A stretch of 64,000 bases of DNA from Branchiostoma lanceolatum (Eukaryota; Chordata; Leptocardii; Amphioxiformes; Branchiostomatidae), in assembly GCF_035083965.1 (NCBI RefSeq), contig NC_089732.1:14614424-14678423 (forward strand). Reading direction: 5' to 3'. Positions 1 to 64,000 of the stretch are shown here, piece by piece. The position numbers and the translations under genes are program-made. The number at the start of each line of letters is the position of its first letter. Position 1 is the stretch's first letter. The notes under the pieces were generated by a model. It saw nothing but the letters and a program-made list of their open reading frames with translations. It was not told where the DNA came from and ran no database searches.

Positions 1-1173
1 ATTAAGAAAAAACCCAAACCTAACAGGTTTAAGTAAGACTTAGATTTGGCCTAGTCATATGTTCCATGGTTCTTCATTTAGATTTCCTTTCAAGAATTAC
101 TATAATTATTGACCAGACATATGAATAAACTGACTGTTATTTAATTTCTAACTAAACTCCTTCTTGCAAAATAGTGACCTTTTATCAACTTCAATTGGTA
201 CTTTCCGGAGACAATGACATCCTATTTGACGATGCACACGCAGGTAATGCGTATAAATAACTGTCATTCTCTAATGCAAAGTCTACCGCAAGTATATGTG
301 TCAAGTAATGGCCCTGGCGTACCGACCTGCGACCCGTCCTTCTCGCTATGTTTTCACTGGCTAGCCGTCAGCCAATCAAATACTCCCTACTCCTGTTATT
401 GGGGGGAAAGTTGCCAGCCAATCACGTTACCTCTTGACCGCAGGCGGCGTCGTGATTGGTTGGTGATAGCTAGCAATCGCAGACGCAGCGAGGAGGACGG
501 ATCGCAGGCCGGTACACTAGTCTTGTGCTTGATAGAACAAACAGCGCGCATGTCATGAGTGGATAGCTATTGACAGCCATTTGAATTAACAGTTGAATAC
601 ACTAATTGATCGACAAACGTTTCATCACTGTACGTATGTAATATATATTAGCTTTTTACTTACAGGGGACAATCGAAACCTCCCTATTCTTGCTCTTGTT
701 GTCTTGCTTGTTGGCCGTCTTTATGTTGTTTTGATCTATTGGGATCCTCGTCAGCTTCTACGGAACACAAAATAAACCAGCAATAAGTTGGGGTAATATC
801 ATCATATTACAGTAAATACAGCTAGAAATTTTTACATTATAGTCAACTATAGATGGGTAAAGCATGCAATTCAATTATTGTTTTCGTTATCTACAAGGAA
901 TCAGGAAACATAAAGAGTGCGAGTGAAGGGGAGAGAGACAAAAGTGTTCATAGCAGTCTTTCGATAATTCAAGAGTATATGAGACCCATTATAAAGCACA
1001 AATTTCGCAAATTTTATGTTTCCCTATTGGTGAGCATAATCTTGTTTCTCTTCAGCAGAAGTCCTACTTTATTAGACCTACATTCTAAAAGGTATGAAAA
1101 TCGCATAACATCGGTTTGAAATTGTTGTTTTTATGGCTTACAGTAGAGAAGAGCAAAAAACAAACATGTATAC
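1..1173. other. Left flank: probable intron between PTP D1 and an off-window D2
   Basis: No PTP D2 exon, RNA gene or other coding exon is recognisable on either strand. A foldback element lies at about 300-555. The rest is AT-rich non-coding DNA. Confidence 0.5.
300..555. repeat. Foldback MITE, copy 1
   Basis: Terminal inverted sequences are seen: GGCGTACCGACCTGCG near 314 and its inverse, CGCAGGCCGGTAC, near 503. Inside are inverted CCAATCACG.../...CGTGATTGG blocks. Related copies lie at 1430-1612 (inner part only) and 4660-4885. Confidence 0.7.
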
Positions 1174-4100
1174 CTTGAACTCCGCCTCGTATCCCATCTC
1201 GTTCGGATCCGCTGACGGAGCCTTGAGTTTGTGCATGTGCCTGTGGATGTTGGCCACCTCCACCTCCGTGTCTCCGTACAGATGCTGCTCCAGCAAGGCT
1301 CGGTAGATGAACACGTACTGGTCCTAAGAGAACATGGGTAGAACACTGGATGGGAGGTATCATCAAGGAATGGCGGAAGTGTCTCGGCAGGTGGATGCAT
1401 AGCCATACAACTTGAAACATATCATTCTTTGCACTTCAATTCTCGCCGTCAGCCAATCAGATATTGGGACCTTGATCCTGCTGTTGGAGGGAAAGTTACC
1501 AACCAATCACGTTGCGTTTGGACAGCAGGGGGCGACGTGATTGGTTGGTGATGGCTGACCAGCGCTAACGCAGCTAGAAGGAAAGATTGCAGGCTTGTAT
1601 TCCAGGGCCGTTTGCTTTATACAGTGTATGTACGAGCGTCGGCAATTGCCACCCCTTTATCAGCATTGGAACCCGCTCGGGAAATGCTCGGCAAACCCTC
1701 CCGGTTTCAGCCCTGATCTTTTGAACGGAGATTTTGGCTTCTGGGGGCGTCACTGACAGTTGCTCATAGATAAATTAATGAGTTAGCCTTATTTGGCACA
1801 AACAGTCGTTAGTTGCTCATGAATAATTAAGTAGCGATGTAAGACGTAAGCTGATTGGCTGATAGCTTCCCAGCGTCCTTTGCGGCTTTGCTCGAGATGA
1901 GCTTTAGCAAACCCTCTAATGGGCTGAAAGCTGTTTGGTGGTGACGTCGCCAGAAGCGTGTTCAGGGGCTCGGAAGGGCAGGGCCGCTTTGGGAGGTAAC
2001 GAACATATCGGGTCTGCTGGGAGGATGGCAATTGAAAAAGAGTAGATGTATGCGTGTGTTCGTGATTGCTCGTACCACTGTCTGGACCATGGAATGCCGG
2101 TTGTGCCTCATCTGACCGATGAAGCCGTGAACATCGACCCTTCCCTCGGCGGCCAACATCTCCTCCATGGCCTCTATGGCGATGAAGGTTCCCGTGCGTC
2201 CGACTCCCGCGCTGTAAGAAACAATCATTGACCGTGGTGAGGGAGAATGCAATATGAGTCGGTCACGTTTGGGACCGCATTCTTCACAATCTAGCAGCGA
2301 CACCTAGCTGCAGTGCGAAGTTGTTATCGCGCCTGGGGAAGATGGCTGACGGTCCATCGAAACGTCAGCTAGGTATGAACTCTTGGTTGTGTTGGAGAGA
2401 ACTTTTACCCCGAAAGAACCGACGTTGTTAGCTTGGAACTAGAAACAGAATGGCGACTCCATGACGTCAAAATCCAACATGGCAACCCCCAGCAGGGACG
2501 CTGACGGAAACAATAGAGGTTTGCGATTAAAACAACAACAACAAGGCGTCCATACCTGCAGTGCACGACTATTGGTCCCCGGCCGGGAGGGTTGCTGGTC
2601 TTGACCCGCCTGATGAACTTCATCATTCCTAGGGGGCTTTGCGGCACCCCAAAGTCAGGCCAACTGGTGAAGTGGAACTGAGTCACTGTACGGACCGGGC
2701 CTTCGTCCTGAAGTCATATAGAGCTGTCCGTTAGGCAAATCTACAATATAGGGCATCTGAGTTGGGCCTATTGAGTCTTTTTACAGGTTTGCGTAGTAAA
2801 ACCTTTGTTGGATCCGTTCGCATGTGTGGTGACCGCCATCTTGATTTTGTGACGTCGTAGGGTAGCCATACCGTTCTTTCTATTTCTAACAAATCGGCAC
2901 ACAACTATCACGCATTCAACTCAAATAAGAAGAAAAATTCAATACCAATTCATTATAATAAAAAGACCCCGTAATCGCCAAACTAATATAGCAAAACTGA
3001 AGTGTATGTAGCACAAATACTTAAACTCTAGTTCTTCTACATTTTGCCGCAAAGGACATCCTGTTTTGCAGAGTATATTTGCCTATACATTAACAATTTT
3101 TGAAGCAACACATAATTATCATATTTTATTGCCATTGGCGTATAGCTATTGGTTACTGACACGAAGTACTAGCATTTGGACTTTCAATGTACAGACATTG
3201 CTTCAGACGAGACATATATCGCATTTGCTATCTATATGCGTTATATTTACGCGTTAACATCTTCGTAGGTTCTAAGACCATATCAAAACATATAAATTCA
3301 ATTACAATTACTTCTTCTTACTTATCTCCCTATTTGTCTGGTTGTGAAAGAAGTGTCCATACATGTATTATTGTTGAGTTTTGATGAACAAAAAGCAGTT
3401 CGTCTTTTTTATTACAATGACACTGATCATTTTCACCTTCTGTAAATTGAACCTCCGGATGACGTAATCCACCAGGGTTGTCGTCTCTTTCTGAGTGACC
3501 CAGATGTTGCCATAGTCCACACTGTCCTTGTTTGGCCAGTACTGGGCACACTTTGGCTGTAAATACACGAATAGATTAGCCAGTCAATATATAAACAAAA
3601 CCAGGCATTCAGAAGATAACGTTTCATATCGATCTTTGAAATATTTGATACTGGTATCCATTGCAAATTGGTACTGATATCGATGAAACGTTTTAACATT
3701 ACATGTACGCAGTTACGCATTTTATTGATGTTTTAAAAGAGGATTGCGGAGAACATGTGTGTATACGTGTATGATGAAATGCCATGTAGTAGAAATAATG
3801 TTACGATTGCGATTTTGTAAACAAATATCAAATTTTATGGAGCCAACATGTGTAAATACAACAAAATTCAGGCTGTTTAAAGCCAGTTGCCGGTTGTGTA
3901 ACAAGTATCAATCAATCAATCAATCTATCAATTAATCAATCAAATCCTACTCTTGTGCATCTATCAGCCCTGGACTAGGGCCGTACATGTATCTCTGACG
4001 ATAAACATATATTAAGGTTTGGATCACCAAACCGTAAGTATATATGTCATTGTGAAAACTGTTAATCAACTTGAGCGTAGTGCGCAAGTTATTCAAATGA

Positions 4101-7100
4101 CAAATGTCATTATGTAACGCAACCAGAATCTTTCGAATGTAGATATAAATAGATTACTTAAAGGACTGTAGACTTTATGTAGTAATACCTACCAAGTTCC
4201 TTTCCACCAGATTGGTTACCATGACGACAGTTGCCGTGTCCTGCTCCCAAACCATTCTCCAGAAGTCGTTGGCAGTAGTGGGCAAAGGACCTTTGTAACA
4301 GATTTAATAGTGTGCACAGTTCATATTTAAAAACAAAAAGTAGCACCAGTCTCTACCATTTTTTAAATAAAAACGACGTGTCAGTAATGTCAGACATCGG
4401 AGCGTCTGTAAGCATTATATAAATATAGATTGTGCAAGGATGTACAGAGCATTGATGTGTATTTGTGTTTTGACACAACTTTAACGAATATACCTTGAGC
4501 AGCGATGAACTTTTTCGGGTGGTTGTAGCCCTAAAAAGTAAAAAAATTCAACTGTTAGTCATGTCAACACGTAATAAGATTCTGTAATGTCCACTTTAGA
4601 TTTCGAATGAGAAAACCTGTTGCTCCCATCCTCTCATGTATCATATCATACGTTAATGTATGTCGGGCAACGGCCAGGGCGTACCGGCTTGCGTTAACCT
4701 TCTTTCCACTGCGTTAATTAGCGCTGACCCAGCAGTCAGCTAATCAGATACCCCCTCACTTTTCACAAGCCAATCACGCTTCTTCTTGACAGTGGGCGAA
4801 GACGATGATTTGCTGACTCAGCGGGCTATCGAGAATGACAGAGTCGCAGGCCGGTACAGCAGGTCGTTGCTTGACACATACAAACGTAGGCCTGGAATGA
4901 GTAGATGGATGCTCCTTACTCGACTATTTGTGGATTACAAACTTTAAGACACAAAATAACAAAGAAAATCTCGAGACTTACATCGATGTAGTTGGCATTG
5001 ATGTAATCAGTGCCCGGTTGGTCCTCCGATGTAGTGAGAATAACCCTGGAGTGGTCGTCTGTGGAAGATAGAAGTGCTGATCGTTATTGCCCCAAGCAAA
5101 GTGATTTAAAGTTATAACTTGTAAAATCATAGTATGTTTTGTACAATCATGCAAGTTACACTTACAAGTGAAGACGTTCGTGAAGCGGTTTTTCTTCTCG
5201 TTCTCTGGTCGCATGTGCTCATCGCGAGGATTGTTGGCCACCCTAGATATGGACTGGATTAAGAAAAGACCATATGTTTGAATACATTTAACAGTACAGT
5301 TGAACGGAAGTAGAAGACCATTGAGGACTTACAATGACAATGCCAATTGCAGTTTAACCATCGAGAAATCTCTGTACATGTAAAATCATATTACGCTATC
5401 ATCATCACTATCAAAGTCATCATTATTGTTTTCACTGTTTATCATAGTCCTTGTTATCATCATCATAATTGTCATCACCATCATTCTTGTCATCACTACT
5501 GTCAATAAGTATCTCCTGCAATATAGTGCAGAAAATCTGAGAAAATCTGCACAGAAGTCATGTTATCAGCAGTAAAGCAAATTACTTTTAAATTTCACGG
5601 TATGCATTCCTTTTTACAACACATCAGACTGAGTATAGACCTTTCTCACGCGGCGGACATGATACAATGAAAACGATGCCCTTGTGGCAAACAATATACC
5701 GATCCTAACTGTCAATCACAATATTTAGTTTAGCCAATGATTACCTGACAATTAGAGAATCGACCAATAAGGGAGTGGTTGCATGGCCGTCAAATATTTG
5801 CATTTCTATGTTTTTATTTTGCATTTCTACGTTTTGACGGAGGAGGACGGGGACTATGGGATCGGTCAACAAAACTCTAAATTGCTGCATCTTTTTTGTG
5901 CATTACATTAGTTATAATATTGATACTTGGATATCATATTCTAAGACTTAATGTGATTTAGGAGGAAACAAAATCTGTACATTATTTTTGCTTCTTTGCC
6001 TCATTGGCCTCGTCTTCATTCTACCATGTCGGTCACGTGAGAAAGGTGTATTTGAACTTACCTGAAACTCCTCACGGAAGATCTGGTTGCTGTTTCTGTG
6101 GTTATAAACTTCCTCCAGTCGGTTCCTCGGGATCGGTGTGGTGAAGTCAGTCACTGGACAAAAAGATGTTAAACAAAGACTCACACACTGCTGATTTCGA
6201 CATCAAATAAGAGACAAAAGGTATCCTGTCTTCTGATATATTGCTAGATGTAAAAGAACCGTTAAGTCGGAGCACGGTATGTTAAGAGAACATCAATGAC
6301 TGCGCGCTCTCTGCGACCTCAAATTTAACAAAGCGCTCAACGAATTTCATAGATTAAAAAAACAGAATCTTTTAACGATCTGTGTTTTTTGTTGTCTTTT
6401 CAGATATATTTTTACATTTTGCATGATATTCCAATTATAACATGATGGATTAGTCAAATTCAAATTAGGTCGCAGCGAGAGCGCAGCTAGAACTATTCTC
6501 CAAGCAGAGGTTTCGGTCGAGTGGGTAGGAGTGTCCGGGAATTTTTACGCCTCGCTCCCTTCTTAACCCACTCGACCGAAACCTCTGCTTGGAGAAAAGG
6601 CGAGAGCACCTTCTAGTAAGAATGGAGGCCTAAAGCTGCTCTCTCCCTGGACCCGCGGCACGCTGGCGGCGTCGCTACGTCCTAACCTGGATTTGTGTTA
6701 CCCATGACTTTATAATGGGAATATCATTCAAAACGTACAAGTACATGTATGACCAAAAAGACAACAAGACACACAAAGCTTAGAAAGATGCCGCGGGTCC
6801 AGTGAGAGGGGGGGGGGGGCTTTAATCAGCTCAATATAAGCATGTAATTTTATGAGCAACCGCAAATCGAGATTCAACATACGTGGCGACGTGTCTGCCG
6901 GAACATTGTCGTAAACGACATCGTTGTTGCCCATATTTTCGTTGTCAGCAGCAACATTGTTAGCGTTGTCAGCCTCCTCAATGGTGTTGTCACTAATGGT
7001 GTTGTACGCACCGGGTGCCATTTCTAAAGCCGGGTTGTCTGTTCCTGTCCTCTGGGAGTGAACGACCATCTTGGTTGCTTTCTTTCTTCTAAGGAAGATA

Positions 7101-10100
7101 CATATGACGTGAATTGTAATATAAGTTGTCTTTCGAGCATATCATACGGATGATTATCCTGTCTTTTCAATGATTGCAGTAGCTTTATCACAAAAAAATT
7201 ACAGTGGTCAGAATGAACTCCTATTTTGTTAGTGGGGTCGTGTGGCGTATCGGCAGGGTGTTCGACCGATGTTGTGCCGGAGAAAGGCACTTTACACGAC
7301 TTTCCTCACTTCGCTCAGGTGTATAAAAAATAAAAATGGGTACGTTGTTATCTGTAAGTGGCACTGTTAATATAAGTTATAAAAACTTGGGTGCAGTGCC
7401 ACGTCGTCCTTGTCTGTCGAAAACCGAAGTAAAAAAAACAACTCCTATTTACTGCTTTCATGGAAAAGCCGGTTACGACACGGCACAGAGCTGAAGTGTT
7501 CTCAACACCGGGTTGGATTCTTAATTAGACAGCACCATTTCCAATAGTAGAAAATTTGTGACGAATATGTACCAGAGGCCTCGTAAGAGAATTGGTAGCA
7601 TTGTTGTGTATGGTACTTCAAATATGATTTTCGTGTTGACTACTTGATCGAGGTACCACAGAGTCCACAGAACCCGTAGATGGCATGAGGATCCTGTCTA
7701 AAGCATACGGCAATGCCACTTAGTCTCACATGGTCAATTCTATGGTACACATTCTTGACAGACTTTCTACCAAATGATATTGTCAAAATCCAAAACAGTA
7801 TTGATAACACCTCAGCCCCGGCCCGTGCCGTAATTTCCTGGTAAAAGAAGTGAAATGAAGGCGCTAGGTTGAGGTAAAGACTCACCGGCAATAGTACATC
7901 ACGGCGGCGGCGACGATTCCGAGCAGAACAACCACACAGACTGTTGTAATTATGGCGATAAGGGTTGTTCTGTTATAGGACGGGCCGACTACTGTGTTTG
8001 AAGAACCCAAATCAATACAACAATCAAATTGGTATTATTATTATGTCAGTCAATAAACAATACATGTATTGATATAACGACGTATGAAAGCTTAAAGGCA
8101 GCGATAGTTGATGACGTATTTGACTTGTTTAGTTTCCGGTAGCTAGAGGTCAACTGCCAACGCAAATTGAAAATGAACTTACCGATTGACACTGGTTCCG
8201 TATACTGACTGGTGGAGAAGTAGGGCTGAAATGATTAAATTTAAAATTCCATGTAAAACGTGAATGAGTAAATCCTATAGTGTATGGTGTATTGCTTGGC
8301 ACATGACAGTTAAGAATTTCTTGAACTAAAACAACTTTCTCTTCATCTACAGTGATGACTCTCCTGTTCAAGACTTTTGAATCAAAATCATAAATATCTG
8401 CTATTACAACATATTGTTACCTGTGTGAAGGGGGCCATTGTCTTTGCCATTGGTGTTCTGTGTTTGTCTGTCTGCCTGTCTGTATTTCCACATATAATAA
8501 GTATAACTCATGAACCTAAAACTGGATTGTGATGATATTTGATACATATGTAGGTTTGGGTTAAGGCAATGTCATGTCATGTCCATGTCAATTTTGGGCC
8601 TTCTATCGGACTCCCTTCATAATACAATACGAACCAAATAGTAAGGCAACGTTCTTTGAGGAAGACATGAGGAAAACCTGTGTTCCATCGTTGGGTCCAT
8701 ACGCCCTGACAGAAGTGGTGTAGGATGAGTCCGGCTCCAGCGGGGAGTTGGTGTACTCCTGGTTATACACGTCATCAGATGTCGGAGCACGCCTCTTCCG
8801 GCCGCCTTGCTGAGGTTTACAACTGGTCACTGTCCCATCGCCAACGGTCACTGTGGTAGATTCGCCTACTTCTTCCCTGTGGAACGGCGGAACACCGAAC
8901 ACGGTAGAATGATTTAGGTTTACCTAGTATTTGAACAGTAATTGTTGCAACTTCCATGCTTCCAATTATTGCAAATGCATGACATCTTGTTTGCAAAATT
9001 AGACTTCGTTGCAACGTTTCTGAAGACTCCTACAAATTCTAAGTAACAGAACAAGGCTATTATAAGCGGCTCATCGAAAGATTGTTGCGTCAATTTTTAA
9101 AAGTACTCACGATGTCAGGGCCATGGCAATGTACGCGATGTTGTCATATCCAGAATTCTTTGCCTCTTCTAGCGTCTTGTACGGCTGTAACATGTCCGGG
9201 TCCGGTAAGTTGTCTGTACTGCTGCTGTTCACCACGATGACGTGGTAACACCTAGAAACATAAAGTCGTCTGTTAATTAATATTATCTTGTCAATAGAAG
9301 AAGATTATAATTAATATGTTGAAGTATTGATGACTTCATATGCATTCATTTATAAGTTAATGGTCCTAAGGGAGTAATAAAACGTAGCGTATCAGGATAT
9401 GTTAGGGCAACATTCTTGGAACACGTATTTCCCCTATAATGTTTATACGCAATCAAAATTAGCATTTGTATCATTTCGTAATGTTATTATCATGTGTGGA
9501 AGCTTACCCTATTGGTCCGTTTCTGTCAGATGCCGGTTGAATTTGAAGTGGGAAAGTTGTGGAGGCAGCTTTCGTTCCTTCGGGCAACAGCGGACAATCT
9601 GGCTTTGAAGGCTCTGCAAATTAAAACAAAACAAAACAGAGTTAAATTGTACTGCATATGCATTTTTTTCATACGTCGGTAGCGTGTGTCGTTCTGTGGT
9701 AAGTGGCCCTGCCCCTGGAACTAGAAACTGTGAGTTCGATCATGGATGTGTCGCTGACCCTGCATGCTAATGGAAAGGGTTGCAGTCCTTAGGACGGGAC
9801 GTAAAGCCGTGGACCACAGTTTATTGTACGTGTCGAAAAGAGCCAGAGAATTTACCCGGTACAATTAACCTTTGAAAACTGTACATACAACATCTGTCTT
9901 CTCTGTCACGACCAGAGCTAAACTGGATCAATATCGATTTTACTTTCACAGTCGACAATTATTAAGTATTTGTTGTTCAGATCGGAGTACAAAAGTTTAG
10001 CTGTACTCACTTCCCGGCGGCACGGTACAGTTGACAGTCTGACTGAAGTCCCCCTCCCCTGTGTAGGTGAAACCTGTCACGTTTATGGTGTACACAGAGT

Positions 10101-13100
10101 TGGGCAGCAGGTCCAGAATCTCCGTTTTAGTAGACTTCATCAGTCTGATATTTGTAGATGTTGTAGACTTGACGCTGTATTCACCTTCCAGTCTTTCTCC
10201 CTGGACATAGACCTAATATGATAGAAATTCTTATCAAAAACTAGCGGAAAGCACATCGTGTAGTTTGTACGTCTAGTAGAAAATTTGATTAGAGAGCATC
10301 ATACTGACTACGTACTGCTAAATAAAGACAAAGGTTTCCCTTTATTACCTTGATAAAATATGGTATCTTTTCCAACCAAAATGGAATGTGATATCGTTGA
10401 ATTTGATTCAAGAAGGGAATTAGCTCAGAAGGAAAGCGAGTTATCACAGGACAAAAGACAAAAACTAATATTTCCTATTCAATGATACAAATAGAGAGTC
10501 AATCTTTCTGAAAGTACATACGCTGTACTGTTAAGCATGTTTCACCAGACACTCCGGCCTGTCATTCTCGAAGGATAATATAAGAAGCAAGGTGGTAAGA
10601 CGTGAACTTACATTATATCCGATAATGGCTCCCCTTGGTACCGCGGGTGATGACCAGCTGATGTCACAATGGGTGTCCTCCTCCAGTCGATTTATGTCCG
10701 TGGGTGCTGATGGGACTGTGAGAACATAACGTTACACATGTTGCTGCTGTCAATTAAGCATATCTGACAGGTAATGATATCCAAATCTAAAAGTCGTTTT
10801 CTTATTTGATGTTCCCATTCAAAAATATAGATAAATAAATTGGATTTGAACATTAAGGGGTAATTATAACGTAGAAGTAAAGTAAGCTCACATCCATCGC
10901 TTGTCCGCGCGGTTGCGTAACCGGGGAGACCTGTGTTCCTGCCATTAAATGCCTGGACCTGATGTGTTGATAAAGATGATATACTTACACAACCGTATAA
11001 AGGATATATAGAAGGCACCAAAGTGACCAAAATATGTTGTTCATTTTCAATAAATCGTACCTTACCTATTCTATGTCAGTCTAGGACCAAGAAAAAAAAG
11101 GAAAATCTCACTAACTGCCTTACAAAAAAAAGTTGCTACCAAAGCAATGGCCTAATTGGTAGAGTGTTCGCCTTGCATACGGTAGGTCGTGAGTTCGAAC
11201 TCCGGCCGGGTCATACCAAAGACTCTAAAAATGGTACATACTTCTTTCTCTGCTTAGCACTCAGCATTTGGGAAAGAGTATGGAAGTTAAACACACACAT
11301 CACTACCAGCGGACCAGCCCCCTGCTGTAGTGACTTGCACTTGTGTGGCCCAAGGGCTTCGAATGGGAAATGGGCGCCCCCCTACGCATCTTCGATGCAT
11401 GGGACCACTTTAACTTTAACTTTAACTTTACCAAAGTGCAAATTCTAAGCATTGAACCAAACAAAGAGCAATGTGACACTTACTCCCACTTTGTAATCAG
11501 TCGCAGCCTCCAGATCACTAAACCTGTACTCGGTAGGAGCTTGTGGCCCAACGGTGGTATCTTTGATGACCTGTGAATCCGTCGCAATGTAGAGCATGAT
11601 AATGTAACCATTGTTAGGACCGTAGAAGTTGTTCGAATCATCCCACGTCACACGAAGCTCAGACCAAGACACGTTCATGAGTCTCACGTTCCGTGGTGCT
11701 GTTGGGACTAGAATAACAGGAAATTTAGATTGAAAAAAGAGTCAGACCTTGCAATTGGAAACCTTATATGTTTTTTGAAATGCGAAATATCAGCCCACCT
11801 ATAGTTTTAGTTCTGCGTCTTATATCATTCTGCGTATTATAGTATACGACAAAAATACTTTGAAACATTAAAGAAACTGAACCAAATACAAACCTCTTTC
11901 TGGTGTGACTGCTGACGTGGCTACTGAATGAATCGGTGTTGGGGTGATATCTGAAGACACTAAAAGAAAACAAAGCCCATTGTTTTGTTTTCAAACAAAG
12001 ATATCAACACTAAGCTTAACAATTCGTAAGAAGACGTCCATCATCATATTAATCTTATAATATAACTCACTCGTTAAGGAAGAATTCTCTTTTGACAGGC
12101 TCTAGTTTGCTCTGTGGCATACTAATCTCATGGAGACTATACACTTTTTAAAAAGCTGTAATTAACAAGTATTCAAGTTCGCAGTAATCCTCCATTTAAC
12201 CATCCTTCTGATCTGTCTTTGTGCGCTGACCCTTACAAGTATAAAAGCGAAAAAGTGGGAGAAACTCATTTTCCATCACGGGAACACAGTCACCGAGGCA
12301 CGCTGCACAGTGCTGCTGGTTCTGATAGTTAGATTTTTTTTAAATAATCACTTTTACCTCTGGTGCATGTTGGGCTTTCTCCAGTCCATTTCGCGTTAAC
12401 CTGGCACCTCAGAGTGGGCTCTCCTATCAGCTGGTATCCATGGTTACAGGTAAACTGGACCACGTCGTTACTTTTGGCACCGCCGCTGATGGCACCATTC
12501 TCTGGAGCTTGGAGTATCGGGCAAAATGCACAGATGTAACCGTTTGCTTCGCTTATACAGGTTTCCCAAGACGCACAGGGGTGCGGGTCGGAGGAGCAGA
12601 ACTCTGTCGAAAGAAAGAAAAACACATTTATTAGATAACAGAGAAACACAGAAAAGTCAGAGTCTAAATCTCGTTCCGCATGAAAGTTACCGGACATTCT
12701 ATGGAAACAGCGTTAGAAAGAATTTGACAGCTTGGCTGGCTGATTGAGTGAGTGCAGTAAGCTTAACTACTATGTAATTTCTTTTCTTTTCTGCAGGACA
12801 AGATCATAAGCAGGAAAATATGTCAGAAACATTACTTTCTTATCTGGGTGGTTGATTCTTACGTGAACAGCCATTACATTCATATTTCATATTGCATTGT
12901 GAGTGTTTAGATGACGGTATCAAAGCTATGACGGTAAACAATATTCTTAAAAATACCAAGCATCTTGAAGACGTATACATTCATTCGGAATTCCCTGTAT
13001 GTGCTATCGGGCTGATGCATACGTCCTCTTTGGCACGTTATCATAAATCAGACAAACTTCCCCATTCGGCAGCAGATTGGGAAAGTTACAGTTTAAATAA

Positions 13101-14040
13101 ACAAACGTTAAGTTGAGACTTAAGAAACGTCAATGCTTCCCATCCGCTGTTCTCAATATTTGGTTGTCCGTAGTTGCTTTATTGAATCCCCCTACCAGGA
13201 AACCTCTGTCCCTCATGTGCTTAAAAGATAACAAATATGATGCTTTAAGTAGATTAAAACGGGCTTAAAGGTCACCCAGATTTTGCAGTCATTGTCAACA
13301 ACACAGTCCTAGGATAATGTTGTGAAAACATGTAGTTAAGCATTTAGCCCAAAGCATACATTCTTTCGTGTATGCCTGTCTGTATGTGTGTCATTGCTGC
13401 ATTGTGCCGATAATTTATGACCCAACAGGTCAAACGTAAAATGCCCCACCTTGTTCAAGGCTTTGTTTACACTTTAGAAGTGTCCTGAAGGTGCATTTTT
13501 GGTTCCGACACAAGGCCACGCTGACCTAATTTTGTGAGTGGTATCCTTTTGGCACCTTTAAAGTTTTAAACTTATGCAACCGAGCGAAAACAAATTGACT
13601 AAAATCTGAAACTATCTTGACATCTAAATGATCTATCCGAAACAGCCCAACCCAAACCTTCCACAACCCAACCCTTGCCCAACCCAAGTCTGCCAAACAT
13701 CGATGGCATTTTGCCATACCAGCAGTCGATGATGATACGTATGGCTATTGCAGATTACAAACATCTCAAACCTGACCCAAACTATGTATCGTGTCATAGT
13801 TTGGGGTTACAAGTACTTCACTGCAATGTGAGCAGCATGACATTTCAGCATATATCTGCTAATTATATAGTATATACTATAGCATATATATCAAATGAAT
13901 ACAGAGTAGGCTACTGCTATCTATAGTTCAAAGTTCACATGTCGAAACTATACACACTATAGTTATGTCAGATACATGTACTTACCGGTGTAAACGCCTG
14001 ATAAAGACACCAAAATCAAGACCGAAATGTACACGGCCAT
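1174..14040 (-). CDS. Receptor-type protein tyrosine phosphatase with sushi and FN3 ectodomain (3' end beyond window)
   Basis: Twenty-two exons were spliced by eye, 5' to 3' on the minus strand: 14040-13986, 12603-12358, 11959-11894, 11707-11484, 10958-10892, 10715-10612, 10212-10011, 9613-9508, 9251-9111, 8876-8678, 8225-8183, 7991-7886, 7088-6883, 6153-6062, 5253-5166, 5058-4982, 4530-4494, 4290-4193, 3556-3437, 2707-2556, 2211-2076, 1323-1174. They total 2715 nt, an unbroken 905 codons. Order: signal peptide, EGF-like/sushi, stalk, FN3 modules, TM (about residues 495-516), juxtamembrane segment, PTP D1. The product should be a single-pass surface phosphatase that dephosphorylates phosphotyrosine. 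The last exon ends in the D1-D2 linker (LYGDTEVEV...), as in tandem-domain RPTPs, and has a good donor at 1173, so a D2 domain probably lies left of position 1. The gene is divergent from the kinase gene at 16063 and shares its ectodomain and TM exons. Exact junctions are inferred, not from transcripts. Confidence 0.88.
1430..1612. repeat. Foldback MITE, copy 2 (partial)
   Basis: Shares CCGTCAGCCAATCAGATA..., GGAAAGTTACCAACCAATCA and CGTGATTGGTTGGTGAT with the element at 300-555. Terminal parts are eroded. It sits in an intron of the phosphatase gene. Confidence 0.6.
3906..3945. repeat. (TCAA)n simple repeat
   Basis: About ten units of ATCA/TCAA follow GTAACAAGT, possibly the tail of a retroposed element. 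It is intronic in the phosphatase gene. Confidence 0.6.
4660..4885. repeat. Foldback MITE, copy 3
   Basis: Left end GGGCGTACCGGCTTGCG (about 4677) is inverse to right end CGCAGGCCGGTAC (about 4845). Internal AGCCAATCACG and GATTTGCTGA blocks correspond to those of the copy at 300-555. Confidence 0.7.
6496..6596. repeat. Perfect 31-nt inverted repeat (hairpin)
   Basis: The arm at 6496-6526 (TTCTCCAAGCAGAGG...) is the exact reverse complement of the arm at 6566-6596, with a 39-nt loop. It lies in the intron between juxtamembrane and first PTP exons. A short related fragment (CTCCAAGCAGAGG) recurs near 18525, suggesting a dispersed MITE family. Confidence 0.75.
6883..7991 (-). other. TM exon and juxtamembrane exon of the phosphatase
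   Basis: Exon 7991-7886 encodes [10 protein letters not shown], then a hydrophobic helix ([20 protein letters not shown]) and the stop-transfer end YYCR. Exon 7088-6883 adds [12 protein letters not shown], an acidic Asn-rich stretch and two tyrosine motifs, GAYNTI and VVYDNV. The second fits the loose ITIM/SH2 consensus (V-x-Y-x-x-V). The TM exon is almost identical in protein and DNA to the kinase gene's TM exon at 24281-24401, and both end in phase 2 with the same CG|GTGAG donor. The GAY motif recurs in the kinase juxtamembrane exon (GAYATV). Confidence 0.9.
7215..7425 (+). repeat. Probable tRNA-derived SINE
   Basis: Starts with a tRNA-like head (GGGTCGTGTGGCGTATCGGC) and continues through GAGAAAGGCACTTTACACGA. 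It sits in an intron of the phosphatase gene. The boundaries are approximate. Confidence 0.45.
9690..9850 (+). repeat. Possible degenerate SINE
   Basis: Contains a tRNA-head-like stretch with a box-B-like GTGAGTTCGATCATGG at about 9730 and an upstream TGTGGTAAGTGG. It lies between FN3 exons of the phosphatase gene. Confidence 0.4.
11145..11434 (+). repeat. tRNA-derived SINE, family A copy 1
   Basis: An internal Pol III box A-like TGGCCTAATTGGTAGAG (about 11148-11165) and box B-like GAGTTCGAACTCC (11191-11203) precede a non-tRNA body and an (ACTTTA)n 3' tail. It lies in an intron of the phosphatase gene, opposite to the gene. A second family member is at 57421-57706. Confidence 0.75.
11894..11959 (-). 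other. 66-nt stalk cassette exon (phase 1-1), phosphatase gene
   Basis: A 66-nt symmetric phase 1-1 exon encodes [20 protein letters not shown] followed by ER, a Ser/Thr/Pro-rich spacer likely to be O-glycosylated. The same cassette, same length and phase, occurs four times in the kinase gene (20648, 23021, 23619, 23837). The intron upstream, about 12000-12250, also aligns by eye with the intron before the kinase copy at 20648. Confidence 0.8.
12358..12603 (-). other. EGF-like/sushi (CCP) exon, phosphatase gene
   Basis: A single 246-nt exon encodes a short cysteine-rich EGF-like start ([15 protein letters not shown], then SEANGYIC) running directly into a complete sushi module: [40 protein letters not shown]. 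The sushi module has its four Cys and conserved Trp. It is the closest relative of the three such exons in the kinase gene. Extracellular and ligand-facing; probably a protein or glycan recognition module. The ligand is unknown. Confidence 0.9.
13400..13705. repeat. Dispersed repeat family P, copy 1
   Basis: Shares blocks ATGACCCAACAGGTCAAACG, CAAGGCTTTGTTTACA, AAGGCCACGCTGACCTAATT and CCAACCCTTGCCCAACCCAA with copies at 14600-14955 and 18420-18790. Each longer copy begins and ends with a GGTCAAA...GTTTACA block in the same orientation. It is non-coding and lies in the phosphatase first intron. Confidence 0.6.
13986..14040 (-). other. Signal-peptide exon of the phosphatase
   Basis: ATG at 14040-14038 opens [18 protein letters not shown], a classical signal peptide, ending in phase 1 at a GTAAG donor. 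The frame is open upstream, but no in-frame ATG is seen nearby. Length (55 nt), phase and start match the kinase gene's first exon (16063-16117), which supports this start. Cleavage is probably just before the EFC of the next exon. Confidence 0.85.
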
Positions 14041-14044
14041 CTTT

Positions 14045-14071
14045 TTATAATCGTTTCCTTCTTTTGCCCAT
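14045..14071 (-). promoter_or_regulatory. uORF in the phosphatase 5' leader
   Basis: ATG at 14071-14069 opens an 8-codon frame (MGKRRKRL) whose TAA ends 4 nt before the main ATG at 14040. The kinase gene has a matching uORF at the homologous place. It may limit translation of the receptor. Confidence 0.5.
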
Positions 14072-14599
14072 GTGCAAAATGATAACTCTGAAAACAAGCA
14101 GCCTTCCGCCTGACAAAAAGTAGTGCTCTGCCCTAACACTACAATTATCACTGCAGTAACAACTTAATTGACCCCTGTTGCCAACGTAAACGTTATCAGT
14201 GACTGCCGTGTACTTGTGAAGACCATGTTGTCTTTAGTAAATTAGTGTAGAGACTCCCATTCGCTAATTAGTATTCTTCAGGTTTATCGCTCTAAGATAG
14301 GCGACTGAATCCTTCCTTCGCGTACAATCATATCACTACGCACGAATCTGGCGAATCACTGAGGTCAACAGTCAGTGTTGCTGAACAGGTTTTGTAGGCG
14401 CAGAAAGCCTGGTAATTATCTGGATACTTAGCTGTTACAGACACTTTTATATTTCGTCACGAATGAACAAACTTGAAGATTATGTCAATGTTTTATTGTG
14501 TCAATACCATTGCGATGAAGCAGTGATTTGAAGAAGTTAATGTACTTAGAACCTATCTGCCCCTAAAGTGGAGAATCGTTTATATTGTATGTCTATTGT

Positions 14600-14955
14600 G
14601 CCTATAATTGATGACCCAACAGGTCAACCGTAAAATGCCCCACCTTGTTCAAGGCTTTGTTTACATCTTAAAGAAGTCCTGTTTGCGCAGTCTTCGTGAT
14701 AACAGAAGGCCACACTGACTTAATTTGGTTAATTACGTCCCCTGGGCACCCTAAAACTGATGCGAGAGAGAAATGTTTTAGATCGAAGTGAAATTTAGGT
14801 GATCAACTCGACCCTTGCCCAACCCAATCCAACTTTGCTGAACCCAGCCCTGTCAGCCATCGTTGCACGGTGACCTACCAGATAGGTCAAACGAATATGC
14901 GCCACAAGGTTTAAGATTTGTTTACGCCGGGGACTGCCAGGGGCTTTTACATTTT
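14600..14955. repeat. Dispersed repeat family P, copy 2
   Basis: Begins near ATGACCCAACAGGTCAACCG, contains AAGGCCACACTGACTTAATT and CCCTTGCCCAACCCAATCC, and ends with ATAGGTCAAACG then GTTTACG. It lies in the divergent promoter interval. Confidence 0.6.
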
Positions 14956-16035
14956 GTCGAAGGCATACAAAGTGTAAAACCAATTCGAAGATATAAGTAA
15001 GCATAGGATATAATAAAGGAGTACATAAACTGCCATTGAAGAAGAAAGCAAAAATTTACAAAAACAACTGTAAAACCGTAGGCCGAATGTTTAACTATTT
15101 ACGGTATCTGATAGGTATACAGGCAGAATGGGCTATTTTCGTAACAATGTACAGCACTAATTGAAATCTTTATAATAACATTGTGGCTGCGTATCTAAAA
15201 AGACCTGTTCTTCTAAATATTCATCATTTCTTGAATTGACTAAACATACACCGTAAACGAACAATGTGGTGAAATTCTGAAAATAAACAAGTGGAATTTT
15301 TGCAAAGGATGTGCCAATAATGACATATGATATGAAATGTCACCCAAATTATGAAGATAAAATCGCTATATAGGGATGGGCCTTAGCCTTTGAATGTCTT
15401 CACCAAACGAGTACTCCCTGAGGATAGCCCTTTGATGTCAACAAATCCTTGAACAATGTTTGGAATTTTAGTTTGACCTCCCGGTTCATCAATTAACGAT
15501 ACAACAAAGACATAACCACACAAACGATCCTACGCTTCTTTACGTACCCAATAGTTCATATCGCAAGTTTGTCACAATGATTTGAGGTATCGTCTTAACT
15601 GCAAAATGTTGATAATGATTAGAGAAATCTGGAAAATCTTCATATTTGTTTAGTCCTAACAAAAGATAATCGTGCCATTAACAGATAGGTGCCCAAATAA
15701 TTGGTTCCCCCACGGCTACAGTACCAGTTCGACGACTCTAAATGTTGACCTTTAGTGATTTGATGTACATGTAAATTGTGCGTAAGGATATGTATGTACG
15801 TAAAGATGTGCTTTGGTCTTGTTTTGTTCGGACTAAAAACAACAAACGTCACGAAAATTAACGAGCATATGAAATCGTACTTTGCACAGGCAGATGGCTA
15901 TCATTACGATGGCCTCATTTATGTGTTAGCAATGATTATACTGTGATCAAATAATCAATCGCAGAGACAACTGTGTCAGAGTAGCGAACTACTTTTGTTC
16001 AGCGGAAAGATTCTTGCTGAGTTATCATTGTGCAC

Positions 16036-16056
16036 ATGAACGAAAGACGTTTGTAA
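16036..16056 (+). promoter_or_regulatory. uORF in the kinase 5' leader
   Basis: ATG at 16036 opens a six-codon frame (MNERRL) with TAA at 16054-16056, 6 nt before the receptor ATG at 16063. Position and basic character match the phosphatase uORF. Confidence 0.5.
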
Positions 16057-16062
16057 AAAAAG

Positions 16063-16117
16063 ATGGCCGTGGACGTTTTCTTCTTGATTTTGATCTGTTC
16101 AACCTGCGTTCTTAGTG
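16063..16117 (+). other. Signal-peptide exon of the kinase, ending at a GC donor
   Basis: Encodes [18 protein letters not shown], a clear signal peptide, in 55 nt ending in phase 1. The only donor that preserves the phase is G|GCAAGT at 16118, a GC-AG type site. The paralogous phosphatase exon has a normal GTAAG at this place. Confidence 0.8.
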
Positions 16118-19100
16118 GCAAGTATATGTTTCTGACATACAAATTTAACAGTGTATAGTTTTCTATAATAGTTAACGGACTTAAGATACGAATGAAAGTG
16201 CCATGCTCAGTCTTAATTTGCTATAATATTGTACATTTGTAATAAGATTTCAGAGACCTGAGACCTCTGTGAGATGATTAGAGCTTCTGTAAATGTCTGT
16301 TCTATTTTTTTTCAACCTTTATTTAACCTTGAAAGCATTTAGCACGTTTGTCTCATCTATTGCGGAAAGATTGTAATTGGCATAATATATTTCAATTGTT
16401 CAACATTTCAATTGTTCAACATTTAATCACTTATATGCAAATGATTTCCATTTTACAAAGTACCACCCTATTGGCACAAACGGTATCTATAGATGCTTCA
16501 CCTGCAGCCATAAATCACATAAGTTACATGTATTGAGGTCCTATTATGGAATTATAGGATTTCCTACAAGTAAGTCCCAAGTCACAATCGGCATGATGAT
16601 TGTATTATGTTCATCTCTGCCTAAGGTATCTATATTTCGAAATCATGAAAACCCATGATCCTTCTTTTCCTGGAGTATCCTTTTTCGAAGATTTTAACAA
16701 AAACGTCCCTGTAGTACCACAACACAAAAATGTCCAGGACAAATGATACAGAAACCGACAATTCTGCTGCAGTACCGAAAAAAACCACCAGGTGACCAAA
16801 AATCCGCCAAAAACAATACCATTAGTTTAATGGAAATTCAAACATAAACATCAAACGTAAATATTAAATATGAATAGGAATGACAAACTAATCTAATCCA
16901 AATTCTGTGACAATGTCACTTCTGAATGTGACTCAATATCCGTTCGATACAGGAGATAAAGGAATATGAAATGTGTCGAAATGTTTTCAGTATTTCTAGT
17001 TCACATTCGTTTTACATTTTAGAACGAAGAGCCATGCTGTCCAAAACTTCCTCAATCATTTACGTTTTTTCTAGTCAGTCAATCCTCTGCACCTTCAACT
17101 TACTCTGTACCCTATGGCCTCATAGTTAAACTGTAATTATTGATAAGTGAATAATGATAATATAATTATCCGAAAAAACAAATTAAATAGCAGTTTAGCT
17201 TACTGCACTCACTCAGCCATACAAGCTGTCAAAATCTTTCTAACATTTCCCTGTAATATTTCAGGTCACTTCAATAAGACTTTACTTTTTATCAAGAATG
17301 CTTCTCTCTCTGGCATTTAATTGTGATTTTTGTTTTCGGCCCACAGATTTCTGTTCTCCCAACCCCTGTTACGCCGGGACCTGTTTAAACGAAGCAAACG
17401 GTTACACCTGCGAATATTGTCCGATACTCCCAGCTCCAGAGAATGGTTTCATAAACGGCGGATCTGATTATAACGACGTGGTCCAGTTTACCTGTAACCA
17501 TGGATATCTGCTGATAGGAGAGTCCAGCCTGAGGTGCCAGGCTCACGCGAAATGGTCTGGATCAAACCCAATATGCATAGGTAACAGTGATACAAATCGT
17601 TGAATATAATACGCCTTGGTGATTGTTTAATCAAGATACAAAATGCCATTAGTATTTTCAAGTATTTCTATTTTTTATACATTTACGTGGAAGTGGCCAG
17701 GCTAGGGCACAAAGACACCTTATAGGAGAATGGTTACATTGAACATTACTAGGAACTAGAACAAGGGCCCGCTGCATGGCACAGTTATTGTTATGGAGAT
17801 TTACAAATAGTTGCAGAGGCCCGTCATTTTTTTATGTATAAAAGTATCCAGTCTTTCCGTTTTCAAAATATTTGAAGCTAAGTGTTGGCGTACATTTTTT
17901 TCTTTAAACACACATTCAGGGCCCTCTGATTTTACTCCAACATCGGTTCGTGTAGCAGCCACATCATCAAGGGAGATTCAACTAACCTGGAACCTAACTA
18001 GATACGCGGATCATGTGCAGGGATTTATGATTTCCGTACAACAAGAAGGGAGTGCCGATGTTTTTACCGTCGAGGTTACAAAAAATGCAAGTCTACCATT
18101 CACCCACACAGTGGAAAACCTCATACCCTATACTAATTACAAATTCTGGATCGTCGCCAAAATCGGTGACTTACACAGTGACAGAAGTCAGAACGTCAGT
18201 GAAAGGACACTGGGAGGTTTGTAGTTGGTTTATTGTCTTAGGTTATTTGCAATCATTTTATGTGTGGTATTTTACAAAATAAAGGAAATGTGGGCGGAAT
18301 AAAACACTATATCTTGGCTTGCGTTTATCAATTTTAAGACCACTGTGACGAATGGTGATATGAAAAGTTGGCAACCCTCTGCCCCAAAAGCGTAGATTCG
18401 TTCGTATGTAAAATCTGCCGATAACTGATAACTCGACACGTCAAATGTAAAATAACCCAAGGCTTTGTTTACATCTAATAGATGTGATGAAGCTGTACAA
18501 TTTTAGTGACGACATAATACTCTCCAAGCAGAGGATGGGTTCCGGCAGGTTTTTGACGTGTTTTAGGCATTTTTTCGTGTAACGACACAAGGCCACACTG
18601 ACTTAATTCGGTTAATGACGTCCACATTAAAGGTCCACATTTTCAGATCGAAGTAAAATTTAAACTCAGGTCAACCCTGCCCTTACCTACCCCAATCTAA
18701 CTTTGCCAAATCAAACCCTGTCAAACATCGATGACCTAGCAGACATGACATGTCAAGCAAAATGCTTTGTTTACATCGAGGGCTTTTATATTTTCAATCT
18801 ATCTAACATTTTTGTTATAGTATTTCAGGTTAACTTCAATTAGACTTTCCTTTTCATCAAGCATGCTTTTCTGGCATCTGATGAATGTGAATTTTGTTCT
18901 CGGTTCACAGAGTTCTGTTCCCGAAACCCCTGTCCGTCTTACGAAACCTGTATAAGCGAGGCAAACGGTTGCATCTGTGCATGGTGCCCTATACTCTCAG
19001 CTCCAGAGAATGGTGCCATCAGCGGCGGTTCTTCATATGCAGACGTGGTCCAGTACACCTGTAACCATGGATACCAGATGATAGGGGATTCCAACCGCTT

Positions 19101-22100
19101 GTGCCAGTCTAATGCGGCATGGTCTGGAGCAGACCCAACATGCATAGGTAACAGTGATTACCTAATAAAAAACAGCAAATGCGCAAAACTAGCAGTACTG
19201 TTAAATACGCCTACGTCTCGGAAATTGTGTTGCCGTGATGAAAAAAAAAGAGTTTCTCTTATTAACGTTGGGTAACCTAAATTCGCGGGGTACTTAAATT
19301 CGGGATTTTTCGAAAACGGGGTATTTAGGGATATGTGCTAGATGCAACATCAGTAATACCGCTAGAAATGCAAACTTGACAGACTAACGTATTCAGAACA
19401 CTGTCTGAAAAGCTTCGATAACCATGCATTAGAAGGCGACGAGGTTAAAAACTCTCCGTCCCTTATTGGAACAGTCTGAGGGCTTGGTGGGAGAATTACA
19501 CAACATTGTTGTCGGCTGGTTTATAAGAAAAATGTCACATCCGCTTCCTGCTAAACACAATTATTTACAAGACAACTTATTACAATCTCTTTTGCTAACC
19601 TGCAACTGGATTCTAAGTGTGATTAATCATCAAAACTCCTCTCTGTTGCTACACCCTACGGCACGTGTATTTTCCCGCCGCCATATTGTTAACCAGAATC
19701 CTGTTGTCAAGCAGACGACAAAGGTTTGTGAGGAACACTTTTTTGTCTAAATGCTGCGTGTGATAGTGGACTGAGGAAGATATTTTCCTCAAAGTTTGCT
19801 CCTAACACAACAAGGAACACATGGACATAGTAGTATTACCATTGCTACGGCATCCAGCTAACTTGCCATGAATAATGTAACGTTACACGTTGCCCGATGA
19901 TGACGATGGGCCGACTTTGAGTGAAGTTCAACCGACTCAACACACGGCTTGTTCCCGAACTGGCCTGATGTGTGCGGTACGGCCGTTTTTTCGTGTATTT
20001 TTTTACTTGGACACGTCTATATCCATAGCACTCTCCTCAAGCCAAGGATGGAACGAATAGCTGCTGTATAAAATGTGATTAGCGGTAAGATATTCAAGAC
20101 GAATCTTCTCTCCCGAATTAATGTGCCCCCCTGTCCGACAGCACTGTCATTCTGCGTGCGGCGGACGGTAGTTTTAAGTTGAAATATTGTGGTGTCAGCA
20201 CGACTAGAGACAAAATCTACCATATATATGATTAGTGCAAAGATAGTACATGATACTGACAGAATTATAGAAAAAAAGGGTGGTTTATTGTTCTGCTAGA
20301 TTGATTTCAGTCAACCATTATCGGAAAAATCCCGAATTTAGGTTACCCAACGTTACCCTTTTTTTCAATTTCATACTTGTAATAGTCAGCGCACAAAGGC
20401 AGCTTACAGTGGTTAATTGGAGGATCCCTGAGAACAATAACCAAACACTTGTTACTTAGAGGTTAATGTGTATAGTCTCTCCTAGATTAGCTCGCGACAG
20501 AGTAAACTGGATTCTGTCAAGGGAGGGTTCTTCCTTAACGAGTGAGATTACACCATAAGATTATAATGATGAGAGCCTTCCAGTGTACGAATTGTTAAGC
20601 TAAGTGTTGATACTTTTGTCAGAAAACAATGCCCTGTTTCCTTTTAGTGTCTTCAGATATCACCACAACACCGGTTCCTGCAGTAGCCACATTATCAGAC
20701 CCACCGGAAGGAGGTTTGTATTTGGTTTAATTTTTTTTGATGTTTCCAAGTATTTTATGTCAAATGCTATAATACGCACGATGATTATGGAAAGAAGATC
20801 ATAAACTGTTTGATGTATTACAATTGTTGGTCTTGTCTCATAAAATGTATGCATGTGTGAGAGTCATATTCTTTGGCCGAATTATATTTGATATTTCATC
20901 ACTAATTAGGCAAATTACTTCAACATCTACATGCGCTATGCGTGGTGATGTGCACCTTATCACAAATATGAATTGTCCCAATCGAGCCACAAAGACACTA
21001 TGGCATTTTTAAAAATGAAAATCAAATATGAAAATCAGAACTTATTCCCAAAGTTGGTATTTGCTTTTGTTTAGGCAGCCAAAGATTACATATGTTACAG
21101 TGAAGTTCTATCATGGGATTACATGATTTACTCATTAATCATGCAAATCAAGTTGTGTCAACACGTTTGCAGTATTGTCAGATAACTTTTTTTTTTACAT
21201 TTCAGAAGAGCTATTTTGTCCGACATTCTCATGAGCTCAGCCTGTTTTATGCAGCAGTACAGTCATTCAATTCTCTGTAACTCACTCTGTTCCCTATAGC
21301 CAGTTGTACCGCGACTGGGTGTAACTGTGCTTAGTTGATAATCAAAATATATCATCTTGTCCTGCAGAAAAAAAGAAAACTTAGATTGCATTTAAGCTTA
21401 CTGTGCTCACTCACTCAGCCAAGCAAGCGGTCAAAGTCTTTCTAACATTTCCTTGGATATTTCAGGTAAATCTCAGGAAGACTATCCTTTTTATCAAGTA
21501 TGCTCCATTGGCATCTAATAATTGTGATGTTTGTTTTCGGTCCACAGAGTTCTGCTCCCCTAACCCCTGTCCCCGGGTCGGAACCTGTATAAACGAAGCA
21601 AACGGTTACAAATGTACATTTTGCCCGAAACTCCCGGCTCCAGAGAATGGTGCCATAAACGGTGGTGCCGAATATAACGACGTGGTCCAGTTTACCTGTA
21701 ACCTTGGATACCATCTGGTAGGAGAGTCCAGCCTGAGGTGTCAGGCTGCCGCGACATGGTCTGGAGAAAGCCCAACATGCATACTAGGTAAAAGTGATAA
21801 CCAATTCTACAGCTAATGAGCACACACTAGCAGATAGAGGCGCTGAATAAGCGTTGGTTATTGTTTCAAAAATAAAGATAAATGTCGCAGGATTTGAAGT
21901 CATATGATGGAAAACACCACAATAATAGCTTGATTGATTATGAAAATTAGGTCACGATTAGCATAGTTTGCGTCTGATTTTAAACACCTTCAGTTGCCCT
22001 TATTAAGTATTAAACGAAAATGCCCTTGCAGCAGAATTACCTGCATAAGACCCCAATCCTAAATCACTTCTTTACGACTTCAAAAGGTATATGCCATACA

Positions 22101-25100
22101 AAAATATATACCATGTCAAGGGCAAAACATAATGGAAAACACCGGTATGATAGAATTGTTTCCTGCATTATCTATGTTAGTCTTATTTTGCAAAAACTGC
22201 ATTCAATTGTGTGCACATCAGATATCATAACAATATGTGCAGTTATGCTCACGACAAATATCCGGGAACACAAACATACAGACAATTGAGCAGACACGCG
22301 AAAGCATCCAAAACAGTACTTCTGTTTTCACGGAGGCAATAAAGTGTATTTTTCGGCTTTTGCTGCTATTTGCATCTCTTGCAAATGAACGAAGCAATAA
22401 GAATCACATTGTCCGACACTCACATGCATGTAGTACTAAGTTGTGCTTTGCAGCAAACCAGTCAATTATCTATAACTTACAATGTTCCCATTAGCCAAAT
22501 GCAGTGACTGGGTGTAATTGTGTTTAGTAGATAATGGTGAGATATGATCTTGTCCGGCAGAAAAAAAACATAGATAGCAGTTAGGCTTACTACACTCACT
22601 CACTCACTCACTCACTCACTCACTCACTCACTCACCCACTCACTCACTCACTCACTCACTCACTCAATCACTCACTCACTCACTCACTCACTCACTCAGT
22701 GAATATCTTTCTAACATTTTCCCTTACCATTCTATGTAACTTCAAAGTGGCAATTTAAAAAAAGAGAGTTAACCACTCCTTTTAATCAAGTCAAGTAAAG
22801 AGACAGCACACTAAGACATATTAGAACGATATATATAATAACTAGAGGATTACTGCGAACAAGAATCAAACACGTTTTAATTAGAACATGTTTATAGTTT
22901 CTCCAAGATCAGCTCGTAATGAGTAAGCCTGCACCACGAGATGATGATAAGTTTCTTCCAGTTTACGGATTTTTAAAGATATGTGTTGATATTTTTGTCT
23001 GAAAACGGTTTTTTTTATAGTGTCTCCAGATATTACCCCAACACCGCTTCATGTAGTAGCCACATCATCAGACTCACCAGAAATAGGTTTGTATTAGGTT
23101 TAATTTCTTAGACTTAGATGATTCCTGGAAGTATTTCATGTCCAATATTATATTTCGAACAAAGATTATGGAAAGAACATCGTAAGCAGAATAATCTATT
23201 ACAGTTGCAACATGTTGGTCTTGTTTCATAAAATGTATTCGTGTGTGAGATTCATATTATTTGGCAGAATTCTATTTTAATCTTTTATCACTATTGTGGC
23301 AAAACTCCTGTCCGATTATGTTACCGTAGTAAACAAAAAAAACTAGTTTCACTCGCTTTTTGTCGATCATACCTGTAAGAGGTAGGCACAAAGGCTTCGA
23401 AGAAGGATGGTTAACTGTAAGAGTACTGCGAGCAAAAAACAAAACACTTGTTAAATAAAGCTTAATGTTTATAGTCTCTTCAATAGTAAACTGGAGCCTG
23501 TAAATGGAGGGTTCTTCTTGTGCTTACACCATAAGATAATTACGAGGAGAGTCTTCCAGTTTACGAATTTTTGTGTTTATATTTATGTCTGAAAACAATG
23601 AGCTTTGGTTTCTTTTAGTGTCTTTAGGTAGTACCCCGACACCACTTTATGTATTAGCCATATCATCAGACCAACCAGAAAGAGGTAAGTATTTTTTTTA
23701 GTTCCTTTGAAGTTTCCTGGAAGTACTTTATGTCGTATACTATAATACGCAGAAAGATATCAGACGGAGAACTAAAACTATAGGTATAACTGATATTTAT
23801 TCATTTATCTTTACAAAACATAATGTTTTCTTTCAGTGTCTTCAACCATTACCCCAACATTGGTTCATGCAGTAGTCGAATCATCAGTCACACCAGAAAG
23901 AGGTTTGCATTTTGTTTTAAATTAGTTTCTGATATCAGTCAGTCGGTGTACGGAACTGTTGTCAATCGGTAAGTTCATCTGTAACTTTACTTTAACTATT
24001 TGAGCAAGCTGAACAAGTGAAAATTCGACTAATTATGACAAATAGCAGTCTTATTGCGCTCTCTATATTCTTTTATTGATATCGCAAGTTGATAGGGAAA
24101 CTACAGCCCTAGCAAGTTTGTTCAGGTTGTCGTATGAATTTAAGGTCCACCGAGAAGGGGCTGTGCGAGCAACCTGCATGAAGGAGCTCTGTAGAGCTCT
24201 TCCATGGAGGTTGCACGCACAGCCCCTATTGGGTCCACCACAACCACCAAATAGTCTAATTGATGATGTATGAATTTCAGGCCCATCGAACACAACGGTC
24301 GGCCCATCCTATAACAGGACAACCCTTATCGCCATAATTACAACGGCCTCTGCGGTTGTTCTGCTCGGAATCGTTGCTGCCGCCGTGATATACTATTGCC
24401 GGTGAGTGATGAGACTAATATAATTACCATTTTCAAGACTTATTCACGGCAATCGTTTTCAATACGATGATTCTTCATTGTCTTTATAATGATTGCCGTG
24501 ACACATTTGCCAACAAGAGCCGTAAAATTATAATCAATCATAATCTATAGATTATTGTACATTACAAACATTTCTAAACTGATATTTTTGTTGCCAATGC
24601 ATTCGTGAAATCCACAATTGTATCAATGAAGGACTGTATTGTGATACAGTATCCCTTTCAAAAGAAGAACACACAATTTATTTAATAATGGTCAGTTCAA
24701 CTGGAAACACTGTCTACAGATTAAGTAAACACTATGCAAACCGATACTCATACAGCGTTTGTTCATCGAAACGCAATTGGTGACATTAAACTGTAACAGC
24801 AATTGCATCGATGATACTTTCCTTAATGTCATTAACAATATTATTTCAAAACCTTAAATATAGAAGGAAGAACGCCCATAGGCAGACTGCTAATAGAGGT
24901 CTTGCATTGACCAACATCGAAGATAACGTTGAACCAAGCGGTAGTGGAACTCGAAATGGGGCATACGCAACGGTGGATGATGTCGAGAAGGTTGGTAAAA
25001 TATCTTCAATCAAATGTCTCAATTTTAATTTAATTTGAAATTAACTGGCACACCCACAATGTATTATGTGCGTCTCGCCCTCCTTCTCCTTCTTCTCCTT

Positions 25101-25194
<94 letters not shown>

Positions 25195-25755
25195 TATATA
25201 ATGTATGTATGTATGCATATATAATATATTCTGTCCCCAAGGATTGCAGGCGTTTATCACAACTAGAGACTGTTCACGACGTCAAGAAATTCCTTGAAGC
25301 TCATGGTTTGAAAGAGCTTTCAGCAAAATTTGAAGGTGAGTCTTCATCATCATACCACTGTACATTACCTGTACCACAAAAATCTTAACACAAACATTTT
25401 CCAGTAACCCGAGTGTTACTTAGTATACCTGCGTTGTAGGGAGACAATGTCATATTTTATTTCCATTATGGCGTTAATAAGAATATGAAATTGACAATTG
25501 CAATTACTATATATGTAGAACATGACGTTGACGGGAGAGCGCTGCGTGGCATGAACGACGCCATCCTGAAGGACGTGATACCAAAGGCCGGGCCTAGAGC
25601 AAGACTGACGGCGCTGCTTATGGAGCTGAAGACTTCAGCCAAGCCGGTAATTATGCCAATTGATTTCCAAAAACAATGTATCATTGATTCCTACCTATCC
25701 TTTAGATTTTAACGAATGAATTTTTGTGTGTGTGTGTGTGTGTCTGTGTGTGTGT

Positions 25756-25794
<39 letters not shown>

Positions 25795-28700
25795 TGTGTG
25801 TGTGTGTGATAAATGCTTCTAGTCCAAGGTTGTCATTACGCATGGGTGGTAACTATAGAGAAACTAAAAATTGATTGAAGTAAAGTTAACGGAATGATAT
25901 AATTTAAGACTTAGAATAGATATGAAAATAGATATTTAAATAATAATCAATCATATTGAATTCTCTTCCAAAATTTGTGAATAAAAATTGTCTACTTACA
26001 GGCGTTACAAATATATAATCGTTCGTGAACAGCATCAGCAAGGTGAAATCTTTGGTTTGTAGTTGCAATTGCATTGCATAGTATTCAAACATATGTGTGG
26101 CTATTTCATAAATAACGAAACTAAAGCTTGGATCTCCGTTCAAAGAACCAACCAGATGTTCCAACCTCTACCCTCAACTACTGGGAAATCCCTCAAGCGA
26201 ACTTGAAGCTTGGAAGGTGGCTTGGCAGGGGCCAGTTCGGCGAAGTGCGACTTGGTGAAGTTCGGAATCGCGGAGTGACTAAAGCTGTCGCTGTAAAAAC
26301 ACTTAAAGGTTGGTTTTACCCTTAGCTCTTCGTCTTGACGGTAATAATCCTGTATATGCTGTAAAAGGGGAAATATACACGGGATGTAATTTTCGCGTTT
26401 TAAGTTCGCGGTTAACGTTGAAACAAGGGGGGTATGCGTGCAGAAGACAGAGATGGGTGTTCGCAGTGAAGACTTCACTACAAATCCACGAACATAAAAC
26501 TAACGCGAACATTTCCCATTTTTATAGTACATTCTGTATCTAGATCAGTTCCTGGTGTTGCTACATTCAAGTGAATAACAGTGCGTTGCCGGTACCGTTG
26601 CAACGTGCAGAATGAGATATAGGCAGTATAACATGTAGGTGGTGGTTCTCTCTCAAGATTTGAAGACCTCATTGTTGTATGCATATCAAACCTAAAACCT
26701 TTCAATCATACTATTTAATTGCAATCTCTGTGACTGTGTAGTTACATTGAGATAGAATATAATATATTGTTTAACATTTTACGTTGTATATTTGAATACA
26801 GACTCTGCGTCAGGCAGTGACAAAAGGGACCTCCTGGGAGAACTGGACATCCTGGTTACTGTCGGCCATCATGAGAACATAATCTCCCTAGTTGGAGCAT
26901 GCACAACAGGCGGTGAGTTTGTCAATATTGCTGGATTTGGTATCTGAAAATCTGCAATAATAAAAAAAAATCTTGTCAGCATTTTCTCAAGCTGAATAAA
27001 AAATACTCTTTTGACACAAGAGATTTATTCCACCGACGTTTTGGTGACCATCTGTCACCTTCTTCAATGCAATTCTGGCTGGTTCACATAGCAATGCAGC
27101 ACAAGTGCATTCCCAAACGCAAATTACTTACATTATGTACAATCACAGGGGATGACATCACCATGCAGTAACAAACGTACAGAAGCGTAACTAATTATAA
27201 ATTCTGGAATACGTTGGATTAGAATGCATTTGATCGTACCTGGTACTCAAAAACATTGCAGTTTGTCAGTTTACTAAATACTATCATACATTTTCGGTAC
27301 AGTCATGCTAATTGTAGTTTTTTGTGTTTTATTGCACACTTTGATAGGCCATCTTTGCATCGTGGTTGAATACGCCCCTAACGGATGCCTTAAAGACTGG
27401 TTGACCTCCAAGTCTGATGAGCTCAACGCATCTTCTGAGTATCAGAATCAGCCGGTGTCTCTTTCCATCGTCCCCATGGAACAACTCATCCAATTTGGCA
27501 TTGATGTGGCCAATGGTATGAGTCATTTAGCAGCTATGACGGTACGTCATCGTCAGCTAAATTCAGTTTCGTTGGTATCCATCTAGCTTCAGGTACCATT
27601 GGAAGCGTACGTCAGGCTAAAACTGGTGTATTTTTAGGTTGAGGACTATACTAGTCGGTACTCTTTATCGTCCTGAAAGTCTATAGGTATCTATTGAATT
27701 TAAGCTAGCAATTAATGCTTGCTTCACGCCAGCTCAAAATGATATTTGAAACGATATCAAAACGATATGTTTAAGCTTACAATGACTTCTATCATTTCAG
27801 TGCGTGCATCGTGATCTAGCAGCGAGGAATGTACTTCTTGGAGAGAACCTCGAGGCCAAGATATCTGACTTTGGACTCTCGCGGGACATATACGAGAGTA
27901 GCGAATACGTCAAAAGCACCAAGGTGAGGGCACAGGCCGTAAAAACAAGTTACAACACTGAGTATTACTAAGTAAATGTGCTTTTGGTTAAGGGAGATTT
28001 TCATACCAATTTGTCTTTAAGTTAGTCTATGTCACTTATGATATATTATTATATATAAACATATGATACATCATATGTATTTAGAGAGAGAGGGGGAGAG
28101 ATAGAGGGGGAGAGAGTGATGGCATGGGGAGAGGGGGAGAGGGAGAGACAGAGAGAGGGGGAGAGGAAGAGAGAGAGAGAGAGCGGGGAGAGGGAGATAG
28201 TATTTCTTTTTAGCTTTCAACAGGTCAAACCAAAAAGCAACCTTTGTCATTTCAGAGCAAGTTACCATTGCGTTGGATGGCATATGAATCCCTGTTCTAC
28301 AACGTGTACACATCTCAGAGTGACGTGTGAGTACCACGACATGTTCTAATACAAACATTTATTTATTTAACTATTTACGCCGAATGGTCTAATGTTTTAA
28401 GAATACGGATCTCGTTCATTGCACCTTATTGTCGCCCTCCCTACAATATTTATTTTTATCATTTCCACTTATTCATTGATGGCCGTTACGTGCGCAAAGA
28501 ATATTATGTTTGCACCAGTGATTTAAGTTTTACACAATGAAGTTGAAACCGATTCAGACAATGTATCTGATTAAATCGTTACGTTCATGAATGAATTGCT
28601 TAGAATAGTCATTTGTATCAGGAGGCTTGTCTTGTCTATTTCATATTTGTAAGCTTGACATCCAACTATTTACCATAGAAACAGTTTGGAATTAATTAAC

Positions 28701-31197
28701 TTATTAGACTTATGAAAGGCGCTTTATGACCAATATTTACTTCTATAATCTTGCTTTACTTATTATTTTGATTATTGTAACGCATTGCTTCGTTTTATTG
28801 TACTTGTACTTGTATTTGTCTCACAAAGTTTATTTCTCTCTTTCACCTCGATCTCTTTTGTGCTGCACAGGTGGTCATTCGGAGTCCTTCTGTGGGAGAT
28901 TATGACTATTGGTAAGTCAGGCTATGCTCTTTCTCTGAAGTAGGTCGCCGAGATCAATGTTCAGAATGTTCACTCGCAAAGTTACACAGTAGACGACCTT
29001 CATGAGCAAACTTATGCTAGGGTCACATTTTCCAACCCGGGGCCCGGCCGGGCAGCTTGTGGGAACTATGACATAGAAGACAACAAAACACACCAAACTT
29101 TTAAAAATGATTCCTTACCATACGTTATGTATATTCTTGATATGCAGCTTTTATTCTTTGGTTTCTCAAACAGCCCGGTCGGACTCAGGGTTGGAAACCT
29201 AGCAATACTGGGGCCTGGTTGTATTTCAACAGTTCCTCTTTAATGGGTGCTCTGGAGAAAACTAACACTACCAATTGTAAATACCTCTATAGGATTACCG
29301 ATTAGGTTGTTGTATCGACCTTTCAGCAATTCTGTCCTTCCTCCAGGAAAACAACCCTACAAGGGGATGAACGGGAAGAGGATGATCGACATGATCAAAG
29401 ATGGCGGCAGGCTGGAGAAGCCCACACTTTGTCCGGAGGATGTGTAAATAAAAAAAATCAAGATATCAATTTTTGGATCGTATTCTTAAGGACCTTCGCA
29501 AAGTTATTTTGTCTCATTACAATGTTGTTGTTTTTTTAATTCTTTTACTCAATGATTAATAAATGATACACAAACTAAAACTAAAAAGCCAAGATGGCAA
29601 TACATAAGATAATAGAAAAAAAAACTAAAGAGAAGAAGCCTCCCAATGCTCCCATAATCAAGCAATACAATTGGTCGTGCCAACAATATCAATGTCATAT
29701 TTACAAGATTAGTGTAAAAGCAAACGAAAGTATGATAAACATCATGTTCCCCACTTACTCCGATGCTTAATTCTCCAATGTTGTTAGTAACTATGGAAAT
29801 CATTTGATTTGAATCATATAAGACTAAAAATGTCCACTTTTACATGACGTGCATATTTCACAAATATGAAATCTATATCATTTGTAAATGAGTTTTGGCA
29901 GCCTTTGCTCATTGTAGACTTGGAAATGAGTCTGTTATCAGTATAATCTATATGAATTCATTATCCTCTAATTTCAAATCACATGCGTTGCAAAGATAGG
30001 TTTTTAGGAAGCTATCGTGCAATTTCCTCATTAATGAGGCAAACTATGTAAATCACATCATATACGTGTAAGTTTGATGATATTCACCTTCATCTCACAT
30101 GTGTCACAAGTATAAACATTGCACTTTTCACCACTAAAGTTGTATGCAGCCCTCATGCAGATTATATTACGATTTGAATCATGTATGAGTATGAAGTTCC
30201 TGTCATTTGGCACAATTCAACTTAAGATTTCTCTGATGTACTATTCCAAAGCTGAAAACACAAATCACAATACTAAAAACCGCTAGATCATCTGATCAAG
30301 ATGCATCATTTATAATGACATGTTGTTCTGAAACAAGTTTTAACTGTAATTTCCAACACAAGAATTGGACTTACCTAAATTTTCGACTTAACGGCACCAG
30401 TCAATGTGTGAGCAATCCAGATAGCATAACGTGACGTCCCCCCAGCAGTGAATTGCTCACTCCTTGGCAAAGACTGGTGTTGTACAGTCGAATATTTGGG
30501 TAAGTCCAATTCTTGTGTTGGAAATTACAGTTAAATCTTGTTTCAGAATGATTTTTACCAACACAGATGAACTTTCAAGCTAAGAATGACATGTTGTATT
30601 GCAGTTGGACAAATTCAATTATATTTTCAACTAGCTCGTTTGCTCATTTCCCATCTATTTTGTCTTTATTTAGGTTATCTATCAAAACTCACGGTTTTTG
30701 GTATATTAATACAGACAGTATGTATCATATTTTTTTTCTTAACCCATTCAGATACGCTATAATGGTGACGTGCTGGGACACCTTACCTGAAGACAGGCCG
30801 AGCTTTCCTCAGCTGAAAGCGCGTCTAGACAGGACACTGCAGGATTTCAAGGTGATCACAGCAAACATATAAAAGATTGTAATTTTGTGATTAGAGAACA
30901 TAATGATACTAAAAATTAGCCCAATTTGAATCATGTAAAACCTAAGATAGTCATTTTGTTGTAGTGAATAGTTTTATTTCATACTTATGTCTTGTTCTAT
31001 GTTTACTGTTGTTGCCATACTTTGTACCTGCTACAATAGTCGCGTAATAAAGTTCTAAAGTTCTTTAAAAGCGGTTATTCCTTTTGGCACAACCGATTGA
31101 TAGGTTGTGTCATTTTAATTACATATCATATCCACTTGTACTTATTTATTCATTTCCTTTCTTCCCATTGCAGCCTTATACAGCACTGCTGAAATAG
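16063..31197 (+). CDS. Receptor tyrosine kinase: sushi/FN3 ectodomain, TM, SAM, kinase
   Basis: Twenty-two exons: 16063-16117, 17347-17580, 17920-18216, 18911-19147, 20648-20713, 21548-21787, 23021-23086, 23619-23684, 23837-23902, 24281-24401, 24864-24990, 25242-25335, 25519-25646, 26146-26308, 26802-26912, 27348-27541, 27801-27923, 28256-28326, 28871-28911, 29347-29443, 30752-30851, 31174-31197. They total 2721 nt, 906 residues plus stop, with no frame break. Domain order: signal peptide, EGF-like/sushi, FN3, EGF-like/sushi, stalk, EGF-like/sushi, three stalk cassettes, TM (about residues 458-479), juxtamembrane tail, SAM (about 526-599), kinase (about 600-906). It should be a cell-surface receptor that phosphorylates tyrosines on ligand binding; the ligand is unknown. 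Intron 1 starts with a GC donor. The phosphatase gene with the same ectodomain plan lies head to head. Alternative splicing of the symmetric ectodomain cassettes is possible. Confidence 0.88.
18420..18790. repeat. Dispersed repeat family P, copy 3
   Basis: Shares ACACGTCAAATGTAAAATAA, CAAGGCTTTGTTTACATC, AAGGCCACACTGACTTAATT and CAAACCCTGTCAAACATCGA with the copies at 13400 and 14600. It ends with a second GTTTACATC block. It lies in an intron of the kinase gene. Confidence 0.6.
19263..20355. mobile_element. TIR DNA element, about 1.1 kb, non-autonomous
   Basis: A 23-nt terminal inverted repeat is seen: left at 19263-19285 begins TAACGTTGGGTAACCTAAAT, and its exact inverse ends at 20355 (...ATTTAGGTTACCCAACGTTA). 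The similarity extends into CGGGATTTTT / AAAAATCCCG blocks. No transposase frame is visible inside. It lies in the intron after the second sushi exon of the kinase gene. Confidence 0.78.
20648..20713 (+). other. Stalk cassette 1 of the kinase
   Basis: 66 nt, phase 1-1, encoding [20 protein letters not shown] then EG. It is homologous to the phosphatase stalk exon at 11894-11959, including the GTTTGTATTTGG donor sequence. Confidence 0.75.
22593..22698. repeat. (CTCA)n microsatellite at a decayed sushi cassette
   Basis: About 26 units of ACTC. It is followed by CTTTCTAACATTTTCCCTTA and ATGTAACTTCAAAG, the intron signature that precedes the real sushi exons, but no sushi exon follows. Confidence 0.65.
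23021..23902 (+). other. Stalk cassettes 2-4 of the kinase (23021-23086, 23619-23684, 23837-23902)
   Basis: Three further 66-nt phase 1-1 exons with the pattern V-S-x-x-x-T-P-T-x-x-x-V, ending PE(R/I). Each has a T-rich acceptor and the first two share several hundred bases of related intron, so the block is a tandem intron-exon duplication. The products are Ser/Thr/Pro-rich spacers of 22 residues each. Individual inclusion in the mRNA cannot be proved from sequence. Confidence 0.68.
24145..24240. repeat. Near-perfect intronic hairpin with almost no loop
   Basis: AGGGGCTGTGCGAGCAACCT (24155 on) is mirrored by AGGTTGCACGCACAGCCCCT (ending about 24227). The stem continues to AGGAGCTCT/AGAGCTCTT around a 2-nt loop. 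It lies about 40 nt upstream of the TM exon acceptor of the kinase gene. Confidence 0.75.
24281..25646 (+). other. TM, juxtamembrane and SAM-domain exons of the kinase
   Basis: 24281-24401 encodes [14 protein letters not shown] with two N-glycosylation sequons (NTT, NRT), then the TM helix [20 protein letters not shown] and YYCR. 24864-24990 encodes the tail [12 protein letters not shown]...[11 protein letters not shown]. 25242-25335 and 25519-25646 encode a SAM-like fold: [61 protein letters not shown]. The five-helix pattern, the D-x-x-x-L/DG-x-x-L core and the (I)PKAGPR-x-RL end all match SAM. SAM is a protein-interaction and oligomerisation domain. In Eph receptors it follows the kinase; here it precedes it. 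Confidence 0.78.
25103..25200. repeat. (CT)n(TA)n microsatellite
   Basis: About 40 nt of CT then about 50 nt of TA, immediately upstream of the first SAM exon. Confidence 0.9.
25723..25808. repeat. (TG)n microsatellite
   Basis: About 85 nt of TG with a few TC/GA interruptions, in the intron after the second SAM exon. Confidence 0.9.
27006..27180. repeat. Dispersed repeat family Q, copy 1
   Basis: Contains AGAGATTTATTCCACCGACG, TTTTGGTGACCATCTGTCAC, CTTCTTCAATGCAATTCTGG and CAGGGGATGACATCA. Copies are at 62236-62440 and 63150-63330. Here it sits in an intron within the kinase domain. Confidence 0.75.
28082..28198. repeat. GA-rich low-complexity repeat
   Basis: About 115 nt of (GAGA)/(GGGGA) units shortly before the [11 protein letters not shown] kinase exon. 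Confidence 0.9.
30326..30548. repeat. Intronic foldback element (MITE-like), about 220 bp
   Basis: The left arm TTCTGAAACAAGTTTTAACT...TTGGACTTACC (30326-30374) is nearly the reverse complement of GGTAAGTCCAATTCTTGTGT...TTGTTTCAGAA (about 30499-30548). Inner blocks CACCAGTC...GAGCAAT and ATTGCTCAC...GACTGGTG are also inverted, so almost the whole element folds back. Confidence 0.8.
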
Positions 31198-31545
31198 ACA
31201 CAACAGGGTGCCACTACGCATGCTTACTTTGATTTCACGTTAACAATAATGGCTGGCCTGAAACTTGACTTCATGGTGAAATCATGATTATCAGCTTCTA
31301 TATAGCCTCTATATCTAATGAACTATAAGATATAGAAGCTATCTAAACATGGTATCTAATGAATAAACCCCATTAGGGTAACGATTTTTCCCAATTGATT
31401 ATGCACAGGTCGGTGTAAGATGTACAGATAGTTCGCTTTGTCGTGGAGTATTTTTCTAAGGGAATAGAAACATGTCAAGTAAGTTAGTAATAAGTTACCT
31501 TTAAAGTGACGAATATTTGAGTTTTCCGTATTGTCGCATTGTGTA

Positions 31546-31551
31546 AATAAA
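31546..31551 (+). terminator. Polyadenylation signal candidate, kinase gene
   Basis: AATAAA 349 nt after the stop at 31197. An earlier AATAAA at 31046-31051 would serve a form that reads through the 30852 donor and ends in VITANI. Confidence 0.45.
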
Positions 31552-31699
31552 TCAATATTGTCAAATGAGGTATTGCTGTTTCATCCATGTACTTCGGGAA
31601 CACGTTGGGAAGTAGATGAGGGAAAAGAAATTCGGGAATAAGAGTGTTTAATTACCCGGCATATACTAAGTGCGTAGTTCTAGAGCCATTAATGACAAT

Positions 31700-33505
31700 G
31701 ATAAACAGGTCATTGCCATATTTGCATGATCAGTAAAAAAACATACTGCGATAGCCCCCTCTGCCAAGCCAACACCTCCATACTTTGGACATTTTGCTTT
31801 AATTGTGTAGATCAATATGTGATATATATAGGTTTGGGAATGGTCCCTTTATGTACACATTCAATGTAAAAATTTGTGATATGTCTTTCTGAGTTTACAT
31901 TATATGGCAAAAGTCGTGGAGCTCTAAATAAAAAAAATGCAATATTTCAACTTCTCTCTGAATATGAAAGTTTAAAAATTACCTCAATCATTTTGATAGA
32001 CAGTCGTGCAGTTAACATGCAAATCACAACACACCCACGCCTGTATGGTACAACACACTACCGTTCAACGTGACAGGAAAGCAATCAGTGCATAATGTTT
32101 TATTGTGATGAATCAAAATCATTAATCAGCCCTCACAGACAATATCACTGAAGCAATAATGAATGATAATGATGGTAAAGGTACCAGTCGTCATCGACAA
32201 CAAACTCTTCGTGAAAACGTCTTCATTACGTACAGCACTTTCATTTCGGCGCGGTCTGATTCGTCGTAGAGCGTCGTGCGATTTTTATGACGTAAAAATT
32301 TCAAGAACTCTGGGACGGAACACATCGTTGGCAAAGATCAAATGAAGAATTTTCCATGATAAGACGGCTGAATTTGTACAGCACATGCTTGATTGTCCCA
32401 ACAATGATTCTAGATCGCGATTGAATGCTAAAGATCGTACGACGAATATGGCCAGGCCCTATTTCACTTACAGCACTAGAAAAAACACTGCAATCACATA
32501 CGAAAGTATTGCTACTAGCTTATGTATGCCTTATGTCCTCAAACAGATAACAATTGTGTTGCCGCACATTGAAAATATCACCATTGTTTTCAACCAATGT
32601 AATAACTTGTGTGTAGCTTACGAATAAGCTTTGTGCAAGTACTTACAGCGAAGTTATCACGTGCAATATATAAGAATTATTTGTTTAAAGGGAACACTGT
32701 CTGAAACTAGAGCTACTGGAATTTACAAGATTAATAATTTGAACAAGAATGCATCTTTCACAACTTATTTTCATCAAATTAACAATTCATTACAATTGAT
32801 ACCATTGCCATTGCTGATCCTTAATGTAGCTACTTCCCTCTCCTTAATCACAAAGTAACCATTTAGAGCCAGTTTTGGCAGTACTTTTGGCCGTAAAATG
32901 AAAACAAAAACAAATGCTACTGATGCAGCGTATGGCTAGGAATGATTGTCACAATATCTTCAGATATATTCGTTACCACCAAATCACCCTCGGGTCCCAA
33001 AGCAAGACCATTTGGATTTTCAATGTTAACGATAGTGCGGATAAACTCCCCGCGGTTTGTGAATATGTCTACCCGCCCGTTTGCTGAGTTAGCCACGATG
33101 ATGTGACCCATGCTGTCCGTACAAATACCTCTGGGCCCGGGATCTCCTTCCCCGTGTCCAAGGGGGCTGACTGTACGGAATATGAAAATTAGATGCCCGG
33201 AGTGATTGTACACGTGGACATTTGACCTGTACGGATCTGTAATAAGGATATTCCCGCCCTTGTCTGATGTGACGTGTCTCATATTATAAACACCTTTCTC
33301 CTTGCCAAAGCTTCCGTCGAACGAACCGTCTGGTTTAAACATGAAGATTTCATTTGAAGCGAGCACGATGGTTTTGTTATTTCGTGTGTCCACTGCGATT
33401 TTGGGGTACCAGTCTTTTCGCTTCAAGTCAATCGTGGTGACTGACTGGCCATCTTGGCTATACTGTACCACTTAAACCTTGTCAGGACCCAACCTATATT
33501 TCACT
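31700..33505. repeat. Tandem duplication, distal unit
   Basis: Aligns by eye with 33945-35745, e.g. CTCCATACTTTGGACATTT, GCAAAAGTCGTGGAGCTCT, CCAGTCGTCATCGACA, TTGATTGTCCCAACAATGATT, then the NHL coding segment. It carries the 3' half of the NHL exon plus its 3' flank. Homology ends near 33505. The stretch 33506-33900 holds non-coding sequence. Confidence 0.8.
32917..33505 (-). pseudogene. Truncated NHL-domain copy
   Basis: The minus strand encodes [20 protein letters not shown], then [17 protein letters not shown] and [15 protein letters not shown]: the last two thirds of the NHL propeller of the neighbouring gene, highly similar throughout. A TAA sits in frame just before GTGGTACAG (33474-33476). 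Upstream homology breaks at about 33505, with no N-terminal, TM or start exon. It is therefore a duplication fragment. The frame is still open for 184 codons, which suggests a recent origin. Confidence 0.85.
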
Positions 33506-35165
33506 ACAAATCGACCGGATGGGGGCCTGGCGAGCCTCTAGCTCGTACCAGCCATACGTATATACGGTGGTTCACCCGGACAGGAGACCTGGCGCATCCC
33601 CGTCTTGTATCAGCCAACGAAAGTGTATGTCACTCCGTAAGATGAAGATGATAGACAGTCATCAAAACGTCGGCTCTTGTAAAAAACTTTGTTCATAATC
33701 AATGTTTCCGCAAGTCAATGTCCATTTTTTGACCATGTTTAGATCAAACAGCAAACACGTTTGAAAGAAATTTAACTTTGCTTTTGGAGTCCTTACTTGA
33801 TTTTGACACAAAAGAATGATAAGCTGGAAATTAAACCTTATTAAAATAATTTGTTTGAAAATATCAAAATTCCGTTGTTGGGACGGAGACAAATCTTATA
33901 TTTTGTGGCCTTTGAAAGTTAACGAAAAGAAAACATCATTAGGCATAAATCAAGCAGGTCATGGCCTTATTTGCATCATCAGTGAAAAAATACTGCGATA
34001 GGCACCTCTGCCAAGCTAAAACCTCCATACTTTGGACATTTCTTTTAATTGTGTAGATTAATAATTGATATAGTTTTGGGAATGAAGCCCTTAAAGACAA
34101 ATTCAATGAGAAAATTTGTCATATGTCAATTGTAAGAGTTTACATTATATGGCAAAAGTCGTGGAGCTCTTAACAAATAATGCAATATTTCAACTTCTCT
34201 GTCTAAACGAAAGTTAAAAAAATTACCTCAATCATTTTCAAGTTGATAGACTGCCTCGCACTTAACATGCAAATCACAGCACACCCACGCATGTATGGTA
34301 CAACACACCACCGTGCAACGTGACAGGAAAGCAATCAGTGCATAATGTTTATTGTGATTAATCAAAATGAACAATCAGCCCTCACAGACAATATCACTGA
34401 AGCAATCATGAATAAAAATGATGGTGAAGGTACCAGTCGTCATCGACAAAAACTCTTCGTGAAAACGTTTTCATACGTACAGCACTTTCATTTCGGCGCG
34501 GTCTGATTTGTCGTAGATCGTCGTGCGATTTTTATGACGTAAAAATTTCAAGAACTCTGGGACGGAACACATCGTTGGCAAAGATCAAATGCAGAATTTT
34601 CCGTAATAAGACGGCTGAATTTGTACAGCACATGCTTGATTGTCCCAACAATGATTCCAGATCGCGATTGAATGCTAAAGATCGTACGACGAATATGGCC
34701 AGGCCCTATTTCACTTACAGCACTAGAAAAAACACTGCAATCACATACAAAAGTATTGCTACTAGCTTATGTATGCCTTATGTCCTCAAACAGATAACAA
34801 TTGTGTTGTCGCACATTGAAAATGCCAACATTGTTTTCAACCAATGTAATAACTTGTGTGTAGCTTACGAATAAGCTTTGTGCAAGTACTTACAGCGAAG
34901 TTATCACGTGCAATATATAAGAATTATTTGTTTAAAGGGAACACTGTCACTAGAGCTACTGGAATTTACAAGATTAATAATTTGAACATGAATGCATCTT
35001 TCACAACTTATTTTCATCAAATTAACAATTCATTACAATTAATACCATTGCCCTTGCTGATCCTTAATGTAGAACTTCCCTCTCCTTAATCACAAAGTAA
35101 CCATTTAGAGCCAGTTTTGGCAGTACTTTTGTCAGTAAAATGAAAACAACAGAAAAAAGGAAATG

Positions 35166-37872
35166 CTACTGATGCAGCGTATGGCTAGGAATGATTGTCA
35201 CAATATCGTCAGATACATTCGTTACCACCAAATCACCCTCGGGTCCCAAAGCAAGACCATGTGGCTTTTCAATGTTAACGATAGTGCGGATAAACTCCCC
35301 GCGGCTTGTGAACATGTCTACCCGACTGTTCGCCCAGTTAGCAACGATGATGTGACCCATAGAGTCCGTGCAGATGCCTCTGAGATCCCTTTCCCTGCGA
35401 TTGCGTCCAACGCGGATGACTGGATGGAATGTGAAAATTGCATGCCCGGAGTGATTGTACACGTGGACGTTTGACTTGAACGGGTCTGTAATAAGGATAT
35501 TCCCGTCCTTGTCTGATGTGACGTGTTTCATTTGAACACCTTTCTCCTTGCCAAAGCTTCCGTCGAACGAACCGTCTGGTTTAAACATGACGATTTCATT
35601 TGAAGCGAGCACGATGGTTTTGTTATTTCGTGTGTCGACTGCGATTTTGGGGAACCAGTCTGTTCGCTTCAAGTCAATCATGGTGACTGACTGGCCATCT
35701 TGGCTATACTGTACCACATAAATCTTGTCAGGACACAACCTATATTTCCCCACTACCCATGCATGTCCCTCTTTGTCCACGGCAATGTCGGAAGGGTACA
35801 TTACTCGGCCTTTCTCACCCGGGATGACCGTTGGAAAGAGGCGGAGAAAAACCCCAGTCGCGCTAAAGACTTGGACGCGTTTGTTGTATGTATCAGCGAC
35901 GAATACCTCATTTTCGGCAGAAACAGTCGCTCCATTTGGCTCGTCAAGTTTTCCAGGGGCCTTTCCCTTCCCACCAATCACGATCTGCTTCTGCTTAGAT
36001 GTAACGTTTTCTGCGTAGTTTTCTGCAACAGCAAGTCAGTCCAGTGTTACATGTATTTCAGATTTACAATGAGTGTCTATTCACATGTCTATGATATAAT
36101 CGTCAGTCATACAGGTGGACGCACTGATACACATGGCAATGTATATAACTCAGGACTCTTCTAGGTTCAATGGACCGGAATGTCGGCTGGTGCGATACGT
36201 GCAAGTAGTAATCAAGTTCATTTTTCTATTGCCTTTTCTTTAGTGCGGAATAATATATACAATGATAAGAGTACGCTTGACAAAGTAACATTTACTGTTG
36301 AATTCGGGGCAGCTTTGAACAATTTCCTGGCTCTTCTCTACCAACTTCGAAATTGAGTACATTCACCTAGTAAGCTGTTGGTGGTCAAAGGCAGTTTAGC
36401 ACCTTGGGAACTGTCTGGGGGTGTTGGCGGTGTGGCACTTTGTGTGCTGTTGGGGGCTGTTGGCGGTGTGACATCATGTGAGCTGCTGGAATTCGATTGT
36501 ACTATTGCTGCTGTTTGGCCACTCACAGAACGCATCTGTCAACGAATAATGTCAAATACAATGCATGAGATAAGTCAAGCTAGATCGTATGGTTATCCTT
36601 ATAAGCTAAGAGGAAATTGTATAAGAACATAGCATTAAATTTGTATGATAATGGATAATTTTCTTTCTTCGTTTGTTTTGTAAACCACGTCAAGGTGTAG
36701 CGCCCCTTAAACACAGGACCACCGACGTTACGTCACGTCTCATAGTACGTCCCTTACCTAAGCCTGGTACTCATTTTCACATGAGTCGAGTGAGGAAATA
36801 GCCTTTTCAAAGGGCACAACATCGAGGCCTACCAGGGACTCGAACCAAGAGCCCTTTGATTAAAGTCATAACTTTAACCACAAGACATTGCTTACTTCCT
36901 AGGGCGAGCTATTGTAGCGACTGGCCGATGAATATGAAGCAGCTTACCATAGGTTTAGACATGGGATCGGGCACTGCCGTCGCCTCAGTCCTAAAGTAGG
37001 CAGGGTCACAAGAGTGGGGAGGGTTCACAGATTGTGTCGGCTGTAGAGAGAATGAGATAACGTCATTTTCCTAGTTCTCAATGATCTTAAATTTATGCAG
37101 AGACTGAACCCGAATCAATATGGCGATAACGATTACTATTAGTAGCAACATGCTCTGCTGACCGTACGTCTGTGTTAAGTTTTATGCTGCAAGCCAGATG
37201 TGTAGCTCATTAAAGTCTCTTTGGAAACTTATGGAAAAAGCCTACAGCATTTCCTTTTGGACAGAGGTACACAGAAAGGCATGTTGCTGCTATATTCAGT
37301 AATGGTAACGCCCAGCTACCCGCCGATATGCCACTGCCCTATCTGCTGCAGTGTGGATTTTGATTTGGGCTTATTCAAATTCTTCCGGTGGAATATAATG
37401 AATAACCTGCAGTAAATATTCTTTTGATTGGAGTGGGTCGAAAAACTACCTTACTTGTCCTGAAAAGAAGCATGAAAGCAAGGCATACCTGGTAATCTAG
37501 GTAACTGCGAAACTCTATTAAAAAAATTATAACAAGAAAGTCTCATAGGTAGAATGATAAAACACTTGCCTTTTGATCATCCGGCACGTTGGTGCTCAAG
37601 TATAACCAGGCAAAAGTTCCAGTGCTGATCAAAAGCGCTACGATGAAGGCAGCTAGTATCAAGCGAGATGGACACACTGAAAAGCATATATATATCATAG
37701 TACATTTTAATTGAACCAAAAAGATCTCGAATGTGCAATGAATAAATGAATACACTATCATATGAAAAAGCTGTAGGCACATAAGCATACTGACTTTTAT
37801 TTTATTTACATAACCGCTGTGTTACACTGATATACAATTTCACTTAGTTCCCGACACACACTCTCTCTCCAC

Positions 37873-37946
<74 letters not shown>

Positions 37947-38550
37947 TACAGACATACGCACATACACACACACACTTACAAAAACATTGTGGGTAATGTC
38001 AGTTGCCACTTCAAAGATGACAAAGTGAATCAAAACTTGTCTCACCACAACTGGCTTCTTGGTTAGCGTTTGGCATTGGATTCGGTGCGTTTTGCACGGC
38101 AATCGGATCTGCAGGGTTTAGGATGTCTTGTTCGTACATCGGATTCGGGTTCAGAACATTTTGCACGGACGTCAGCCTGACTGTAGTCAAAGAATGTCCA
38201 CCATCGTGCAAGTTTCCATCAAGGGCAGAATTTTCGGTATCGTTGCTGCAGCTGGAAGAAGTTTTTGTGTTGGAACTATCGGTGTCATCCTGGTCCCCGT
38301 ACGCTACAGCATATGGTGAACAGCCGGCACCGCCTTCTTCCTGGTATCTGACAGCATACGGCTGGACATCGTCCTCACTCAGAGCTGAACTAGAGGCGGC
38401 TTCATCATCTGAAAATATTGAATATTGTTTCTTAAATGATTGAATAAGGGTGTCTAAAGCCGTAAGCACAACTGATGACATGCGGACTTTTAATCCAATT
38501 ACAAAATTGCAGTGTAACTCTGATTTTCAATCATATGTCTCTTGCCTCCC

Positions 38551-38596
<46 letters not shown>

Positions 38597-39706
38597 TATA
38601 CACACAAACACAAACACACAAATTGAAACGTACGTTTACACAAACACATAAGCACTCACAGAGAGACAAATATTATCGACCGATGTTACTTACAACTTTG
38701 GATATGACAAAGCAAATGTTAGTCTATGCAAACATGACTCACCACAACTGGCTTCTTTGTGAACGTTTGGCGTTGGATTCGGTGCAATCGGATCCGCAGG
38801 ATTAAGGATGTCTTGCCCGTACATCGGATTCGGGTTCAGAGCGTTTGGCAAGGACCTTGTCCTTAGTGCAGCCAATGGATGTTCAATGTCATGCAAGTTT
38901 CCATCAAGGGCTGAATTTTCGGTATTGTTGCTGCAGCCGGAAGAAGTTTTTGTGTTGGAACTATCGGTGTCATCCTGGTCCCCGTACGCTACAGCATATG
39001 GTGTACAGCCGGCACCGCCTTCTTCCTGGTATCTGGCAGCATACGGCTGGACATCGTCCTCACTCAGAGCTGAACTAGAGGCGGCTTCATCATCTTTCGG
39101 ATATGCAGGCTGGATGCTTTCCACTGGATTCACGGCTTGTGGTTCAGGCTGTGTATGGGGCATGTGGACGTCTTGTAGATGCCCTTCATTTGGATTGCAT
39201 GCATTTTGTAAGTCAGGGTTTGGGGTTTCTTGCCCATATATCAAACTTGGATCCCGGGCGTTTCGCGAGCTCTTAAAATCTCGAGGGAGGGTGTCCGAAG
39301 GCTGCCGAATGTCACGTTTGTCGCCAACATCACTAACAGACCTAGAAACGAATGTGTTTGCGGTGTTTGGGGACACCTCGCATGCTGTGGAGGTACCAAT
39401 GCTGCCTCTCGATGCTGTCTTTGTTTCCTGTAAGGGTCGTTTTCTTCGCACCCTCTCCGACATTGTCTTGATGAACACTAAGTCATCACTGCTCATGCAT
39501 GTAGCTACAAATTGTTTAACCCCGGCATCATCGGTGACAGTGGTATCATCGAATGCTTTTTCAGTTTCCATTCCAGCATCACTTTTCACTGACACGACAT
39601 CAATATCACTATCACCATCGTTGTCCTCGTCATCTCCCTTGTATCCGTCACTGTCAACTTTCCTTACAGTGTTTCCGGTTCCGGTTTGCCGACCTACTCG
39701 CCTCAT
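35166..39706 (-). CDS. Type II membrane protein with PYAVxY/NPxY cytoplasmic region and NHL propeller
   Basis: Five exons on the minus strand: 39706-38743, 38408-38046, 37676-37570, 36535-36367, 36022-35166. Total 2460 nt, 819 residues plus stop. Residues 1-442 are hydrophilic, with PYAARY/PYAVAY/PYAVRY motifs and NPNPMYG motifs (NPxY type, known PTB-domain and clathrin-adaptor ligands). There is no signal peptide. A TM lies at about 448-469 with Arg on its N side and acidic residues after it, so the N-terminus is predicted inside. A Thr/Ser/Pro stalk (about 478-534) leads to an NHL beta-propeller (about 540-819) that would be extracellular. Exon 2 duplicates the end of exon 1 (both start at or contain [16 protein letters not shown]). 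The intron after the TM exon has a GC donor (37569). The start is the first ATG after in-frame stops. Function unknown. Confidence 0.8.
36695..36910 (-). repeat. tRNA-derived SINE, family B, minus copy
   Basis: On the minus strand a box B GGTTCGAGTCC (36846-36836) lies in a tRNA-like head, followed by CCTGGTAGGCCTCGATGTTG and the body. It lies in the intron between TM and stalk exons. The same SINE occupies the same intron of the gene at 48561. Confidence 0.75.
37873..37990. repeat. (CA)n microsatellite
   Basis: About 110 nt of CA with rare CG/TA changes, in the intron before the TM exon of the 35166-39706 gene. Confidence 0.9.
38551..38650. repeat. (CA)n microsatellite
   Basis: CA-rich tract in the intron between the two PYAV exons. 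The paralogue has a (TG)n tract at the same place (49590-49806, opposite orientation). Confidence 0.85.
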
Positions 39707-39709
39707 ACC

Positions 39710-41030
39710 GCCTTGGGACTGTTTTGTCGAAATGTTTGTGGCGACTCCAGGTTCAAAGTCGGAGATTTAGTCTTCTTCCATGAAAGATTGTAGATTTCTG
39801 TGTTCTGTACTGTATCGACGGTCCTGATGACGGGATATGATCACTCCAGCCGCGCGGTAGATTTTACCCGTCATATCAGACAATTTACTCCTCTCTTCAA
39901 ATTGCCTATTCTTGTCCGTAATGGATTCATCGATTCGAGCATACGAAGTACAGTACATCAATTGCTTGTTATTGCGCTCATTATTATACATTATTTTCTT
40001 TCTCTTACATTTGGCAGTTAGGATCAGACCATGCAAGTCAAGAGGGGTGTCGATAACAAGTTTTCAAATTTATCTTCTGTGTATACTTCAGCTAACTACA
40101 CATTGCTTTCTTTTCTTCAAAATATTGTATATTTTCCGCATTTTAAAACTGGATCTGTCAGGTTTGTTAGGGCACAAACGGTTGGAGGTTAACTCCGACA
40201 TTTTATAGAGCTACAGCTGGAGATTACCCCCTGTCCCAGTTGGTCAGTCCAGCAAATGAGAATGCAGAGTCATCTCATTTATAGGGGTCAGTTACAGGGC
40301 AAGGCATGGCTAAGTCATACATTTTTGGCCAGATTTTGAAACATTCGTTCGTCTATCCTCCCTGGCCGAAATCTAGACCTTTTCTGAGCAGAATTTGTAT
40401 CAGAAAAAATTATTTGAAAAGTAAGTAAAAAGTTCAATAGACGGATGTGGGCTCTACTGCGCAACTCAATTAGTCATCCCTACCTATTGGTCCCACGTGT
40501 GGTGGCATGATTACTCTCTCGGCAAAGAAGCAAACCCAATCCCAATCAAATATCAATGAATACATAACTGTTTTCATGTATCAGGTGCCAGACAATTTCA
40601 ATCCAACTCCTGATATTGCAATATCAATTAGCAATGTTTTCCACATGTTGTACAATGTTTGGATGAAATTGAAACATGCTACTTGATTGTGACGGAACCT
40701 CGGCTGTGTCAATTAGCATTTTCCGATTCATCACATATAGTCCTTGGGCCAAGCAGATATTTGGGACCACCGAGAGTAACAAGTGCTATCGTGTTTTTTT
40801 GTATCTGTAGTAGCCAAATAAGCCATGATAACCAACTTCCATGAACAGCTTTTCTTCTATATTCACGTGACCAAATGACGTCATTAAAATGAACCTCGTT
40901 TTTTGGACTTAATTCAGAGGACCGGGACAAAAATTCAAACATCAATCACGGCACGAAATCTGGTATTTAAGCATACTTAAACGCAGCGTAAACGTGACGT
41001 TTATTCACTATTTCCGCAACTTAACGACCC
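39710..41030. other. 5' flank of the minus NHL gene and start of the inter-arm spacer
   Basis: 39710-40090 matches the reverse of 48165-48555 upstream of the plus-strand paralogue, including CATGGAAGAAGAC. This is probably duplicated 5' leader and promoter. From about 40090 to 41030 no gene or clear repeat is seen. Confidence 0.6.
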
Positions 41031-41960
41031 CTGTACGTCTGCTTAAATTTTGCATATAAGGTGCCCTTTCCGGAAGTACGTTTAGGTACGTTTCTGCACT
41101 TCTTCACGTGTATTTACGTGACTTTTCGACGCGTAAAGGCGTCGTTAAGGATAATTTTTAGGTACGTTGAAACACGGAAAGTGTAAGTTTCTTGAGACCT
41201 TTCCGTACACTTTCGTCCATCTTTATCATTCATTTCCGCCACGATTCTCCCTGCCGTTATGTGTCGTTCACACAGCTTGAAAGGTTGCTTAAAGGTATAC
41301 CTTTCCTCGGTATTTCCGCGACCTTTTTACGACCTTAACGTGCTACAAGCGTGGTATCTGCAAGGCGTAAAGGCGTCGTTATGGACAATCTTTCCGTGCG
41401 TTCAGGTACGTTTCTGCACTTCTTCACGTGTATTTACGCGACTATTCGACGCGTAAAGGCGTCGTTAAGTACAATTTTTCCGTCCGTTCCAATACGGAAA
41501 GTGTTAGCTTATTGAGACCTTTCCGTACCCTTTCGTCCATCTTTATCACCCATTTCCGTCAGGATTTTCCCTACGTTTATGTGCCGTTCACAAAGCTTGA
41601 AAGGTTACCTAAACCTGTACCTTTCCTCGGGCTTTCCGTGATCTTTTTAAGACCTTAACGTGCTACAAACGTTGTATCTGCAAGGCGTAAAGGCGTCGTT
41701 ATGGGCAATTTTCCGTACCTTTACGGAAGATCCAACACGGAAAGTGTAAGTTTCTTGAGACATTTCCGTAATCTTTCGTCCATCTTTATAATCTATTTCC
41801 GTCACGATTTCCCTACGTTTATGTGCCTTTCACGCAGCCTAAAAGACTACCTAAAGCTACACCTTTCCTGGTGTTTTCTGTAGCCTTTTTATGAGCTTAA
41901 CGTGCTAAAAACACGAGCTAAACGTGCTAAAAACACGAGCTTAACGTGCTAAAACGTATG
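41030..41960. repeat. Minisatellite, unit about 313 bp, just under 3 copies
   Basis: TTCTGCACTTCTTCACGTGT recurs at about 41093 and 41411. AAAGGCGTCGTTA recurs at 41136, 41368, 41456 and 41690. TTTCGTCCATCTTTAT recurs at 41211, 41538 and 41776. It is non-coding and ends with short ACGTGCTAAAAACACGAGC repeats near 41900-41955. Confidence 0.75.
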
Positions 41961-41989
41961 CTCTACAATAAGTTTCCTTTTTCATTACA

Positions 41990-43220
41990 CAGTATCTAAT
42001 TTAATCCTTCACGACGACTTAACTTGCTACGGATGGCTTAAACATTCCGAACCCTTACATAGACAGGTAAATATGAATATGACAGGCAACAGGGCCGATA
42101 AAAGTTTAGAACAATTTATTTCAAAGATGATAATACTGCACAAAAACGTGTTACGCCATTATAGCGAGACCCCTCCCCACCTTTACAAATATACACATAC
42201 AAAATGGAATAAATGATTTCTTACATATGGACTACCAGTTTCATTTTTTAAAAATGTCACCTTATCCCAAACATTGATAAACTATTCAGGCTATTCTTTA
42301 CCCCAACTACTGACTATTACAATGTACTTCCAAGTTCCAACCCTAGCTAACTATTACATCGACACCAAAACGTAACCCCTAACGCCGTTGTTTAACCGTT
42401 GTCTCCACTGGTACCGGGTAGATTAGGAGATACAACAAAGTAATGATTTCCCCGTCCCGAATCGCGTGCCCGCATGCCCCGTTCAGCATCTCCATCCTAC
42501 TCCGGATCCGTTTCACCAAAATCTCCTTGGTTTCACCTAGGAAGTATAATCCTATGAAACCGCCTTGGTTTCACCAAGTTGTACAGACTGATGTCCTTGT
42601 CCCAGCTTTACATTTTTCCGTCCGTGTTCCGGTTGGTAAGAACAACGTCGTGGCCATAACTTGCCGTCGTGGGTTGAAACGACTGAGTTCAAACTTCCTT
42701 CATGAGCTGTCTTCGCTGTAAACAATCTCTGTCTCTGGGATATACGGTTAGTTTGAAAAAGCCACCCTTGTCTGTCATTGGGTAATGCCCTGTCACATGG
42801 CATTCCGCTAGTAAATATGGAGATGTTTCATTACCATCTCAACGTACCGCCCCAGCTTGTTTACGGCTTCACACTGTATAAATTTGCAGTTGAAAAGCAG
42901 ACGTCCTTGCGTTACGCTTTTGACCCGAACACAACAACACTCGTGAGCGACAATAGAAAATACTGTTAGCGGCGATCTTTCTATAAGTTACTTATACATG
43001 TAGATTATAAAAAGGAAAACTGCGTGAGAACACGCGTTATTTGATGAGCTTTGATACAAAACAAGGAACAAAAATACACAAATCTGCCAAATGTGCCGGC
43101 GGCGCTGTCTCGATCCGCGGACTGGGCGAATTTGTGCGGTGGCCAAAGACAGTATGCCCGCCGACCTATAGATTAGCAATCCGGGGGAATTGTTAGCTCA
43201 ATGTTCCACGTTGTTTTCTA
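41990..43220. other. Non-coding spacer
   Basis: Nothing recognisable as a gene on either strand. A short direct repeat around TGGTTTCACC lies near 42530-42575. Confidence 0.5.
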
Positions 43221-43866
43221 AAACTGGGAGCACCGTAAACCCAGCCTAAAGGTAACGGAAGAATATCGGAAAGGTAGAAATAACGGCGAGGATAAACGCT
43301 CGCTTTCCGTCAGCTTTTCTTTTCCTAAACAGAAGAGTGGGTTATGTAAACCGATCCTATATGTAACGGAAGGATATCGGAAAGGTAAAAGTAACTGCGG
43401 GGGAAAACGACCGCTTTCCGACAGCTTTTCTCTACCTAAACATAAAAGGGGGGAGGTCTCCCCCCATCTATGTAAACAGATCCTATATGTGACGGAAGGA
43501 TATCGGAAAGGTAGAAATAACTGCGAGGATAAACGCTCGCTTTCCGACAGCTTTTCTCTACCTTAACATAAAAGGGGGGAGGTCTCCCCCCTTCTATGTA
43601 AACCGATCCTATATGTAACGGAAGGATATCAGAAAGGTAGAAATAACTGCGAGGATAAACGCTCGCTTTCCGACAGCTTTTCTCTACCTTAACATAAAAG
43701 GGGGGACGTCTCCCCCCTTTTATGTAAACCGATCCTATATGAAACGGAAGGATATCGGAAAGGTAGAAATAACTGCGAGGATAAACGCTCGCTTTCCGAC
43801 AGCTTTTCTCTACCTAAACATAAAAGGGGGGAGGTCTCCCCCCTTCTATGTAAACCGATCCTATAT

Positions 43867-45150
43867 GTCTTACTACAGAAGCTGTCTTGGGTAGGGGTAC
43901 AGGGGGTTGAGCTTCACTGGTTCACTGATTACTTAGCTGGAAGGGAACAAACTGTTAGTCTCAATGGATGTGAATCCGACTTCCTACCAGTCACATTAGG
44001 GGTACCCCAGGGCTCTATTCTGGGCCCCCTACTGTTCATTCTGTATATAAACGATTTATCTTCATCAGTCTCTACTGTATGTAAAGTATGTCTGTATGCA
44101 GATGATACTGCTATTTTCTGTTCCAGCAAGGATGCTAGAGTCATAGAGAACACCTTAAACTCCGAGCTAGCAAACCTTGCCACATGGCTACATTCAAATC
44201 GTCTAACACTGAATGTCGCTAAGACTAAGTGGATTCTATTCGGTAGTAGTGGGAAGCTAAGAGCAGTACCTCCACTTAGAATCCAGATTGATCAGGAAAC
44301 AGTCGAACAAGTGTACCAATTCAAATACCTAGGTGTTCTCCTTGACTGCAATATCTCATGGAACGAACACATTGATATGGTATGTTCCAAGGTATCTCAG
44401 AGAATAGGTTTGCTAAGACGCTTAAGATCATGTCTCACTGTCAACATTGCAAGTATGTTATACAGAAGTATGATTCTACCACTACTGGAGTATTGTGGCA
44501 TTGTCTGGGAAAATTGTAACATCACCAAACAGCGACAACTTCAGGTCCTTCAAAATCGAGCTGCCAGGGTCATCCTACAAATGAAGCGACGATCCAGTGT
44601 CCAAGACCTACACAGCAGACTCAACTGGAAGTATCTTACGCAGCGGAGAAAGGAACACATGTGTGTGATGGTCTTTAAATGTATTAACGGGCTTGTCCCA
44701 ACATACCTGGATACCACCTTTGTACACAACCACCTGTTACATAGCCACAACACCAGACAAGCCTCTTTGCTCCATAAACCCAATTACACAAACACAGCCG
44801 GCCACCGCACATTTGCATACAGAGGAGCAACATATTACAATACACTTTCGGCGGACATTAGACATGCACCAACTCTACGGCAGTTTAAAGCTGCCCTAGG
44901 ACACACTCCTCCGCACGTTGACCTCTGACCTCCACCGTTGACGTTTTTGGTTGATATCGACAACTGTTCTCTGTAATGACGCTTCGGTTTATTTGTATAT
45001 ATTGTTTGTTGTCCTCTGGTTGTCTCACTGAATGTAACACGATTCGTTTTTGTTATTTATTTAGTGGGCCCCCTTGGAAATCAACTTCAAATAAGTTGAA
45101 TGGGGCTACCCACTTGTCTGATGATGAATAAATAAAATAAATAAATAAAT
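43867..45150 (+). mobile_element. 5'-truncated non-LTR retrotransposon (CR1/L2-like)
   Basis: The element interrupts one 120-bp satellite unit: ...CCGATCCTATATGT is followed by the element, and TGTAACGGAAGGATATCGG resumes after it. It contains the C-terminal half of ORF2, a roughly 200-nt 3' UTR and an (AAATAAAT)n tail at 45127-45150. Loss of the 5' half with a repeat tail fits target-primed reverse transcription. Confidence 0.88.
43870..44928 (+). CDS. Reverse transcriptase fragment (C-terminal half of ORF2)
   Basis: An open frame of 352 codons from the truncation point to TGA, without a natural start. Motifs: TLGVPQGSILGPLLFILYIN, the catalytic YADDT box at about 44095-44109, WLHSNRLTLNVAKTK, FKYLGVLLD, and the CR1/L2/Rex-type C-terminus (LPLLEYCGIVWE...LQNRAARVIL...RGATYYNTLSADIR). 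The upstream RT part and endonuclease are missing, so it is dead on its own. No stop codons or frameshifts are seen, so the insertion is young. Confidence 0.9.
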   Translation, partial: LLQKLSWVGVQGVELHWFTDYLAGREQTVSLNGCESDFLPVTLGVPQGSILGPLLFILYINDLSSSVSTVCKVCLYADDTAIFCSSKDARVIENTLNSELANLATWLHSNRLTLNVAKTKWILFGSSGKLRAVPPLRIQIDQETVEQVYQFKYLGVLLDCNISWNEHIDMVCSKVSQRIGLLRRLRSCLTVNIASMLYRSMILPLLEYCGIVWENCNITKQRQLQVLQNRAARVILQMKRRSSVQDLHSRLNWKYLTQRRKEHMCVMVFKCINGLVPTYLDTTFVHNHLLHSHNTRQASLLHKPNYTNTAGHRTFAYRGATYYNTLSADIRHAPTLRQFKAALGHTPPHVDL

Positions 45151-46329
45151 GTAACGGAAGGATATCGGAAAGGTAGAAATAACTGCGAGGGAAAACGCTC
45201 GCTTTTTGACAGCTTTTCTCTACCTAAACATAAGAGGGAGTTATGAAAACCGATCCTACATGTAACGGAAGGATATCGGAAAGGTAGAAATAACAGCGAG
45301 GGAAAACGCTCGCTTTTCGACAGCTTTTCTCTACCTAAACATAAAAGGGCGAGGTCCCCCCCCCCTTCTATGTAAACCGATCCCATATGTGACGGAAGGA
45401 TATCAGAAAGGTAAAAATAATGGCGAGGATAAACGCTCGCTTTCCGACAACTTTTCTCTACCTAAACAGAAGAGTGGGTTATTTAAACTGAGCCTATATG
45501 TAACGGAAGGATATCGGAAAGGTAAAAATAGCTACGTGAGAAAACGCCCGCTTTCCGACAGCTTTTCTCTACCTAAACATAGAAGGGGGAAGGTCTCCCC
45601 CCTTCTATGTAAACCGGTCCTATATGTAACGGAAGGATATCGGAAAGGTGGAAATAAATAAGAGGGAAAACGCTCGCTTTCCGACAGCTTTTCTCTACCT
45701 GAACATAAGAGGGGATTATGTAAACCGAGCCTTATGGTAACGGAAGGATATCGGAAAGGTAGAAATAACTGCGAGGGAAAACGCTCGATTTTCGACAGCT
45801 TTTCTCTACCTAAACATAAAAGGGGGGAGGTCTCACCCCTTCTATGTAAACCGATCCTATATGTAACGGAAGGATATGGGAAAGGTAGAAATAAATAAGA
45901 GGGAAAACGCCCGCTTTCCAACAGATTTTCTCTACCTAAACATAAGAGGGAGTTATGTAAACCGAGCTTAATGGTAACGGAAGGATATCGGAAAGGTAAA
46001 AATAACTGCGAGGGAAAACGCTCGCTTTTCGACAGCTTTTCTCTACCTAAACATAAAAGGGGGAGGTCTCCCCCCCTTCTATGTAAACCGATCCTACATG
46101 TAACGGAAGGATATAGGAAAGGTAAAAATAACTGCGTGGGAAAACGCCCGCTTTCCGGCAGCTTTTCTCTACCTAAACATAAGATTGGATTATGTAAACC
46201 GAGCGTATATGTAACGGAAGGATATCGGAAAGGTAGAAATAACTGCGAGGGAAAACGCCCGCTTTCCGACAGCTTATCTCTACCTAAACATAAAAGGGGG
46301 GATAAACCTAAGAATATAACTGCTGTTTT

Positions 46330-47560
46330 TTGTAAGCTGTAGCATAAACACGGATAAAAGAAGATCAACTCCGACGAAGATAGGTATGGACTATATGTCT
46401 AATTTTGCTACAAAGTAGACGTACAATGTGCGCGCGTGCGTTATTTAAAAAAAAAAAGACTGTAACAGAAATGTCTTAAGTGGGATCGGTGTTAACTGCA
46501 AATGGGTGTATCTTAAAGGTCGAAGACCGTTTCGGGTATATCAGCTATTCCCCAAGATTTTAGAAATCGAGACACTATTAGTCCCCAGGAGAGAATATAA
46601 CTGCTTCGAGAATATATCGGTTACTGATGTAATATAATGTTTCATCTATACGATATATATAAGGATGCTTCAAGTCCATGGAAAGATATTGTATTCATTT
46701 AATTCATCTTAACGAACGCGAAAAGGTTGCGGAAAGCTCAAATCTTACTTTCAGCGGCATTTACGGCCCCGTAAACTCTGCTGAAATATTTCCCGACCTT
46801 TAATTCTTGTTTCCGTCATTCGGAAAGTTCCCTTAAATATTCGATTTCGTGCCGTGAATACTTTTCGGTGAAAATCGGTTTGTAGGTAAAAGATACCACA
46901 GGAATCACAAAAAAAGTGTGTTTTTGGTCGATATTTTGGATCTATAAGAAGTCTTTTAAATCCATTTTTTGGGGGTAATTTTGTGTACAAAAATGTATTG
47001 TTTACTTTCCCAAATACGGCATTTATTCGGGCTACCTATGGCGTCTTGTGTAATACATTATGTTGATTGGCCATAGAATATTTTGTTGGAATTGCAACAA
47101 TGCAATACACGTGGACACAGGCAGCTATTGCGAATGTCTTGACCCACACACATAATATAGCCACTTTTTTGCACTTGGCTGGAGTGGGGAAATTCGTGTA
47201 AAGTGCCTTTTTCACAAGGGCACAATGCCTAACTGTATTTCAAAATGCCTTCAAACATAGTTTAGAAGGCCTATATATCACAAATTACAGTCATGCTAAG
47301 AACATTTACAATAATGATAAAAATCTTCAATAAACATTTAATACTTGTAAGAAATAAAGCAGTGGAAACTGCAAGATAGAAGATCCAAGATGGTCGCCGA
47401 AATGGCACATGTCATCTCATTTGTTAGGTAAAATAACTTCTACTTATATCTTACCTAGCTAAAATATTTTATAAGAGCCTGTTAATTCAGTAATGGGTCG
47501 TTAAGGGTTGTTGGCCAAGTCTTGATAATGACTGGAATTCATAAGCATCCAAAAATGGCT
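46330..47560. other. Non-coding spacer
   Basis: No gene recognised. Near 47175-47230 TTTGCACTTGG...GTGTAAAGTGCCTTTTTCAC may be a SINE relic. Confidence 0.45.
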
Positions 47561-47569
47561 TGTTTATTG

Positions 47570-47960
47570 AGACATGAATATATGTAAAGATCCTAACAAA
47601 AAGGAAATTGCTTCAATGTTTGAAATTATGTGGACGGCAACTGGTATTGAAAAACAATTAATCACTTAATCGATGTTATATATTGTACGTCGGAGATTGA
47701 TGTTCCTGCCACGTGGAGGTGGCCGTAATGTTTATGCATATCTCGGTGGACAGATGTGTGCACGTGACTGCATGACGTCGCCGGCATCACGGTCAAGCAT
47801 CAACAAAAATCAAACAAAACCTGAAAACAGTAGCGTGATGTTGAAGGGTAACACTCTGTGTGACAGTAGCAGTTTGAAACCTTGAGTAACGCTCTTAACG
47901 ACCTTTGACAAATTTGCTGATCGCGAGAAGGTCGCCGAATTTCAAAATCACCAGAGAGTC
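47570..47960 (+). promoter_or_regulatory. Conserved 5' flank of the plus-strand NHL gene
   Basis: Aligns with 56795-57165 upstream of the third paralogue: AAAAGGAAATTG, GTACGTCGGAG, TTGATGTTCCTGCCACGTG, ACGTGACTGCATG, TGTGATGTTGAAGG, CGCGAGAAGGTCGC. It is probably duplicated promoter or 5' leader DNA. Contains a CACGTG E-box (about 47710). Confidence 0.5.
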
Positions 47961-48560
47961 GAGCGTATTTTTCACCTTGAAGTCTACGAAAGGCTTTGTG
48001 ACCTACGGTTATCGGCTTTCTAATTTGTGCAAGTATTGAAAAGACCCCCATCTCCCTGCATTGCTGCCAAAAATGTCATTTAAGAGCTCGCAGAGGTAGA
48101 GGGGTGGAACAAATGTAAAAGAAAGGCAAAAGGAAATGTACAGTATTTATATATATAAAAAAGGGGTGTGTATCTGAAGTACACACAGTAGATAAATTTG
48201 AAAACTTGTTATCGAAACAACACTCCACTTGCATGGACTGATCCTAACTGCCAAATGTAAGAAAAAGATAACCATGTATAATAATGAGCGCAATAACAAG
48301 CAATTAATGTACTGAACTTCATATGCTCGAATCGATGAATCTATTACGGACGAGAAAAAGTAATTTGAGAAGAGGAGTAAATTGTCTGATATGACGGGTA
48401 AAATCTACCGTGCGGCTGGAGTGATCATATCCCATCATCAGAACCGTCGATACCTTACAAAACACATACATCTACAATTTTTCATGGAAGAAGACCATAT
48501 CTCCGACTTGGCACCAGGATTCGCCACAAACTCTCCGACAAAATAGTCCCAAGAGGCGGT

Positions 48561-49716
48561 ATGAGACGAGTAGGTCGGCAAACAAGAACCAGAAACACTG
48601 TAATGAAAGTTGACAGTGACGGATACAAGGGAGATGACGAGGACAACGATAGTGACTATGATATTGATGTCATGTCTGCGAAAAGTGATGCTGGAATGGA
48701 AACTGAACAAGCATTCGATGATACCACTGGCACTGATGATGCCGGTGTTAAAAAATATGTAGCTACATGCATGAGCAGGGATGACTTAGTGTTTATCAAG
48801 ACAATGTCGGAGAGGGTGCAAAGAAAACAACGCTTACAGGAAACAAAGACAGCATCGAGAGGCAGCATTGATACCTTCACGGCAGGCAAGGTGTCCCCAA
48901 ACACCGCAAACACATTCGTTTGTGATGTTGGCGACAAACGTGACATTCGGCACCCTTCGGACACCCTCCCTCCAGATTTTAAGAGCTCTCGAAACGCCCG
49001 GAATCCAAGTTTAATGTATACGCAAGAAATTCCAAACCCTGACTTACAAAATGCATGCAATCCAAATGAAGGGAATCCACAAAACGCCCACATACCCCAT
49101 ACACAGCCTGAACCAGCCGTGAATCCAGTGGAAAGCATCCAGCCTGCATATCCGAAAGATGATGAAGCCGCCTCTAGTTCAGCTCTGAGTGAGGACGATG
49201 TCCAGCCGTATGCTGTCAGATACCAGGAAGAAGGCAGTGCCGGCTGTACACCATATGCTGTAGCGTACGGGGACCAGGATGACACCGATAGTTCCAACAC
49301 AAAAACTTCTTCCAGCTGCAGCAACGATACTGAAAATTCAGCCCTTGATGGAAAATTGCATGACATTGAACATCCATTGGCTGCACCCTGGACGACACCC
49401 TGGCAAAACGCACTGAAGCCGAACCCGATGTACGGGCAAGGTATCGTAAACCCTCCGGGTCCGACTGCATCAAATCCAACGCCAAACGCTCACCAAGAAG
49501 CCAGTTGTGGTGAGTTATCTTTGTATTTATTAACATCCGCTTTGTCATATTTAAAGTTGTAAATGACATCGGTCAAGGATATTTGTCTCTGTGTGTTTGT
49601 GTGTGTGTGTGTGTGTGTGTTGTGTAAATGTACGTTTCAATGTGTGTGTTTGTGTGTGTGTCTGTGTGTGTGTTTGTTTGTTTGCGAAGATGTACGTTTC
49701 AATGTGTGTGTATGTT

Positions 49717-49778
<62 letters not shown>

Positions 49779-50434
49779 TATGTGTGTGTGTTTGTATGTG
49801 TGTGTTGGGAAGCAAGAGAGAAAATCAGAGTTACACTGCAATTGTGTAAATGAATTAAAAGTTCGCATGTCATCAGTTGTGCTTACGGCTTTGGACACCC
49901 TTATCCAATCATTTAAGAAACAATATTCAATATTTTCAGATGATGAAGCCGCCTCTAGTTCAGCTCTGAGTGAGGATGATGTCCAGCCGTATGCTGTCAG
50001 ATACCAGGAAGAAGGCGGTGCCGTCTGTGCACCATATGCTGTAGCGTACGGGGACCAGGATGACACCGGCACTTCCAACACAAAAACTTCTTCCAGCAAC
50101 GATACCGAAAACTCTGATAGAAACCAGCATGATAGTGGAAATCCTTTGAGTTCGACTACACTCAGGCCGACGTCGGTGAAAAACGCTCGGAACCCGAATC
50201 CGGTGTACAGGCAAGACATGGACGTCACCCTAAACCCTGCGGATCCAATTGAAGCACAAAAGGCACCGAATCCAATGCCAAATGCTCACCAAGAAGCCAG
50301 TTGTAGTGAGACATGTTTACATTTCATATCATTCGTCTTGTCATCTTTAAACTTTTAAATTGTGTCGTCAAAGAATATCGAACTATCTATCTACCTATCT
50401 ATTATCTATCTTTCTATCTATCTATCTTTCTATC

Positions 50435-50506
<72 letters not shown>

Positions 50507-50518
50507 CATCTATCTATC

Positions 50519-50604
<86 letters not shown>

Positions 50605-53600
50605 TATCACATAGCCAGATGGCGTCGACCAATCAGGAGCCTCCATTCCCTATGTGTTATGGTGCCATAAATACCCTTTAACCCGTTTCATTATGTAGAG
50701 GGGGAGCCGGGGAGGTTATCGTTTTGTTCAGATTCGTATAATGTTTATTTGTTCTCAAAATATTTACTATCTTAGAATAAATCAAATCTTGTGTAAGCAT
50801 ATGTCAAAATAGAATAAACCATTTCAGTACAAGTCAAAAGTGGAAATTTGGGGTTTCAAAATGAAATCTATCAGCTTCTGTACAAAAAGGACAAACGTAA
50901 ATTCTGAAATGCATTTTTAATAGTATAAGGCATCAGTGCGTCTTACAGGAATTGTCTTCTCTTATATTGGTCAGTTTGGATAATAACGTTAATGATGCGC
51001 CTATTCCTCGGTGTATATGGTGTGATAACGCCTGGTCATGTGCTAAAACCACCTCTTAAACCACCTCGTTCACTTCGCTCACTCTGTAGTTTTATTCGGT
51101 GGTTATAGAACATGGCCAGGCGTTATGACACCATATACACCTCGGGGCGGGTCATTAACGCTAAATCCTATTATGTTATATAATATCATATCATATCATA
51201 CATGTATCATATCATATTATATTATATTTTGTGGTATGTGCTTTTCAGCGTGTACATCTCGCTGGATAGTCGCTGCTGTAACCACTGCTATCGTCCTGGT
51301 GCTTTTCATCATCGCTGGAACCTTTGTCGGGTTATACTTTGGCATCAACGTGCAGGATGATCAAAAGGCAAGTCTTTTATAATTCTACTTGTGAGCTTTG
51401 CTAGCTGCTATTTGTTTCAAAGAGTTTTGTAGTTGCCTACATCGCCAAATATGCCTTGCTTTCATGCTTCTTTTCAGGACAAATAAGATTAATTTTAGTT
51501 TTGTACCCACTCCACTTGAAAACATATTTACTGATCATGAATGCAGGTGACTCATTGTATTCCAAAGGAAGGATTTCGAGCCCAAGGCGTATAGGGTACC
51601 CGGGGTTACCATTACAAAATGTAGCAGCAGCATACCCTTCTGTGTACCTCTGTCCAAAAAACTCCTTTCAAGAGTAGCCCAGAGACTTCAATAAGCTACA
51701 CATCTGGCTTGCAGCATAGGACTTAACACAGTCGCATACGGTCAGCAGGGCATGTTGCTACTGATAGTAATCGTTATCGCCATATTGATCCGGGTGCAGT
51801 CTCTGCATAAATATAAGCTAATTAAGAACTGAGAAAAGGACGCTATCCTAATCTCTCTACAGCCGACACAATCTGCGAGCCCTCCCAACTCTCTTGGCGA
51901 CCCAGCGGTCTGCTGTAGGACTGAGGCGACAGCAGTGCCCGATCCGATATCCGAACCCACAGTAAGCTGCTTTATATTCATTGGCCAGTGGCTACAATTG
52001 CTCGCTCTAGCAAGTAGGCAATGTCTTGTGGTTAGAGTTATTGACTTTATTCAAAAGGTCTTGGTTCGAATCCCTGGTAGGCCACAGTGTCGTGCCCTTC
52101 AAAAAGCTATTTCCTCACTCGACTTATGTGAAAATGAGTACCTGGTTTCGTTGAGGGACGTACTACGACAAGGGATGTAAAGCAAGAGGTCCTGTGTTTG
52201 AGAAGTGCTACGCCTTGAGGTGGTAAAGCCAACAAACGACCAAAGAAAATCAACCATTATCATCATGCAGGTTCAATGCTGTGCTTTTATATAATGTAAT
52301 ATAATGTAGATATATTTATTTTCCTCTTATATATCTTACAAGGGGTTACTAGACAATCTAGCTCAAGTTATATTATGCATTGTATTTATCACTATTCATT
52401 GACAGGTGCGTTCTGTAAATGGCCAAACAGCACCAATAGTACCATCAGACTCCAGCCGCTCAGAAGGTGCCACACCACCAACAACGTTAACCCCCAGCAG
52501 CTCTCAAAATGTCACGCCGCCGACGACCTCCAACAATTTCCAAGGTGCTATATTGCCATTGGCCACCAACAGCTTACGACTTGAAGGTAACTATCCCTAA
52601 TATGAACACTGGTAGGAGAAGAAGCCAGGAAAATGTACAGGCCAATCTGTTTCCAAATTCAACAGTACATATAACTTTCACACGCGTAATTTTATTATCG
52701 GACATTTTACATCATCAGACATTTTACGCGTCACTAAAGAAACAGAAATTAAGAGGTATTTTTAGAAATTTATACTTATCACTTAATTGTGCAAGAGAAA
52801 GGCAAAAAGTAACTTACCACTAGGCATTCCGGTCAATTGAACCTTGAAGCATGCCATATATTAGCATCAATAGTGTATCAACACGTGATTACAGATACAC
52901 ATAAAAATATTTCTGATATTTTCCAACTTTTACAAACAAACAAAAGTTCTGTGTCATATACAATTCGCAGTCTTGTGGCTTTACTGTGTTCTATCTACAA
53001 TTCTGAATTTTTACCCTCAGACAGTTACATCATAGACATGTGAATAGACACTCATTGTAAATCTGAAATCTATGTAACACTAGACTAACTTGTTGTTGCA
53101 GAAAAAAACGCAGACAACGTTGCATCAAAGCAGATCGTGATTGGTGGGAAGGGAAAGGCCCCAGGAAAACTTGACGAGCCACAAGGAGCGGCTGTTTCTG
53201 CCGAAAACGAGGTATTCGTCACTGACACATACAACAAACGAGTCCAAGTCTTCAGCATGGCAGGGATTTTTCTCCGCCTCTTTCCAACCGTCGTCCCGGG
53301 TGAACAAGGCCGAATAATGTACCCTTACGACATTGCCATTGACAAGGAGGGACATGCATTGGTAGTGGGGAAATATAGTTTGGGTCCAAAAAATGTGTAT
53401 GTGTCACAGTACAGTCGAGACGGCCATCCAGTCACCACAATCGACGTAAAGCGAACAGACTATTACCCCAAAATCGCGGTGGACACGCGAAATAACAAAA
53501 CCATCGTGCTCGCTTCAAATAAAATCTTCATGTTTCAACCAGACGGTTCGTTCGACGAAAGCTTTGGCAAGGAGAACGGTGTTCAAATGAAACACATCAC

Positions 53601-53952
53601 ATCAGACAAGGACGGCAATATCCTTATTACAGACCCGTTCACGTCAAACGTCCACGTGTACAATCACTCCGGGCATCCTCTTTTCTCATTCCGTACAGTC
53701 AGCCGCCTTGGACACGGGGAAATGGATCCCGTTCCCAGAGGCATTTGTACGGACTCTATGGGTCACATCATCGTGGCTAACACGGCACACAGGCGGGTTG
53801 ACATGTTTACAAGCCGCGGGGAGTTTATCCGCACTATCGTTAACATTAGAAATCCATATGGTCTGGCTTTGGGACCCGAGGGTGATTTGGTAGTAACGAA
53901 TGTATCTGACGATATTGTGACAATCATTCCTAGCCATACGCTGCATCAGTAG
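48561..53952 (+). CDS. Type II membrane protein with PYAVxY/NPxY cytoplasmic region and NHL propeller (inverted paralogue)
   Basis: Exons 48561-49509, 49940-50305, 51249-51367, 52406-52586, 53102-53952; total 2466 nt, 821 residues plus stop. Same layout as the minus-strand gene at 35166-39706: cytoplasmic region with [26 protein letters not shown] and NPVYR motifs; TM at about 444-468; Thr/Ser-rich stalk; NHL propeller at about 545-821. The propeller repeats [34 protein letters not shown]-like [39 protein letters not shown] and [13 protein letters not shown], one per blade. The intron after the TM exon begins AAG|GCAAGT, a GC donor. Upstream stops before the ATG mark the start. No enzyme motif is present; a receptor or adhesion role is inferred. 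Confidence 0.8.
49590..49806. repeat. (TG)n microsatellite
   Basis: About 215 nt of TG with TTTG interruptions and two TACGTTTCAATG inserts, in the intron between the two PYAV exons. Confidence 0.9.
50376..50600. repeat. (TCTA)n then (TA)n microsatellite
   Basis: About 140 nt of TATC units followed by about 80 nt of TA, between the second PYAV exon and the TM exon. Confidence 0.95.
50987..51160. repeat. Foldback MITE, about 175 bp
   Basis: The left end CGTTAATGA...CCTCGGTGTATATGGTGT is inverse to ACACCATATACACCTCGG...TCATTAACG. The stem continues through ATAACGCCTGG / CCAGGCGTTAT and AAAACCACC / GGTGGTTAT around a short TCGTTCACTTCGCTCAC centre. It is intronic, just before the TM exon. Confidence 0.82.
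52005..52225 (+). repeat. tRNA-derived SINE, family B, plus copy
   Basis: Box B GGTTCGAATCC (52063-52073) is preceded by a TGTGGTTAGAGTTATTGAC box-A region and followed by CCTGGTAGGCCACAGTGTCG and AGCTATTTCCTCACTCGA. Same intron and relative orientation as the copy at 36695-36910. Confidence 0.78.
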
Positions 53953-54023
53953 TTTCTGTGTTTTTTTTGTTTTCATTTTACTGACAAAAGTACTGACAAA
54001 ACTGGCTCTAAATGGTTACTTAA

Positions 54024-54772
54024 CCCTATCCAGACTGGGCTTTTTTGGGATATCTGGGACTGGGGGGGTTCATTCGGCCCCCCCTCATAACTTCTGAACA
54101 GTATGATGGATCATTCCCAAATTTGTAGGGGGTGATGTTCATGTAAAGTTTTATGATTCCTAGAATTTTGGTGACGCTATGACGTAATATGACGTAATTA
54201 TGACGTCATTGATGTGATTTTATTGGCTAAATAGGATATTTCCCGTAATATCTAAAGGTATTAAACAAAGTAGTGTGTATTGTTGATTTTAAGGTATACC
54301 AAGACATATTACGTAAATGGTTACTATGTTGACGTCAAAATGACGTCATTAAATGACGTCACGTGTTGTCAGCGACCCCTTGGGATCCGCCATCTTGGAT
54401 CGGCCATTTTGAAATGTTTAAAAATACTTTTTTCCACTTATGCCCCCAAAAAAACACTAAAGATAGACTAGAAACGTTATTCTAAATGTTTCTGGTAAAG
54501 AAAATGCCACGTAGTGACGATTTTGAAGGCGAAAAAGCCTGTTGATACCTAAAATAGTGTAATGGTCCGCCATCTTAAATGCCTTTCAGAAACCCGTTGC
54601 CATGGCAACATGAAAAATCATAAACTTATACTATTATCATAGTATTGTTGCCAACTAAATTTTAGGAAAAGTCGCCAAGTTTGGTAGTCCCAGCATATGT
54701 CGTTCGGCAGTTATACGATGTCAAAGTTGGCGCGGGCACTTTTAGCCCCCCCCCCTCCCAATCTGGATAGGG
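54024..54772. mobile_element. TTAA-flanked TIR element (piggyBac-like MITE), 749 bp
   Basis: TTAA (54020-54023) and TTAA (54773-54776) flank an element starting CCCTATCCAGACTGGG and ending CCCAATCTGGATAGGG, which are inverse with one mismatch. There is no transposase frame. It lies 67 nt after the NHL stop codon and is absent from the paralogous site near 35090, so it inserted after the gene duplication. CCCTATCTGAATAGGG at the extreme right of the window (about 63984-63999) may be the start of another copy. Confidence 0.82.
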
Positions 54773-54776
54773 TTAA

Positions 54777-56530
54777 TGATAGAGGAGAGGGAAGTAGATA
54801 CAGTAAGGATCAGCAATGGCAATGGTATTAATTGTAATGAGTTGTTGATATGATGAAAATAAGTTGTAAAAGATAGAATAGGAAGTTACACTAGTTTTCT
54901 GTATAGGCAACGGAAATAACAACTAAAAGTGAATTTCCTTTTAATGAACTTGAGATCGTATCATCATAGTTGCTGGCATGTTTTATATCAATAGAGAATA
55001 GGAATAAGTGTATAATATGTTTTGGTACAAACATACTTAAGGGAATTATTTGAAGTTTCGACACAAAGTAACTAGTTGTAACACTGACGAAAGATAGCGG
55101 ATGCTGTCTGAAACGTCTGTTTCAAAATTGTATCCAGTTGCTTTAATAACTGTTTTTGGCGAATCTTATTACCTGAATGTCTAGCCTTCATCAACGTAAC
55201 TAGTTGTAACTTTAGAGAGAGAGAGAGGAGCTCACCGCGTTTGCCTTAACAATAGCTTCTGCGATAAATTCATGCTCAAATGATTAATCTTATAAATTCC
55301 AGTTACTCTAGTTTTAAATAGTGTTCCCTTTAAAGAAACAAATCTTATTGCGCGTGATAACTTCGATGTAGGTACTTGCAAAAGGCTTAATTGTAAGCTA
55401 CACACAAGTTATGACATTGGTTGAATACAATGTTGACATTTTCAATATGCGACAACACAATTGTTATCTGTTTGAGGACTTAAGGCATACATAAGCTAGT
55501 AGCAATACTTTAGTATGTGATTGCAGTGTTTTTTGCAGTGCTGTAAGTCAGATAGTTGCTAGCCATATTCGTCGTGCAATCTTTAGCATACAATCGCGAA
55601 CTAAAAGCATTGTTGGGACAATCATGCATGTGCTGTACGAATCCAGCCGTCTTGTCACGGAAAATTCTGCCTTTGACCTTTGTCAGCGATATGATCCGTC
55701 CCAGAGTGCTTGAAAATTCTACGTCATCAAAATTGTACGGCGGTCTACGACAAATTTGACCGCGCAAGCATGAAAGTGCTGTACGTATGAAGAAGTTTTC
55801 ACGAAGAGTTTTTTGTCGATGACGACTGGTACCTTTAGCATGATTATTATTCATGGTTGGTACAGTGATATTGTCTGTGAGGGCTGATTGTTTATTTTGA
55901 TTAATCACAATAAAACATTATGCACTGATTGTTTTCCTGTCACGTTGCACGGTGGTGTGTTGTTCCGTAATGATTTGTTAAGTGCACGACTGTCTATCAA
56001 AATGATTGAGGTAATTTTAAACATTCATTTTGAAAGAGAAGTTGAAATATTGCATCATTTATTTAGAGCTCCACGACCTCTGCCATATAATGCAAACTCT
56101 TACAACTGACATATCACAAAATTTTCTCATTGAATGTGTACATAAAGGGCTTCATTCCCAAAACTATATCAATTATTGATCTACCCAACTAAAACAAAAT
56201 GCCCAGAAGTATGGAGGTGCTAGCTTGGCAGAGGTGGCTATCTCAGTATTTTTCCTACTAATCATGCAAATTAGGCCATGACTTGCTTGATCTATGGCTA
56301 ATGATGTTTACCTTTCCTTAACTTCCAAAAGCCACAAAATATCAAATTTTCGTCTGTCACAACCTTGATACTTTTGATTACTTTTTTCACATTAATTATT
56401 AAAATGAGGTTTAATTTCCAGCTTGTGATTCTTTTGTATCAAAATCAATTAGGAAGTCCAAAAAGAAAGTTAACTTTCTTTCCAATGCGTTTGTTGTTTT
56501 AAACATGATCGAAAAAAATTGACAGAAACT
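54777..56530. repeat. 3' flank of the plus NHL gene, inverted copy of 33700-35090
   Basis: Reverse-complement similarity to the flank of the minus-strand gene: GATTAATCACAATAAA, TGCACTGATTGTTTTCCTGT, GTATGGAGGTGCTAGCTTGG, TTTAATTTCCAGCTT. No gene is claimed. A conserved short reading frame is discussed in the findings. Confidence 0.65.
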
Positions 56531-56794
56531 GGGGAAAACAGTGATGATATTGACGAAATTCATGGAAATCAATATTCTACGTGAACTTTTAATCACTTTG
56601 CAACTACATAGTATTGTAGGTTTTCACATCATTTTGTAACGACAACAACAAATGTTTCACCTAAGCATAAATAAGTATCATAACAGTTACCACTGATGTT
56701 AATGACCAGGACAACTCGAACAATGTAGGTAAAATGGACTTATAAGAGTTTATTACTATGTAGTAAGTTTTTTTTTTCAATAACTAAAATTGAG

Positions 56795-57165
56795 ACATGA
56801 ATAAATGCACAGCTCCTAAAAAAAAGGAAATTGTTTCAATGACTGACATTATGTGCCCGGCAATTGGTAATGGAAAATGATTAATGACTTCATCTATGTT
56901 ATTGTACGTCGGAGCTTGATGTTCCTGCCACGTGTAGGTGGTCGTTATGATTATGTATATCTTGGTGGAAAGATGTGTACACGTGACTGCATGGCGTCAC
57001 AGGGGTCAACGAAAGCACCAACGAAAACAAAACGTGTAGTAAACTAAAACAGTAGTGTGATGTTGAAGGTGAAAAACTCTCAGTAACAGTTTTCAAGCTT
57101 GAGTCACATTGTCAACAACCTTTGGCCTTGATATTGTTGATTGCGAGAAGCTCGCGGATTTTTAA
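56795..57165 (+). promoter_or_regulatory. Conserved 5' flank of the third paralogue
   Basis: Counterpart of 47570-47960 (GTACGTCGGAG, CCTGCCACGTGTAGG, GTGTGATGTTGAAGGT, GCGAGAAGCTCGC). It lies about 100 nt upstream of the predicted ATG at 57262. Confidence 0.5.
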
Positions 57166-57261
57166 AATCCGCAATATCTTTCGCAACGTACCAGCAGTGA
57201 TAGCGACAGTGATCAAATTCCAACATCAGAAACATAAAGCCCTTAAACGTCCATCCAAACA

Positions 57262-60200
57262 ATGGCCGAGGCACCCATGTCTGACGTCATACCGAGGGAC
57301 ACCGTGACTGATTTCTCAACAGAAGGTATGTCTATCGAATAGACTGTATGCTAGTAACTACTTTGCAGGCACGCGGTGGTGGTTAGTTATGTTGCATGGT
57401 ATACGTAGGGGGTGTCCATGTGATGTAGTGGTCTGCACTTCTGCTACTTACCACATCTGGTTCTGATTACTTGGAACCAGAAGGCCCGAGTTCAACTCCC
57501 GGGACAAGAGGCGCATTGAGTCATACCAAAGACTTTATAAAAATGGTAATGCTTATGAAACAGAATGGAAGTTAAACACACTTCACTGCCAGTGGACTAG
57601 CCCCCTGCTACAGTGATTGCACCACAGTGTGACCCAGGGCTATGAAACGGGGATGGGCACCGCCCTATACACCTTATGGTGTGGGAGGATTTTAACTTTT
57701 TTTAAACTATACGTCCTATCGCACATGGCTTTTACACGTCAGGGCTGTGTGAAGCCATCTAGGGAAAATATCTCTACTGGATTTGATGACAATGAGTTCC
57801 ACTATTGAGTTCTCGAAAAAAGCCATACTTTTTGATACGTAAAACCTGCGTTGTTACTTGTAGTCATAGCTGTTCCTTGCCGTCGTTTGTGAGCTGGTCT
57901 AACATGCGCAGTAGTTGATACGTCCATTACATTGTAAGTGATCATGTACACCATGTCTAAGCATTGTTCTTCTGTCTTTGAATGACTTTAGCTCTAGCTA
58001 AGTTTCCATTTTGCTGACACTTGCATCCGTTTCGTCTTCGTTCGTGTAGGTGAGACGAAAGCAATGTTGGATATCGAAACTAAGAACTCTACCTCCAAGC
58101 AAACTGGCAGTCATGATTCTACCTGCAACTCTGGTAGATATAGAAACGAAGACGACGACATTGATGATGAAATGCCTATGAGAAGTTATGACAGTAACGT
58201 GGCTGGCATTTGCATTTGTCATCCCTCGGGTGGTCTCCGTCCAAATCCGCAACAAGTCCGGGACCCCAATCCAATGTACAAGCAAAGAGTCACAAAGCCC
58301 AATCAAATGGGCCACCAAAACGTCCAGAACTACACATCGATGTACCAAGATGACGCCACGGCGTGGGAACCAAACTGTCCCCCGGAACCTTCCTTCACTG
58401 AACCGTCTAACAGCGATGGTGATAACGCCTGCACACAGCCATGTGCTGTTGCACACAAGGAAGAAGACAAAACCACACTCGGGCCAACCTACAATGACGA
58501 CAGCGTCAGCATCAATCCAGGAGCTGCAAATGAAGATAGTGATGTATCCACTAGCAGACCAGCTTCACGTAAAGATGATTACGCCCAGCCTTATGCAGTT
58601 GCAAACCAGGGTGGTTGCGTACCCGCAAACAGCACAGCCAAATCTGAAGGCGTGCCCTACATCCAGCCGTATACAGTTGCAAACCAGGAAAATTGCTTAC
58701 CCGCTAGCAGCACAGCTAACTCTGAAGGCGTGCCCTACATCCAGCCTTATGCAGTTGCAAACCAAGAAAGCTGCGTCCCCGCTAGCAGCACAGCCAACAC
58801 AGACGGCGTGCCCTGTATCCAACCATATGCGGTTGCAAACCAAGAAGATGGCGTGCTCGCTTGTAGTCCATATGCGGTTGCATATCAGGAAGATAACAGT
58901 GATGCTAACACCCCCTCGATCAAGCCATACGCTGTTAGATTCGAGGACAAGGGTGATGATAACAGAGATATGTCCTCAAAAAGCGATGCTGCAGCTGAGA
59001 ACGGAAAATCCACTAATGATGTCAATATCGCACCATATGCCGTTGCCTACATGAGCCAGGATGACACGATGTCCATCAAGGCGACTGCTAAAGAGGCGCA
59101 AGCGGGCCCGTCTTCAAACAATGGCAATGATCTCTCTTTTGACTCGCCAGGACGCGGCTCATCCGAACAGGAACCCGACTCTCAGCCTACAGACGGGCCC
59201 ATGCCTGATCCGCCGGGTGCACGGGTGCAGGTGCGAAACGTCCTGGTGCCAAATCCGATGTACGTGCCGAACGCTCAACCAGCTGCAGAACCAGATTGCG
59301 GTAAGGCATATCAAATATCTGAATATAACATTTTGATTGTATGTCCGAAATAGTCTGATGTACGTAATTCACTATACACAAGGCTGTCGTCTTATATACC
59401 AGAATTTATCTCAATTGACTTAAAAAGCCAATTTAAGTACATCTTGACATGTAACAACCCCTGCATTGTATACAAAGGAAATTATATCAAATTGTCTCTC
59501 TCTCTCCCAAGAATGTCTAGAGGTTAGAAATTCTTCAAATGATTGTAAAAGCTCATGATACCATACTTTACACACTTGTATCAGGTAGAATAGCCATATA
59601 GAACTGTAGTTATGTACCAGTAGATGCCATACTTTGTACCTTGTACAATTGTTATATGTATGTATGTATGTATTTTTATGCGTTTCACGTTGCCATGAGA
59701 AAAGAGCATGTTTGTTTGTTTGTTTGTTTGTTTGAACCTTTGTTTATTCATGATAAGCTCAAATCGGCACGCAGGCCGCTTTTCATTAAGGTCATGAGGG
59801 AAGAGGTAAGGGTCAGATACAATATAACAGAGATACACAGTCATTTGAGTCCTGATAACTCTATCAACATACATCATTACATATTCATGGTACAACAATA
59901 TACAATTTCTACAACATACAACATAAAGTGGGGTGAAAGCTGTTTCATGGTCCGTGTCCGTTCGTTTAGTTCATTTCCGTTACTTCAAGAGTCTCTTAAA
60001 GGAAGTCAGATTCGGAGCCGTACGTGTGTCTGGCGGTAGGCTGTTCCAGACATTTGGTCCGCGGTAGGCTACCGATCTTCTGAAGATCTTTCGCTTGGGT
60101 TTGGGGACAACCAGCTGACTGCTTGTGCTTTGTCTGGTTGTACGTGTACTCTGGTTTCTGCAGTACACAATGGTACCGCCGTGCAGAGTAGTCCAGACTA

Positions 60201-60565
60201 ATTTATGCAAATTTATTCATGATATGCATCTTTCTTCTCTGTGAATGCTTGAGTGTGTGTATAAGTCCGTTTATATGTGGTCGTGTGTGTTATGTGTGTG
60301 TCTTTGCTAGTCTGCATTTTGCGCCATAATACCTTTAATTTCTTCGTCTCACAGATCAGATATCTCCATTAGGAATTATCTCTGTTTAATAACCTTTCTT
60401 TCCAATTTAAGGTACTGACGCTATGGTCGGTATTTGTTTTCAGGATGTAGGAACGACCGAATGTGCGATGCGGTAACTGTGGCTGTTGTTCTGGCGTTAT
60501 TGGTCATCGGTGGTACCTTTGTCGGGTTTTACTTCATCAACACCAACGTGCAGGAGAATCAAAAC
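57262..60565 (+). CDS. Third PYAVxY/NPxY type II membrane protein (C-terminal part not seen)
   Basis: Exons 57262-57325 (MAEAPMSDVIPRDTVTDFST), 58050-59300 and 60444-60565 join in phase. The big exon carries about eight PYAV-type repeats (QPYAVANQ, IQPYTVANQE, SPYAVAYQED, IKPYAVRFED, APYAVAYMSQDD) and NPMYKQ / NPMYVPN NPxY-type motifs. The last exon has Cys/Arg residues, then a TM (about residues 448-470; VAVVLALLVIGGTFVGFYF) ending ENQN|GCAAGC, again an apparent GC donor. Both complete paralogues then have a stalk and an NHL exon, but no NHL sequence is visible between 60566 and 64000. The gene either continues beyond the window or has lost that domain. Its first coding exon is not recognisable in the two paralogues. 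Confidence 0.68.
57421..57706 (+). repeat. tRNA-derived SINE, family A copy 2
   Basis: Box B-like GAGTTCAACTCC (57488-57499), then GTCATACCAAAGACTTTATA, GGAAGTTAAACACACTTCAC, GTGGACTAGCCCCCTGCTAC and a TTTTAAC tail match the copy at 11145. It lies in intron 1 of the third paralogue. Confidence 0.72.
59700..60215 (-). mobile_element. Non-LTR retrotransposon 3' fragment
   Basis: Read on the minus strand, 60210-59980 encodes the C-terminal RT-ORF signature RRSVAYRGPNVWNSLPPDTR then SFKRLLK and a stop. This is followed by a 3' UTR and a (CAAA)n tail at about 59709-59735. It is heavily 5'-truncated, inserted antisense in the intron before the TM exon, and of a different subfamily from the element at 43867. 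Confidence 0.75.
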
Positions 60566-60639
60566 GCAAGCCTTTGTCTTTTGTTATTCTTATTTTCCGG
60601 GCTTCAAGCTAACATTTGAACTCCTTTATGTTAATCAGG

Positions 60640-61085
60640 TACCTGAAACTAGTACTGCGCACCTAAACGTAGCATCAGGTACAGGTACCGGTACAGAGGT
60701 TTAGGTACCTGTACCTGTACCTGAACAATTTGAAAAATTAACATGCGTTTTCTGAACTTCTGCAATGACAAAAACATGAACTATTTTCAACTTGTCAGTA
60801 TCTTTATTCAAAGACCATAACTAGGTTTCCTAACGCCAAACTCCCTTGGCCTTGCTATCAAAACTCCCGGCCAGCCTGAAAGATCTGTTGGATATTAGTT
60901 AAGCTGTTCCAATGTATCGCTTTGGTCACGTTTGGTGTTGCATGAGGTCAGGAGATCAGTCACAAAATAAGCACATACTTGGTGTAGATTTATATCGGTA
61001 CAGTACCGGTACTTCATGATCCGATATTTTGGACCTGTACCGAATCAATTTTACGGTACATTACCACTACCTGAGACGCATACTT
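60640..61085. repeat. GGTAC-rich repeat
   Basis: Repeated GGTACCTG, ACAGGTACCGG and GTACCGGTACT motifs at both ends (60640-60725 and 60995-61075) around a 270-nt centre. Probably a degenerate foldback or dispersed repeat. Confidence 0.5.
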
Positions 61086-61089
61086 TTTG

Positions 61090-62230
61090 CCAGATAATGT
61101 GGCGCAAAAGTCAAAACGTGTTGTCAATGACAGAAACATTCTCTAGTGGGGCACTATCATAACATTATCATGCACGCTCCTTCACAGCGTCGTAATAAAT
61201 TGACTTGTTCCACTGAATATGCGAGTGCGAGTCTTTTATGCAATTCACTTTTTGGCCGCATGAGGGCTACTATAGCGGTTTGTTCGCAAAGACAGCCCTG
61301 GGACAGAGAGCGTATTTTTGGTGCGCGAAGCATGCTGGGAGGACGGTAGTATCCTGGGGACGTGAATGTATGTGTGGATCGCGGAGAAGGCCAAACTCGC
61401 TACCGTAGCAAACTCCCTTCCGTGACATAACTCCCCTCTCGGCAATCTAGAAGGGTAATCTAACACCCTCGCAGCGCCACCAAATTAGGTACATTTTAAA
61501 GTTCCCTTTGATATAACGTATCACCATTGTGGCAACATTTTACCCCCGAAATAGTAAACTTTCGTCTTGTTTTCGCCTCGGTAACTGTAGAAAATACTAG
61601 CTAACTAGTGTACAGTCACACGTTGTATAGAGACGCACACAAGAGTCACACAACTTACGATTTGCTAAGGTAATTGAGACAAACACAAAACAAAACAAAA
61701 TGACAGCCGTGGATTACATATAGTTTTATTTTGTGTATTGTTTGAGCCCACGATCTAAACCTATGGCTTCTTCGCGGCGCTGGGTACGAGCGTGATTATC
61801 ATGTTTATCTATTTTCTCCGTTGCATCTTGGTGTCCTATCATTTTGTGTCATTCAATTACGCACAAGGACCCTTGTCAAATGCAAACATTAATCAATCAG
61901 CCAACTCCAGTGATGAACATTCTCTTTTCAGCTAATTTATTTCTCGTAATTGAAGTTCGTACGGTGTACTTTCGAAGTACGGTGGCTTGTTATGTTGTAC
62001 TAAGATTTTGAAACAGTCATAATTGCCTTCTTCAAAATTGAACAACAGGCTCCATACTAGCAATATTGCTAGAACCTCTACAATATCGACCGTTCATTTT
62101 GACGCACCGGCATTTCTAAGCACATTGGACGAGTCAAGACGCAATGTCCCGTTAGAGACTGTAATATGTGGATTTAGATACTAGTAAACATTCTATCTAC
62201 TGTTGTTATAATGGGTTCTATACAGAATAA
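61090..62230. other. No gene recognised
   Basis: Six-frame reading shows nothing with recognisable domains, and no RNA gene was identified. Confidence 0.45.
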
Positions 62231-62235
62231 AAAAG

Positions 62236-62440
62236 ACTCTTTGTAAACAACCAAAAGATTTATTCCACCGACGTTTTTGTGACCATCAGTCGCCTTCTTC
62301 ATGACAATTCTGACTGGTCCACATAGCAATGCATCACAGGTTATGCTACTTATTAATGAGATGCAATCCCAAACGCCACGTATTTACATATGTAAAATCA
62401 TAGGGGATGACATCATTATGCGGCCCCAAACGTTCAAAAC
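62236..62440. repeat. Dispersed repeat family Q, copy 2
   Basis: AAAGATTTATTCCACCGACG, CGCCTTCTTCATGACAATTC and CATAGGGGATGACATCAT match the copies at 27006 and 63150. Confidence 0.75.
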
Positions 62441-62717
62441 ACATACACAACTATCGATCAAAAAACGTCAGTGGAATAAACATCTTGGTTGTGTGAAAAG
62501 AGTATTCTTTATTCAGTGACTTATCAATCTAATGAAACTTTACATGTTGACAATCGTCAAAGTACTACTGACGCCCAGATACAATGCTATTCACAGATAT
62601 CAACAACTGAAGACACGCGTCGCTCCTCTACTCACCCTATGACGATAATGGCTGATGTCGTGTCGGTGTCTACTGTGAGCTACTTTATTACCTTCGACAA
62701 GAGTGATGTTTTCGGTG

Positions 62718-62830
62718 TCGTGTGTGTGTGTGTGTGCGAATGTGTCTGTGAGTGTGCCATCGTGTGTGTGTGTGTGTTTGTGCGTGCGTATGTGTGTGCT
62801 GTCTATATGTGCGTTTGTGCTTGTGTCTAT
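62718..62830. repeat. (TG)n-rich tract
   Basis: About 110 nt of imperfect TG repeat with GAATG and CCATCG interruptions. Confidence 0.85.
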
Positions 62831-63149
62831 CCCTGTGAGTTGAAGATCTATTTGGGTATAGGGTAAGAGGTATGAGAGGCCCCTTTGTGAGTAATTTTAA
62901 CGGCAGGGGCCGATTTCGTTTAATTTTCGTTTTTTTCCATCGTCATTTCCTACATGGCTAAGGATGTAATTGATTTGAAGGATTGAAAATTTTAAAAAAT
63001 TGAGAAAGTAAAACATTACTTTTATGCAAACATTAAGCAGCTCTACCACAAAGTTCATCACGATTTTCACTATACATAAATTTACATGTGTTTAATACCA
63101 CACCGTATGTTCAACGATGATCCGTGAATAGTTTCATCAGGTTGGTAAG

Positions 63150-63330
63150 TCACTAAATAAAGAAGTCTCTTTTTACACAACCAAGAGATTTATTCCACCG
63201 ACGTTTCGGTGACCATCTGTCACCTTCTTCAAGGCAATTCTGACTGGTTTACATAGTAATGCAGCACAGGTTTTGCTGCTTATACATATTAATGAGATGC
63301 AATCCCAAACGCAAAGTATTTACATATATA
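63150..63330. repeat. Dispersed repeat family Q, copy 3
   Basis: AGAGATTTATTCCACCGACG, TTTCGGTGACCATCTGTCAC and ATGAGATGCAATCCCAAACG. It abuts the large foldback that starts at about 63327. Confidence 0.75.
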
Positions 63331-63929
63331 TGTCACAGTAGAGATAAAAATCCAGTAGAGTCCGGAACTCTACTAGTAGAGATTGAAATTCCAATCTCTA
63401 TACTAGTAGAGTTCTGGATTCTACTAGTTGAGATTGGATTTCGTCAATCAGATACATTTGCATACGGCCATTATGAGTTAGTGACTCAAAATGCTCAACC
63501 AGTTTTCCCAGTTCGTTAGTGACTCGGTATATGAGAGCTAATTCACCCCTGCCAGCCAGTTCCAAGGTTAATGTCAAAGTTATGAGATATCTAAAACATG
63601 AAGTAATTCACCAAAAAATAGTAATGGTGAATGTAGGCTTAGCTATGCTTAAATTTTAGAATTAGAACTGGAGATTGTCCTGGTAGAATTCCAATCTCTA
63701 CTAGTAGAATCTGGAATTCTCCTAGTAGAGATTGGAATCCCAATATTCAGATCCCGATTCCAATCTCTACTAGTAGAGATTGGAATTCCAATCACTACTA
63801 GTAGAATCCAGAACTCTACTAGACAAGTAGAGATTGGAATTCCAGTCTCTACTAGTAGGGATTGGAATTCCAATCTCTACTAGTAGAGTTCCGGACTCTA
63901 CTGGATTCCAATCTCTACTGTGACATATA
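63327..63929. repeat. Long foldback element built of CTACTAGTAG subrepeats
   Basis: The left end TATATGTCACAGTAGAGAT and right end ATCTCTACTGTGACATATA are inverse. The arms continue through CCAGTAGAGTCCGGAACTCT / AGAGTTCCGGACTCTACTGG. Both arms and the 63660-63910 block are made of palindromic TCTACTAGTAGAGATTGGAA units, so the element can fold on several scales. A unique centre lies at about 63450-63655. Confidence 0.85.
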
Positions 63930-64000
63930 CTTTACATTTTGACCTACTTGGCTATTACAACACAAGTCACAAAAAAGCCCTCCCCCTATCTGAATAGGGT

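Follow-up and report, generated by a model that had tools for sequence, protein, structure and literature searches.

Organization of the locus

The stretch analysed here (the window) comprises 64,000 nucleotides of Branchiostoma lanceolatum DNA and carries two adjacent genes in divergent, head-to-head orientation: a receptor phosphatase (RPTP) on the minus strand and a receptor kinase (RTK) on the plus strand. The RPTP model has 22 exons encoding 905 amino acids; all 22 join in frame without a stop, and the model leaves the window past its phosphatase domain D1. The RTK model, an open spliced one, likewise has 22 exons and encodes 906 amino acids. Splice sites are consensus in both models, except for one GC donor in the RTK signal-peptide intron. 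The 2.0 kb from ATG to ATG (14041-16062) hold collinear inverted similarity 5' of both genes, in three matching blocks, one of which overlaps a dispersed repeat with copies also at 13401-13535 and 18378-18485. A search of phage records with the window DNA gave no match, as expected.

The phosphatase gene

On the minus strand, the RPTP model begins with a 55-nt signal-peptide exon of phase 0-1 (13986-14040), followed by a 246-nt EGF-like/sushi exon of phase 1-1 (12358-12603), also recognised by Pfam, and a 66-nt stalk exon of phase 1-1 (11894-11959), which resembles the 5' part of an FN3 exon. Two FN3 domains found by Pfam (10011-11707) are spread over four exons (11484-11707, 10892-10958, 10612-10715 and 10011-10212). 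The membrane-proximal region (8183-9613; exons 9508-9613, 9111-9251, 8678-8876 and 8183-8225) contains an RKRR site and a PTP_tm-type domain (PF18861, 35.5 bits against a Pfam cut-off of 26.3), a family named after PTPRJ, which is a point toward the R3 class of RPTPs. A 106-nt transmembrane (TM) exon of phase 1-2 (7886-7991) and a juxtamembrane (JM) exon in which a motif scan finds GAYNTI and VVYDNV (6883-7088) lead to D1, encoded by nine exons (1174-6153). The first-pass annotation had the protein end in an intact D1. The domain is indeed intact (Y_phosphatase, 1.5e-86; WPDFGVP and [10 protein letters not shown] are retained), but it is not the end: the frame is still open at the donor at 1174, and the orthologue P0123, identical in 261 of 263 residues over exons P1-P8, continues past D1 into a second PTP domain, D2, which is expected here beyond the window. 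A C-terminal Y(A/S)NF is found in P0123 and in 12 other amphioxus RPTPs examined.

The kinase gene

On the plus strand, the RTK model opens with a 55-nt signal-peptide exon of phase 0-1, the one with the GC donor (16063-16117). Three EGF-like/sushi exons follow (17347-17580, 18911-19147 and 21548-21787; 234, 237 and 240 nt, all of phase 1-1), the third being the nearest to the RPTP sushi exon (dS 0.22). They are interspersed with an FN3 exon (17920-18216) and with the first of four 66-nt stalk exons (20648-20713), the other three (23021-23086, 23619-23684 and 23837-23902; phase 1-1) lying further downstream. In this ectodomain Pfam recognises only sushi and FN3 domains, and the EGF-like half of the sushi exon was recognised by eye. 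Just beyond the last stalk exon, 23926-23968 is a probable relic of the 43-nt membrane-proximal RPTP exon at 8183-8225: it has the same length and keeps its splice sites, matching at 34 of 39 nt over the 3' part plus the donor and at 27 of 43 over the whole exon. It cannot join in frame, and its inclusion leads to a stop.

A 121-nt TM exon of phase 1-2 (24281-24401), with a nucleotide match to that of the RPTP, is followed by a JM exon carrying GAYATV (24864-24990), the first exon of SAM-RTK type, by two SAM exons (25242-25335 and 25519-25646) and by kinase exons K1-K8 with a last exon at 31174-31197 (26146-31197 altogether), which ends in PYTALLK and a stop, a C-terminus like that of P0001. 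The kinase domain is strong (PK_Tyr, 5.7e-90) and its motifs are intact, with [20 protein letters not shown] and DFG kept; it scores almost equally against FGFR3 (268 bits), Tie2 (266) and RET (264). A SAM domain next to an intact tyrosine kinase had been proposed from the sequence. The kinase is as described; taken alone, the evidence for SAM is weak (SAM_2 22.3 bits against a cut-off of 20.5; SAM_1 22.6 bits against 23; best PDB match E=0.023), and related amphioxus kinases have a clearer SAM at this position (P0019, 1.3e-9).

Sequence shared by the two genes

The two genes have in common, in inverted orientation, upstream blocks, intron sequence and four kinds of exon (signal-peptide, EGF-like/sushi, 66-nt stalk and TM). 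The features on which the first-pass annotation had built its case thus hold: the length and phase of the signal-peptide exon, the sushi exon (one copy in the minus-strand gene, three in the plus-strand gene), the stalk exon (one and four copies), the TM exon with nearly the same residues (30 of 34 identical where aligned) and intron sequence. The sushi exon with its flanks (12347-12808 against 21350-21798) is 77% identical (E=6e-97), and 7880-8027, around the TM exon, is 85% identical to 24260-24407. With the model exons masked, intron sequence 11985-12254 matches 20361-20629 at 74.7% (E=2e-45, 176 bits), while the best of 20 shuffled controls reached 31.9 bits. Because the introns and the upstream sequence match too, a chance likeness of FN3 and sushi folds is ruled out as the source of the sharing. 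The two proteins align only over signal peptide/sushi/stalk and over the TM and the start of the JM region; no kinship is seen between the enzymes themselves.

Between the two genes, dN/dS is 0.56-0.84 for the sushi exons, 0.28 for the TM exon and above 1 for the stalks, the latter over 21 codons. Four of the five stalk exons, all except stalk 3, outscore all 500 shuffles when compared with the FN3 exon of the plus-strand gene; the stalk exon is likely, though not surely, a cut-down FN3 exon. In a scan of 246 proteins, P0001 and the two window genes were the only ones to carry the EANG motif of the EGF-like/sushi exon within an ectodomain.

The ectodomains are related, not the same. The FN3 pair, the PTP_tm domain and the RKRR site of the RPTP are absent from the RTK model, which has an FN3 of its own, separate from that pair. 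The description of one common ectodomain/TM chassis is thus right as to relatedness and too strong as to identity, the window RTK lacking an FN3-PTP_tm block that P0001 keeps. It had also been expected that the TM exons would group the two genes. Judged by pairwise identities rather than by trees, they are closer to each other (30/34) than to the best RPTP outside the pair (21/35 and 22/33), but the RPTP TM is nearer still to that of P0001 (27/28).

A change of family type within the kinase gene

An exon-by-exon comparison of the RTK gene, made with P0001 set aside, divides it in two. The signal peptide, the three sushi exons, the FN3 and the TM exon all score best against RPTPs or enzyme-free proteins (for FN3, 56/94 with an FN3 of P0241 against 20/74 with the top-scoring other RTK; for TM, 21/35 with P0240 against 13/30), while every exon after the TM, from JM to K8, scores best against SAM-RTKs (K1, 47/52 against 5/14). 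The stalk exons are uninformative on family, two of the four being marginally best against an RTK (stalk 2, 43 against 39; stalk 3, 39 against 36). By these matches, family type evidently switches at the TM/JM intron, and the predicted receptor combines an RPTP-type front with the cytoplasmic part of a SAM-RTK.

Comparison with known receptor systems

The JM-SAM-kinase block assigns the window RTK, by sequence, to the amphioxus SAM-RTKs, which are annotated as TIE- or FGFR-like in Branchiostoma and which we take to be the 'expanding TK' group of D'Aniello et al. 2008. Its JM, SAM and kinase exons match P0001, P0002 and P0005 best, SAM precedes the kinase and the C-terminus is of the same kind; it differs in its RPTP-type signal peptide, sushi, FN3 and TM exons, in which only P0001 among the RTKs compared is like it. 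P0001 (annotated 'TIE1') is identical to the window RTK in 304 of 323 residues over nine cytoplasmic exons and also joins an RPTP-type sushi-stalk-FN3-PTP_tm-TM ectodomain to a SAM-kinase. Unlike the window RTK it keeps the FN3-PTP_tm block; the best-match identity of its sushi exons is only 160/234, two exons in P0001 being set against three in the window RTK, and its K1-K2 region, where the model includes a reverse-transcriptase (RVT) fragment, is unmatched, so that the P0001 model may be partly chimeric. Eph receptors were rejected as relatives, Pfam finding no ephrin-binding domain and SAM lying N-terminal rather than C-terminal to the kinase. FGFR ectodomains are built of Ig sets, those of Tie of EGF, Ig and FN3 domains, and that of RET of cadherins; these ectodomain types are missing here, where Pfam gives only sushi and FN3, and the classical families were likewise set aside.

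The D1 of the RPTP has its best PDB matches in the R4 members PTPRA and PTPRE. A second PTP domain and a Y(A/S)NF C-terminus are present in the orthologue P0123; in the window RPTP these parts would lie outside the window. R4 ectodomains are short, without sushi or FN3 domains, whereas that of the window RPTP contains sushi, stalk, FN3 and PTP_tm-type modules. Membership in R3 (the PTPRJ/PTPRB type) was rejected: R3 members score 217-236 bits, against 363 for RPTP alpha D1, and the orthologue has a D2. For B. floridae, PMC5336234 reports no R3 orthologue.

Two functional analogies deserve mention. Like paired activating and inhibitory immune receptors, the window genes are linked and set homologous ectodomains on opposing tails; they differ in that here the kinase and the phosphatase form the tails, and we know of no immune role for this pair. 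The vertebrate Tie2 and VE-PTP are also an RTK and an FN3-rich RPTP, and they act on one another; to our knowledge, neither ectodomain derives from the other.

Recurrence in Branchiostoma

The pair had been treated as a single case. It is rather one of several RTK/RPTP pairs with related ectodomains: an RTK of this kind exists for each of the nine Branchiostoma RPTPs with an excisable ectodomain (nine of 14 RPTPs). In B. lanceolatum, P0001 couples a SAM-kinase to an ectodomain of RPTP type that includes RKRR and PTP_tm. The sharing recurs on other chassis and involves four module types, and an enzyme-free tail with tyrosine motifs provides a third output on the same chassis. The RTK, RPTP and enzyme-free entries listed for B. 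lanceolatum and B. floridae number 26, with two isoforms of a single gene among them, and 25 of the 26 lie on equally long contigs within each of three assemblies. Among the matches listed (the best 120 of 1992), RTK ectodomains are of many kinds.

A tree of the membrane-proximal block was built from 23 rows (10 RPTPs, seven enzyme-free proteins and six RTKs); the window RTK, lacking the block, is unplaced. P0001 groups with seven RPTPs and seven enzyme-free rows (100/99), and the five other RTKs with three RPTPs (100/99). The RTK label changes four times (at least three forced by well-supported branches), the RPTP label nine times (five forced) and the enzyme-free label five times (three forced); as few changes were needed by 36, 475 and 106 of 500 shuffled labellings, respectively. 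RTKs form one side of a branch in 0% of 200 bootstrap trees, which, with the four label changes, speaks against a single origin of RTKs on this chassis. The controls advise against reading this too firmly, and the three forced RTK changes may represent one gain and two losses. Nine of the 20 inner branches are weak, P0127, P0126, P0132 and P0011 have long branches, and the automatic block ends overran into the TM in P0011 and to the protein end in P0133. At E 0.05, Pfam gives no PTP_tm for P0019, P0025, P0011, P0018 and P0129, and P0127 falls below the cut-off (20 bits); the block was taken by sequence similarity in P0019, P0025, P0011, P0129 and P0127, and P0018 is not in the tree.

A search for relatives beyond amphioxus listed 12 proteins, 10 from Branchiostoma and two weak matches (P0243 and P0244). 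Since the protein searches covered the best 120 of 1992 and the best 120 of 4790 matches, with at most 8000 candidates scored in each, RTKs of other animals may also carry an RPTP-type ectodomain. A literature search for RTK/RPTP ectodomain sharing found no report.

Origin and possible function of the pair

The inverted exon, intron and upstream homology, together with the relic of the 43-nt exon, argues for an inverted duplication; taken with the EGF/sushi exon type shared by both genes and the switch at the TM/JM intron, it gives good support to the earlier proposal, in which inverted duplication was combined with exon shuffling. The starting point would have been a short-form RPTP gene (signal peptide, EGF/sushi, stalk, FN3s, PTP_tm, TM), duplicated and inverted with its upstream sequence. 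One copy would have retained the R4-type phosphatase; in the other, the exons through the TM would have been joined, via the phase-2 intron that follows it, to the exons for JM, SAM and kinase from an amphioxus SAM-RTK; this copy has more sushi and stalk exons and would have lost the FN3-PTP_tm block. The products might then act as writer and eraser: related ectodomains and very similar TM helices would allow them to meet the same or related ligands, or each other, and ligand or co-clustering would tune kinase autophosphorylation against dephosphorylation by D1. RPTP-alpha feeds Src-family signalling, and the window RPTP may do so as well through a predicted C-terminal YANF site; head-to-head placement would favour shared expression. 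Origin and pairing, taken as one joint reading, seem to us a fairly probable account. Counted against it are the models of relatives that lack an ectodomain, so that the ectodomain of the window RPTP may have been overlooked or the gene may chiefly yield a cytosolic form; the missing FN3-PTP_tm half of the RTK, with which a shared ligand site could have been lost; and the GC donor required by the RTK signal-peptide intron.

The same origin could have left no functional pairing, neighbours in a crowded receptor cluster swapping exons although their ligands and cells remain separate. Shuffling of exons is a known feature of amphioxus RTKs, and the clustering of entries on equally long contigs, the variety of RTK ectodomains and the fast sushi and stalk exons all agree with this; yet the sharing crosses enzyme classes in four module types, which chance exchange alone need not give, and the TM exon evolves more slowly, so that we hold this account to be rather unlikely, if worth keeping in view. 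Quite improbable, in our estimate, is that the RPTP gene yields mainly a cytosolic enzyme from an internal start, the upstream exons serving another transcript, for example that of a receptor which is soluble or has a short tail. A cytosolic form is known for mammalian PTPRE, this ectodomain does occur on short-tailed receptors, and the nearest public models begin no earlier than the TM (P0124 where the TM exon ends, P0123 shortly before the JM sequence, P0125 within the JM); against this, all RPTP exons join in frame, and the sister proteins P0121, P0122, P0240 and P0241 are predicted with ectodomain, TM, D1 and D2 together. Dispersed repeats in both genes (for example 13401-13535, 14595-14729 and 18378-18485), one of which makes up an upstream block, could suggest that a mobile element left copies of itself as the introns now shared, and that the exons in common arose by convergence or were borrowed one at a time, with no duplication of a gene end. 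The shared introns nevertheless flank shared exons in the same order and inverted sense, a comparison of 11785-12272 with the right half of the window gave nothing at E 1e-6, and the other two upstream blocks are collinear too; we give this explanation very little weight.

Returning to duplication, shuffling and pairing, one may ask, tentatively and at rather less than even confidence, whether a single Branchiostoma chromosomal cluster has repeatedly wired the same ectodomains to a writer (a tyrosine kinase), an eraser (an R4-type phosphatase) and a substrate, this last being a tail that has no enzyme but keeps conserved tyrosine motifs. Such matched sets would read a common ligand space, with fast sushi and stalk exons over conserved enzymes, as in recognition and immune systems. 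What appears to be new is the RPTP-type front on a SAM-RTK cytoplasm and its recurrence across Branchiostoma RPTPs. One basic plan of immune recognition pairs receptors whose tails oppose each other, the tails usually recruiting enzymes; in these linked lancelet genes, by contrast, related ectodomains carry the opposing enzymes themselves. Similar sharing between RTKs and RPTPs apparently came about repeatedly within a single lineage. Two questions thereby become open to direct test: whether a kinase receptor and a phosphatase receptor can compete for the same ligand, and how exon shuffling at defined introns gives rise to new pairs. The animal may thus read related signals through opposing switches, one adding tyrosine phosphate and the other removing it.

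The two gene models

The minus-strand receptor phosphatase (RPTP) gene is predicted to consist of 22 exons, from 14040 down to 1174, with 905 stop-free codons. The plus-strand receptor kinase (RTK) gene, modelled at 906 codons plus a stop, has 20 predicted exons from 16063, then two more: a shortened eighth kinase exon (30752-30851, plus strand) and a last exon (31174-31197, plus strand) modelled on the C-terminus, QDFKPYTSLLK, of P0001, a B. lanceolatum 'TIE1' SAM-kinase. Alternatively, read-through of the eighth kinase exon stops at 30872. All introns of both models are GT-AG except the signal-peptide intron of the RTK gene, which requires a GC donor. This donor lies at 16118 (plus strand), and GT occupies the equivalent place in the sister gene.

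The first-pass annotation had assigned a phosphatase D1 to one gene and SAM plus a tyrosine kinase to the other, and Pfam finds these domains. In the RPTP protein it reports Sushi, fn3 (twice), PTP_tm (35.5 bits against a cut-off of 26.3) and Y_phosphatase; in the RTK protein it reports Sushi (three times), fn3 (once), SAM at low strength (SAM_2 over the cut-off, SAM_1 slightly under it) and a tyrosine kinase. The PDB entries nearest to the D1 are RPTP alpha and epsilon. The kinase is roughly equidistant from FGFR3, Tie2 and RET, its top entry being a two-copy EGFR that leads by a double match only (158 bits each). The D1 exons P1-P8 are identical at 261/263 positions to P0123, the B. lanceolatum orthologue, and P0125 (B. 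floridae) matches the phosphatase at 85% across 40% of the query. Judged from these protein comparisons, the window very probably comes from B. lanceolatum. The ectodomain is absent from all public models of the window phosphatase and the proteins nearest to it (P0123, P0124 and P0125); in three assemblies these models start at or downstream of the transmembrane (TM) segment. Either the public models have missed the ectodomain, or a cytosolic form exists.

Homology between the two genes

Comparison of the window halves by blastn gave inverted matches over the sushi exons (77%, E=6e-97), the stalk region (76%), the TM exon (85%) and the signal-peptide region (71%), confirming the exon regions that the two genes had been proposed to have in common. 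The claim of common introns was upheld as well: with model exons masked, the best inverted intron match spans 277 columns at 74.7% (E=2e-45), versus at most 31.9 bits in the shuffled control. Three collinear blocks lie 5' of the two ATGs, one of them overlapped by a dispersed repeat. The RPTP sushi exon differs from RTK sushi exons 3, 2 and 1 by dS of 0.22, 0.27 and 0.34, and the RTK sushi exons differ from one another by 0.32-0.44 (77-79 codons in each case, without error estimate). These values give no sign that the exchange or duplication between the two genes predates the tandem duplications within the kinase gene. Between the genes, dN/dS is 0.28 for the TM, 0.56-0.84 for sushi and above 1 for the stalk, the last on just 21 codons.

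Origin of the kinase gene

Each exon of the RTK gene was compared with 31 further Branchiostoma RTKs, together with 14 RPTPs and 8 enzyme-free receptors; P0001 was treated separately. The signal-peptide, sushi (all three), FN3 and TM exons have their best scores with RPTP or enzyme-free proteins, and the juxtamembrane exon, the two SAM exons and the eight kinase exons have theirs with SAM-RTKs. The switch falls at the phase-2 intron 3' of the TM exon. The four 21-residue stalk exons give no clear assignment (two marginally best against RPTPs, two against RTKs), and all four score much higher against P0001. The FN3 matches at 56/94 an FN3 of P0241, which, like its sister protein P0240, has a long chassis with PAN, MAM, EGF, sushi, FN3 and PTP_tm ahead of the TM.

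The window kinase lacks the half closest to the phosphatase ectodomain. In the RTK gene, a 43-nt segment (23926-23968) has the length, acceptor and donor of RPTP exon 8183-8225, with 34/39 nt matching in the 3' part plus donor and 27/43 over the whole exon; its inclusion in the transcript model creates a stop in the TM region. From its sequence, this segment is read as a putative relic of an FN3-PTP_tm block lost from the kinase gene. The motif EANG serves as a proxy for the combined EGF-like/sushi exon. Among 246 proteins scanned, only those of the two window genes and P0001 have it in the ectodomain; four others have it within SAM or the tail.

P0001 joins a sushi-stalk-FN3-PTP_tm-TM ectodomain with an RKRR site to a SAM-kinase. 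A reverse-transcriptase fragment lies within its model, which may be chimeric. P0001 is identical to the window kinase at 160/234 sushi positions (taking best matches) and 304/323 cytoplasmic positions. If P0001 is an allele, the ectodomain has diverged greatly above a conserved cytoplasmic part; if it is a paralogue, this contrast carries less meaning.

Ectodomain sharing among Branchiostoma receptors

The pair had been presented as a single case, and this did not hold. Ectodomains were cut at the TM, and proteins without a clear TM were left out: 4 of 32 RTKs (P0021, P0022, P0028 and P0030) and 5 of 14 RPTPs (P0123, P0124, P0125, P0128 and P0171). All nine RPTPs cut have a matching RTK ectodomain, a proportion that is not a genome-wide rate because the proteins were collected by similarity to the window genes. 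The matches (RPTP/RTK) are P0129/P0025 (81% over 381), P0132/P0012 (81% over 496), P0127/P0018 (69% over 335), P0134/P0019 (59% over 152) and, all with P0001, P0241 (76% over 373), P0240 (63% over 579), P0121 and P0122 (64% over 206 and 204, respectively) and P0126 (54% over 130). The end of the common stretch varies: it lies 3' of the TM in the window pair, immediately ahead of the TM in the P0129 group, at ~495 residues in P0132 (a double fibrinogen module) and at ~340 residues in P0127 (an Ig/EGF module). The FN3 and PTP_tm part of this sharing was selected for by the window queries; sharing of the fibrinogen and Ig modules is free of such selection, since both are absent from the queries.

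A third tail lacks an enzyme. P0130, P0135, P0136, P0137, P0242 and P0032 have a short tail and neither a kinase nor a phosphatase among their listed domains. TYxx[VI] and G[AT]YQTL occur in all six tails and N[EA]YxxL in five; all but P0032 have the membrane-proximal block. P0131 and P0133 have the same chassis, in models that appear shortened. Yxx[VI] motifs are also found in the juxtamembrane exons of the window genes (GAYNTI and VVYDNV in the RPTP gene, GAYATV in the RTK gene). In a tree of the membrane-proximal block, RTKs, RPTPs and enzyme-free receptors are each ungrouped, with reservations concerning weak inner branches, long branches and the label-shuffle controls.

For linkage, entries on equal-size contigs were treated as lying on one contig, named below by its length. 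Among the matches listed, B. lanceolatum contig 19,776,172 carries 4 RTK, 4 RPTP and 1 enzyme-free, and contig 19,392,235 of a second assembly 5, 2 and 1; P0135 is alone on a 7-kb contig. Every listed B. floridae entry is on contig 21,514,203 (4 RTK, 2 RPTP, 2 enzyme-free; the RTK count includes two isoforms of one gene, P0003 and P0004). Of the listed entries of a floridae x japonicum hybrid, 6 of 7 are on contig 21,286,318. The three listed floridae x belcheri entries each lie on a different contig, and those of B. belcheri are spread over many smaller ones. This shows that the three kinds of gene are on a common chromosome; it does not imply adjacency.

Other features of the window

Duplicated, partly inverted NHL-repeat genes lie at 32917-33471 and 35166-36035 (minus) and 53089-53952 (plus), in duplicate blocks of 1-1.8 kb at 84-91%; Pfam NHL was checked at the latter two. 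Long ORFs at 38690-39766 (minus), 48402-49562 and 57998-59353 (plus) repeat QPYAVxYQEE-like and NPMY motifs and have no Pfam match at E 0.01; our guess is that they are possibly intracellular parts of the adjoining NHL genes. A reverse transcriptase ORF (43693-44928, plus; RVT_1, 2e-20) is adjoined by short-repeat arrays at 43235-43868 and 45146-46302.

Relation to earlier work and proposed working

D'Aniello et al. 2008 reportedly described massive duplication and exon shuffling among amphioxus TIE/FGFR/PDGFR/RET-like kinases. That study is cited in PMC8662651. The available text of PMC2575513 describes amphioxus innate immunity genes with new domain combinations and leaves RTKs and RPTPs untreated, and PMC5336234 gives B. 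floridae as having no R3 RPTP orthologue. No report of RTKs sharing ectodomains with RPTPs was found in the literature, a weak absence with subscription journals mostly outside coverage.

In the window pair, the two catalytic domains are of opposite sign and both keep their motifs intact; the N-terminal ectodomains are related, the TM helices are closely similar, and the ATGs lie 2 kb apart. The pair, or the wider receptor set, might sense related ligands or associate through the ectodomain or TM, and ligand would then tip the balance between autophosphorylation and dephosphorylation. RPTP alpha is linked to Src/Grb2. The orthologue of the window phosphatase ends in a C-terminal YANF, which suggests, by analogy, a similar Src/Grb2 link; given this motif, the window phosphatase need not be purely inhibitory.
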